DNA of 64,000 nt from Siphonodentalium dalli. Taxonomy: Eukaryota > Mollusca > Scaphopoda > Gadilida > Siphonodentaliidae. The notes beneath the pieces are model-generated. The model saw only the letters and a program-made list of their open reading frames with translations, searched no databases and had not been told where the DNA came from. Of this stretch, positions 1 through 64,000 are shown in pieces. The translations under genes and the position numbers were made by a program. The DNA is taken from contig CP136067.1 of NCBI GenBank assembly GCA_032622095.1, forward strand, positions 54,227,899 through 54,291,898. The letters are read 5' to 3'. Numbering within the stretch: position 1 is the first letter of the stretch; each line of letters begins with the position of its first letter.

Positions 1-249
1 GCATTTTATCTCCAGATTAGAATTTTTTCTGTATTTTCCCCAAGTGAAAACTTGCAAAAAAATATGCAACTTCCAGCATACATGTATGACTACATCTTCT
101 GAACAAATATATTGCACATGGATTTAAAATACACAATGAATACAAGTAGACAAGTTTAATGTGTGTCCAAATTTAACAATGTAATTGTTGGGAAACTATA
201 TTGATTATTTGGCTTTACAATATATAAAATATTTTCTGCCCTACCCTAA

Positions 250-960
250 AAGCACTCTGAAGATTCATCGAAAGGCCCATAACTTGGGAAAAATCATTGG
301 ATTTCCAATTTCCAATTAAACAATCCAAACTTGAGTTATCATCCGGAAACCAAAGAAAAAACAAGAAAAATTTAATTTTCTAAGTCGAAAAGCCCATAAC
401 TCTGAGAAAAATCATCGGATCAAACTAAAATTTGAACTTGACCTGTATTTTGATATCATTGACTCACACAAACAATTGAACACTCCAAACTGTAGTTATC
501 ATCTGGAAACCAAAAAAAATAAAAAAAATATGGAATTTTCTAAGTAAAAAAGAGTCCATTACTCTAGAAAAAAATCATCCGATCAAACTGAAATTCGAAT
601 TCATCCTGTATCTTGATATGCTGATCTACAATAAAATGGTATTTGCAATTAAAGGATCCAAACTTGAGATATCATCCGGAAACCGAAAAAGTGAGAAATT
701 TTCTAAGTTGAAAATGAGGCGTAACTTAAAAAAAAAAAGTCGGACCGAACCGCAATTAGCATCATGCGGAGAGGCAGTCCTAAGGAGATTGCATACAAAA
801 GAATATTGAAATTGGTTCATAGTTGTTCGGGTTATGAGGTCGGATGGACTGACGGACGGACACACGGAGGGAGAAAGCGTGACTGACAGACGCAGTCAAT
901 CCAGTACACCCCCCATTTTCTTCGAAAGTGGGGGTATAATAATTCTGATGGTGACTTAAC
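250..960 (+). repeat. Tandem 'gggccataactc' family repeat, about 162-bp period
   Basis: At least three diverged units each contain 'tctaagtcgaaaa', 'cccataactct', 'atcatcggatcaaac', 'gaacttgacctgtat' and 'gttatcatccggaaacc'. The unit joint 'ttttctaagt' recurs near 375, 537 and 700. The array ends in a 'gactgacggacggac' simple repeat and a 'gtgggggtataat' tail at about 830-945. The same family occurs at 4540-5240, 6680-6830, 14575-14705 and, inverted, at 38090-38370. No coding potential is convincing; short ORFs here are made of repeat sequence. Confidence 0.8.
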
Positions 961-968
961 TGACTTAC

Positions 969-1136
969 TTTGCTTTTTAGATATTGCCAGAGCAAGGAAG
1001 ACAATGATACCACATGCACCAATGAGCTGAAAGAAACAGCCTCCAATCATGAAATATCTCAATCTGTATGGATGCGTGTCCCAAACATGTCGCCAAAATG
1101 ACAGGTGAACGAACAATGTAATAGCGGCTGCAATCC
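969..1136 (-). CDS. Internal exon of an unidentified multi-pass membrane protein
   Basis: On the minus strand a strong pyrimidine tract and AG (ctttttttttag) precede an open 168-bp stretch that ends AAAGCAAA|gtaagtc, a near-consensus donor. Both boundaries are phase 1, so the exon holds 55 whole codons plus split ends. The peptide has two hydrophobic segments. The first begins GIAAAITLFVHLSF; the second runs roughly from YFMIGGCFFQLIGACG to IIVFLALAIS and ends in a basic SKK. Between them lies a polar WRHVWDTHPYRLR loop. This fits a tetraspan-type protein (claudin, PMP22 or LHFPL-like in layout), but I recognise no family-specific motif. Neighbouring exons were not found: upstream ones should be at higher coordinates and downstream ones before position 1. 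The flanking DNA is repetitive, with a hAT-like end at 1196. Confidence 0.7.
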
Positions 1137-1195
1137 CTAAAAAAAAGAAGACACATATGAAATATATATGATAATATTGAACAAGATTTAGTGCA

Positions 1196-1345
1196 GGGTT
1201 GGGGCGATTACATGCCAATGTAATCGATTATGATTACAATTACTTTTGATTTACACGATTACTGATTACATGTTTTTCAATGTAATCGATTACGATTACA
1301 ATTACTTTAAATGTAATCGATTACTTTTTTATTACATCTTATTAC
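1196..1345 (-). mobile_element. hAT-type terminal fragment with 'taatcgattac' subterminal repeats
   Basis: The stretch begins 'cagggttggg', a typical hAT terminus. It is followed by at least four 'gtaatcgattac/gattacaattac' subterminal repeats up to about 1340. No opposite terminus ('ccaaccctg') is visible within the next few kb, so this looks like a one-ended or decayed copy. It lies in the intron just upstream (in transcript order) of the membrane-protein exon. Confidence 0.6.
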
Positions 1346-2145
1346 AAATAACTCAAATTAAAATATCAAATTTGATTGAACAAATACATCACTACATAAC
1401 ATGGAAACAAGAAACGACTGAAACAATAGAAAGAAACAAGCAATAAACACATAAACTTTTTACATTTACATGTATTGGTGAGGTTTCATCACGAAGTTGT
1501 GTACCAACTTATTGGGAATAATTATGTTTTATGTCTAATTATTTATATAAATATATATTTATTATATTTTTAAATTTCTTACATGCATTGCAACTAACGC
1601 ATAATATTTATGAAAATATCATTAGAAACAATTATAAATTATTTGCATGTTCTCAACGCAATGAATTTTAGTGACCGCACCAGTATTGCCTGCAAATCTG
1701 GCCTGCTATGAATAAGATAAAGAGATTAGAAGTTTCTATGTGCATACATGTAAAGGCGATTGCATTTAACATTCTAAGTGCTATAATTCTCGAAAACATG
1801 ACTGGATAAAACCTGAGAGCTTTCCGATGAATGGCAACAAGCCATATTTCCGACTAAATCCTGAAAAGTTACCTTCTTCTGTGGTTAAGGAGTCGATGAT
1901 TATTTAGGGCATTACTATACCAAAGATCCAATCTGAGTTGAATTTTATTTGAAAGACTGACTCGAGACAGGTGGTGTGGGTGGGGTGTAAGTCATTTACT
2001 GTCAATTCCACCATTGCACTATGAGTCACATCAATCCTGGAAATTACCGGTACCATTTTTAGAATCAATAATTGGTCAGTAAAAATAAATGTAATGCTAT
2101 GGATACTAAGCAATGGAATTGAGCGGCATTGGGCCATTGGTGGTA
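1346..2145. other. AT-rich non-coding stretch
   Basis: AT-rich single-copy-looking DNA. I see no exon with usable splice sites and no clear repeat apart from short A/T runs. Confidence 0.5.
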
Positions 2146-2151
2146 TCAATT

Positions 2152-2279
2152 CAGCCCTCTTAATTCAGATTGTTTTGCTTCGGCAATCTAATGTACTACG
2201 GCAACCCTTTATCGTGGCCCAATTTGCTTAAGCAAATGGCTTCGGCATTGCTGGTTGCCATAGCATATTATGAGGGCTG
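2152..2279 (+). mobile_element. 128-bp MITE, TIR cagccctc, 6-bp target duplication tcaatt
   Basis: The element starts 'cagccctcttaattcag' and ends 'tatgagggctg', giving an 8-bp perfect terminal inverted repeat. It is flanked by 'tcaatt' at 2146-2151 and 2280-2285. The interior carries 'cttcggcaat', 'tacggcaacc' and 'gtggcccaatttgc' motifs. A second copy in the opposite orientation is at 54679..54801. It is non-autonomous; the superfamily is uncertain. Confidence 0.8.
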
Positions 2280-2289
2280 TCAATTTAAA

Positions 2290-2997
2290 GAGGAATCACT
2301 CGCGGATCCATGGATCCGTGTTGACATTGATACCATTAATTGGATAAATTTGGTAGTTTTCTGAGCGATGATAGTTGGGAGAATATCTATCGTTTCCTTT
2401 GTCTCTTACATAAGTGCTACCATTACTGGTATGACGTATCTAGCAGGTATATGGATGGTGCATACAGGCAGTGCAGGTGGGATGGGGTGGGGATCAGGGT
2501 GGCAGCGGAGCCTGTCACAAGCAGCAAGCCCCTGTGTGTGTGGATGTTACTAGTTGTTAGTATCATAATTCAAACTACAATTTGACACAAGATAACAGTT
2601 AATACTTTATATTTTATTGGGATCATTTGAATCGGGAAGGAATTATTTGACTGAATAAGAAGGTATCATTTGTCAAATCAAATGTCAAATAAAACATATG
2701 CATGAGCCAAACCTGGGTATCAAAATACCAGTTTCAGTGAACCTGGTTAATATAATACCAGTATTGTGAACATGGGTAATTTAGTGCACAAAACATGGGA
2801 TAAAGACCAATTCAGCAGTATTTATACTACATCTATGAGTAGTGAGGAAAAATGGGGTACAATATGCATTTACAGGGCATAATATATAGGGCCAATGACC
2901 CACCAACTTTAATTTAGTTCAATTCAGTTGCAAAAATATCATCTCATCTTCGGTACAGTTTGTGTTTTCAAAAATCAAGAACAATGTTTGTAAGTCT
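2290..2997. other. Non-coding stretch without recognisable gene
   Basis: Contains a short palindrome 'ggatccatggatcc' near 2304 and AT-rich DNA with repeated 'ggtattataccagt'-like words around 2740-2780. No supported gene. Confidence 0.4.
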
Positions 2998-4055
2998 TAA
3001 GTCGGCCATAAAAAAAACCTGTGTTTTCGGTGAACCAATCACCCCTATTACGGCACCCCGGACTATTTTCATTTTATTGATTTTGCAAAATTAGTATGAG
3101 TCTGATTTTATTTTCATGCGACCTGGAAAAATTCCCTGTCCAAATATGCAATATCATCTTCCATTTTCTATAAGTTGCAGTCATTAATTTAATTCAATGA
3201 GTCATTAGCCTAATTAACTTAGAAAATCATGCTCACAAAACACATCAAACCGGTTTAATTGGCAACAAACATCCAAAAACTCGAACTAACATAGCAAAAT
3301 GGACCACCTCGAAAATACATGTAGGGAACATAAAAGGTACTCAATCCGATTCGATGGTCACCATATCATCAGATTCCAACAACAATTTTTTTTTAAATGT
3401 CGCTTCAGTTAATTGCCCAAAAAATAATGCTATTAACCAGTCAACTATAGTATAAAATTGCCCAAAACGTGTTATTTATCAACATATTTAACAACGAAAT
3501 TTGGCCGGATTGTCAAATATCTAACAACCAAATCCACTTGATTTTAGAGTTATCCATCTTCATCCACAGTTACATGTAGTTGCCAAAAATTACATATTTC
3601 AAAAACTACATATCTGGGGGAAATAACAAATTTCAAAAATTTATATGTGATCACTCTCAGCTTTGATGGGTGGATTCAAATATTTTTTAATAGAAGCCAA
3701 AGAAATAGTAATTTGGGAGCATTAATTTTGATTATGCATCTTTAAACAACAATAAATTATAGACTTTCTCAACATTTAGAGTGATAGGTAGGCATTAAAA
3801 GGTGTAACACTAGTATGGATGCAAACATTGAGCATTTGTTGGGATTTTTTTTAGCATGTTGAATATTGTTCACATACAAGGAACTCATGCTATTATGCGA
3901 TAGCCACTGCAAGGGAGTGAACTATAAATACTCACTTATATCAATATCATACATATATTACAGGACTATTCATTTGAATAGAATAATTTTAACTACTAGA
4001 GTAAAGTATATTTACCATATCACTGTGATATTATCACATAACAGCCTTTCTGGCT
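2998..4055 (+). repeat. Interspersed repeat R1, copy 1
   Basis: Collinear similarity to 52640..53275. Shared words in the same order include 'atcttccattttcta' versus 'ctcttccattttcta', 'gagtcattagcctaatt', 'atcatgctcacaaaacac', 'aacaaacatccaaaaa', 'aaaggtgtaac', 'agcatgtta' versus 'agcatgttg', and a right end near 'catatcac...cttcctgcct'. The start 'aaaaaacctgtgttttcggtga' resembles 45300-45345. Parts of the middle ('aatcaaat...agtaatttaga') also recur at 55900-56010 and 56260-56350. The class is unknown and no protein is recognisable. Confidence 0.65.
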
Positions 4056-4156
4056 AATAATATTTAGTTATCGAATAGGAGCTAAATACAACGGTGTATG
4101 CGTGTGTAACTGTGTATTCAACAAAAGACCATAGGCAATGATAACTATCAGGTATA

Positions 4157-5660
4157 TTGTCACCAATTGATATGAAAACAACATCTACGTTGCATCCATT
4201 GGAAATGTTTAAGGAAGCAGTAAGAGTGCAACTGAATCGGCTGAACCCTTACGAGGCCACCGAACCAGACAACATCCTGGTTGCCTGCTCCAGACCAATG
4301 TGGATCCTTATCACCAGTGGATCCTTATCACCAGTGATCGCCCTATTTTATGAGACATCTCTAGTATACAGAATAGTACCATCCCAAATGACTGGCGGAA
4401 AGCCCTGGTTACACCATTATTCAACAAGAGCATCGCTAGGGCGTGGCAAAATACGCCCTTTAGCCATTTCGAATTGTACTATCGCAAAATAAGATAATAC
4501 TTTGAGCTTACATTTGAAGAAAATCTGATATACCCCTAATTTCAATGCTAAAATGTGGTCAAATTCTAAGTCGAAAAAATGGCCATAACTCATGTAAAAA
4601 TGATTAGACAGAACCTATATTGAAACTTGGTCTGTAGTTTTAGCTGGGAAATACACATACCAGCTTTGGATCAGCTCAAATAATCAAAACTGGAGTTATC
4701 GGTCGGAAACCAAAATGTTATGAAATTGGTCAAATTCTAAGTTGAAAAAGGGCCGTAACTCATGTAAAAATAACTGGACGGAACCCATATTCGAACTTGT
4801 CCTGTATCTTTAGCTGGGAAATACACATACCAACTTTGGTTCAGATCAAATAATCCAAACTGGAGTTATCGGTCGGAAACCAAAAATGTTAACAGACGGT
4901 CAAATTCTAAGTCGAAAAAGGGCCGTAACTCATGTAAAAAATTATTGGACGGAACCCATATTCGAACTAGGCCTGTATCTTTAGCTGGGAAATACACATA
5001 CCAACTTTGGTTCAGATCAAATAATCCAAACTGGAGTTATCGGTCGGAAACCAAAAATGTTAAATGACAGTCAAATTCTAAGTCGAAAAAGGGCCGTAAC
5101 TCATGTAAAAATATTTGGACGGAACCTATATTCGAACTTGGCCTGTATCTTTAGCTGGGAAATACACATACCAACTTTGGTTCAGATCAAATAATCCAAA
5201 CTGGAGTTATCGATCGGAAACCAAAAATGTTAACGGATGAACGGACAGACAGACGAACGGACGGATGGACAGACGGACGGACAGACGGACAGACAGACTG
5301 ATAACATAATACGACCTTTTTTCAAAAAGGGCGTATAAAAAGGGCTGTTGCTCCACACCAAATAACTACTGTCCAGTCTCAATCCTTTGCAAGAGCCTGG
5401 GGCACATCATTCACAGTCGCATCATGAAATATCTGACACTGTCACACAGAACAACACGCTGACTGATGCACAACATGGCTTTCGGAAAAACTGATCATGC
5501 AAAACAGCTGATCACCGCAATCAACGACCTTGCTGGAGGCCTTAGCAACGGGGACCAATATGATTGTATTTTCCTAGATTTTGCCAAGGCCTTTGACAAA
5601 GTACCACACCAACATCTGCTAATGAAACTCCAAAAGCTTGGAATTGATGGCATGTTGTAA
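4157..5660 (+). pseudogene. Degenerate non-LTR reverse transcriptase, split by an insertion
   Basis: Two pieces of one jockey/CR1-like reverse transcriptase flank an insertion. The left piece (about 4205-4428) contains LNRLNPYEATEPDNI, which corresponds to the LN-P-KA-GPD-IP block of RT, and after a frameshift IPNDWRKALVTPLFNK. The right piece (about 5337-5660) resumes KGCCSTPNNYCPVSI, the KG...NYRPVSL block. It then has a stop, followed by HNMAFGKTDHAKQL and FLDFAKAFDKVPHQ, the F-DF-KAFD catalytic block with the first Asp. The YADD block and the 3' half are absent. The frame breaks, stop codon and truncation show it is dead. Confidence 0.85.
4429..5336 (+). mobile_element. Insertion made of four ~170-bp tandem units, inside the RT pseudogene
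   Basis: The RT reading is interrupted exactly between PLFNK and KGCCS. The insert starts 'agcatcgctagggcgtgg', contains 'atacgcccttt' at 4451, and ends 'aaagggcgtat', so 'atacgcccttt' forms an 11-bp inverted pair near the ends. Flanks 'aacaag' (4423-4428) and 'aaaaag' (5337-5342) could be a 6-bp duplication with one mismatch. Inside are four 'gggccataactc' family units starting near 4558, 4728, 4899 and 5070, then a 'gacagacgg' simple repeat at about 5234-5300. Confidence 0.75.
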
Positions 5661-6670
5661 TAAACTGTGAACATGTTGTTTTTGTAGTAAACAGAATATT
5701 ATTTTCATTGAAGGGGGAATAACTATATCTTAAAGATAGAGTTATTCCCCTTCCATTGAAAACTCATCTTTAGTTTGAATTCTGTTGCATTCTGGAAGCC
5801 AAAATGGGAGGAATCTTTCTATGATTTCAGCTGTTTTCTATTTCTCTATGGGCATCTTCTGAGACACATATTTCAAATGGTGATGAATTATAGTACTTTA
5901 ATCATATTTTATGGCGTAGATTGTTATTATAACCTTATATCAAGTCACTATAAAACGATCGGCAGATGTTAACCCATCCCTTGGAGATAGTAAATTACTA
6001 TGATCGGAATCATAAATGAGAGTTTTGACGTTGAATTATAGAGTATACTGTTATGTACTATTATAGACAAATGTACATAACACAAATTATTGGAATTCAT
6101 GAGTCACTCGCATGTATATATAAGAGAATGCACTGGTACAGGATCTGTAATGCTGCACCACCACAGCCTTGGGTTAAATGTGAAAAAGGTGACCTGGAGA
6201 TGGAATATTTGGGTTAAGAGAGTCAAATTTAAGTTTGCAAGGATAGTGTATCAAATTCTACCACCATCCATCAAGATAAAGACACCTCACTGCTGACCCA
6301 TTAATATCAATTATATAGCAGAGCTGTCAACAAATCAGACATTGTTTATATTGATGCTGGCATCTCTGTTAAACCAATAACATTTATAATGACCTCAGGC
6401 CATCTGTCGAGTGATATACTCAGTGATATACATAGCTTTCTTTATTTGCACATTGGCATATATTAAAGAGACATCAGAAAATAAAATCGCCTTATCAATA
6501 GCTAAGTAGTCCAAAGGCATGGGATGGAATTGATGAATTGGGTTTAAGGTCACTCCAAACAAATTTACCAGTACATAACACAAGATTATGGACCGATTTA
6601 AACCCAATTTGGTGTGGTGACTCGGGGTACCCTTGGCAGAGTTATAATTTTTTTGATTTTTTTTTTGAGT
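5661..6670. other. Non-coding stretch with a hairpin and a dispersed repeat
   Basis: At about 5715-5752, 'gggggaataactatatctt' is followed by its near-perfect reverse complement, giving a hairpin. Bases 5945-6060 ('agatgttaacccatcc', 'tatgatcggaatcata', 'gagagttttgacgttga') match 50040-50150 in inverted orientation, so this is a dispersed repeat. No gene seen. Confidence 0.55.
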
Positions 6671-6674
6671 GAAT

Positions 6675-6930
6675 ATATTTTTTCGAAAAAGGGCCATAAC
6701 TCAGTTAAATATAGTCGGATCAATCCCATATTCGAACTCAATCTGTCTTTTATGCTGAGAAATTCATAAACAAAATTTTGTTCCGATCAGATAGAAAATG
6801 TTCGAGTTATCGCACCATGCATAAAGTGTCTACAGACAAACAGACAGACGGACGGACTAACGACGAGTGGTCAATCCGGACAACGACACTATGTTTACCA
6901 TACTATGGTATGGGTAAACATAAAAATAAC
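6675..6930 (+). repeat. 'gggccataactc' family unit with terminal hairpin
   Basis: Contains 'aaagggccataactcag', 'atattcgaactcaatctgt', 'tccgatcagatagaaaatg' and then 'acagacagacggacggac'. It ends in a small palindrome, 'tatgtttaccatac' and 'gtatgggtaaaca' at about 6889-6922. Same family as 250-960. Confidence 0.7.
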
Positions 6931-7707
6931 TGGTGGCTCGAAAATAAAAAATTTAAGTGGGCCTTTAAATATACAGGAAAATATCATCATCCTTGGATCA
7001 ACTAGCACTACTACACTAGTACGACCACAACTAGAATAGGCCTCTAGGCTCTACTATTAGTTTAAAGTCTATTTGGAACCTGCACACAGTAGGCCTACTC
7101 AAGATCGAAGCAATGGAGGCAGTCCAATGGAGAGTCACAAATTTGTCAATAATGACCACAGTAGTTGGAGCATGCCCTCGGATATGATGACATCACTGCG
7201 ATGGGAATCACTAGCTGATCGCCGATATAAGGCCTTTTACCTGACTCGACCTCAGACTACAACTTTTAGTGTGTCCCGATTTTAAGAATAAAGCTGCTTT
7301 CACATACGTGCGCTTAACACATGCGTTTTACGGATGCGTTAGGCGGACGTGCGCGTTATGCTTTCACATAGCTCCGTTTACCTCTGCGCGCATGCGTACG
7401 TTAGCGGATGCGCGAAGAATTATTTGTGTTTACATATTGTCCTTTCGCCATGGATTCCCCCGGCGACGAGGACGTTTAGCAATATAATTTGGTAATATAT
7501 GCCATGATATTGATATATTTAACAGAAATACCGACATACCAAATTCTGAATTATGGTATAGTGAATATTGAATCTATATTGATGTTGACTTGAATTTATA
7601 GCGTCAGTTTAAAACAACTGATGAACCACCCTCGCCAAAATAAATAGCAAATACTATACACAATGTGTCACCCTGCCATCATGCATGAACTGAGAGCTTA
7701 ATTGCCT

Positions 7708-7902
7708 TCATATTATCCATGTCCCGAGTTCTTCATCTCGTTTTATATAATAGTTTCCCATGAATTTTGAGACCCATGAATTTTGGGACATCTGTGCATC
7801 GTGGTATCCAATATTTTTAGGATTGAAGAGGTGGTCATATTTCAGTACTGAATCTATAAGTTCCTCGTCCAAACAAGCGTCGTACCTATTCTTTTTAGGC
7901 AT
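7708..7902 (-). pseudogene. MADF-type DNA-binding protein fragment of the Harbinger element
   Basis: Starting from the ATG at 7902 the minus strand encodes MPKKNRYDACLDEELIDSVL, continuing YDHLFNPKNIGYHDAQMSQNSW and VSKF. This matches the first half of a MADF (Myb/SANT-like) domain: an acidic helix with LI--V, then hydrophobic L and P before Y-D, then the conserved W that packs the third helix. PIF/Harbinger transposons carry such a Myb-like accessory gene next to the transposase, so its place between Harbinger TIRs is expected. The ORF runs out after EELGTWII without the second half of a normal protein. An in-frame upstream ATG exists at 7980, but the preceding 26 residues do not look like the domain. 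Confidence 0.65.
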
Positions 7903-8224
7903 GGTATACCTGGTATACATTGTACCTATGCTTCTATATGCGAGACTGCCAGCAAAAATGCTAACTTCCCGCAAAACCATGGCATTCTATGTCATTTAAT
8001 GTATATTTTGACCTATAACTGCCATCACAATTATTTAATTCTTGTTTAATTTGACCCAAGAATAGATAACATGGTGCCAGCTACCGGTATCATATGCCCC
8101 TGCACATAATAGCATTCTCATTCGTAAACACTACAAAATATCTGCGGTATATCCCATGATTATGACATCGCACCAAATGCCCCTGTCCGCTTATCCGCTA
8201 AGCAGTAAGCGGATAGGTTTTCGT

Positions 8225-9351
8225 TAGGGTCCTGCGAATATTCGATATTCGATTCGATTCGAAAGTCAAATTTGATTCGAATTCGAGTCGAAATTTCCAA
8301 CTCGAAATTTCGAATATATATGGATGAAATTATTAGCTGCTTACGAACACGAACATGCGTCGATGTTAGCTGTTTCTGTGCCATTTAATTCCTTAAAATT
8401 ATGAATATGTCCGCTTTATAATTCTTATTGTACATCACGAATGTACGCATGCTATTAAATATATTTATGGTCAGTAATTAGCCACCAGAGTAGGACCACA
8501 AAATACGTCTAATTCTAGCTTTGAACATATATAGTTTTCCAAAAGCTCTGAAATCGCCGTTGGACCGACGACGCACGTAAATTATAATAACTATGAGACT
8601 GAGCAACTGCTAGCATTATCCGCCGACTGTCTATCTCAGGTTCCGCGTTATTTGTATGTGACATCGTTGATGATGTAAACTTCACGTGATTTACCGTAGC
8701 TGTCGAAAAGTGCATGTTGGTGGAGTTTTCTTTTGAAGTTGACTGTCAGTTTCGGAGTGTTCCTTTGGCACTTGACAATAAGTCGTCCATTATTCATGTT
8801 TATTTTAAACATGATAAGCTTCTCAGGCAGTGCAAGAACTTACACGTGTGACGAATACAGCATGGTGTATAAATCTCAAGCATCAGGGACAACGACCCAT
8901 CTATGGAATCATCAGTTCCAGAAGCAACCAGTACTACATAAACAGACTACCCTGTGACTGTTGTTGCATCTTCAAGTTTACAACAACAGTGTCTCTGAAT
9001 GCCCATTTGCAATTTTGCATGTACATGCAAACTGTACAAACTTTGCGTGATTTTATTTCCGATAGGCCGGTTATATATTAATCGTCGTGACGTCCGCATG
9101 GACGTTTTTTCTTTCTTTTTTTTTTCTTCTCGACAATAGTCAATTGAAGTTAATAGTATCGCGATTGACGGTTGATCGCCACATAAGTTATGATGGAACT
9201 TCATGGAAGTTCATAGAACGTTTCAAACATCATCTAATCGTTGGCAAAACATGCCTAATTGAGAATGCAACACACATGTATAATTCGAGTCGATATTCGA
9301 TTCGAATTCTTCAATTCGATTCGATCAAAATTTCCAATTCGCAGGACCCTA
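8225..9351. mobile_element. Nested non-autonomous hAT element, 8-bp TSD gttttcgt
   Basis: The left end 'tagggtcctgcgaa' (8225-8238) and right end 'ttcgcaggaccct' + 'a' (to 9351) form a 14-bp perfect TIR. Eight-base duplications 'gttttcgt' lie at 8217-8224 and 9352-9359. Both subterminal regions are rich in 'attcgattcgaa' palindromic words. It sits inside the Harbinger element and is therefore younger. A degraded BED-type zinc finger is visible inside it. Confidence 0.92.
8845..8930 (+). pseudogene. BED-type zinc-finger remnant of the hAT element
   Basis: The plus-strand frame that starts at 8733 reads TYTCDEYSMVYKSQASGTT then THLWNHQFQK. This resembles the end of a BED finger (C--C----Y---SG-TT-L--H), with the second Cys replaced and the last His lost. 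BED fingers are the N-terminal DNA-binding module of many hAT transposases. The remaining transposase is gone. Confidence 0.5.
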
Positions 9352-9503
9352 GTTTTCGTCTGGGAGCGAAAACTTGTGCGCGCGCGTAGCTGCGCACGTT
9401 TTGCGGATGGTATGTGAAAACTCCAGCGTTAACATTGGAGACCGAAACGATGCGCGTAGATGCGTGAAGCGGATGTACGGTATGTGAAAGCAGCTTAAGT
9501 GTC

Positions 9504-9578
9504 GGCGCACACGATCCCGGTTGTCCCCGATTTATCCGGCTGTCGGATAAATCGGGGACAACCGGGATCGTGTGCGCC
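9504..9578. repeat. Perfect palindrome, 35-bp arms with 5-bp loop
   Basis: The left arm 9504-9538 (starts ggcgcacacgatcccggttg) and the right arm 9544-9578 are exact reverse complements around loop gctgt. The arms are GC-rich compared with the surrounding DNA. Related words ('gtgtgcgctgaacacc', 'tttatccggcagccgga') occur at 10068-10125, so 9504 to about 10125 may be one small transposon with palindromic ends. I could not settle its right boundary or find a target duplication. Confidence 0.95.
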
Positions 9579-10190
9579 TAACTTTGGGCCGGTTTTTGTC
9601 GGATCCGATTTAAAATACGGCTCGTGACGATGGCAACGCGCGTGTTTTGCATGACCAAAACATCATTCAAAATGTCGGAATAGTTAGCAGCGACCGCTAT
9701 TCGAAAATTATATCAAGAATTCTGATAAATCGACAAGGAACAACGGCTGGTAGACCTATGGGCAGAAAATAGGTGCCCGTATATTATAATTGCAACAAGA
9801 GGGCGGTAGCTGTGGAAAGGTAGATTACGCCAATTTATGGCTATTGGCAGTATTCACTGTATTGCCCGTGACCTCAATATAATATATTATTATTAATATA
9901 TTCATTTAGTTTATTATTAATAAATATTAGTCTTTAGAAATACATATTAATATAAATCACTATGACTAGCTATAGACTATAGTAAATGTCTGGATAGGCT
10001 GACCACACCAGTTGGCTATTTGCTACAGTGACCATAGCATGCGCATATGACCGGAGTGAAAATCGGACTCGTGTGCGCTGAACACCCCGATTTTATCGGG
10101 CCTGATTTATCCGGCAGCCGGATTTAGTGTACTTTCAGACGACCACGATACAATCGTAAGTGGAGGAATCGGGCCCGACAAATCACAAAT
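9579..10190. other. Probable MITE interior and decayed right end
   Basis: AT-rich interior (9880-9960 nearly all A/T), then at 10060-10130 a GC-rich segment related in inverted order to the 9504 palindrome. No protein recognised. Confidence 0.4.
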
Positions 10191-10860
10191 CTGTGACCTG
10201 AATAGGTTGGGGGATGGGGTGGGTGGCGAATAACTTTATACTTAAAACTTGGATGTCAGATGAGCAGATCATGAGCTTCTTATTATGAGCGAATAATTTT
10301 ATTCTTAAACGTGGATGTCAGATGAGCTTTTTATTGTTTTGCATTAGATTAGATATTCCTGCAACCATAATCAATCATTTGGCGGGGGGTGGCGAATAAC
10401 TTTAATCTTAAAACTTGGATTTCAGATGAGCTTCTTATTTTGTGCATTAGATCTGACGATCTGTCTATCATATACAATCATTTTATCGATCTGGAAGTGG
10501 AACTGCGAACATAAATATGCAGTCAGAGTTGTTTTGTGCATTAGATTAGACGATCCTGCAATCAATTTATGGAACTGTAAGTGGAATTGCTGCGTGGCGA
10601 ATAATTTTATTCTTAAAAGATGTATGTCAGATAATTTTCTTGTTTTTGTGCATTACATTAGGTGATCCATGGATGTTAACAGTCATTTCCTGGATCTTGA
10701 AGCACTTTTTCGCTCAAAATTTTATGATCTATATTTCAGGTGGTGATGCGAGTTGGGGGTCGCGAAAAAAATACTCTTCTCTGAACTCGAATTTCAGATG
10801 AATCTCTTATTTTGTACAATATATTAGACGATCCTTAACGTAGCAGTACACGATTTATCG
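10190..10860 (+). repeat. Satellite array S1, plus orientation arm
   Basis: Repeats of 'gtggcgaataactttaat', 'cttaaaacttgga', 'cagatgagctt', 'ttgtgcattagattagacga' and 'ctggaagtggaactgcg' recur at roughly 150-240-bp intervals. The same sequence appears in reverse complement from 10900 onward, so the two arms form a large inverted repeat whose centre lies near 10700-10890. Confidence 0.8.
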
Positions 10861-10899
10861 GGTTATAGGGGGGGGGGTCTGAAAAATAGAAAAATAAGT

Positions 10900-11510
10900 A
10901 CATTGTGGTCGTAGTTCTATAAAATGATTGTTTATGATTGAATAATCGTCTAATCTAATACAAAAACAAGAAACGAGCCTTGCATCCAAGTTTTTAAAAT
11001 GAAGTTATTCGCCACCCCCACCCCCCCCCCCCCCCCCCCCCCACCAACCAAGCAATTCCGGTCGCAAAATTTTTGTTCGCAATTCCACTTCCAGTTCTAT
11101 TAAATTACAGTTCATGAATGAAGAATCGTCTAATCTAATACAAAAAAAGAACTCATGTTACATCCAAGTTTTAAGATTAAAGTTATTCGCCACCCCCCCC
11201 CCCCCCCCCCCAACCACACACACACCCACCATGCAACTCAGATAGCAGATTTGTGTTCCACTTCCAGTTCTATAAATATGATTGATTATGATTGCTGGAT
11301 CGTCTAATCTATTGCAAAACAATAGCAAGCTCATCTGACATCCACGTTTTAAGAATAAAATTATTCGCCACCCCCCCTCACCAACCAATTCAGATCGCAA
11401 ATTTTGGTATGCAATTCCACTTCCAGGTCTACATAAATTTTTTTTATGATCGAAGAATCGTCTAATCTAATGCACAAAATAAAAAGCTCATCTGACATCC
11501 AAATTATAAG
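10900..11510 (-). repeat. Satellite array S1, minus orientation arm (first part)
   Basis: Units of about 150-160 bp with 'ttcgcaattccacttccag', 'gaatcgtctaatctaatgc', 'gctcatctgacatccaa' and 'aataaaattattcgccacc' followed by C runs. The longest C run is 22 bases at 11021-11042. The array is cut at about 11511 and resumes at about 15405 in the same unit. Confidence 0.85.
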
Positions 11511-12649
11511 AAACAAGACAGTCAATGACTGTGGGGTCGCTCACCAGACTGCAAAGACTGATAAGACTGGGACTCTGGAGACCACAACAGTCAGAACTTT
11601 TCATAATCACTTTAAAAGAAGTGGATATCTAAAGAGTTAAATCTAAAACAAAAAATTTGGAGTTATGTCCCTGGCCCCGCCCACATTTGACCCAGTGACC
11701 TGATTTGAACAAATCTGAACCCCAGTCACCCAAGGATCCTTCATACCAAATATGAACCCATATAGCCTGATGGTATTTGAGAAGAAGTCACTTTAAGAAT
11801 ACTATGGAGGGAAAGAGTTATGGCCCTGGCTTCGCAACTATTTCAAGTGAACTCATTTGAACAAATCTGAATGTGAGTCACCTAGGGAACATCCACACCA
11901 AATATGAAACCATTCTGTCTTATTGTTCTGAAGATGTTTAAAAGAATTACTATGGTGGGAAAGAGTTATGGCCCTGGCTTCGCAACTATTTGACCCAGTG
12001 ACCGCATTTGAACAAATCTGAATGAGAATCACCTAGGGAACATCCACACCAAATATGAACCCATTTGGTCTTATGGTTCCAGAGGAGAAGATGTTCAAAT
12101 AGTTGTTGTCGGACGGATGGATGGACAGACGATGGACGGACGAGGAGTGATGACTATAGCTCCACCGGAGCACGGGTAGGGTGGCTGGTTGGTAATTAAA
12201 TCTCTTATCTCCGCCCCTATTTGAACAAACGTGAATCCCCATCTATGAGATCCATTCATTTGGTAATTTCAGACATTAGATTTTAAGAGTTGAACTGAAC
12301 TGATTTTCCTAAAATGACCCCAAATCTGAAAAAATCTAAACCCCAGTCACCGAAGGACCATCCATACCAAACATAATCTAAATAGTCCAGATGGTTCTTG
12401 AGAAGAAATTGGTTTAAGAATTACTATGGAAGGAAAGAGTTATGGCCCTGACTTCTCACCTATTTGACCTGATGAACTCATTTGAACAAATCTGAATGTG
12501 AGTCACCTGGGGGACATCCACACCTAAATATATAAACCCATTTGGTCTTTAATATGTATCTGGAGAAGAAAACAATTGATGGACGGATAGAGACATAATG
12601 ACAGATGGATGGATGGGAGAACAGTCTGACATAGAGACTGACAAATTCA

Positions 12650-14350
12650 ATCCAATATACCCCCCCCCCCCCCCAAGTTTTCTTTGCAAAATCAGGGTAT
12701 AATGAGTTCAACTGGATACTGGTGGTTAAGAACATAATATTCGAACAGACAAGCCTGAACAAATTGTCCGACATTTGCAGAATGAGGTCCCCAAAGGGTG
12801 AATTTAATGACACAATCCTGCAATGCGGGCTAGCATCACCAAATTCACCCTCTGGGGACCTCATTCTGTGTAGGCCTCAACTGCTATGGGAGACATAGCA
12901 TTAGATTGAAGTTCTCCAGTTAAAGTTGGTGATGTGCACCCATTGGGCACCTCAATTATGCATTTTATATTCACAAATTAGGGGATATAGAAACTAAACA
13001 GAAGGCCTAAAGTAAGTAAAAATGTCAATTTAAGTGCCTATATACTTCCCAGAAGATGAGGCCTAAGCAGAATGAGGACCCTGGCTAGTGTATTTGGTGA
13101 TGCTAGACTGCTGTGCAGGGTAGCATAACTAAATTCACCCTCTGGGGACCTCATTCTGCAAATGCCAGATAGAAGACAAATTTAATCCAATATATACCCC
13201 CCCCCCCCCCATTTTTCTTTGAATATTAGTCGTATGATTTCATCTGGATAAGTGGTGATTAAAACAATAATATGAAATGGCCAAACCTGAATTTAGTATG
13301 TCTGACATTTGCAGAATTAGGTCCCAAAAATGTGGATTTAATGACAATATTCTGTAAGGCAGGCTAGCATCACCAAATTCATCCTCAATCTGATTAGGCC
13401 TCAATGGCCAATAAAACCAAGGAACAGATTGAAGTCCTACAGTTGAAGTTGGTGATACACACCCATTGAGCACCTCAATTATGCATTTTATCTTCTGCAA
13501 ATTAGGGGGACATTGAAACTGAACAGGTGGAAAAAAGTGACTAAATCAATGAAGTCCTACAGTTGAAGTTGGTGATACACACCCATTGAGCACCTCAATT
13601 ATGCATTTTATCTTCTGCAAATTAGGGGGACATTGAAACTGAACAGGTGGAAAAGGTGACTAAATCAAACTGTCAATTTGATACTTAGGATACTTCCCAG
13701 AAGATGAGGACTAAGCAGAATTAGGTCCCTGGCGGGTGTATTTGGTGAAGCTAGCATGCTGTATGGGGTAGCAACACTAAATTCACCATCTGGGGACCTC
13801 ACTATGTAAATGTCAGACACACTATTTCCAGACTTGAAGAAATCAAAGCCATTCACAGTATCATTGAATGTCAGTCATCACCTAACATTGAATGGAAGCA
13901 CCAGTTTGTTGTTAACTTGCTACAGATATGTTTAGATTAGAATAATACATGTCATCTGGCCAGTTTATATAATTAATGACCTGTACCTTTACAGATATAT
14001 ATGTCTCTGTGGTGAGAAGAGGTATTAAATTGAGAGGTGATATGGCTTGGAAGGGATGTTGGTTGATGGCAGGGTTGGGCCTGGGTCATGTGGGAGGGGG
14101 TGGGTGGGGGAGGGTGGAATGTTTCCATAATTTCATTAAAGAGTAAAGTTTCATAACTCTGCAGATGTTATATATAATGGTGTCACTTTTTTTCAAATTT
14201 TAAAACATGTTTAAAAAAAATTGCCCCAGAAGATGAGGCCTAAGCAGAATAAGGTAATTGAGGGTGTATTTGGTGATGCTAGCCTGCTGTATGGGGTAGC
14301 AACACTAAATTCACCATCTGGGGACTTCATTCTGCAAATGTCAGACAAAT
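12650..14350. repeat. Diverged ~530-bp tandem repeat with hairpin modules
   Basis: Units start near 'attcaatccaatataccccc' (about 12645) and 'tttaatccaatatatacccc' (about 13180). Each holds a hairpin module with 'cagaatgaggtccc' and its reverse complement. At 12778-12805 and 12841-12868 the 28-bp arms pair with one mismatch. Degenerate modules recur near 13070, 13315, 13712 and 14245. No coding function is seen. Confidence 0.75.
13431..13654 (+). repeat. Recent 120-bp tandem duplication
   Basis: Bases 13431-13534 are identical to 13551-13654, exactly 120 bp apart. They start 'gaagtcctacagttgaagtt' and include 'caattatgcattttatc'. The identity, compared with the diverged older units around it, indicates a very recent duplication or an assembly duplication. 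Confidence 0.95.
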
Positions 14351-15405
14351 GTCCAGGCTTGGAGAAATGAACAATGGACTATTCATTGTAGACTCTGGTA
14401 GAATAGTTGTTTAGCTAATGTCATGTCGTGTAATGACAGATGGTAAACTGGTCTGAAGCAAGCAGTCTGAAGCAAGAGTATTGGGTGACCACACTATGAT
14501 AAATTGGCTTTTTCAATAATACAGGCTTCAGTGTTCTCTTAAAAATTAATAGTGCATAGCAAAGAGGTCTGAATTATAAAGGGCCATAACTCTGTTAAAA
14601 TATATCGGATCAAACCCATATTTTAACTTGATCTGTATATAAGTGTCAAAAATTCATATACCAAATTTGGTGTTGATCAGATGAAAAATGTTTGAGTAAT
14701 CCTGTCTTGGATGAATTCTATATCAAAACAAGAGTGGAAGGGGTTAAATAAACAATACCAAAATCCATACAGATGAAGAACATGCTAAGAAAAATCTAGG
14801 TAAGAAATATGAGGCTGTGATGTGTCCTAAACAAAAATTAAAGGTCAAAATGCAAAAATTAAATTTTTTGTTTTTAAAGTTATGTCCCTGGCTCTGCCCC
14901 TATTTGACACAGTGACCCAATTTGAACAAATCTGAACCCCAGTCACCCAAGGTATCTATGTACCAAATATAAGCTAAATCGGCCAAATATTTTATTAGAA
15001 GAAGTCATTGTAAGAATTACTATGAGTTATGGCCCTGGTTTCTCAACTAATTGACCGGGTGACCTCATTTGAACAAATCTGAACACCAGTGACCCAAGGA
15101 CCCTCCATACCAAATATTAGCTAAATCGGCCCAATGGTTCTGAACAAGAAGTCGTTGTAAGAATTACTATGGAGGAATAGAGTTATGGCCCTGGCTTCGC
15201 AACTATTTGACCCAGTGACCTCATTTGAACAAATCTGAATGAGAGTCACCTAGGGAACATCCACACCAAATATGAACCAATACGGTATGATGGTTTCAGA
15301 GGAGAAGATGTTTTTAAAAAAGTTTGACGGACGGACAGACAGACGGACGACGGACGAGGAGTGATGACTATAGCTCCACCGGAGACTTTGTCTCAGGTGA
15401 GCTAA

Positions 15406-16200
15406 AAAGTTATTCGAAACCCCCCCCCCCCCCCTCCCCCACCCACCAACCAATTCAGATAGCAGATTTCAGAATTTTGTTCGCAATTCCACTTCCAGTT
15501 TTATAAAATGATTGTATATGATTGAAGGATCGTCTAATCTAATGCACAAAATAAGAAGCTCATCTGACATCCAAGTTTTAATATAAAAGTTATTCCTGTT
15601 CCATCAAATGATTGATTGATTAATATGTCAGGAACGTCTAATCTAATGCAAAACAATAACAAGCTCATCTGACATCCACGTTTTAAGAATAAAATTATTC
15701 GCCACCCCCTCAACAACCAATTCTGATCGCAAATTTGTGTTCGCAATTCCACTTCAAGGTCTACAAAATTATTGTTTATGATTGAAGAATCGTCTAATCT
15801 AATGCACAAAATAAAAAGCTCATCTGAAATCCAAATTTTAAGAATAAAGTAATTCGCCACCCCTCGCACCCACCAACCAATTCAGGTAGCAGATTTCAAA
15901 ATCTTGTTCGCAATTCAACTTACAGTTCTATGAAATGATTGATTATGATTGCACGATCGTCTAATCTAATGCAAAACAATAACTAGCCCATCTGACATCC
16001 ACATTTAAAGAATAAAATTATTCGCCACCCCCCCTCACCAACTAATTCAGATCGCAGATTTTCGTTCGCAATTCCACTTCCTGTTCCATCAAATGGTTGA
16101 TTGATTAAGATGTCAGGAACGTCTAATCTAATGCAAAACAATAACAAGCTCATCTGACATCCACATGTAAAGAATAAAATTATTCGCGAATAGCGATTTC
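15406..16200 (-). repeat. Satellite array S1, minus arm (second part) with alternating A/B units
   Basis: Five units of about 150 bp. 'gcacaaaataa...ccaagtttt' units (type A) tend to alternate with 'gcaaaacaataa...ccacgtttt' units (type B), suggesting a dimeric higher-order repeat. C-rich tracts separate the units. The array ends at 'aaaattattcgc' near 16190. Confidence 0.75.
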
Positions 16201-16324
16201 TATGTTACCGGGTGGCGAATAGGGGTCACTATGAATACCGAACACAACCGAACACAACCGGACACAACCGAAATAAAAGGTCGTAGACCACATGTCCCCC
16301 GACTCGAGTGGTAAACTTCATGAT

Positions 16325-16500
16325 TGGAATTAGTAGAGTCGCTTATGTCATATTTTGGGCTCCCGTGGGAAATTCATGAACAAATATAGAGACCATGTTC
16401 ATGAGCCAGTATATGGTCTCTACTTCAGAAAAAAATTTGTTAGACCCCCTGGGGTCGCGACTGGGTGGTCTGATGACGTCATAAAGATGGCCGCCATGCT
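16325..16500 (+). repeat. Left arm of an old inverted repeat (partner 23265..23425)
   Basis: Words such as 'ttagtagag', 'gcttatgt', 'cgtgggaa', 'aacaaatatagagac', 'tttgttagac', 'cgcgactgg' and 'tgacgtca' appear here and, in reverse complement and the same order, at 23265-23425. Identity is clearly below 100%, so the pair is old. It may be the TIR of a 7.1-kb transposon forming the core of the composite. Confidence 0.7.
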
Positions 16501-17350
16501 CATTTTTTTAAGTTCGCCATTGTTATATTTCATGATAAAAATATAATTTTGATAAAAAATAAATGACAATCCTTTTGTACCGTGCATGGTGTGACGCCAT
16601 GTTATATTTTTATATAATAATTTGTCCTCTTGATCAAAGATGGCCGCCAAAATGGCGACCGGAAGTGGGAAATTGATGATTTTCCATACATGTCGCTTAC
16701 ATCATTTCCGATTGTATCGAACTGGTGACGATTAGGGAATATACTTCTCTTCAATCTTGATAAAAACTCACTTAGGCATCACATTAGTTGATTTCTTGAA
16801 TCATAACCTTGATTTAATTCTCCAAATGCGATGATTTAATGGAATTGGTATGAATTTCGCCAAAATATACTTTTTTATTTTCTAACTATATCCTTATAGA
16901 AATTTAGAAATAATCGATGATGGAAATGAGTATGATCATTACATAAGGTATTTACATCTAACTGGATCCAGAAACTGTCAACTTAATCCAAGATGGCTTC
17001 CAAGATGGCGGCCAAAATACGATAATACGCAAATTTTACCCTTTTTCATCCAATTACGTTTCTGTCATGTAGAAGGTGAATGTAGTAGACTAATTTGCTT
17101 CTTCCAAATAAATATCTGCCATGTTACGGCACATTCATAGTAGTTGTCTTTCCGCAATGACTCAATATGCGAGTTCATATGATAATTATTGTCCAAATAA
17201 GCATCGTGAAAATTCGCTAAACATTATATTTGCACACGTCAAATAACATGTCCGCAACAGGAGAACGATATCTCGGTGTTAGATATATGAATGAATGTAG
17301 TCCGATTTAGATTATCCGGAGTTATTAATATCTCATTGTAATCGAGATGG
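16500..17350. other. Composite interior with 'agatggccgccaaaatggc' words
   Basis: The motif 'agatggccgcc(aaaatggc)' recurs at about 16486, 16638 and 16998. Its reverse complement 'gccattttggcagccatctt' recurs near 22434 and 22771, which extends the old inverted symmetry of the 7-kb core. No ORF of note. Confidence 0.5.
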
Positions 17351-17358
17351 CCGCCAAT

Positions 17359-18685
17359 CAGTGTTCACGCTGTCGGTAGCCAAATTAGCCAATGGCTAAT
17401 GTTTTTCGAATTTGGCTAATAAAAATTTCATTTGGCTAAACTTTTGGCTAAACTTTTTTTTACCCCAAATGGAGACTGAAAGCATGGAGTCAGAAAGCTA
17501 ATTAATAAAAGCGCTCAATAGATCGACATTCAAGACGAAGTTAGGTGACGAAAGTATTTCATTATTTTCGTACTTATGAAATATCGTTCCGTAACAGCAA
17601 AAGGTAAGCTCTAACAATTAGTGTACAGTAAACATATTTTTATTTCCAAATCTAACATAAATTTTGGCAAGTGGGTTTTCAATTCTGTGATATGAACGAT
17701 CTAGTCCGAAAATATCGAAAGTGGTAATATATTGCCGACTGTACAAAGGGAAACCCGATCGCGGACAGTAGGGAAACCCGATCGACAACTCTATCAACCA
17801 AGCGATCACACAGTGATATGCAATCATCTTTTGTTTTCACAAGACGGACATTCAAAGACGCATGGACATTAAACCGACCGTGGTTGAATCATGACAATGT
17901 GAAGAAAGCAATATTTTGTAAAGTGTGCATTGACGCTGGTATATAAGCAATTTGTTCGTAACAGGCTGTTTTAATCTGGAGAAAGATTACATCACTCTGC
18001 ACGAAACAGCAAAAGGTTATTATTTTACATTTAATCCCCTAATCCCCCATTGTCTGTCTGGTCACTCACGGGACTCCCGCACAATGCATGTTTATGATGA
18101 CATTGTATTTATGACGGTCGAGGTTTATGAGCACCAAGTGTAAGACAATAGCTTAATCAGCCAAATGTGAATCACGACAGATATTTTGTGGCTATTTGTC
18201 GTCAATACCGATACAGTCAAAATAATATGCATGCTTTTATGACAGATTGTAATTTGATAATGGCGTAACAATATTAAGTTATTAGTTTCCAGATGTCACT
18301 TAGATATTTTCGCAAGGATAAATATTTAATGATTTAAAAAAAAATATTGATATAAAACCAAAAAATAATAAATTAAGAAGGACAATCCCGGGTTACCCCC
18401 CCCCCCCAAATCACTCTTTCACATAAAGATTAATAAATTTTTAATAAATGATATATATAAAAATACTTCTAGTTCATAAAAATTATTTAAATTATTGTGT
18501 ATTTTACCTGTGTCTGTTAGATTTTACGTTTTAGTCATCAATTGTGAACCGACCAGAAAACGATGATTTAATTTGGCCAAATTTTTTTTTTAATTTGACC
18601 AAAAAACATTTGGCTAAAGTTTTTTTCATTTGGCTAATAAAATTTTCATTTGGCTAAAGTTTTTTTCGGTCCAGCGTGAACACTG
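17359..18685 (+). mobile_element. hAT element remnant, TSD ccgccaat, TIR cagtgttcacgctg
   Basis: The 14-bp left end cagtgttcacgctg (17359-17372) is the exact reverse complement of the right end (18672-18685). Eight-base duplications ccgccaat lie at 17351-17358 and 18686-18693. 'catttggctaaa' and 'tttggctaataaaa' subterminal repeats occur inside both ends. The interior holds a TTF-type zinc-finger remnant. It is inserted in the composite core, so it is younger than that core. Confidence 0.92.
17842..17946 (+). pseudogene. TTF-type zinc-finger fragment of a hAT transposase
   Basis: The frame from 17842 reads RRTFKDAWTLNRPWLNHDNV, then KKAIFCKVCIDAG and a stop. This fits the TTF-type finger that starts hAT-family ZMYM6/'52 kDa repressor'-like transposases: a basic RTF--W----PWL stretch followed by F-C--C. 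The downstream Cys/His and the catalytic domain are not recognisable, so this is a decayed gene remnant. Confidence 0.65.
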
Positions 18686-20480
18686 CCGCCAATGTGGCGG
18701 AAATGGCGAAATTTGACATTAAAATAGATATATTTCCGAAATATATCACAGCGTGCAAGAAAGGTATACATACGCATATCATTATCATACATGGGCTTTC
18801 GGTGAGAAATATATAAAACTGAAATATATGTTCGGGCACGTTAAGTAAATGGACTTGTGTCAAACTCGATTCTGATATTATATAAATAATTTAATAGAGA
18901 CCTACGTGGTATGTGGAGATAATAGTGAAGTTTCCAACTTCAGGCGATGTCAGCTACCAATGCTCAAATCATGCATGTGATCGCCATAAGTTCTTGCATA
19001 TCGATAACGATTGAGTTTATCTAATATCTACTCGTATACTAAAAGGTCTAGCTACGGACTCAATCAGATTACTGTATGTAGCTAACAGTAGCTGGCTTTT
19101 GAAGCCTGAAATTGAAAATATAAACCAGGAGATCGCCCGGAGCCTTGTTCAGATATTCTAGCTATACTTTATTCTTTTCCATTTCACCATGATACATGTA
19201 TACCGCCGGTATAGGTTTGGTAGATGAATGAGGTTGGATAGTCTGTCGAAGCTACACAGACGTTTTCTGACGTTTTCCATAAAAGTCTTCGTAAAATCAA
19301 CCATTGTATGGGTACTCTTGGTGATTGGAATGGAAAATCGACACAAAATTATCAGAAACCCCATTCTACCATTCTGGCAAACATATGTGCATGATGATTG
19401 TTGATGATAGCCTCATGCTTAGACTGATTCTTGTCACCAGTTCATACTATTAAAGTACCGCTACATTTCCACACGTGCATTACTATGACGACCAAGTTGG
19501 GATCTTGACAAATTTGAACTAGAACTCAAGCAATATATTTACTTGTATTGCAGCGATATTAGCATACTTATGTATCACTACACGTATGTACAAATGTATA
19601 TACTTAGTTTGTCTCATATACAAGTAGCGTTTATGTGTATCTGGACCATAACACTATCGTTAGGTGGGGTGAATATAAAATGATTCCCGGAAATTACTCA
19701 CATAAGCCTGCACAGTTGATGTCGAATCCGGTCCACGATTTAACGTATACTAATAGTTTTTGTATTATTCATGGAATAAATACTGTTTAAACTAAAGTCT
19801 ATCTGATCAAACTGGATTGATTTTCACGTGAACATGTATGGAGCTCTGCGTAGAATAGCCTCATCATGGCCGTGTTCTGCTGAAGTTAATCTATATATGC
19901 CACTTGGTTGGGGGATTATCAAGATGCATGAATGCAGCATGATATATACAATTTATGGGATATAGCCAGACTGATCTGATAACTCCTAGTCGAATAGAAT
20001 TAGAACAGTTTGAGTCATTAGAATATATATGGATCGGCCTATATAATATGATCTGAAAGATGCCATTATTATTATTATAGTGAACCATGGCCACCTCCGT
20101 AGTTACGCGTGCTAATTCAACTTCCTTCATTTCCACATTTCCTTTGGTTCATGATAACGTTATAACCAGAATCAACATGGCACGTCATGAGCTGTTATTA
20201 ACTCCAAATATTACTTCACATTATGTTGTAAGAAGTTAGTGGACTGCGTTGCCCCATAATGTCATTCAGTATTAAGAACCTGGATTATAGAGTATATTGG
20301 ACATAATAAATTAAACTGATGACATGACACCGGAAGACCCATCACTACTAATAGACGTTTCACCCATTTCCCACCATGTGGTCGTACAGTTTGTCAAAAC
20401 GCGGGAATTAGTATCATAATAAGTCTTGCCTGTCTATTTTTGGCTCGTATCTATTGCGCTTACCATTCACAGTCTTTCGT
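18686..20480. other. Composite interior without recognisable gene
   Basis: AT-rich DNA. Short ORFs on both strands show no motif, no convincing splice sites and no similarity to each other. Confidence 0.45.
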
Positions 20481-20486
20481 CATATA

Positions 20487-21120
20487 CTGTATACACCTGT
20501 CAGTAAGCCCATCCTCGAAGATAAGCCCAGTCTGTGTTTTTTACCCTAAATAAAACATGGGGAGGTCCTCGTAGATAAGCCCACCCCCATTTTTGAGCAT
20601 TTGGAAGGTGAATACAATCATGTATCTATCGTGTAGAATAGGAGAAGATACTCAAGCACATCTGTGCTTTTATAATTTGACCAGTTTCTTAAATAATAAA
20701 GATGTATAATAGTATACACTTTGTTAATATTCTGAATTATACACATCCTATTCGATTCTATTCTTAGTTTTTGGATCAGTCAAAGAGGTTTCAAATCAAT
20801 AAAATCAAAGGATGTGTCACTTATTGTTCACACCTTTATCAGATAAAATCCAATGGGATGTGGAGTAATGACTTGGGGTTTTTGTAGGAACCTTTGATAA
20901 TGCAGAAGTGTGATGTGTGTTCACCACTTCTCACTGTTGTGTTTTTATAAGAATTAGCTTGATTAATAAGCATCAGTGAAAAACATGATGGTACATGTGG
21001 GTCAGTACCTGAAGGCTAACTTAATTTTTGCATGGGGAGGTCCTCGTGAGTAAGCCCAGTACCCACTGTTTGACCAAAAATGTGCACGAGCCCCCCGGGC
21101 TTACTGATGGGTGTATACAG
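20487..21120. mobile_element. Mariner-like MITE, TSD TA, TIR ctgtatacacc...gtaagccc
   Basis: The left end 'ctgtatacacctgtcagtaa' and right end 'ttactgatgggtgtatacag' pair with few mismatches over about 25 bp, flanked by TA at 20485-20486 and 21121-21122. The interior has 'ggtcctcg..gataagccca' at 20571 and 'ggtcctcgtgagtaagccca' at 21041. It has no coding capacity. A partial copy of the right half is at about 50468-50560. Confidence 0.8.
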
Positions 21121-21122
21121 TA

Positions 21123-23264
21123 AGCTGCATGGTTGGATATGCAAAGCAGTTGCGCAGTCCCTGTTGATTTCGATAAACTTCAAAATAACCGCTAATCAAG
21201 TGCGGCCGGCAGCACAGTCATAACCATTGCCCAGAACCAATTTCCTATTAAACTGATGTACAAACGTAATGCATTGTCTCACTAAACTTTTCACATGCCT
21301 AAATCATAGAAATCAATATGGGATATTAGTTTGCTGTATGCTCAATGGTCCATACCAGCCTACCGTGTTTATGCCAAGCCACCTTTCGTATATTGGGCTA
21401 ATAACTTTGTGTGGCTACGACCAATTAACTGTAAACGAGGAAAGCCAACAACCAGACATACCACTTCGCCCGTTTGTGGGGATCTAGCCTGGTGTATGGC
21501 AATGTTCATTTCAACTGAATAACATGTCCTGTGGGGTCACTAACTTATATTAACTTTTCAAAACTCCACATTTGCAATGAAAGTGGTTGGACTACTTTGG
21601 TGAAAACAATCATCCAGATTTCAGAACCTGGTATTCACAATATATCACGTTAAGCTTGATACGGGACACTACCGCATATACGGATATATTACCCACATAT
21701 GGGTGTCTATTCTATTTTGATCTGTTGTGGTTATCAATACGATTGAACCCTGCTAAGTTCAGCTAAACGAGGTTCAAATGGTATTACCATGCACATTTAA
21801 TTAAAGGTTACAGCGCAACTAACAGTGAGACAAGCAGGCCAAATGACAGCCATAGCATTAATTCTACTATTGTTTGTGTTTTATAAACAAGGATGTGTTG
21901 TTTCTTGCTTGCCAAGATTAATGGTATAGCTGAGAAGTACAATCCCACTTCATAACTATCACAATAAACAATTGCGTATTGCTACCTGCTATGATACACT
22001 ATATGCATTTGCTACAGATATGTCGCGACAAGAACTAACACTAACGATTAACTGCATCATCAATTACTATTTGATATGGTAACCAGTTACTAACCACCAT
22101 TACTTCTCACTTCGTACTTTGGCTTAGAGTATAGCACAGAAGTCTAGACATTGGAATAGTAACACTTGCCCACCAAAGCTAAGATGGCGGTCTAAGATAC
22201 TTTCTAATTTCACATAGTGAGTTGGATTTTCTCTTCAACACCCTCCTTACTTAATATCAGGAAATTTGAAGAAATGCCGCGTATGCCGTATAGGACATCG
22301 CTAATTTGTATAAGAAATTAAAGCTATGCGCATATACTTAAAATTAGCCGATTAACCTAATTCCCCATGATGGAATGCCAGGGCGACATTTGGTGATGTA
22401 CCGTAACGAACACTGACTTTTGTATTTTGACTGCCATTTTGGCAGCCATCTTGGATGAAATTGAACAGTTTTGTTGAAGTGTGATAATAATTCCGCATGT
22501 GGCACGAATAATTTGTTCCCATCACTGAATGCCGCTCATTTCTTTAAATCTATTGCTACAATATCGGAATTAATTTTTTACAAGATGATATAATTCGATT
22601 GTCTAAAGTGGATTTTTGACAGATCGAACAACGTTTTGTACAATACAATTGGTCACCACATTGCTGAAGTAATAATTAAACACAGAATTGTCACAATTCG
22701 CAGTCGATACCAAACGGAAGGTCATTTACATGAGATTCTTGAAAATCACAAAATTGTTGATTTTTTAGTGCCATTTTGGCAGCCATCTTTGACTGGAATA
22801 ACATTTTCCCGTTAAATTGGGTACTGTACTTCGAGAACTACTATTGATGCATTGCCCTAACTGAAAATAATGTATAACAATTAAGAAATATGCGCTGAAT
22901 TCGTCAGTTCTTATGACAACCCTACATCTGAACCAGTGTTGTTTACAGTAATTATTTGGGGACACCTGTTTATATGCCAAAGTCATATCCGAAGGCAGCA
23001 GCCCTAAGTTTGGGAGGTTATGGGTGGCATCCCCACTTGAACTACATGTACATACTGCCATAAAATGACAATTTATTGCTTTATTTGATGGTTTAGTGTT
23101 AGTTGTGTTTGTTTTCTAGTAATAATGGTCAAAAAACTAATTATCTGAGGAATTTTTCTTCTTTCTAACTGTTTTTTGGGCGCCTGGAGTTTGGGCGCCC
23201 ATACCTGTTACAGGTACCAAAACTGGCCTGGAAATTACCCTGATCTGAACTGAACTGACAATGA
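21123..23264. other. Composite interior without recognisable gene
   Basis: Several ORFs under 100 codons show no recognisable motif. 'gccattttggcagccatctt' words at 22434 and 22771 mirror those at 16486-17010. Confidence 0.45.
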
Positions 23265-23425
23265 CGTCATCTTTGTGACGTCATAATTCTCGCCAGTCGC
23301 GGACCCATGAAGTCTAACAAACTTTTTCCGACAAAGTAAGTGATACCCTATCATAATATCATAGTCTCTATATTTGTTAAAAAAATTCCCACGAAAGTAC
23401 ATAAGCAACTCTACTAAATTGTTAG
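23265..23425 (-). repeat. Right arm of the old inverted repeat (partner 16325..16500)
   Basis: Read on the minus strand it follows the left arm in order: 'ttagtagagttgcttatgt', 'cgtgggaa', 'aacaaatatagagac', 'gtttgttagac', 'cgcgactggcg', 'tgacgtcacaaagatg'. Confidence 0.7.
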
Positions 23426-23439
23426 AAGGATACTATTTG

Positions 23440-24010
23440 CAACAATGTTATACAGTATATAGATGTTGCAAACCACCGCAAAATTTCTTGGACAAAACAA
23501 CCCGATGAACAAACGCATGCAAACGCGAAAAAAAATGATATTTTTGTATTAGCTATATAGACGTTGCAAATCACCAACATGTTAGGAACAATATCCCAGA
23601 GTTTCAAATCTCTACATTTAAAACTGTAGGAGGAGTTGATTACACCATGAAGGTACCCAATCTCATCCAAAAGGCAAAAATGTTCCAAATTTTCTAAGTC
23701 GAAAACCCCCCAAAAATATGGAAAAAATGATATTTTTTATTAGCTATATAGATGTTGCAAATCAACAACATGTTAGGAACAATATCCCAGAGTTTCAAAT
23801 ATCTACATTTAAAACTGTAGGAGGAGTTGATTACACCATGAAGGTACCCAATCTCATCCAAAAGGCAAAAATGTTCCAAATTTTCTAAGTCGAAAACCCC
23901 CCCAAAAATATTATGTAGGAGGAGTTGATTACACCATGAAGGTACCCAATCTCGGACGGACGGACGCACGGACGGACGCACGGACGGACGCACGGACGAG
24001 GGTCATTTCT
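23440..24010 (+). repeat. ~188-bp tandem repeat ending in a gacggacgcacg minisatellite
   Basis: 'attagctatatagacgttgc' at about 23549 recurs as 'attagctatatagatgttgc' near 23737. Each unit continues through 'catgttaggaacaatatccc', 'gtaggaggagttgattacac' and 'ttctaagtcgaaaaccccc'. A shorter third piece follows at 23910. The array ends in 'gacggacgcacggacggacg' at about 23956-24000. Confidence 0.85.
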
Positions 24011-24043
24011 ATAGTCCTCCGACGGAAACGTCGGGGGACAAAC

Positions 24044-24250
24044 AAGCCAAATAAGGGTTAAAAGACGGAAATATATTAAATAAAGTTTATAATGATGTGT
24101 ATGTATATGTAAGCTAGTGATATGTGAAGTTTGATGCAATTTGGCCGATTAAAAGTTACGTTAATGAAAGTTTTATGTAATCTCACGCCGAGTCAGAGTC
24201 CGGCGTGATGGCGGCTAGCTCTTTGAATACCGAACACAAGTTCAAACTAG
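24044..24250 (+). repeat. 195-bp repeat (R195), plus copy 1
   Basis: Contains the family core: 'aaataaagtttataatgatg', 'gtaagctagtgatatgtgaa', 'gatgcaatttggccgatt', 'agtccggcgtgatggcggct' and 'gaataccgaacacaagttc'. It is followed at 24244 by 'actagaatgcactcactgga', a unique flank that is repeated at 26098. Confidence 0.85.
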
Positions 24251-25029
24251 AATGCACTCACTGGAGCTGCCTATACTTGCACCCATCACACATTTGGCAT
24301 GTTGTGTGGTGTCTTGCCAACAACAGTTTGAACCACGGGTGCTGGCCCCTCGTTTGAGAGATCGATAACAAAAATCTAGATATCAAATCTCTGTTTATCC
24401 ATCGCTGAAATAGTTGTGTGTACGGACATAATATCCCTGTTATGATGATATGGACCCCAGTTGGCTGCATATTAGGAACGATAACTCTATCCGATCTAAT
24501 TACAGGTGAGACATATTGGTAGTGTTTTTTACCTGTTAACCAACTATCACGGGGGATGATTGTTAAAGTGACACAAGGCACTCACTATGGATGAATGTTA
24601 AAGTGACATTCGCATTGAAAACTTCAAACGCGTTGACGTGCGCGTTACTAGGACTGACCCGCAGTTTATAAGGTTATACGTCTTGGATGGTAATTTGGCG
24701 CCTATAAAAATTACTAAGTTTTTTGAAATTTGTGAAGTTTTTGAAATTTTTGAAGTTTTTGAAATTTTTGAACTTTTCGAACTTTTTGAACTTTTTGAAA
24801 TTTTTCAATATTGTTCATTTATGAACGATTTATTACCAAAATAAAACCAGATAAACAATGCAAATTAAGTATATATGTGGATTTAAATTACAACTGATGC
24901 AACCATTTCATATTAGCGCGTGTTCATTTTTTACAATATGTACTTCCGGTATGACGTAACATATTCACGGAAGGACAGACATCCGAGCCGATAACATTAC
25001 TTGCGTCCAGCATGGACTGGCGCAAGTAA
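24251..25029. other. Spacer with (ttttgaaa)n microsatellite and a hairpin
   Basis: Bases 24715-24810 are a degenerate 'tttttgaaat/tttttgaact' microsatellite (the ORF across it is only this repeat). Bases 24996-25005 'attacttgcg' pair with 25021-25030 'cgcaagtaat'. Bases 24244-24450 share 'catccatcgctgaaatagtt' with 26150-26175, where an internally deleted copy of this flank exists. Confidence 0.65.
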
Positions 25030-25165
25030 TAAGGCGTATATAAGGGAAATATATGAAATAAAGTTTATAATGATATATGTGTATATGTAAGTTAGTGATA
25101 TGTGAAGTTTGATGCAATTTGGCCGATTGACAGTTGCGTTATATGTAGGTTTATAGTTTGGATAG
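25030..25165 (+). repeat. 195-bp repeat (R195), plus copy 2 (partial)
   Basis: Contains 'aaggcgtatataagggaaat', 'gtaagttagtgatatgtgaa', 'ggccgattgacagttgcg' and 'ttatatgtaggttta', the last matching the uninterrupted version of the site hit by the long-TIR element at 26504. Confidence 0.85.
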
Positions 25166-25820
25166 TTGGGTAGCAGTGATAATTATTTATTGAATACGTG
25201 AATGAATATGTAAAAATACGACGACTAATATAACGGAATATGAATGAATGGATGATGAATTATTCTCCACAATCAGTTGGCCACCGCCCTCTCGATGCTT
25301 TGCTCTTAAGATATAATCTAGCACATTTCTTCAGGAATGCACCTGTCGTCAGTTCTTGTGGTCGGCATATGAAAGTGATTATCTATCACGCTGAAGCCAT
25401 CTCACCCTCTGAAGTGTGAGGTGTGATTAGTCGACTGGTTACTGTGTAAACAACCTGCTTCTATTGTTTTGATAGGATATGAATGGGGATAATAACGGCT
25501 TCTAAGGGTTTCCCAAACTCCAGAGATAGTGAGATGATTATTTATGAATTCGCCGGTTCGTTGTTCAAACCAACTGGTGTGATATACTGCATGGCTATTA
25601 TCTTTGCTAACAGATGTGCCTAAAGTAATCTGAATGTCAAAATTGATGGACATAACTCTGAAATATATCATAATCTGAACTTAAGAAATTAATATATTAA
25701 TTTATTTACAACTTTAATACAAATGTAATACCCGGGCCAGCTCGCCCCTGAAAGGTGGGCCAGCTCGCCCCAAAAACGGCCTGGGGCGAGCTGGCCCTGG
25801 GGCGAGTGGGCCCGGATCCA
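25166..25820. other. Spacer with a GC-rich palindrome
   Basis: At 25757-25771 'gggccagctcgcccc' is perfectly inverted at 25783-25797. The outer 'cccgggccagctcgcccc' / 'ggggcgagtgggcccgg' extends the symmetry over 25732-25814. No gene is seen. Confidence 0.75.
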
Positions 25821-26107
25821 TGTACAATATTAGCTGCCGGCACGCAAATAAGAGTTCGGCAAGATGGAGGCTAACTCTATGAATACCGAACACAAGTTCA
25901 AGTTAGGCGTATATCAGGGAAATATATGAAATAAAGTTTATAGAGATGTGTGTGTATATGTAAGCTAGTGATATGTGAAGTTTGGTGCAATTTGACCATT
26001 AGAAGTTTAGTTATTGATAGGTTTGTGTACAATATTAGCTGTAATCACGTAAACCAGAGTTCGGCAAGATGGCGGCTAACTCTATGAATACTGAACACAA
26101 GTCCAAA
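25821..26107 (+). repeat. 195-bp repeat (R195), plus copies 3 and partial 4
   Basis: Starts 'tgtacaatattagctgccgg', then 'gagttcggcaagatgg', 'gaataccgaacacaagttca', the R195 core, and a second 'tgtacaatattagctg' at 26029 that begins a truncated next unit ending at 26098 in 'actagaatgcactcactgga'. The first unit is mirrored at 26331-26497. Confidence 0.85.
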
Positions 26108-26330
26108 CTAGAATGCACTCACTGGAGCTGCCTATAATGCCTATATCTCTGTTCATCCATCGCTGAAATAGTTGTATGTACGGACAGAATATCTCTGTTA
26201 TCTCAAGTTGATCTATTACACTAATGATAGTCTTAGCAATACGTACGAGTTGTTTGACATATTAATATAACAATGTAGACATCGTTCATATGACATGATT
26301 TATATGGAATGGAATGGTTTAGTCAAATTG

Positions 26331-26503
26331 CACCAAACTTCACATATCAATAGCTTACATATACACACACATCTTTATAAACTTTATTTCATATATTTCC
26401 CTTATATACGCCTAATTTGAACTTGTGTTCGGTATTCATAGAGTTAGCCTCCATCTTGCCGAACTCTCGTTTGCGTGCCGGCAGCTAATATTGTACATAA
26501 ACC
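26331..26503 (-). repeat. 195-bp repeat (R195), minus copy a
   Basis: Reverse complement of 25821-25997 with few changes. The array continues after the inserted long-TIR element at 28702. With that element and one copy of its duplication removed, the distance from 'gtcaaattgc' (26332) to the next 'gccaaattgc' (28726) is 196 bp, the same as the 195 bp between 28726 and 28921. Confidence 0.88.
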
Positions 26504-28693
26504 GGGTACTGCGTTATGCAGTAGGTCCCTAGATTTGCGTAGGTCTCCGTAGGTCACTCAATTCGCGTAGGTCCCCGCAGTAATGTAATATATAGTAGGT
26601 CTACATGATTTATTGACTGATAAAATGGATTGATACCACTAAATGATCATGTTATATGTTACTTTGCATATTTTTTTATAATTAATTTTCCCAAATCTGA
26701 TGGGTTTGTTTGCTAAGTGATACTTAGACTAGAGGATGAAGCCTAACTAAAATTACGTGATTTCTGATCGGGAAAATAAGAGGATTAACTTGCTGGCTTC
26801 TGGATAAGATATTAACTGGAGGATAACTGATTGTATTTTTGCATTGATTTGTGTGGCTTTTGGAGCAGAAAATAAGAGGATTATCAGATTTCTCGATTCA
26901 TAACTATAGGTGAGTGGGCATTGATGCGTTAGCTAGGAGAATTTGATAATTTTCATAGTTTATTGAATATCAAAACATGCAACAAAACGTTTATAACATA
27001 ATATGTAAATGACAGCACACAAAAATGAAGCACAAGCAACGGTATAAAAAAAAATATTTTTCATGGTAATAGGTAAGTTATATTTATTTATTTTCTTGAT
27101 ATGGGATGTGATATTTTAGATTGCCTGTAGATAGCATTATGATTACTCGCCGATCGAGAATACTAATTAAGTATACTAAATAATTCACAATAATAAAATG
27201 GGAAAACGAATTAATATAGTATCCGCCATCCTACTCAATATCTCATTTAAATATACACCAATACCGATCCGATGGAAACTTTAAATAATTAATTTTTATT
27301 GGAGTTGTTGAGACTGTATATGACATGTTATTAAAATAAAAGTATTACAAATGGTGGTAGTAATATACCAATACTGTTACAGAACGCTAAAATTTGTTAA
27401 TTAGAATTAAAATTAATGTAAATAATCACAAAACCAAATAAATAATTTCTGCACAAAACTCGACATTACTATTTGACCAATCAGAACGCAGCTCTAGATG
27501 ACCATTAGAAAAATATATGTCCAATCAAAACACGATCACTTAATTAGCCGGATAATAATTATTCAACTTATGCTTCAGAAACTTTTTTTATTCAGAAACA
27601 AAATGCGATGGATAAACGCTTTTCCGTTCAAATTGTATATAGAGGAAGTTTAATCCACTCTGTTTATGCCACGATTTTTACAATGCTATGGATAAACAAT
27701 TTTCCGTTCAAATTGTATGGCGAATTTTTAATCCACTCTGCAAAGTTTAATCAACAGTAGGCGCGTTTAATCAACAGGTGTTGATTAATTGTAAAATTTG
27801 AACAGATGGCTTTATTTATATAGTAAGATAGGCGATCGTGCATGGTAGTTACATTTGTATACAAATAAAATGGTAAGTATAACATTGAGATTTAATTATT
27901 TATTTGTCACTCATCTATGAGTAGGTGAATAAGTACTAACACCAGTTGATAATTAGTCACCACCCTATCACAACAGACATTGCCGAAATGAATCTTCAAA
28001 GAGGACAGATCCTTTTCGCAAAGAAAACACCCAGTCTCGCAAACAATTTGATTAATGGTCACCCATGTAGCTGGGCTGTCTAAACTTACCATTCAGTTAA
28101 ATAAGTTATGTTTAGTAACGTACTGATCACTTGTCAGTCCTAACTTAAACAATTAAATCTTAACATAACTTAATGAACTGGACGGTAAATCTTATTTTTT
28201 TTTCATCTAAGCTAAACAAAAATATATTATTAGATATTTAATTTTAAAAAAAACAACGAAATATCATATACAATGTTCACTAATTGATAATATTAGGCAT
28301 TACTTATTCTATAAAGCATGCACTCTTGCATTACTACGGGAACCTAAATAAATGCAAAAATACAATCAGTTATCCTCCAGTTAATATCTTACCCCGAAGC
28401 CAGCAAGTTAATCCTCTTATTTTCCCGATCAGAAATCACGTAAATTTAGGTAGGCTTCATCCTCTAGTCTAAGTATCACTAAGCAAACAAACCCATCAGA
28501 TTTGGGAAAATTAATTATAAAAAAAATATGCAAAGTAACATATAACATGATCATTTAGTGGTATCAATCCATTTTATCAGTCAATAAATCATGTAGACCT
28601 ACTATATATTACATTACTGCGGGGACCTACGCGAATTGAGTGACCTACGGAGACCTACGCAAATCTAGGGACCTACTGCATAACGCGTCACCG
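26504..28693. mobile_element. Long-TIR (Mutator-like) element, 8-bp TSD cataaacc, ~345-bp TIRs
   Basis: Bases 26511 to about 26848 are nearly identical to the reverse complement of about 28348-28686 (outer words 'gcgttatgcagtaggtccct', 'cgtaggtcactcaattcgcg'). Eight-base repeats cataaacc flank the copy at 26496-26503 and 28694-28701. TIRs hundreds of bases long with an 8-10-bp duplication are typical of Mutator-like elements. The 2190-bp copy encodes no full transposase. The interior (26850-28350) is AT-rich with 'ttgattaatcaac'-like words and one short Cys-rich ORF. Confidence 0.85.
27907..28092 (-). CDS. Short Cys-rich ORF inside the long-TIR element (uncertain)
   Basis: A 61-codon minus-strand ORF contains CETGCFLCEKDLSSLKIHFG then NVCC. 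The spacing C-x2-C-x9-H-x4-C is close to a CCHC or C2HC zinc-binding fragment, though shorter than the classical finger. An acceptor-like or donor-like 'gtaag' lies upstream on the same strand (28088-28092 read in reverse). It might be a remnant or captured exon. It could also be chance, since the element interior has no other coding signal. Confidence 0.25.
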   Translation of the reverse strand: MVSLDSPATWVTINQIVCETGCFLCEKDLSSLKIHFGNVCCDRVVTNYQLVLVLIHLLIDE

Positions 28694-29055
28694 CATAAAC
28701 CTACATATAACGCAACTGTCAATCGGCCAAATTGCATCAAACTTCACATATCACTAACTTACATATACACATATATCATTATAAACTTTATTTCATATAT
28801 TTCCCTTATATACGCCTTATTTGAACTTGTGTTCGGTATTCAAAGAGCTAGCCACCATCACGCCGGACTCTGACTCGCCGTGCGATTACATAAAACTTTC
28901 ATTAACGTAACTTTTAATCGGCCAAATTGCATCAAACTTCACATATCACTAGCTTACATACACACACACATCATTATAAACTTTATTCCATATATTTCCG
29001 TCTTTTAACCCTTATTTTGACTTGTGTTCGGTTGTGTTCGGTATTCATAGTGACC
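28694..29055 (-). repeat. 195-bp repeat (R195), minus copies b and c, with right terminal repeat
   Basis: Two consecutive units 195 bp apart ('gccaaattgcatcaaact' at 28726 and 28921). The outer one runs into 'gttcggttgtgttcggtatt', the 34-bp right terminus of the composite. Confidence 0.9.
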
Positions 29056-29065
29056 GGGCGAATAG

Positions 29066-30262
29066 TCTGACCAGACCTGGTAATATGGCTAAGGCCATCC
29101 AGGTCTGACCGCGGCGGCGCATCAGCTTAGACGGCTATTTAATTTTTTTAAATACACTTAATTTTACAAATCAACTAACATAGTCATTAATGTTAACAAT
29201 ATTGCAATATATATTAGCTCTGACACCTACCAGAACGTGTGTATAATTCCGTAATAATTTAATCCAAAAATCCAGTCGGAAAACATGTTGACAAAACGTG
29301 GTTAAATGGCCGAAGCAGGAGGAGCTAACATATCACATGACTACGTGCGTCTCGTGCATGGCAAACATGATTCTGCAACTCGCATTACTGTACCAGGATG
29401 TTAACAGTACGCATGTGTAACAAATTGGAGTTGGTAATTTGTAAAAACTACACGCATGCGCAGATTGTAGTTCCCCTCAACTTGAATTGTATCAGGGCAA
29501 CCTGAATTGTACACTCAATGTGAACGCATGTGATTACCTTGCCGTGCGCACGGGGAACTCACAGGGGGATTCATGAAATTACGGGTCACATGCAATGGTC
29601 GACGAACACACGACATGTCAGTGTTTACGTTCTGTTATCTGTCGGATTTTAAGGATAACTGACACGTAGGTGAGTGGATGGTTTCACACTTGTATTTGTA
29701 TTTAGTTGATAAATACATATGCGTTGGTCCTAATTGTTACTTTTATAGGAATTATAGCCGCCTATGTTGTTTGACACACGCCATGGATCTTTGATGGCGT
29801 AAGCCATGACACAAAGATCAAATGGATCTACCGGGCGAATAGCCACTGCCGTGGGCAGCGGCCTGGTTTTTACTTTTTTAGTCTTATAAAGTTATTCAAA
29901 AACAATATATGATAGATTACCAGATAGCAGTGCCCATACGCCTGCGAATATGTTGTTGTATTGGAAAGTTATGGTAAAAAATACACTAAATCCGACAACA
30001 ATGCCAACAACAGAATATGCAAGACGAAATTTCATCGACGAGTCGCTGGGTCTCGCCATTTTGAATTTTAAAAAATTAGTCTCGGAAGGGGACTTGCATC
30101 GAGTACAAATACGGAAAGAATCAACGACTACTTATCAGGATGCCCTACTTATCGAAGAGAGATAGCAACAACATTTATTCCCACAATCTAACTGTTATTT
30201 ATATCAATTTGCTAGAACAAGTTGTGAGCACATATGTGATGAACTTATGTCCACGGATCCGT
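29066..30262. other. Stretch with a small hairpin, no supported gene
   Basis: At about 29069-29110, 'gaccagacctgg' and 'ccaggtctgacc' form a hairpin. 'accgggcgaatag' at 29053 recurs at 29831. 'gacacgtaggtgagtgg' near 29663 contains a good donor-like sequence but no linked exon is seen. A 71-codon ORF at 29950-30165 has no recognised motif. Confidence 0.4.
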
Positions 30263-30268
30263 GACTTA

Positions 30269-32803
30269 CCGCCCGTGAGACAACCTGCCCATTTCGCTGC
30301 AGGCGAACCCGCCCGTGGCGAACCCACCAGCTTAAAAACATTCATTATCAATGTCAATCATGGGGTGTGAAGTGATTATCAGATGCGCAATTAGGTTGGT
30401 TTGGCCAGCTGTGATTAAATGAAAATTAGGATGTACATCGTTGATTATTAAATGATGTGCGAAGTTTGTACCGATTTGAAGCCCTTTTATTTGCAACAAA
30501 ATTGATGTCTTGTTTTGAAAGCACGCGGCGGCGGGACCTGGCCTTTTAAATATTCATCACAAGTTTACCTTATATAATTGTCAAAAAAACCTTGTCATTA
30601 TTACTCTATATATCATGCCATGAATCTCCACTGTGGCTAATGCCCATAAAGATCATATTCCACAAGTAAAACCCTTTTTGGAAGTTTTGACAGGGAACCT
30701 TAGCCTATCTAGATATTTAAGTCGAACACATCTAGGCCTAACGCGAGGAATATATTTCTTAGTTATTATCTGTTCCTTTATATTATAATGTACGGTACTT
30801 CAGTGTATATGTGAAGTCCCAACTCTATGGGAAGCCAAATTGACATTTAATAAATAATTGAGCTTATAAATAGCGCAATAAGGAATCCCTTATTGCACTT
30901 AAGCGCAATAAGGGAAGATCTAATTGCACTTAAGCACAATAAGGAAATTCCTTATTGCTCTTAAGGTAGCAATACACAATTTCATGGGTTGTAGGAGGGC
31001 TGAAAATATGATTTTAAGCATATAAGGGCTATAACTGTCAGTTTAGCCTCTGTTATACCTGGGAGTAATGGTTTGATGGTTTAATTATTTTATAAAGGTA
31101 CCATAGTATACAAAATGGGATGATATTTGAATACGAAGTATGTTTTTGGAATCTGATGTCGGCCAGCTCTGTGTGGTACTCCACCGAAAACAGCTCGATT
31201 TCTCTCCCTTGAAAACAGTCGTCTGCACTTCTGAGAATTTTTTTTTAAATTGCTACGATAATTTTTTTTTATTTTTCAATATATCTGACATATATCTCGG
31301 GTCTATCAGCTCATAAGGTGGTTATAGACTGACATTCGCTCTGTCATGGTTAGCTATGCGACCGAAAACGGCCAATTTCGGTCAAAAATTGGCTAAAATG
31401 AAGATTTAAAAAAATCAGTCTAGAGGAGATAACTCTACTTGTGATGATGCCATTTTTTTCCAAAAGACAGACGATTATTCTCTGACCATTTCTGCATCTT
31501 GTAACCAAACACTCATGTTCTGTTTATCAATGACCATGGTGCAGCAGAAGGTTGTAATACAGTACCCCCGTCAAAATGGTGAAAATGGCCAGAAATCGTG
31601 CAAGGAATCTCTTATTGCGCTTAAGGGCAATAAGGAATATTCTTATTGTGCTTAAAGGCCCACTTAATTTTCGAGTCACCGATTATTTTTTTTATAGTGT
31701 CGCGATTTTCGGTTTTAATGACAATCTATGACATGAATTATAATTAAACTAATATAATCCATCAACATGTGACACGTTTGTGTCTCAGAATGTGCTCATA
31801 GAGCAACCGAAAATCGCAATTAGATCTTCCCTTATTGCACTTAAGCGCAATAAGGGAATCCTTATTGCGCTTTTAAAAACTCAATTATTTATTAAATGTC
31901 AATTTGGCTTCCAATACAACTCAAATTCCATTTATGAGCACTTTTCTCTGACTTTTATGAGCCTTTATCGCGATAAACATTGAATTAAGGAGTTATTCCA
32001 TAAAAAATATAGGCTACAGAATAAGCTAAAATCCGCTTCAATGGGGAAAATTCTCAATTCTACATGGCGTAACAATTGGTATCTGGTCTCTGAAATGCTG
32101 AAATTCTGCGGTAGGTTCACCAATTAATACAACATTCGCAATATAGTACTGAATGAGTGTAGGCTACATAATGTGTTAAATATGTAGATCATATTGCCCG
32201 TGTCTGAAAATAGCAGCGATAGCTGCCATGGATGCAGGTCATGAATGATGAAACAGGAATATTTCGCTTTTATCACAAAAATGCATGCTTGGGCCTAGGC
32301 CTAATAGTATAATTATGTAGCTACTATATGAACGCAATTTGTCAAAACGCAAAGGAGCACAATTAATAGACTATCTTTAATAAATTCTGAACTTGACAAA
32401 AAATACCTATGTAGCAGAGAATATGTTTATATACATAGGCCTAATTTGATTCAAAATGCTATAGGCCTAACTGCGTAATTCCTGTGCCACAATATGGTAT
32501 AGTGACTTATTTCGAGATCTGATATATACAACCAAGTTGGACGCCATCTTGGATTACAAAGTTTCCCCAAAGCGGATTTTTAGATATGTTATATAATGAG
32601 GACTATCCTGTGGATTTTGACACCAAAATCGCTTTCTGGACAGTTTCTTCCGGGCTAACCCATCATTTCGCGTATACATCACGACCATACTACAAAGAAT
32701 AATTATATTACCGTACTATCAACAATTTCGGGCGAACGCGCCCGCATTTATCGGGCGAAACCGCCCGGAAATATGCCCGAAGGGCGGGTTGTCTCACGGC
32801 GGG
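30269..32803. mobile_element. Candidate 2.5-kb element with 'gtgagacaac' inverted ends
   Basis: Bases 30269-30284 'ccgcccgtgagacaac' and 32788-32803 'gttgtctcacggcggg' are near-perfect reverse complements. Both are followed inward by GC-rich 'gcgaacccgcccg' / 'cgggcgaaaccgcccgg' motifs. No target duplication could be found, so the boundaries are provisional. It contains the nested 30830..31912 element. Confidence 0.45.
30830..31912. mobile_element. 1.08-kb inverted-repeat element with 'gcaataagg' palindromes
   Basis: Bases 30830-30927 and 31816-31912 are about 97-bp inverted repeats starting 'ggaagccaaattgacattta'. Within them sit strings of small palindromes built from 'ccttattgc' and 'gcaataagg' joined by 'cttaag'. 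One is 'tcccttattgc' + acttaagc + 'gcaataaggga' at about 31829. Further copies lie at 30935-30970 and 31607-31660. No clear duplication flanks it, and there is no coding sequence. Confidence 0.75.
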
Positions 32804-32887
32804 TTGTCCCATTTCCGCGTGATCAGTCAATCCGAGCTCCGCATCCTGTTCCACATTTTGCAACTAACCAGGTGAGAGAAAAAAAAA

Positions 32888-32963
32888 ATGCCTAGAACAA
32901 AAAAAGCTGCACGAATGGCCAAAAAAGGACGTACGGCCGCTGCTATGGATGCTGATAGTTCTG
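32888..32963 (+). CDS. dsRBD (ADAR-like) gene, first coding exon
   Basis: The ATG at 32888 has A at -3 and opens a 25-codon exon ending GTTCTG|gtaaat in phase 1. The peptide MPRTKKAARMAKKGRT is strongly basic and looks like a nuclear localisation signal, followed by AAAMDADSS. The split last codon joins exactly in phase with the exon at 52138 (G + AC = Asp). A donor-like 'accag|gtgaga' at 32868-32876 just upstream could end an alternative non-coding exon that would skip this ATG. The start lies only about 85 bp downstream of the GC-rich end of the inverted-repeat element at 30269-32803, so the core promoter may include transposon sequence. Confidence 0.7.
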
Positions 32964-33604
32964 GTAAATGTTTATTTCGTATCCATAGTACTGGTATTTT
33001 GTGGATGGTTATACGACAATTGGGGGAAAACCTTCATTTAGAAGCCGGAAAATCTGGATGACAGGATTTCGTGCTAAGTTGTCACGTGATCGGCCGACGC
33101 CGTCATTTTGAATTTGATTGTGAATCTCGTGCTTCAATTTGTGACAATAATTCAAGAAATAGAGACTCAAAAACATAACGTAAAAGCTTATAATTTTAAG
33201 AGATGCAATGATAACATGACTAAGGTTAAATAAAATAACACCTGTTTTTAGGGTAACCCACCCGCCCCAACAAAACAGGCCGCCGCCTCACCATTTATTG
33301 ACATTGTTTTTTTTATATTATATATATTATAAATTTTCCTATTTTTTCTCTCTCACTTAAAATAAGAAAATGTGCAACTGGCAATTGGCAACCGGAATAA
33401 GCCATTGCTTTAAGGACTTTGCAAATGCAAACCCAATTTCCCCCCAAATTTGATGTCCAGAGTCAAAATAAAGGATTAATTTCACTTTTATTACTATATA
33501 ATATTAGGCCTAAAAAAACGTGACATGGGGAAAGACATATATACATGTATCTGTATATGGTACGTCCTTAGTGACCAAATCTGGCTTTTGCAGGACGTTG
33601 GGAG

Positions 33605-34957
33605 TAGAGCTGAAACGCATGACCCATTCTTCTAACCGGTTAACCATCGGGGTTAACCGGATTTCAACCGCTTAACCGCTAAATTTCTAGCGGACTTCTC
33701 TCACACTAATTATGTCGACATTATGCCATGCTCCAGGGACAAACCTATGTGAGAAGTAGTAGCTGAAATAAAGACCTTATTCACGGCATTTAACGATATT
33801 CAAAAACACGCATTCACTGTTCTTTTGCTGGCTCTCGTGAGTCGTGATGGGGAATGAGCAAGTGAAATTTGTGAATGGCAGGGGAGATCGCTTATTTGCC
33901 GTGATCAGCATATGTTTGGGCATTTGTAAAACGAGTAAAATAGTATGGGTATTGGTAAAACGAGTAACAAAACTATATATTAAAGATCTGTAATATATCA
34001 TTATCATCATTGGTATATCCTCAAATGCATTATATATAAAGACAAGAAAGTAATAACTAGGGAACAAAAAGGAAGGTCAGTTAGGTCAGACTCGCAGTCC
34101 TATTCAGTATTCGAGCTATTTGTCGGTATCGTGATAGCGGACACTAGTGTTGGGAGGTTATATAATTTACGTTTCGGTTTTACTTTTAGTATGCAATCAC
34201 TTAACATATAGCAATTACTGCCAAATTGAGTGTTAATTAGTCCCACAGGCACAACCAGTTACAGAGTAGCATGGAGCATCAATTAAATTTCCTTGATACA
34301 AGGGAAGATTATTGAAGAAGTTTTGGGTTGCTTCAACTACGATGTCTGTTTGGTCACTCAATTGAATTGATCATATTAAATCACAACAGGGAGGAAGAAC
34401 GGGAAGAGTGAAGACATTGTGCAGCTGATCTCAATCTTCAAACTTTGTCGACTTACATAGTTTTTATAAACTCTACTGTAAAACAGTTTTATATATAGTA
34501 TGTCGTGGTGTGATTCCAATTTGAATCCATGTTGCTTCGTGCAGTATTAACTATTAAGTTACGAAAGCACGCATTGCCACACAACGCCACTTTTACATTG
34601 TCACTTCCTTGTGTGCATTCAGACTTGATACACAGTGACTGCACACGTGCTTTTGTCGGAAGAAAACTTCAAAGGGTCAGAATTGATTGAAGGTCGCCGA
34701 CACTTCCAGACAGGTCGAGAATTGCTACTAAGTATCTGATATTACCGCGTGTACCAATTAATGCTTGCATTGCACTCTACTATCGGTGACACAGGATTTA
34801 GTATTAGTTTTGCATCATTTAACCTAATATTTTGAGGATTATTCACGTTCACATTCAACTGACAACGGGATGCGGTTACGTCCGGTTCATTTTTTTCTAA
34901 CCGGTTACGTCGCTAACCGGATGCTAACCGGTTAACCGTCTAACCGTTTCAGCTCTA
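33605..34957. mobile_element. Non-autonomous hAT element, TSD gttgggag, TIR tagagctgaaacg
   Basis: The left end 'tagagctgaaacg' (33605-33617) is the exact reverse complement of the right end 'cgtttcagctcta' (34945-34957). gttgggag is duplicated at 33597-33604 and 34958-34965. 'ggttaaccg' words cluster inside both ends. The 1353-bp interior has no recognisable transposase. It sits immediately next to the 3' end of the retrotransposon. Confidence 0.92.
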
Positions 34958-34970
34958 GTTGGGAGGAGCG

Positions 34971-37298
34971 CTATTGATGTTCTCCCACGGCCGACTTGAA
35001 TGTATCTAAGTCGGCAGCGTTGACTGTGGTATCGTCCAGATGGTTCCAGTCAATCACTGTTCTTGGAAAGAAGGAGTTTCCAAATTGATCCGTGTTTGGC
35101 GGGATCAGTTCGAATGCACTTTCGTTGTTTACAGTTCGTTTTTCTACGATGTTATCACTAACAAAATCGTCGAACTTTTTAGCTTTCCTCTTTCTTCTTG
35201 GTTTATACTCTAGTGATCCGAATAATAGTAGGGGTCGGAATAATAGTAGGGGGTGGAAAATTTGCCAAATTTTAATAATAGTAGGGGTCGGAATAATAGT
35301 AGGGGGTGGAAATGTCAATGAAAAAGGAGATCATTGAAGAACACTGATTTAATTATCAAACAAAAACTTATAATAAACACTCCTCGACCCAGCACGGACA
35401 ACGTCTGGTTCTTGCAGAACCTTTTCAATGTCATTGATTTGAACGGATAACACTGCGTCAACACTTTTATACGAATTTTCAGTTCCAGCACAAGGCTCGA
35501 AAAATCTAATTTTCTTTGGTCGGAATCGGTCCACCAACTACTCAATTGTGTTCTAATTAAAGAAACTTTCAAACGTGAGCCCCAGACGTTGATTAACTTC
35601 TTAGTTAATAACGCGTCAATTGTAAAAAAAAACACAGACATAACGCGTTGTCACCTTTGTTCGCCTCACTGAACGATAAACAATACCCGCAGAGGGGGGT
35701 CTGTCTATTGCAATAGGGTCGCACGAATTGCAAAATAGCGACACGTGCGAGGATGGAGTTACTTCCCATCGATCAAATCATTGATTATATTGCGATGCCA
35801 GACGGTTGCGCGAATTCTTTGAACGTATTCCGTTTTATGCATGCCATTTGATTAAAAACTACGAATAATGCGATCATTCATGGAGTATGGGTGATCAAAA
35901 TTACCGACCCCTTAACCACCTTATAAAATAGTGCTAGTCTCTGCTCTGATCTTCTTGATTCTAGTGATGGTAACTCTAGATCCTTGAGCATGGTTGTCAC
36001 ACAGCCTTTTTCTCTTGATCGGTAGTCTTGTTTGATGAATCGCGCTGCTCTTCGTTGGACCCTCTTTAGTTTTGATTTGTCTTTCTCGTAGTATGGGTCC
36101 CAGATTGTTGCTGCGTATTCTAGTTGGGGGCGAAAAAGTGCTATATATGATGTTTTCCTGAAATCCCTTGGGCAGTGTCTCAGGTTTCGTCGAATGAAGC
36201 CCAGGGTTGGATTTGATTTCTTTGTGATGGTATCTATGTGGTGCTGCCATGTCATGTCGTTTGCGAATTGGACACCGAGGTAGGAGTTGTGATTTACCTC
36301 TTGTAGGAATTGTCCCGCTAGTTGGTAGAAGCGTTGGGTTTTCTGCTTTAGGCTCATGATGTAGCATTTGGATGGATTGAAACGCATTCCCCATTTTATG
36401 GCCCACTGTTCTAGGTTACATAGGTCCTGTTGTAGTATTTCATGATCTTTATAGCTATTTATCTGTCGGTAGAGCAGGCAATCATCTGCGAACAATCGGA
36501 CTTGTGATTTTACAGTGTCCGGTAGGTCGTTGATGTGGCATAGGAAGAGGAGCGGTCCTAACACTGTTCCTTGTGGTACCCCTGATAATACCTCTGCCTC
36601 TTCAGAGAAATCTCCTTCCAGTGCCACTCTCATCTTTCTTTCTTTTAAGAATGACATTAGCCACTGGTGGATCGGGCCTGTGATTCCGTAGTGTTTTAGC
36701 TTGACTAGTAGGCTGTCATAAGGCACAGTGTCAAAGGCCTTAGAGAAGTCAAGGATGGCCATATCTATCTGCTTCTTGTCAAGTGAATTTAGGATGTCAT
36801 GTGTTGTCACTGCCACTCTGCCAGTTGGGTTTCGCAGGAGTATCCACTACGGAAGCCATGGTTTAGATTTGTTAGGATATTGTATTTTTCCAGATGTTCA
36901 AGGATGTGGCGGCAGATGAGGTGTTCCAGCATCTTGCATGGTACTGATGTTAGGGAGACTGGTCGGTAGTTCTCTGCTAGGTGTCTATCTCCTTTCTTGT
37001 ATACCGGTGCTATGTTAGCACTGCGCCAGTCGATTGGTAATGTACCTGTGTCCAGTGAGTGTTGAAAGATTAGTCTGAAGGCAGGTGCCAGTTGTTTTGC
37101 ATACTTCTTCAAGATCATGTTGGGTATTCCATCTGGGCCAGATGCTTTTGAGGGGTTCAATCTCTTCAGCAAGGCTTCAACTCCGTTCACTGCCACTGTT
37201 AGTTGGTGTTTGGTAAATACTGAGTGGAATTGCTTTACTAGGACTTCTGCTTTGCCTTTTGAGTCTTCAACTAGTTTTCCGAGATGTTTTAGTGGTAG
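34971..37298 (-). pseudogene. Non-LTR retrotransposon reverse transcriptase, truncated, frameshifted and interrupted
   Basis: Reading the minus strand from about 37298: GKLVEDSKGKAEVLVKQFHS (pre-RT linker), LLKRLNPSKASGPDGIPN, ANIAPVYKKGDRHLAENYRP and LNHGFRSGYSCETQLA. A one-base frameshift near 36825 moves to the frame with ILDFSKAFDTVPYDSL, LSGVPQGTVLGPLLF, the catalytic LFADDC (codons at 36495-36478) and a thumb region with RFNPSKC and YLGVQF. The C-terminal tail (RRKRKAKKFDDFV, FFPRTVIDWNHLDDTTVNA) is beyond a 678-bp insertion and ends at a stop near 34971. The endonuclease domain and 5' part are missing; upstream of 37298 the sequence is unrelated. The catalytic FADD is intact, but the breaks make it inactive. 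It looks jockey/CR1-like; the clade is unproven. Confidence 0.93.
35219..35896. mobile_element. 678-bp insertion in the retrotransposon, possible 6-bp TSD gtgatc
   Basis: RT homology stops at codon ILIT and resumes at LEYKPRRKRK, with 'gtgatc' at 35213-35218 and 35891-35896. The insert begins with a duplicated 'aataatagtaggggtcggaa' block (about 35220-35310). It carries two overlapping minus-strand frames (VWGSRLKVSLIRTQLSSW and RFRPKKIRFFEPCAGTENSY) that look like one protein with a frameshift, but I do not recognise it. There are no clear TIRs. Confidence 0.7.
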
Positions 37299-37790
37299 AA
37301 AACAATATAGTAGATTGTAGATTGATATGATATAGGTTGAGACTACAGCAGCTGCATCACTCTGGTTAACAGTGAAATAAAATTGCAGCAATAGCAGTAA
37401 GACAGGCATCAAAGGTTTGCCGCCGGTTGTCAACGACATGTCATTGACAAAGTAGGTCACTTGCTGCATGACGTGTACTATTGAAATATGTCATTAAAAT
37501 TGAGGTCACTCCGGTCAGGTCTGTGCTTTGATGATCAGTGGACCACTAGCGACTGATCTATTAATACAATGTGTTTCAAGAAAATGGCATCGTATTGTCC
37601 ACACATGTAAATTGATACAATGCGGTCTGTTGGCCTCGCGGTTACTCTGTGATAAATATGGAATGCTTATCACTTTTATTACTTATTGTGGGGGATTACC
37701 TTAATTTTGTGTTAGATACTGATTCAACATTGACCTTTCTCGTTCATGACGACCGCTGCTTACTTGCCTGAATAGGTAATAACAACATGC
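37299..37790. other. Non-coding stretch upstream of the retrotransposon
   Basis: No gene seen. The hydrophobic ORF extension at 37299-37469 is upstream of RT homology and probably chance. Confidence 0.4.
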
Positions 37791-37794
37791 AATT

Positions 37795-37889
37795 TGTGTA
37801 TCGAGATACGTATCGTTTGAACGCCCGTATCGATGACTGTATCGTCAGTGCTGTATCGCGGTCCAATCGATGTATCGTTACACCCCTAC
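37795..37889 (-). mobile_element. hAT-like terminus with 'gtatcgatac' subterminal repeats
   Basis: Reading inward on the minus strand from 37889, 'taggggtgtaacgataca' is a common hAT end. Inside it are repeated 'cgatac/gtatcg' words at 37799-37860. No second terminus was found nearby, so this is a fragment. Confidence 0.5.
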
Positions 37890-38089
37890 GTTTGTCACAA
37901 AATTGTCCCCTCTTTTCACCAAAAGGGTCAAAATTCTGAATGGCATAAAAAATAACCAAAATTTTTTCTATATTAAAGTTATATTGTCTATAATAGATAT
38001 AGCAGTTAGTTTCATTACAAAAGCAAAATTTCATCTACATCTGTATAATGCTCATTGTCATTGCGTGTGTATGCATGCATCCATCAGAC

Positions 38090-38370
38090 AATGGTTTCGG
38101 GATGATAGCTTTAATTTGGGTTATCGGATTGGGACCAAATTTGGTATGGAGTTTACCAGTCAAAGGACAGGTCCATTTCAATTGTAGAGTTCTTCCGATG
38201 ATTTTTACCAGAGTTATGGCACTTTTTTACTTAGAATTTTATCGTTTTGGAGGTTTCTGGATGATAACTTCATTCCAGGTTTGGTCATTGGAATGGAACC
38301 AAAATTAGTATGCCAGTCCAAAATTCAGGTCAAGTTCAAATATGGGTAATTTGAATCTAAATTGTCTCTC
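38090..38370 (-). repeat. 'gggccataactc' family unit, inverted
   Basis: In reverse complement it reads 'attctaagtaaaaaagtgcc', 'ataactctggtaaaaatcatc' and further family words. ORFs here are repeat sequence. Confidence 0.6.
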
Positions 38371-41300
38371 TTAAATTTGTTCTGGTTTCAGATCATTCAC
38401 TACAATAACACTAATTCCACTTTTCAAACCAGGAAACATAATATATCTGCAGCCGCCCTTGAAATTTCCATTTTTTCCTACGGCATTTCTTAAGAATTGT
38501 ATGAATTACTATATTGTTTTCTACAGCTTTTTCTATGGCAATGCCTTTTGCCATGGCTAATTTTGAGGTCTGACTGTAGTGTGTCTGGTTTGTCCCAATG
38601 TGTGCTGGATGGCTAAATCCTCTGACTTGCAGTGGTTTAACAAGGAAGATCTGACATAGTATTAGTAGTAATCCTGTACACGTGCGCTGTTCAGAGAGCT
38701 TTATCCTTTGATGGACTTGATGGTGGCGGTTGAGCGTATGATGTCTGTCCTTGGTAATCCGCTAACATAATCCATGTGACAATCAAAACACTTGTCACCT
38801 GGCGGATGACATTGCTTTCGGGTAGCAAACTGAGTTTTAAAAGTGATGAAAGGATACAAACATGTAGATTCAACGTAAAAAATGTATACATGTATATCTT
38901 GACCGAACATAATCCATTATTTGGACTCTATCAAATTTTGGACAAATTGGGCCCACAAAGACCTTATTAAGATAGTGAACACTGAACAGTCATTATTTTG
39001 TCATTTTGTGAAGCTAAATTTGATAACCACAGAATGTCTCGTGATATATATGCAATATTTAATATACAAATTATTAAGTGATAGAATTAATTCAATTTAC
39101 GACCACATGGTTTTGTTTATGTATTCCTTACACTTACGATTGCTACCGCGTAACTCATGTCATACAAATGGTAAAGAGGCAGTCTCGGAATAAAAACAGC
39201 ATTTCGCTATCCCAATATCTTGGCTGGTTTTCTTACAAGCAGACTTGGACTAACACCAATGTTGGCAAGCGGTTAATTGACAACATTGGTACTCTGTCTG
39301 CTACCACTATCCTCAAAGTAATTGACTTGAAAAACGGGGTGATATGCCGATGATGACCGTAGTATTACCGGTAGTATACGGTATCCACAGGTAAAAAGAT
39401 GGTCACTCTGTGAGAGTTACTGTAGCATCCGTTATGATACTGTATTCTTTTAGAGGGGCATCACACCAAAAGTCGGGGGGGGGGGGGGGGGGAAATATAT
39501 GAGTATCTCGTTAAGTTACACAGATATAAGGAGAATCACTGCACGCGTAATGCCAATCTCATTGTGGCCTGACACCAGGTGATGGGTCAAGTTTATCATT
39601 TGACAGCTGAAACAATGTCATCAACTTCAAAGTCGTGTAAAGTCACAGCCTAATACATTGTGGGGTACTCAGCTGGAAGTCAGTGGAAGATTTATACAAT
39701 GAAGACCAATAATGTTGCATTCACAAAAACTGCATGTGATTAGTGCTGTAACTGATATATGGATATCCGGTGACAACTGTCAGCCACCTGTTAAACTGTG
39801 GTTAACCGCTATGTAATACACAAAATGCCAATGACAAAAACTAACATATTCAGGTCCCTCATCAGCACGAGATTAACAACTGTAGCTTTTAAACATGTGT
39901 ACTTTAATATTAATTTTGCCACAAACTTTATCACTCAGAGGGGTATATTGTCGAAACTACGCATATTAAAAATCAAAATCTGGTGCGAAATAAAAAATCG
40001 TTCATGAAGGGCAAGTTACATAGTCTGGCTTTGGCGGCTTAACATCAAAGATGGATGATGTCGGCTATGATGTTCAGATATCCGGTAAAACACGTGCACT
40101 GAATCATCGGCTAACAGGGATTTTTTTAGGTGTCCTCAGGGTCGGGTAAACGGTCCCATTCCCAATGGGAAAAAGGCACCTTTATTCCCAATTTTCAACC
40201 ACCAAATTCCCAATTGCAGGCAGGTATATAATATCATCGGGTTTATTGAATAATTATCAAAGTTTGACAGTTATTATAGTAAATACGTCACTCGCTTGGG
40301 AGGAATTCCCACAAATAAACATAGCAGGGCGAGCCAGGTGTTTACCTCCCCGCATTCATTTGAAATTGGCCGCATCCGACTTGTAAGCCAGTATATATTA
40401 CTTTCGCACACGTGGTTGCTAGGATTATCTCATTATCAGGGGGACGCACCATGTTCTTCCAGAATACACATCCCCCCGCATTCCGTTAAATGTGGACTCA
40501 TCGGTTTACGATTAAGCCGTGTATCCATGACGTTTGCGCACGTTTTCAGCAGGATTATCTCATTATTAGGGGGGACGCACCATGTGGTTTCCGGAATACA
40601 CATTTTTTACTGTGGCAGCGTGGGGCTCCATTTAAACAAATATAATCTTGCAGAGAAGAAAAAGCTTGCCGAGTTATGTATAAAATATAAAAATTTCACG
40701 TCCTCACCAGCTGTCCTCGCTGTTAATTTTATTAACATTTGCTGGAATTCTGAGCATTTGATTGTGTTCTCCAACAGAAAGCACTGTTTTCAGCTGATTG
40801 TTTAAACTTCATAATTGTGTTTATCTGTCGTCAGTCATCCTACATCTCAAATCGCTGAAGAACACCCAATAGTTAGAATACCTGAGACAGTCACATGACC
40901 TAATATTTGCCCAGTCCTGCAATCACAATAAACAGCTGCCGCGATTTGCATGTATGAAAATTTATACATGTCTAGCAATATTCTTCCCGATTGAGAGCGA
41001 TAACAAGTTGGGTAGCACTGCAATACAAACAGGTCAAGCATGACACGTCTATTTATAAATTCTGCGAGTTTTAGTTCAATGTGTCATCTGTCAAGTTGTC
41101 AACACATGGCTTTTTACCGTTCGTGTTTGCTGATTTACTACTGTTTAATACAAGCTCTGTGTAAACATTATGTGAGTTCGCCAAACAGTTAATAAATCAA
41201 ATTATGATGATATATTGGTAACATATTACTCTCGGGCTCCAAATAAAAGTGCAGGCCCAATTAATAGTGCAGGGGGAGAATTCCATTGAAAGTTAATAAA

Positions 41301-41466
41301 AGTGCAGACCCAAATAATAGTGCAGGGGGACTCTGAGCAAAACATCAACATACAGCAACTGTGGTTAAACAAATTATTTTTATATTAGTTCAAGTGTAGG
41401 AATCAACATAATATGTGTCATGTGGTGTTTTATTCAATATTTAAATGTTCTCATGCATTCTATATA
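38371..41466. other. Intronic stretch with local repeats, no recognised gene
   Basis: Contains an 18-base G run at 39475-39492 and a diverged ~130-bp tandem duplication at about 40349-40610 ('aggattatctcattatcagg' at 40421, 'aggattatctcattattagg' at 40551). It also has 'agtgcaggcccaa/agtgcagacccaa' repeats near 41250-41330. The 169-codon ORF at 40296-40805 spans the tandem duplication and shows no domain. Confidence 0.5.
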
Positions 41467-41841
41467 CCCTGCTGGACAAAACAAGTGTCCACTTAACCGC
41501 AGTGCAGTTAGCGTTGCCACCGCGGACGAAATGCAACTACACTGCGGTTCCACCGGCTAACAACAGTTGGGCTGCGGTGTACTTGCCATTCGGCCATGGT
41601 GTAGTTGCCGCGGTGTACGTTCATTAAACTGAAAAAAGATTATACAAACCCGAAATCTAACCACGATGTACATGCCATTCGGCCGCATTGTAGTTGCCTT
41701 TCGGCCATGGTGTACTTGCCGCTCGGCTGCAGTGTACTTGCCGTTCGGTCGCGGTGCTCAACTGCAGTTACAAACTCTGACACCGCGACCGAACGGCAAA
41801 TACACCGCGGTGCCAATGGACACTTGTTTTGTCCAGCGGGG
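41467..41841. mobile_element. 375-bp mariner-like MITE, TSD TA, TIR ccctgctggacaaaacaa
   Basis: A left end 'ccctgctggacaaaacaagt' and right end 'acttgttttgtccagcgggg' pair over about 25 bp with one mismatch. TA flanks both (41465-41466, 41842-41843). The GC-rich interior is a minisatellite of 'gtgtacttgccgttcggccg'-like words of about 24-27 bp in both orientations. It is non-coding. Confidence 0.88.
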
Positions 41842-42498
41842 TACACTGTATTTGAATATGTACATGCAAAAAGTTATAAGTACATCATTTTGATATCAGA
41901 ATAATATAGAAATCTTGAGTTTGTGCTGAATTAAATTTTCATAGCCTCAAAATTAATAAACATGCAAACCCAAATAAGCTCTGTGCAGGGGGGAAATTTC
42001 CCAAGAAAATAAACGTGCATGCATGTTTATTTGGATCCCAAGAGTATTGTGTAAATAATGAGTGTAAAGGTTGAAAATAGCGGATATCCGGTTACATGTT
42101 GCGGTTAACCGGCTACAAAAATAGGTCAACCATTTCAGCACTGCACAGGATTTTTTTAGTAACGGTAATTGTAACATTTTTGCTTTTAAGTGCTTCAAAT
42201 TCCGGATGCATCACTGTTTTGAAGCGGTAACCATGACGCGGTGTTGGTGGTTACCGTGGTATGTTACTGCGATATTACCGGGGTGACACCACGTCACAGG
42301 TGGTCAGTTACTTTAGGGACAGCTGTAGGATATTCCCTGCCAATGTCCATGTCACTTCTTTAATAAGGTAGATCATGAGGTCATGGTGAACCATCAATCG
42401 ATCTGACTATGTAGCGGTCGTGTTGTAAATATAGAAGGCCGATGACTTCTCTGCTCGAGAGGTCTAAATCTCTTGTTCAGTCTTTAGGTGCTGTGTGT

Positions 42499-42582
42499 GA
42501 TCATCGAAGTTAAGCAACCTCGAGCTCGGTTAGTCCTTGAATGGGTAACTGGCTTGGGATTCCGGATCATTCCGGGTGCTGC
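42499..42582 (+). rRNA. 5S rRNA-like pseudogene or derived repeat, copy 1
   Basis: Matches the 3' two-thirds of animal 5S rRNA in order: 'gatcatcgaagttaagcaac', 'gagctcggttagtcctt', 'gatgggtaact'-like 'aatgggtaactggcttggga' and 'ccgggtgctgcc'. The internal promoter A-box region ('gaagttaagcaac') is well kept. An 8-base insertion ('ttccggatcattccggg') disrupts the helix near the 3' end, and the first ~35 nt of 5S are not recognisable. It is unlikely to be a functional 5S gene. Confidence 0.8.
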
Positions 42583-42821
42583 CAACTTTCTGTGCAACTC
42601 CCACGCTTCTCTCTCTAGTTCTGTTAAAATGTGGGCTCGTCTGGCCCCTCAGAGGACTTTGTCATGACGCGACCGATCTGGGGGGAGGACTCAGGGTGAG
42701 ATTCAGTGAATCTCAAAAAGAACGGGGTGTAGTGTAGCGGTCGTAGTGTCAATATAAAAGGCCAATGACCTCTGCTCAAGAGGTCTTGATCTCTTGGTCA
42801 CAGTCGTTAGACGCTTTGTGT

Positions 42822-42895
42822 GATCACCGAAGTTAAGCAATGTCGAGCTCGGTTAGTCATTGGATGGGTTATCCGCTTGGGATTCAGGGTGCTGC
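42822..42895 (+). rRNA. 5S rRNA-like pseudogene or derived repeat, copy 2
   Basis: 'gatcaccgaagttaagcaat', 'gagctcggttagtcattgga', 'tgggttatccgcttggga' and 'cagggtgctgc' follow the 5S consensus and are closer to it than copy 1 (no insertion). The 5' third is again not recognisable ('cagtcgttagacgctttgtg' instead). It ends with no clear T-run terminator directly downstream. Confidence 0.8.
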
Positions 42896-42959
42896 AAACA
42901 TTTGGTGCGACTGCTGCACTTTTCTCTTGTTCTGTTACACTATAATAACCCAATCAGGA

Positions 42960-45900
42960 TAAAATAGATCGATTGGTCTTCCTGGTACAGTGCTCACTGT
43001 TGTAAAAGGAGCTTCATAAGAAATCAGACTAAATTTGTTTTAAAGTATTGCTTGAAAGATAATTATAGAACAATTTAGAGTGACGCACCTTATCCAAGAT
43101 GCATGCTGGCTGTGAAAGACTGATCATGTCTATTTTAGCCCGATCAGGCTGTTACATATCGATGCTTCACCCAGACCTGGATTATGTCATGAATCTCTAC
43201 TCTGGCTGCACCTATTAGTGTTACGGGCGTAGCTAGAGTAAATATTCATGACATGATCTATTCTTTAACCCTTTCAGTGCCAAGTCCGATTTTTGTATCA
43301 ACCCATATTTCCTTGATCATTTTTCAAATTTATTGAATATAATGTGATTCATTGATGGAAAGAGCTCAAAGTGTTGTCAGTAAAAATAATTTGTATTGCT
43401 TTTCCCCATGTATTGTAAGTGGTACGTAACGATATCCTTACGTTCATTACATTTTGTGAATTTAGAGTTGTCCTTCCTGCATCAGGTTTACACACATCAA
43501 AGAGACAGCCACCTCATGCCGCTGACGAACATTGAGTCACTGATACGTGGTAATTCACACCCTGATAACTCAGTGTCAGGCTGACAGTGTCATGATAAGC
43601 CGTGATTGATAATCAAGTTATTTCTGCATGCGTTTCACGATCCTTGACTATTTGTCAGGACTCATTTATTTATTTATTGACCTCCATGTGTGAAGAGTGG
43701 CTTACAATATTTACAAATAAGACAAAGTTAAAATATGACATTATGCAAGGGTTACATCTAATAACAAATACATGCATCAACAATTTGGGAAAAAAAGCCA
43801 GTGAAAGAGAGCAAACAGCAAGTAGCTCCATCGAAGTGGCTATGCCATAACCAGACTTTCATTTTTAGATAATGTTGGCGCGCATAGTCCTGCTCGCTGG
43901 GTTTTGGGCCCAGGCGCGCAATTTCTATCAAGATAAAATAAACAGCGGATTGCCGGAAATACATTCATAAATGCCGCGTAAATTGAATTAGTTAACTCAC
44001 GATCGATGTCCAGTGAATCTCTTTGATGGTTTAACACTGCTTAATCCACTATCAATAAGCACAAGTGAATGTTATATATACACACTATGTTTTATATTGT
44101 ACATGCTCCTATATTAATTGTAATTCATAATTATTAATAAAGAATCAATTTAATACTCAGATTCCATGCTGACAGAATATTCAATAATATCAACATCTCC
44201 CAGCCACGTGGTCTCGATTTGATTTTCCAGGAATTTATGCGACGTCATAAGCCATACATAGAAATGTATTTTTAGCTTCGACTCTCAGACAGGTTTTCTG
44301 TGTTAAAATAATTACCCAGGTTGGTTCCTAAATTTGTGATAAATGTTATTAACCTGGGTAACTTTATCACAATCCTCTCCAACCTGGGTAACTTTATCAC
44401 AATTTCGAGAACCTGGGTAACTTTATCACAGAAAACCGGTGAGTGTGACCTGTTCAGAGCGTTGGTGCATCATGAGTACATGACTCAACTGGGCACACCA
44501 CAACAAATTCATGCAGGGATCGGTGATCAAACGTCGGGGCGGGTTGATTGACACCGCACTGTGAAAGTTGTGGAATTGGTAACGAGGTCGCAGCACCTTT
44601 GATCTCGCGACAGTGCGACACATCATACAGGCATTCTCGCAACGCGGTAATAAAACGGAAAATGGGACACATTATTAACCAATCTCGTCTGGGTAGACAC
44701 TGAAAATAGCATTAATGGGTTCCGTCGGCCAACTTCGCTCGCTGTATTTGGCCTAGGTGCGGAATCGATAGCTCGCTGGTTTTCAATTTTAGGCGCGCGA
44801 TGGTGCGCAAGAGCGATCACGCGCATAACGTGTCAGTATTCCCTCCCAGAATAGGTTCAGGAGAAAAAGCAGAGGTACTGACTGGCAAGTGAATATTATG
44901 TGTTGAAATTCATTGTTATATCTTGATTGGCAAAGATGGCACTGAATGTTGTTTGGGTTCTGTGCAGTAGGAACGCAAGATTTTTTTATCACTGTGCTGT
45001 GATGATCGTTACCATGTAGTCGTTTCCAAAAAGACCAACATGTCAAAGTATACGGATGTGTTTTCTGAAATTGACACATTCCGTTCACATGCTTTGTGAC
45101 TTAGCAGTTATTTAACAGCTGTGTGAATATGGAGGCCATTAACAAATAGGTCTATTGAAATAAAGTAGATGCATGATTGCATGTTTGTTTTGACAAACGC
45201 TTGAACTGTCTCCCAAACAATTAATGTATTGAGGGATGCCCAAACTTTGAAAAAGGGATTAGTGGCCGATACATGTACTCATTTTATCTGTTGACCAAAA
45301 AAAAAGACCTGTGTTTCCGGTGACCCGCACGCCCCTATTCCAGCGCCCCCGCCCATTTTCATTTTATAGATTTTGCAAAATTTGTACGCGCCGCAATATT
45401 ATTTCTGTGTAAACCAATTCATTACCGAGTAAACCGGACACACAGCATGTACTGTTAAACCGGAAATTATACCACACTTCAATTATGTCACAGCCATTAT
45501 AAAAGTTTTTTATAAGTAGTTGCAATAAAACTATTCAAATCTGCTTAATTTTATGTTTCAAATTACTAATATTCTTTAACTCGCATGTGTAATTAATGTC
45601 TAAGAAGGGAATAATAATTATTCTATAGTATACATGTATGACTGATATAGATCACACAGATCTGGTCAAATTATTTTGCGTATGATTACGTGTTTCTAGG
45701 AAATTGATAGTCACGTGTTCATATTGACTTTAAAATGAGTTGATAAATCAAATCAATTTCCTGTTCTAAAGTTATTTAATTGTATTCATTGACATAGCGG
45801 ATTAGCTGGAAAGATAATAGTGTTTGTTTTATTAAATAAAGCGTTTTGCAAAAGTGTTGGTCAAGGTCAGGATCAAAAAACGAAACTAGAAATCAAAATG

Positions 45901-47420
45901 TTTGTCTGCTGAAAAATGTGCGAGATTATCATTTTCTAAATCGGCAAAGTTGTGGATAGGATAATTAATGATTTATACTTCCGTTCTCATGGTAATTTTG
46001 TGTTTATTCATAAAATAAAATCATGTGGATAATATTCACATGTTGCCATCATTTGTTACGTGAAAATTCCTCTTGAAAATTGTTTATTCATGGGATCACA
46101 GTCACCTATTGTCGATCTAAATATTAATAAAAGATCAAAATTGTGGAGACAATTCCACAATGATGATCCCCCACCCTTGGGTGCAATTTTTTAAAGGTAT
46201 ATTGTTTTATAACGTTCAAATTTTTTTTAGGGTAGTTAGGAAACAAGATCTCCATATATTTCTTGTTGATTTACATTATCAGTTCATAATGATGCCATCG
46301 TGTGTGAATTCAAGAGCAGCCAGATTTTTTTGAAATTCTATAATAAAGAAGATATTTCTAACTGATTAACTGTACATAATTAATTTATCTAATTATAACA
46401 TTAATATCATACATGTATTGTACAATCAAATATATAGCCCTAGAAAGGAAATAAATTTCTGTGTGTGATCTATACTATCATTGGGGAGGGGGAAATGAGT
46501 TGATTTAGCTCATAGAAGACATTTATTCACCATGTACCTGTGATGAAGTTAATTAGCTCTTTATATCAGTACATGTACCTTATAGAGCTATTGAGGAAGT
46601 TAATTTAATTAATTTCCTCACAGATTCATGCTGCAATTTCTTCTATATGATGCTATACAGGATTATGATTTCATGTTTTAGTCATAAACAATAAATATCA
46701 TTATATTCTGGGGGTTATTCAGATTTATGTCGAGGAAAGTTGAAAATAAAATGAAAAGCAACACCCCCCCCTTATTTTTTTCTTGCATGACGATGACACC
46801 AGAAACAGATATATATTTTTTTGGCCTAAATAAAACATGACCACATATCGGTATCATTGACTCAAAATATATCTAGATCCGTATCGTCTCGTGGCATGTG
46901 TATCGCGATACATATCATACCGCAACACAAACGTATCTTGACACCATTACCAATTGCCATTTTGAATGGGTAATTTTCCCAAAAGAGGATTTTAGCGGAT
47001 TTTGTACATGTTGTTCAGCAAAAGATTTTAAGACCAAAACGGCTCCTTTACCAATTTATTCCGGGTCTAACTGCCAAACAACCATCCATGTACTAAGTAT
47101 GTAGACACGGAAAATAGATATTTTCACCACGTGATCGATGTTTTGTCCTTGTTATGAAGAATATGTCTCAAGAGCGTTTGTGTAACGTTGATTTTGTTTG
47201 TGTCATTAGCAAAGAAAATATCCTCAAGCCCTATTGTTGAGAATCTATTTTGGTTACGTAAAATTAGCCTTGACTCAAAATAAATCTTTATTTTCAAGTT
47301 CTTGATGGAAAATAGCAATAGCGAACTGATGAGTTTTTATTTCTCTGTTCATTCCATATGTTAACATGGCAAAGGTGTCTTGTATCATTACACAAACGTG
47401 ATTGGCATTACACAAACACG
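42960..47420. other. Intronic stretch with short repeats, no recognised gene
   Basis: Contains an imperfect hairpin at about 43185-43256 ('catgaatctctactctggct' and inverted partner). Three direct copies of 'aacctgggtaactttatcac' lie at 44354-44430, with an inverted 'acccagg' just before. 'gctcgctgg...aggcgcgc' words occur near 43890 and 44772, and there is a fragment of the R1 start at 45300-45370. The rest is AT-rich DNA. No exon found. Confidence 0.5.
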
Positions 47421-47430
47421 ATTGTCATTA

Positions 47431-48735
47431 GGCCTAAAAAAAAAATATGTTTGTTTCCGCTAACCCGACCGACCCTATTTTAAACCCCTGACCCTAAACT
47501 TTTTATTGACATTACAAAAAAATTAGGTCCCAATTCATATCATAACAAGATGCAAAACATTTATATATTTATATATATTGACATAAGAAATTTAAGTTTA
47601 CAAAAAGATTTAAGTTTAACAGTTGGAATCATACTGTAAAGTATGTTTGGCTTTATCTCGCTTTCATCTGTGAAAACTTCAAATAATTTGAGTTCAGGTA
47701 TGTTATCATTCAGCGTTCAGACTTCAGTATTTCAATCAATTACAGCACAGGAACATTAACAATTTGATCAAATCAACCTGGTTATCAAGTGGGATCTCAT
47801 AATACCAAATGAAAAATTAACATAGAGATTAGTACCATATATAGTCATTACTACCTTAATACATGTACATTGTTTCTGTACTACATGTAGTATTTCTGTA
47901 CTACATGTACATGTAGTATATTATGTACGGTATGTGTCTCACTTGAATTTTATAAAATAGCCTATTTATGAATTAGAGTGATAATGGCAAGTCTCATTTC
48001 AAGCAGGATAAGCATAATCCATTGAACCAAAAGTTATCTGACAATAACGTATAAGCATTTCCAATCCATACATATATAAAAAGTTCCAAAGTTATGCTTG
48101 AGAAACTTGATCAAATTGACCTCTCAGTAAAATTCAAAATACTGACTCAAAGAGCCTTAGATTAGCTCTAAATGCAATGGATTTTCAAAAAAATTCCAGG
48201 GGGCGAACCCCCACCATCATCAGGGAGTCACCCTTCCCAAACATTCCTCCGATCAGGCCTTCAGGTTATGCCTTTTGGCATATCATTGCCCAAAAACAGG
48301 TGTCCCCAAAAAATACCTAGATCATTCACTGAATGCGGAGGAGAAGGTGGTGTTGTGAAGCCATCCTTAAGAGATTGGTACAAGACGGTCACTCCAATAT
48401 GTGAACAGTGCAGTGGTGCTGGATTGACTCCAGTTGTCGCCAGACCATATGGGAAATATTAGGATTATCAAAGACTATATTAGTATATAGACTAGTATAT
48501 ATGTAAATATTAAAGCATATGTAAGATTGAATTGGAGTTTCTAGTTCCTCTGTCATCTGGGTTAACCTGATTGGGGCTAAGAAGTGCATAGTTTGGGTTA
48601 TTGACAAGTATTATACAGTTATTTTTAAAGATACTGAAAAAAAAAAGTTAACAAATAAAAAAAAGTTAAGCCTACCTACCTACCCTAATATTTTTTAGCT
48701 CGTTAGCGGAAACAAAGGTATTTTTTGTTTAGGCC
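47431..48735. mobile_element. Harbinger-like MITE, TSD TTA, ~36-bp TIRs (ggcctaaa...tttgtttccgctaac)
   Basis: The left end 'ggcctaaaaaaaaaatatgt' and right end 'attttttgtttaggcc' pair, continuing through 'tttgtttccgctaac' / 'gttagcggaaacaaa'-like sequence. TTA flanks both ends (47428-47430, 48736-48738). It is inserted in a 24-bp direct repeat 'cattacacaaacacgattgt', and the flanks rejoin that repeat. The interior has no transposase. A 96-codon ORF at 48172 shows no domain. Confidence 0.8.
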
Positions 48736-48738
48736 TTA

Positions 48739-50632
48739 CACAAATGCAATTGTCATTACAGAAACAGTTATTATATGAAATATATCCATATTGATAGGAA
48801 TTCGAGATTGAATTCCATTTAATATCTTACCCGTGTTGCATGGTGTTCTTCGATGGCAATGAGTATCACTAAGTATAATCCCAAATTTTTTAATTTTTAA
48901 TAAGACTGAAAATAATTATGTCCGGGAGTTAAAATTTATTGTGTAAAAAAAAATCTTAATTTTCAAACATCCCATTGAAGTTGACAATCCAATCTACTGT
49001 TTTAACTATGGTTTATACATACGTCTGTGAACTTATGAAAATGTACAAACACTGCAGACTGGGTTCAGATTCGCATTTGTGAGTTCAACAGAAACTATGG
49101 TGCGTGTCCGTTTGTGGTTACAATGACAATAATAACTTTGAACTTGACCTTGAACATGACCTTGCCATTGATCTTGAATTTTGCCTTGGCTCGATTTATG
49201 AAGAATAACACGCATCCTATCCAAAAATGAATATCATGTAGCATGGAGTTCAATTTTTATTTTCATCTCTTTTCTCAATTTGAGTTTTTTTTACATTTTC
49301 TGTAGAAACACCCTATTATCTGACAATAAGTTGAGTAGGATCATGGAGTCTACTTCAAAACAGAAAGCAAATTGAAATGGGTCGTGTTTATTTTACCATA
49401 CCTGTAAAATAAAGTTAAAAAAAAAATGTTCAAATGGAATTACTGAGACTCATTTAATCGTCTTCTCGGAATTTAGTGCTGTTGTCAGTTTATTATGTCA
49501 GGGGGTTCTAAACAAAAGGGTCAGATAGCACTAAATCTATTAAGTACTTCAAAAATATTTTTCTCCAGTTCAAGATGGCACATGTACCGGTAGTTAATAC
49601 TTGCTGTGAATTATTGCCATGAACCATAATTTTTCAATTTGTTCATATTGTCATGGTTGACTGAATTTTAGGGGCAACAGGCGCTTAGAAGATTACATTG
49701 AAGGTTAATGCAATTTAGCCTTATAGTGTTAGAGCTACTTGTAAAACATAATGTGTGAAACCGTTTTTATTGAGGGCTACTTATTGTCTTTTATATGAAC
49801 TGTGGTAATCTGTTTCAAGTTGTCATAGGGGTCAGCATCCTCATCATATTATGGCTGTATAAATACATGTATTATACAGAGATCACTTTAAAATTTGTAT
49901 TGTCTAAATATTTTTCTTGAGAGCTACACTGACCACCAGTGCAGCATTGAAACTCGGACACATAAATTCAAATAATTTGAGAATTTGTGTTATTATGGCA
50001 TGTACTTTTGTCTATACATGTACTTCTTCAGTTACAGTACAATGTTAAGTATACTCTATAAATCAACATCAAAACTCTCGATTATGATTCCGATCATAGC
50101 TATTTATTATCACCAATGGATGGGTTAAACATCTGCCAATCATGATCAGCTGCTCGTTAGCAATTATAGGGCATGTATACATTGATGTCAGGTTAACTCT
50201 GATTTAAGATGACAAAAATTCATGTACTAAAATAGCATTACTTCACTAATTTCCATTGCAAACTCATTAATACTACCTGTCCCATGGTGTTTCACAAAAG
50301 GCTGTATTACAATATATAAGATACATGTACATGTAATCATTGTTTCTTATTTTGCATATTGATCTAGCAAAATAAAACACATAACAAATTATTTTCATTA
50401 ACTAAGATGATAGACTTCATGATTCATATAAAACACAACATTTGATTAGCACTATGATTGCAAATGTGGGGGTCCTCAAAGGTAAGCCCAGTCCCTAGTT
50501 TTTGTGTCAAAAAATCCCCCTCCCCCCTGGGTTTACTGATGTGTGTATACAGTATACATATTAAATTTAGATGTTACAACAAGCTATTTGATTATTCGGT
50601 ATTTATATGGTATTATTCTGATCAGGGTTGGT
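48739..50632. other. Intronic stretch, no recognised gene
   Basis: Short 'gaccttgaacttgaccttg' repeats near 49140-49195. A dispersed repeat at 50040-50150 (inverted to 5945-6060). A partial copy of the 20487 MITE at 50468-50560. Confidence 0.5.
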
Positions 50633-52106
50633 GATTTTTTTGATTTTTTTAAATAAATCAATTTTTTTTTATTATTTGATTTAAATCAGATTTATTTGAT
50701 TTAAATTGATTTTTTTCTAATTGTTATGAAAATATGCAATTGTGCAATGTCTTTGATAAATGAAGGTTCTAAAAGGTGTTGCTTATTATATCCAAGGCTG
50801 GATTAATCAAAATTCTATTATTATTTATTATTTTTGCGGGTTCACCAATTTCTAAATTGGGTGACAAAATAGGTCGAAACACTAATAGGCAGTGTATAGT
50901 GCTACATAGAATTTCCCATCCATAGTTCTGATGGGATGTTGGTATTTATCCAACCATATATAAAATAAGTTGCATATAATATGCAAATACAAAAAATTCC
51001 GCATATAAAATGCGCAAAACAGGCATAATAGTATTTTATATTTAGCATAGTAGCTTGCTCAAACTATGACTGATACAATTGCTCTAATAAATTAGAAACA
51101 TAAGTCACCCTATCTAAATTGATGGAATCTATAAATTCCGGTCTCAAAATAATCATTAAAGTGGCATGTAATATGCTCTATTATACAATTGGCACATATC
51201 GTGCATGACCGTGGAAATTGTGCTACTGGCCTCGACAAATCAGGCCATTAACATTTAAAATAGGCATATATTATGCCCATCTATTTATTACGCTGTCCCC
51301 CGATGAAATTCCGCGTTGCCACTATCATACTATAGTGGAAAAGTGAATCGAAACATATGCTCAATTTAAACCATGACTATCCGGGAAATGTAGGGACATT
51401 GAACACAGATCACTAATCTGTTGTCGATTGTTGGATATATTTCACAATCAAAAAAATTCAAAACATGTATCAAGCACAAATATCACGGCAGAACAGATAT
51501 AGCGACCATGTACTTTAATTATGCATACACTTAGGTCCATGTGAGTTCCAATGTTGTGATATCTGGAAAAGTAGACCTGTGCTTAAAGATTTACTGATAC
51601 ATTTAGTAAATTTTAGCTGAGAACTGAATATATTATCAATCACCTTTTCTCCTCGGTGACTTGAGGACATACATGTAATCACACCATATATCAAGTATGG
51701 ATAACTAGGGTAGTTTAGATGGCAGAGTATATGGTAGAATTACTTGGTTGGCATTTACATGTATTGCAATCAGAAAAGGAAAGGAAATTTAATAGTGTAA
51801 TGGGGAGTGCTGAATCTGATTGTAGTTACAACTAAGCGAAACAGGTAGTTGCTGGAGCAGTACCGGTAGTCACAGAACCATGCAGTATGCCTGTTTCTAT
51901 AGGGTTGACAATTACTGCACAATTTCATATCTATTATCCAATTCTGTATATTGTTTAATCATAATCATGTTATAATTTACAAAAGACCTTGTTAGATATT
52001 GAAAATTCTTGAGATATGCAATCATTTCAAAATATTTGATTTAAATCAATGATTTTTTTGAAAAAAATCATTGATTTAAATCAATGATTTAAATCAGCCA
52101 ACCCTG
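50633..52106. mobile_element. hAT-like element with 'gatttaaatca' subterminal repeats, ends beside exon 2
   Basis: The left end 'cagggttggtgattt' (50633) and right end 'aaatcagccaaccctg' (to 52106) form a terminal inverted repeat with one extra base. Multiple 'gatttaaatcaatgatttt' repeats lie at both ends. I found no matching 8-bp duplication. The right terminus is 31 bp before the exon at 52138, so the branch point or pyrimidine tract of that exon abuts the element. Confidence 0.75.
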
Positions 52107-52137
52107 AAATTTCAGATTTCTCTATTTATGCTTCCAG

Positions 52138-52281
52138 ACGGAACTGCCTGTATCGAAGCTGGAGAAGATCAACAGCAGATGCCTGACCAAGCAAAGCAGA
52201 CGCAACAAGTGGGCGATCAGGGGACTGTAGTTATGAATGACCCAAACACTGCTCTCGACACATCTAGTCAAAACCCTCAAA
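52138..52281 (+). CDS. dsRBD (ADAR-like) gene, exon 2: acidic/Gln-rich linker
   Basis: Preceded by 'tttatgcttccag' and followed by gtatgg, this 144-bp stretch is open only in the phase that joins exon 1 (phase 1 at both ends). The 48 codons encode a low-complexity, Gln/Asp/Thr-rich linker such as DGTACIEAGEDQQQMPDQAK. The donor GTATGG is weaker than consensus. The exon has no domain of its own. The evidence is phase agreement and splice sites, plus GC content higher than its surroundings. Confidence 0.7.
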
Positions 52282-54362
52282 GTATGGATTCTTGATTTTT
52301 TTTTTTTTTTGGGCCATAAATTAAATAATTATAATGGCCTTGTGTTCTGAAAATTTTGATACAAAATGTATTGGAATACCTTTAACACAAAAAGGTTTTC
52401 TTCATCCATTCCAACATGTGTTGTCTTCTGTGCTAGATATCTGAGACCCATATTTCGCTTTGATTCCAGAAGATACTTTAGTCTGGTGAACACAGTCAAA
52501 TTAAAATGAATAATGTTTAGGGGTTAAAAAAAAAAATACGCAAGCTGAGTTTGAATCGTAATTTGGCCCAAAGATTTTATGGCCCATGTTCAACTATGGC
52601 TCGTTGTTGGTCACTGCCAAACTTGGTACGGTATAATATAAAAGGCAAAACAAAAACAAAAAAACGTGTTTCCTACCTGGAAATTATCATGAAATTCTCT
52701 TCCATTTTCTATTAATTTCAGTTACTGGTTGAATTCTATGAGTCATTAGCCTAATTCACTGGCAAAATCATGCTCACAAAACACCAAACCGGGGTTAGTG
52801 GGCTAACAAACATCCAAAAATGCATTACCTCGAAAATAGTTAACTTTAAACTGGAATACAAGTCTTTTAGACATGGCCCAAATATGTTTATTAACTCAAT
52901 TCGATATGTGTAGGGGGTGTTAATAGAAATTAAATGACTTGGACATAATAGTATATGACAAGTGAGTGTCAGTTGTACAAATTCTCAGAAGTCTGCTAGG
53001 TTGCCATTATAAGGTGTAACCCCAGTATGAAAATCGGACACAAGCATTGAGAACTTGTGGGAATGTGGAGATTTTTATACAGGGAACACAGCATGTTATT
53101 ATGTAATAGCTAATTGTACTGGACAGTAGTGAACTTTAAATACTCGTATCAAGAATCTGTCATATATTAGGACTAAAATTTTAATATAATAATTTCTACT
53201 ACTGTCATAAAGTCTATATACCATATCACATACACGTAACACCCTTCCTGCCTCAAAATTTTAACACAGTTGTTTTAAGATCACCATATTCTGTGTCTGA
53301 TCTCCAATGGCAAAGTAACTTTTTATTCTACTTGGGGTTTTTTGGAAACTTTTTGAAATCTATCTTCTATTTTGAAATAAACTAAATGATCCACAAGTAT
53401 TTTATCACATCACATGCATATTAAATTCCTTTCAACCCATCTTTACTGTGAATCTGTCATATATCGGTAAGTTGGAACGTAAAAGGCACAAGTTGGAAAC
53501 AATAAATTTTAGGATGGATAGACCAGGTTGGTTATTGCGGCCTTGTGGAGATACATATAGGCATCAATCAGACTATTGACTTATTTGTGCTTGAGCTAAG
53601 CTTATATTATTTACCGAAGTTAAAAAAAAAATTCAAAAAAAAGACTACCTGGATAATAAAAATCCAGATAGGAATTTTTTTTGTTAGGAATTTTTCTACC
53701 GGTATGTAATTGGAAACTGTTATTTTTTATTTTTTTTGGGGCCTACTACTGAATTGTCTCAATACAGGTCAAGTTTCAATCATGGTTTGGGTACGGGACT
53801 GTGCCTGTCCATCTGCTCTCATAACTCAGCGGAACGGCGGAACATGTATAAAATAAATCATTCTAGCCCTTATTCTACTCAGTTCTATCCAGTACATAGT
53901 CAGTGATCATGCTGCGAGAAAATTCTTTTGGCCTATTTTGTGGCCATTTCTGAACTTTTTTGTACATTTTTCAACATTTCCGAAATTTAATAACAATAAT
54001 ATTGGATCATCATGATTTGATAAAACTGATACTAAAACAAAAATATAAAACACATTGCAAAAAACTGTTAAAAATTGATAAAATGACAGCCGGTAATGTC
54101 TATCAACATGAAGGAGCATTGATTTGTATTAATTATCTTATCTCACTTGATTAGGGAAGGACACCATTTTGGCGGCTTATTATTGTTTTGATAAATAAGC
54201 ATGTGTGATTTTTGATAGAATTGTTATCCATGCACGGGTGAGCCACTGATGCAGAGAGGGGATTGCTGATGATAGCCTTGAAACCTTTTATGGCCATTTT
54301 CCAAAAAAAATGGCCGTTTGGCAACTGACGGCAAACCCTGCATATATTATCTCTTTTTGCAG
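52282..54362 (+). other. Intron 2 of the dsRBD gene (inferred)
   Basis: 2081 bp between gtatgg and ctttttgcag. It contains R1 copy 2 (52640-53275) and AT-rich DNA. Confidence 0.6.
52640..53275 (+). repeat. Interspersed repeat R1, copy 2
   Basis: Collinear with 2998-4055 but internally shorter: 'ctcttccattttctatta', 'gagtcattagcctaattcac', 'atcatgctcacaaaacacc', 'aacaaacatccaaaaatg', 'aaggtgtaacccc', 'acccttcctgcctc'. Confidence 0.65.
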
Positions 54363-54490
54363 CCGCGGAAACAGTCCATACTGGTGAGTTACCAGCTGGT
54401 CAACAAGAACTGGATATAAATGAGAGAATATCAGCCATCAAAGACTTTGTTAATGATACTGTTAGTGGTGAAGGTCAACCAATGGATGAC
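54363..54490 (+). CDS. dsRBD (ADAR-like) gene, exon 3: linker
   Basis: 'tctctttttgcag' precedes 128 bp open in phase 1, ending GATGAC|gtgagt in phase 0, which fits exon 4. It encodes AETVHTGELPAGQQELDINE, then RISAIKDFVNDTVSGEGQPM and DD, an acidic helix-forming linker. A second perfect donor word (ACTG|gtgagt) lies inside the exon at 54383/54384; its use would give a phase-1 end that does not fit exon 4 and would shift the frame. Confidence 0.75.
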
Positions 54491-57400
54491 GTGAGTGTTG
54501 ACACTATTATTAATTTTGGAAAATATTTCCTACGATCACTATTATTTGGCAAAGAGACATAGAGTGAAATTGCCATCACTATTATTTGGCAAAGAGACAT
54601 AAGAGTGAAATTGCCATCACTATTATTAATTTTAGCCAAAACTCCCATACATCACTATTATTACGCCATCATTATTAGCAGCCTTCATAATTGGCTATGG
54701 CAATCAGCATTGCCGAAGCAATTTGCTGAAGCAAACTGGGCCACGGCATACTGTTGCCGTAGCGGATTGCCGAAGCCAAACAATCTGAATTAAGAGGGCT
54801 GTTATTAGACACCTTAGAGTATACATTGCAGTATTTTTTGACAAACAATGTAATGTTCAAAATTGCAATGTGAACTAATTGAGTCTGAAGTCACGGCATA
54901 AATCAAGCTGCTACCACCCGTATTCAACTTCAACTCGATTCCTGAAAGTAGACAGGCTGAATAATGTAATGTATCTATCTCACTAATGAATTGATGTGTC
55001 TTTGGATGGATTACATTGATCATGATGCATCATATCGGACACTCTTTATGCAATGCTGTGCAATAGTGAATACATTTTTTTATTATCCATCCCTGAACTG
55101 ATTATCACTCTTTCTGATTGGGAAAAAGCCGTCATATGATAATCTGGGAAAAAGTCATATTGGACTCGATATGACTTGTATAAAAATTATCGCGACTCCA
55201 TGACGTCATTTCTATAAACATACAGGTGGATAATAAAAATGTCATTATACAATGTTGTACTCATCCAGGTTATGGTGAAAAAGTCATATTGGACTCTATA
55301 CTTTTCACCATAACCTGGACTCGTACAAGAAAAACACATACTGTACACAACATTGTACAATAACTTTACAGTATTGCACTGGAATTGAGTTCTGATGGTA
55401 ATGAGAGAGGAAATTGCTGGATATAGCCTTGACACTTTTTATGGCCATTTTCTTTGACTCCGGGTGAAAAATATTTGACTTGAGTCCGGAACCCACACTT
55501 CACAGATTTTTATTTTTGAAACTTATTTTATCCACCTTGAATATTTACTGACATGCGCAGATGTCATAACAACAGTTTGGGAGGTCAATCAATGTCGCAG
55601 TAAGCGCGGCTTTTGTTATGGGATAATTCTCGGAATAAAAGACAACAAAAATTATCGATAGTATTACTAAAATTGACAATATCTTGTGATAGTTGGCATG
55701 TAGATGCATATGTATATATTTCCAATTCAGTAATCATGTTTTATTCATGAAAATAGACAGGTTTATAATACCATGCCAGTCACATGTGAGAGAAGATGTT
55801 TGTTTACATTTGATGACATGTGCTGGGAATTCCAGTACGAACCAGGACCATATATATAGAATTTGAGGTGGAGAAAATAGATTTCAAATATCAAATCTAA
55901 TTTCTCTGAGCTTTGAAGTTCTCAACTCAAATCAAATATTGTTCACACCAGAAGCCGAAGTAATAGTAATTTAGAAGTGTCAAAATGGCATCTTTAATCA
56001 TTGCAGACCTTACGTCTTGAGAGAAATGGTCTCCTTGACTCAGAAATATTAGAATTTTCAAACTGAAACTCGGCATAAGACTTAAAAAGGCACATTTTGC
56101 TAATCTGACTGACCCTATTTGAGGCTCTCAACTGGTAAAATATGATCAGGTGTCAAAATTTTCTATGGGACGTCGACTTTGTGCGCAAAACTTTTCATGC
56201 TGCTTTTTGGATTTTTGACAAATATTTGACATGGTGAAAAATAACATGGAAATCGAAATCTGATAACTTTGATGGTTGGGTTCCTCAACTCGAATCAAAT
56301 AATTTTTTGCCGACGAAATAGTAATTTAGATTAATAATCGGATTATGTGTCTTTAAGAAGATAAATTCCTCCAATATGGAGCCTCCGCTAAAGTACCGGT
56401 ACATGAATCCATTCCCTATATGGATTGTAATGGAAAATAAAATGAATGGCTTTTCCCACACAGTTCTAAAAGTTCTCTTTATAATGGTCTGTTCGACATT
56501 TGAAGGGACGTTCAGATAATATAAAATTATTAAGTATACAAGAGGCAGGGAAACACTGTCTTAATTCACTTTCTTATATAGTAGGGAAGTTTGGATAATA
56601 ATGGTGTTTGTTGGACCATAATTTGTACAGTGAATCTAGTGACAATAAAACTGGCTGTCAGAGATATCTTGGCAATATTAAGATTCAGACCAATAAATAT
56701 AAGTTTAAATTACTCATATCTCTACATTTATATGTCAAGCCTGCAAATAGTTTCTTAAAATTCCCCGGAGTGTGCCTGTCATTATGACAGTCACCAACTG
56801 ATTGGTGCCCGTCATATCAAGTTCAGTACCTGTCTCACATTTTAAAGTAAACCGAGCTTCATTTACACTTTCAAAACCCATGTTTCCCGGTATAATGTCA
56901 GTAATATTGCATTTTGTTATGGTTTTACCATCTATGACCTTGTTTATACTTGTTCAGTTTTGAACAACCTGATCAAAATCATCAAAAGCTTGATAGACAC
57001 TGTATTCGATGTCAAATTGCCATTTGCCAAGCAATCACTCAGTAAGGAAACAACCAGTGAAGTTTTATTAAGCTACAAATAAGAATCAAAGTATATTATG
57101 CTGCCTGGAACAAAATTAATATTTCAATATTAATATTTACATATATTTTGTCATAAAATATTGTAGCTAACTCCCATCGACTGTGTATGATAAATAGGGA
57201 GGATAGAGGTCATACATGTGTGTTCTTGATTTGTTATTGGGAGTGGAGAAAATGTAATCTCACACAATAGGCGTTTGACCAGTGGTTCAACAATCATTTT
57301 TTTCTCAACAGACTTCATTCCGCACACCTCGGTAGGCTCCCGAGTTTTGAGGAGTGCAGTATGTAATGGCGTCACTATGTGACATGACTCTCGTCCGGTT

Positions 57401-57881
57401 GTATATTTCTACAGCAGGACGGAAGTCGCCAAATTAGAATGCGCAGTCGAGCATGCACAGTTGCTACTGGCAAAATTTAATAACAAAAATAACCGCACAT
57501 GGGTTTGTAATTTTAAAAACAAGCTCATCAAACAAACGCTGCCAGTCAAGATGACAGATGCAAATAGATTTGTATCTTACATTTAGTTGTTTTGCGTTGG
57601 TCAACCCGTTGTCCGACCAATTGTTTGCAGGCTTGTTCAATGTATGCATTCTCAGTAGCCATCTAATCTAATTGATTCAGGTTCATGAGATTGCAGGGGT
57701 AAGTTAATTTGAAAGGAACTTACAATGATACTAGTCTAATAGAAATGATACACTGGTCCTGTGGTCCATCAAGGACAAAGTTTGTATTCAGTCAGTGTTT
57801 CCCAATAAATGTTTATAATAGTTATTTTGAAAACAAGATGAAACTGCAACAGTCATTGTATATTTTACTGTAAAATTATAG
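54491..57881 (+). other. Intron 3 of the dsRBD gene (inferred)
   Basis: 3391 bp. Begins with a 50-51-bp tandem duplication 'atcactattatttggcaaag' (about 54534 and 54584). Then the MITE at 54679, 'gtcatattggact' inverted words near 55150-55290, and R1-related fragments at 55900-56350. No further exon seen. Confidence 0.6.
54679..54801 (-). mobile_element. MITE, second copy of the 2152 family, 7-bp TSD ttattag
   Basis: Reverse-oriented copy sharing 'cttcggcaat', 'gtggcccagtttgc' and 'cctcttaattcagattg' with 2152..2279. The ends 'cagccttc' and 'gagggctg' are slightly decayed. 'ttattag' is duplicated at 54672-54678 and 54802-54808. Confidence 0.82.
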
Positions 57882-58125
57882 GAAGGAGGTGAATCCGGAG
57901 AGCCGAAGCTAGTGTTTAAGAACCCTGTGCAGTATCTCAATGAGATCCAGAAAGGGTCTATCTATAATTTGACGGATGAGGATGGTGAAGGTATGACTAA
58001 GACATACACTATGGAGCTGGAAATTCTCGAGCATAAATATTTTGGCACTGCTAGAAGCAAAAAGCTGGGTAAGGTTGCCGCCGCTCGGGTATGCCTGAAA
58101 GAGATGTTTAACACTATTTGTGAAG
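57882..58125 (+). CDS. dsRBD (ADAR-like) gene, exon 4: double-stranded-RNA-binding domain
   Basis: 'gtaaaattatag' precedes 244 bp open in phase 0, ending TGTGAAG|gtaaga (phase 1). After EGGESGEPKLVFK the exon encodes a nearly complete dsRBD at about residues 130-195 of the predicted protein: helix 1 NPVQYLNEIQKG, strands YNLTDEDGEG and KTYTMELEI, then YFGTARSKKLGKVAAARVCL and KEMFN. The KK-x-x-K-x-x-A-A motif at the start of helix 2, which binds the RNA phosphates, is present. The NPV--LNE opening and KKL-K-AA-----L--MF end resemble the second dsRBD of ADAR enzymes (A-to-I editing) more than Staufen, PKR or ILF3, as far as I can judge by eye. An ADAR would need a deaminase domain with HAE and two Cys motifs, which is not in the window. 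A dsRBD-only protein therefore remains possible. Confidence 0.85.
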
Positions 58126-58378
58126 GTAAGATATTTGTTGTTGCTTCTGTGTTTTTCAGCTTGAAATCACTTCATAAGGCCAAACAAAATCAATTTCCCA
58201 TTCTCAGGTTCGTGTGCATGGTAACGGAACCCCGAGCATGAAACTTTTTATTCGCGTTGAAAATGTTGGAAAATTTAAATTGGTATGAAATCATTTGCGG
58301 CATGTTATGTATCATGCAAACATGTGCGGAAGATCGATCGAACAGACCCGTTCCTGGTTCAGATTTCCCGGGACTTAG

Positions 58379-58881
58379 GGGCTTGTTACATGGGCCGGGA
58401 AAGCCGGGACAACTCTGTTTGCCGAGTGGCCCTGTCTCATGTGCTTTCTCGCGAAAATATGGTGATGTTCAATTAGCCGGGCCAACTCTGCAAACCGATT
58501 TGTCCAAACCGATTTGTCCCATCCCGCCTTGCTGGGACAACTCAGTTACCCGGGACAACTCGGCTCACCAAACAGCGAGTCATCCCAGCTAGCCTGGATG
58601 AAAGTCTGGAAAGTAACATGATTCATTGTTACTTGACATGATGTTAGCCAATCGAGTACTCGCGTCATGTGAGTTACATTTAGTGACATCCCAAGCCACT
58701 CAGTTATGGTCATGCCAACATTGTGGGCTTTCATTATGATGCGTGATTAACAGCTAGATTGATAGCTAGTTGTGTGCACGTCAAACCGAGTTTTCCCGAC
58801 TAACTGAGTTGTCTCGGCTCATGTAACAGCCCGCTGAGCTGTCACAGCAAATCGAGTTGTCCCGGCTCATGTAACAAGCCC
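58379..58881. mobile_element. 503-bp MITE, TIR gggcttgttacatg, TSD ttag
   Basis: The left end 'gggcttgttacatg' (58379-58392) is the exact reverse complement of the right end 'catgtaacaagccc' (58868-58881). 'ttag' lies at 58375-58378 and 58882-58885 (or TTA with one extra base, which would suggest Harbinger). 'gccgggacaactc' words are repeated in both orientations inside both ends. It is non-coding; ORFs here are repeat-derived. Confidence 0.88.
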
Positions 58882-58885
58882 TTAG

Positions 58886-60105
58886 TTCAAACATGTTGTA
58901 AATATGAAGAGTGGCATCTGTATTCCAAGTCAAAATTATCAAAAATATATCAGTAGTACGTGATTGTGCAATTCATATTAGACCCAGGATAGCTGATGCG
59001 GCCGTGAAATTCCTTGTTAATTTAAAAAATCATGCACTTGCATCATTTTAAATGTTTTTTGGCCTGAGAAACGGGAAATTTATTTTGCATTGCATAGCCT
59101 CCATTCTATTTTAGGAGAGCATTTCAAATTCAATGATAGAACATAATTGTCCTGTCTATAGCCATCATAGTCGCATAAAGTAATGGTATCTGTATTACTT
59201 ATATATAAATCGGTGTAGCACCCATATTAATTTCCCCTTTGTCTCAGCTCAATTTTGGGTTTGACATATGCATAATAGCGGATATAGCCAAAATTCAGCT
59301 TGGAAATTGGTTTTGTGTAAAGAAATTGTATGGGATAGAAATAAAATGAAAACATGTGTTTTTCAAGACCGTCAATAAGTGATTTATCAACATTGTACTA
59401 AGAAGCTGTTATTTTGAAAGTACCGATAAGTCACTGAAAAAAACTGCTCGTTTCTGGGGAGTTTTCCTACCAACCACACTTGAAACATTGAACACAAATA
59501 ACAATGTCTCAAAAACTATCTCATTTAAATCTTTTGGCTTCGGCCACAGCAATAAAATAACCTGATTTACGAACATACATTTGGCTGAAAAAAGGGAGAT
59601 GCAGGAGGGAAAAAAACAAATTATGTATCTCTACCCCAAAAATTGACAAATAACAGAATGTCCATGAATTTCACAAGATTTATTAAATTGAATACGATAA
59701 GTTTAACTCATATTATAATAATAAATTTAGGTACACATGTATTTCTGCCTTCAACTATTTTCCTCGCCACTGTGAACACATGCTTCATATTTTAATCAGC
59801 GTGAACATAAACCAATCATATAAATTTTTATTTATTTTTTTTACAATATTGAGGTAAAAGTTTTGTCAGGGTTGTTAGTAGACCAGGCTATTGAATTACT
59901 GTTGCCTTATTGAAAAACATTGTCTTAATCCAATTCCGGAAGTTAATTGTAAAGACAAAAAGCCATACAATAGTTAACTCATAATAACAACGTACATCAT
60001 TAACCTTTGAAGCCCACCTGCCAAGCATAATTTTTCTGGCGTGTAACTCCAATCAAACATTACTTTTCTTTTACCATACTGTAGCAGATCTTAGATTACT
60101 GGTAT
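58886..60105. other. AT-rich intronic stretch
   Basis: No gene, repeat or notable structure recognised. Confidence 0.4.
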
Positions 60106-60112
60106 GCATATT

Positions 60113-60976
60113 CAGGGTTTCCGCTATACCGGCAGGGGGTCCCCTTGACGGCCCCGTTCCCCTCGCCAAGTTTTCCCCTCCTGCCATACCCCAGGACATA
60201 CTGCATGTCTATAAAGGTATAAAGATGTTTAAAACTTCTGAATTTTGTTGGAATAGTACTAAGGAATTTAAAAAGGTGAATTTATTTTATATCTTGTGAG
60301 TGTACACATTCTAAACGCGTTGTTATACAAAAAATTGAAACAGGAAGTGATCGGAACTGACATCGCTAGAAGCTATGCCTTTGAGGCTGGTTAGTTACGT
60401 TGCGGTTAGTACCCGGTTATGTTATGCAAAAGAGCAGTATTTTAATCGTACCTGTCATGTTTTATACCGCAAAATATACTGTTCACTTTGTAATAGAGCG
60501 AGAGAGAAATGTGGGAGTAGCCGCACTGGGCATCAAGGCATCTTACCACTGCCCACAAAGAATACTCATTGGCCAGATATGTAATCAGCCTTCTATATAA
60601 ATTTACACTGCAGCTGCTAAAATATATTCCGATTACGTTATGCATCTGAAATATCTGCTGGGTCTTCCACAGTGAGTCTTTTAACATTAACGAGCACGTT
60701 TAACTCGGGATCCAAATTACTGGTGTTCTATACTTCGTAAATTAATTTATATCTAATAAATTTACTAGTTTTAAAGTTACAGGTACATGTATAAGGTTTG
60801 ACAGCTTGGCACTTGGGCAGAAATGGAACAAAACAATCTGCCATTCTACTCTCACACGATTCTATTGGCCGATATAACGAAAGTAGTTCAACCAGTGCTA
60901 AACAGGCTACTTTTACCTGGATTTTTCCCCTTGACGGCTACCGGCCCCATTCCCCTACCCCCTAGCGGAAACCCTG
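60113..60976. mobile_element. 864-bp hAT/P-like MITE, TIR cagggtttccgcta, 7-bp TSD gcatatt
   Basis: The 14-bp left end cagggtttccgcta and right end tagcggaaaccctg are perfect reverse complements. 'gcatatt' is duplicated at 60106-60112 and 60977-60983. Unusually, the GC-rich subterminal block 'ccccttgacggc' is in direct, not inverted, orientation at the two ends (about 60141 and 60928). The interior has no recognisable protein. Confidence 0.88.
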
Positions 60977-63900
60977 GCATATTGCTACAAAGAATTTTCA
61001 CAAGAAAATGGTTGGCCACATTTGTTCATTGTGTTCATTATGTATCTCTGCGTACAACCTTCAGATCCTTACTTTACTTATAAATGTAAAATGGCTGTCG
61101 AAACATTAAGAGAGGTGAACCATTCAGGACTGTCTTTTTTTCTAAATATGTCTGCCAAATATTTCTTTGTGAAAAATTCTCCAAAAAGAAAGGCCGGTAT
61201 ATCTTCGAAAAACAGTTTTCTGAACTAGTAAGTGAATTTTGCAGTTAGCAGACACTTGGCGCTGCGATTGACTCCTCCAAAGCAATGCTTGATTTTTCTA
61301 AACTGTTATTCTGCATGTATTTTTTCACCAAGGTGGCGAAAAAATCCTTGTTTTTTGGCATGGTTGGAGTGACCCTAATCTGGGGCTCGGGGTTACTGCA
61401 GGGTAGAACTTTGATTAATCACTATCTATATAGACAATTGGTGATCCGTTTGTTTGGTGTAAGAAACATTGAACAGAATTTAATTGAAAAGTTATTTAAA
61501 AACTTCAGTTTTGAACTAAAGCCTTGATTCATGAAATTGAGGATTCCGAAAAATTTCAGACAAAAAAGTCTCGTCTTGTGTAAAATTTATCATATCGATT
61601 ACTTTCATCATCAAGTCTAAAACCAGACTTACAAAATTTCCAAATTATATTTTTTTAATTTCTACCCTATGTGAAACCTTGCATTTGTTCCAATGATGTC
61701 TCACTGGTCTATTTCTTTAGCTTAGTAAGAAAGTACATAGAGTATCACACTTTAGAAAAATCTAGCCTGGCATTGGATGAGCAAGCGAGGATGCTATTCA
61801 AGTGACTGAGTGCTGTGAGGATATTCATGCAAATACTTCTTTCATCATTGTATTATGTTGCTTGCTGTTTATTTTCTGTCAAACTGTGAGTATTTAGACC
61901 CAAAAATACTATTCCCCCCCCCCCCCCCCCCCCCCCCCCAGACTAAATTTATTGTTTGGGTTAAACATTTTTTAATTTGACAATGAAAAAAAGTAAACTG
62001 GTGCAAGATAAACAAAATAATTAATTTATCAGTGAACGTCTCGTCTCGTTCCCCACCTCCCAAAATGTTCTAACATATTTATGATATAAATAAATAACTA
62101 AAAAAATAGTAAGTTCCCCACAGTGGTCCCCCTTATATTTTTGAGGATGAAGATAATCTCTTGTAACTATTACATTTTGTTTGTGGATATATGCTTGAAT
62201 GGTCATCAATTGAATAGGGTTAGGGTTAGTTAACTTTCCAAAAATCACAAAATCAGTGGGTTGACAAAGTCACAAAGAGGGAACATATTTACATATTCTG
62301 GGCGATATTTGGTATGTTCAAATGTCAAAATTCTCGGTCAACGACAGGTGGACCTCTCATTGATCACTTAGGAGGCAAAAAAAAAAAAAACATCTCTGTT
62401 TCCGATAACATTTCCAGATATGCAGGAGGGTGTTTTATTTTGACACTTTTTTTTCTTCTTTTTTTTCATAACCAGCCATTTGAAAGCGATAAAATAGTGT
62501 AGTACACCCCTTTAACATGTATTAAAGAGTTTTTAGTATCACATACTCAGTGAGATATGTCATTTTCTTTGAAGCAGGTGTACATGTATATCAGTTCACT
62601 TGTTCCGACTGCCAGGCTTAAAAATTGACATGCTTTTATACATGTTGGAAATATATTATACAGCTTGCTGGACTGTTTAGGTCATAGTAGGTAGTAAGGA
62701 CATTCCATGAAAATAAAGTTTCATAGACAACTTACAATGGATATATTGGCTACTAAATATGTGCTCCAGTGTGAAGATTCAAGGTGTTAAGCTATGGCCA
62801 TGGGTTTAGAGTTATTCCTCTTGCATAGTCCATGCAGCTGTGAGCCAACAATGCATATCATCTGATACCTTTATTTACAAATTACATGTGGCCAGCACAA
62901 TGTTACTTTGCTTCCAGATATCATGGATATGTAGTAGTGAAGATATTATGTTCCAATCTTCCTGTGAATATCTCTCTGATATCGATTGGCCTTGAGGTTA
63001 CACATTTTATGCCATTCTAATCATTTACTGCCTACGCAATCCAGGTGATGATGTTGAAAAAGAGATTGTTCTATGGAAAAAATACTTGCCCTTTCAATAA
63101 AGTATGTTCATTCCATCAGATTTCTCTTCATAAATAACCATTATTTTCAGTCCATATAACTTGTCCGTATTACCAAATCACTAAATTGTATTTTGGTTTA
63201 AAGTCACATATTTCTGACCTATTTTGTTTCAATCTCAGAAATTTTTAATTAGAAGAATTGATTACCTGCCAACTTTCAGTGCAATTAACAGCGTGTTATC
63301 ACATATTCCATATGGTACATGTATGCACAACAAATAATCAGAATGCGTGTTTAATATCTGCATACAGTGTGAATTGTTTCTATCATACTAGTATTTGCTA
63401 CTTGGTCATAACATCAAAGAGTCTGCTGTAAATAGTAACACTGAGTCGAATCGCGTGACCTGCCTGTGCTTGGTTTTTGACACAGTGACCAAGTTGCTGT
63501 ATCATTATTAAATAACGTACCTTTATTTATTTAAAGTGGGTTAAACTCTGGTTTCTATGAATACTCAAGGATGCATATGCATTTTATATTGAATAATGCT
63601 TTCTTCTGGTCAATGGTAATGGTAATTTCGGCTTTAATCTCAGCATTATCGATTGTCGGTGCTAATTCCCAGGGCTCGTTACGGAATACAGACTGTCATT
63701 TTCCTGCCAAAATGCACATGCTTTTCACTGCTTAATTTTTTCGCGAACAGAGTTGTCTTTCAAGCATGGTTTGCACCCATTTCAGTGAAGGAATTTAAGG
63801 GAGCAACCGGTATATTAACACATTGTAATTTAGAAAAATACACAGCCCATAAATGACGGGGGATTTCCGAAATGACACTCTACTGGCCTACACATGCGTA

Positions 63901-64000
63901 CACCAGCCTACACTTGCATCAGTTGAGTATGTGATGGGTGTTTAGGTCTGCTGTCGGGATTGGGGAAAACAATAAATATTAACACACGGACAGATTACTA

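Follow-up and report, generated by a model that had tools for sequence, protein, structure and literature searches.

The forward strand of the 64 kb window (the whole stretch of DNA that was analysed, within which all positions are numbered) carries the 5' end of a gene of an ordinary animal kind, whose product is a dsRNA-binding protein. Going by its sequence, we read it as a diverged ADAR2/ILF3-type dsRBD gene of the ADAR family, a reading for which we see the chances as evenly balanced. The protein resembles RNA-editing enzymes and is likely to be one, and its deaminase part would fall outside the window. Below this reading we rank a dsRBD protein without a deaminase, then an ILF3-type gene, and last a chance assembly.

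Exon structure and the 5' end

The first-pass annotation had pieced the gene together from four exons, and we confirmed their coordinates, splice dinucleotides and phases throughout (Table 1). The exons are 76, 144, 128 and 244 bases long, with running phases of 1, 1, 0 and 1. A GT follows each of the four, an AG precedes exons 2 to 4, and once joined they form one open frame without a stop that gives a product of 197 residues.

Table 1. Positions of the candidate gene features within the window.
Feature	Position	Strand	Basis
Possible promoter or 5' UTR stretch	32601..32871	+	GC/CpG bin; ends in excellent donor CAG/GTGAGA
Candidate first coding exon (exon 1), 25 codons, basic start	32888..32963	+	Frame and phase (1) agree with exon 2
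Coding exon 2, acidic/Gln-rich linker, phase 1/1	52138..52281	+	Among three candidates of this kind in the window
Coding exon 3, linker, phase 1/0	54363..54490	+	Sole such candidate in the window
Coding exon 4, whole dsRBD of ADAR2/ILF3 dsRBD2 type, phase 0/1	57882..58125	+	PF00035, PDB matches, sole such candidate

To judge how unusual these exons are, we counted the stop-free AG..GT segments of the 64 kb in all frames of either strand, taking those of one to three times the length of a given exon whose two splice scores were at least as high as its own (the scores are simple ones, with assumed site frequencies). Neither exon 3 nor exon 4 has a competitor of like length and quality on any strand, and the two competitors of exon 2 share a single acceptor at 60966. 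These counts show unusualness and not an exact probability, because each exon's own scores served as thresholds and were picked post hoc. The acceptor of exon 4 is weak (24% of all AGs score equally well) and the donor of exon 2 is equalled by 9% of GTs. The ORFs of exons 2 and 3 had no Pfam match (up to E 0.1). In our judgement, three such consecutive exons with compatible phases are very unlikely to arise by chance, and exons 2 to 4 look real.

Exon 1 may be the start of the gene. It is one of seven candidates on the forward strand between 1001 and 52137 that run from an ATG to a donor, have a purine at -3 and share its phase; the whole reverse strand has 13 like candidates at 9 donors. Its own donor is of medium quality, equalled by 3.6% of GTs. 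In favour of exon 1, its peptide, for which the first-pass annotation described a basic, NLS-like start, is with 7 of 25 residues K or R (0.28) the most basic of the 20 candidates (7 on the forward strand, 13 on the reverse), but the exon does not stand out in its splice sites and frame. A donor of the form CAG/GTGAGA, with a score of 7.6 (top 0.06% of GTs), ends at 32871, only 16 bases before the ATG, and its use would make the ATG at 32888 intronic. The 200-base bin from 32601 has a GC content of 0.48 and a CpG o/e of 1.56, the highest of the 20 bins between 31001 and 35000 and above the 0.76 of the whole window; this GC/CpG evidence near exon 1 is weak because both values are almost as high in the bin from 34801 (0.45 and 1.52).

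It is quite possible, then, that exons 2 to 4 are right and exon 1 is not the start, its ATG being either intronic or part of no transcript. The gene could begin, for example, with a 5' UTR exon that stops at 32871 and be translated from a Met inside exon 2. The top donor just ahead of the ATG, the existence of seven comparable candidates (exon 1 included) and the in-frame Met codons within exon 2 argue for this explanation; the phase fit of exon 1 and its basic peptide argue against it. It touches the 5' end only and is compatible with every other reading considered here.

The dsRBD of exon 4

A dsRBD with a KKxxKxxAA tail had been described in exon 4, and it is present: an HMM search of the exon 4 peptide returned PF00035 (dsrm) with an E-value of 4.8e-5 and 24.3 bits, where the cut-off is 23. 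When the whole joined product of 197 residues was searched, the same domain scored 22.1 bits, slightly below that cut-off. Among the sequences of solved structures, exon 4 matched 25 up to E 10, in the order, by protein, of ADAR2, ILF3, the "editase Adar" 2ljh, TARBP2, and then Staufen and others. The best match was to ADAR2, the double-stranded RNA-specific editase 1, at 8.1e-14 over two domains (2l3j) and 5.2e-9 for dsRBD2 alone (2b7v). ILF3 chains matched at 5.8e-11 (both dsRBDs), 3e-8 and 5.1e-8, and 2ljh, which we take to be the fly protein, at 1.2e-7. Chains of the spermatid perinuclear RNA-binding protein were also matched. The ILF3 structure sequence gives two dsRBD matches to exon 4, and in both ADAR2 and ILF3 dsRBD2 is a better match than dsRBD1.

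Judged from these comparisons, the domain is of the ADAR2/ILF3 dsRBD2 subtype. The two proteins are poorly separated within it, with 37.0 bits for ADAR2 dsRBD2 and 33.7 for ILF3 dsRBD2. The earlier assignment to the ADAR family is thus borne out in that ADAR2 dsRBD2 is the top match, but ILF3 dsRBD2, the second closest, scores almost equally, so that the dsRBD alone does not indicate an editing enzyme. In the alignment with ADAR2 dsRBD2, the closest dsRBD by sequence, 26 of 66 columns are identical, and this 39% is presumably below what a true ADAR2 orthologue would show. An ADAR1-type dsRBD was considered and rejected: ADAR1 chains are in the structure library yet absent from the 25 matches of exon 4, and a direct comparison with ADAR1 dsRBD3 gave only an 11-residue chance alignment. 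A sequence taken for the dsRBD of human ADAD1 did not align with exon 4. Searches that reach close relatives only found 2 pattern matches in viral contigs and 43 in prokaryote genomes, none of which was confirmed. A structure prediction for exon 4 alone, made without relatives, had a mean pLDDT of 45.1 and the model was useless.

A review (PMC11120146) gives eight side chains of ADAR2 dsRBD2 as RNA contacts (N235, E242, S258, H259, R279, N280, K281 and K282). With the numbering placed by us so that all eight letters fit, an ungapped alignment shows that five of them are kept in exon 4 (N235, E242, R279, K281 and K282). The three others differ from ADAR2, with S258 replaced by G, H259 by M and N280 by S. 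We infer that the domain of exon 4 is a working but altered dsRNA binder. It would grip dsRNA via helix 1, with the N and E of NPVQYLNE, and via the KKxxK helix; both would be intact and the beta1-beta2 loop weakened.

Domain searches and the identity of the gene

No second dsRBD was found in the 2904 ORFs of at least 15 aa in the window. A five-sequence profile of ADAR2, ILF3 and exon 4 recovered among these ORFs exon 4, itself a seed (1.3e-34), and seven further ORFs, all with E-values of 1.1 to 9.4. The deaminase domain (A_deamin) had no match up to E 1 in any of the 76 downstream forward-strand ORFs of at least 24 aa, in a search that had no positive control for short exons; nor were Z-alpha or DZF among the matches listed for these ORFs. 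The absence of a deaminase says little, because just 5.9 kb remain past exon 4 before the window stops, while the introns of the gene span 2.1 to 19.2 kb. Elsewhere, A_deamin, Z-alpha and DZF were not among the matches listed for all 389 other ORFs of at least 50 aa on either strand, at E-values up to 0.1, nor among those listed for 184 of the 239 forward-strand ORFs of 28-49 aa starting between 26001 and 57881; the remaining 55 had no room for 60 bases from AG to GT and were omitted. Before 26001 these Pfam scans cover ORFs of at least 50 aa, and they could miss very short exons.

Fourteen candidates for a next exon with the right phase follow 58200, the best being 60966-61114. The open segment at 60966-61227 on the forward strand has, of all segments after exon 4, the two sites with the highest combined score, in the right phase, and may be either a fifth exon or a chance occurrence. 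We call no fifth exon because none of the Pfam matches of the ORFs of at least 24 aa there was convincing (the best had E 0.023).

Set against the features that distinguish the candidate families, the window offers the following. ADARs and ADADs have at least one dsRBD ahead of a C-terminal adenosine-deaminase domain (A_deamin), and exon 4 provides one dsRBD (PF00035). Of the features of an ADAR1, no Z-alpha domain was among the Pfam matches listed for the scanned ORFs (before 26001, those of at least 50 aa), and no ADAR1-type dsRBD was seen. Of the two ADAR2-type dsRBDs of an ADAR2, one was found, and another past 64000 is possible; as compared with ADAR2, the first dsRBD and the deaminase are missing from the window. 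An ADAD has one dsRBD and an inactive deaminase-like domain, and the window holds one dsRBD. The N-terminal DZF that precedes the dsRBDs in ILF3 and STRBP was not seen in the scanned ORFs.

The ADAR reading is favoured by the dsRBD of exon 4, which exceeds the Pfam cut-off, has ADAR2 as its closest solved relative, shares 26 of 66 columns and five of eight RNA contacts with ADAR2 dsRBD2 and does not match ADAR1 chains, and by the lack in the scanned upstream ORFs of a DZF, which an ILF3-type gene should have. It also agrees with the placing of a dsRBD ahead of the deaminase, described as the common ADAR order in PMC7762157. It is weakened by the lack of a deaminase exon in the 5.9 kb downstream, by the nearly equal score of ILF3 dsRBD2, by the lower bit score on the joined product, by the modest identity with ADAR2 and by the failure of the ADAD1 dsRBD to align. 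Under this reading, the protein would begin with an acidic, Gln-rich stretch without a recognised domain, to which exon 1, if used, would perhaps add a basic nuclear-localisation start, and would continue with one dsRBD, whole in exon 4. The 3' exons past 64000 would encode an ADAR-type deaminase domain, either active (ADAR-like) or dead (ADAD-like), and the dsRBD would bring this domain to its RNA. A more specific version, in which a lineage-specific ADAR2/ILF3-type protein with a single dsRBD has lost the beta1-beta2 loop contacts (G and M in place of S258 and H259 of ADAR2), hence recognises dsRNA through two canonical regions out of three, and edits, or blocks editing, with altered specificity, seems unlikely.

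A dsRNA-binding protein without a deaminase, with a dsRBD of the ADAR2/ILF3 type and akin to Drosophila DIP1 or Blanks, is a serious contender, if a somewhat less probable one than an ADAR. Such a protein would bind, carry or shield dsRNA and would not edit it. The 76 downstream ORFs without a deaminase fit this explanation. So do ILF3 and the spermatid perinuclear RNA-binding protein, which have the same domain type and are non-editing, and DIP1 and Blanks, which are animal dsRBD proteins with other functions. We assume the dsRBDs of these last two to be ADAR-like. On the other side, the end of the window cuts the gene, so that absent domains prove nothing, and Blanks has two dsRBDs where one is seen here. 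DIP1 has two dsRBDs as well.

That the gene is of the ILF3/STRBP (NF90) type, with exon 4 as its second dsRBD, is improbable. The E-values of the three ILF3 chains are in its favour, but ILF3 has an N-terminal DZF domain followed by dsRBDs, and neither the expected DZF nor a first dsRBD was found upstream in the scanned ORFs of the window, which speaks against ILF3. A chance assembly or a pseudogene, with no gene at all, could appeal to the weak acceptor of exon 4, but is very improbable given that the domain is intact, the frame open and the three phase-compatible exons nearly unique in the window.

First intron, surroundings and known relatives

The first-pass annotation had suggested that a single dsRBD together with a very long first intron full of inverted repeats would make an interesting editing-enzyme architecture. 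The intron does not fit this description: its 19.2 kb contain no more than 5 inverted pairs, each 27-35 bases long. Over 32700-58400 there are 7 pairs of inverted repeats of at least 25 bases, against 64 in the 25.7 kb of positions 1-25701, a control that is itself rich in arrays and thus shows what repeat-rich looks like, not the norm; the tool may miss gapped repeats. The inverted-repeat-rich part of the window is 1-25701, not the first intron. The latter contains a broken reverse transcriptase at 35881-37490, on the reverse strand and hence opposite to the gene. It is split between two frames that overlap, with RVT_1 matches of E 1.9e-22 and E 0.0012, and we take it to be of the LINE type.

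Several other elements were observed in the window. A likely exon of an HRG-kind haem transporter lies at 835-1227 on the reverse strand (Pfam HRG, E 2.2e-5, 25.1 bits, narrowly missing the cut-off of 27), and 4557-5234 and 10289-16187 are occupied by tandem arrays whose units measure 103-178 bases. The repeats of the window give the impression of a marine invertebrate. Weak Pfam matches were obtained for forward-strand ORFs (RVT_1, E 0.00016, in an ORF other than 4145-4489, and Use1, E 0.0008) and for one reverse-strand ORF (DUF5968, E 0.00023). Neither an Rfam scan nor a tRNA scan of the window gave a match.

A single dsRBD has been reported, in PMC7762157, for Pex-ADAR of the earthworm Perionyx excavatus and for ADR-2 of C. 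elegans. The gene would resemble them in having one dsRBD only, if it proves to be an ADAR. This likeness is one of domain count, and a deaminase is reported for both there whereas none is seen here. Lophotrochozoan ADADs, classed by one RNA-binding domain in Rosani et al. 2019 (PMC6651903), are alike by that description; the human ADAD1 dsRBD fails to align with exon 4. ADAR and ADAD genes have also been surveyed in 22 species (PMC9989829). Neither the dsRBD type nor the suggested single-dsRBD architecture is new, because single-dsRBD ADAR relatives are already in print; together with the scarcity of inverted pairs in the first intron, this removes both elements of the suggested novelty.

If the downstream exons encode a deaminase, the gene would be one more invertebrate ADAR or ADAD with a diverged dsRBD and would help to trace how the family gained and lost dsRBDs. 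If they do not, it would be another protein that has an ADAR-like dsRBD without being an editing enzyme. Either outcome would be a gain in gene annotation rather than a surprise.
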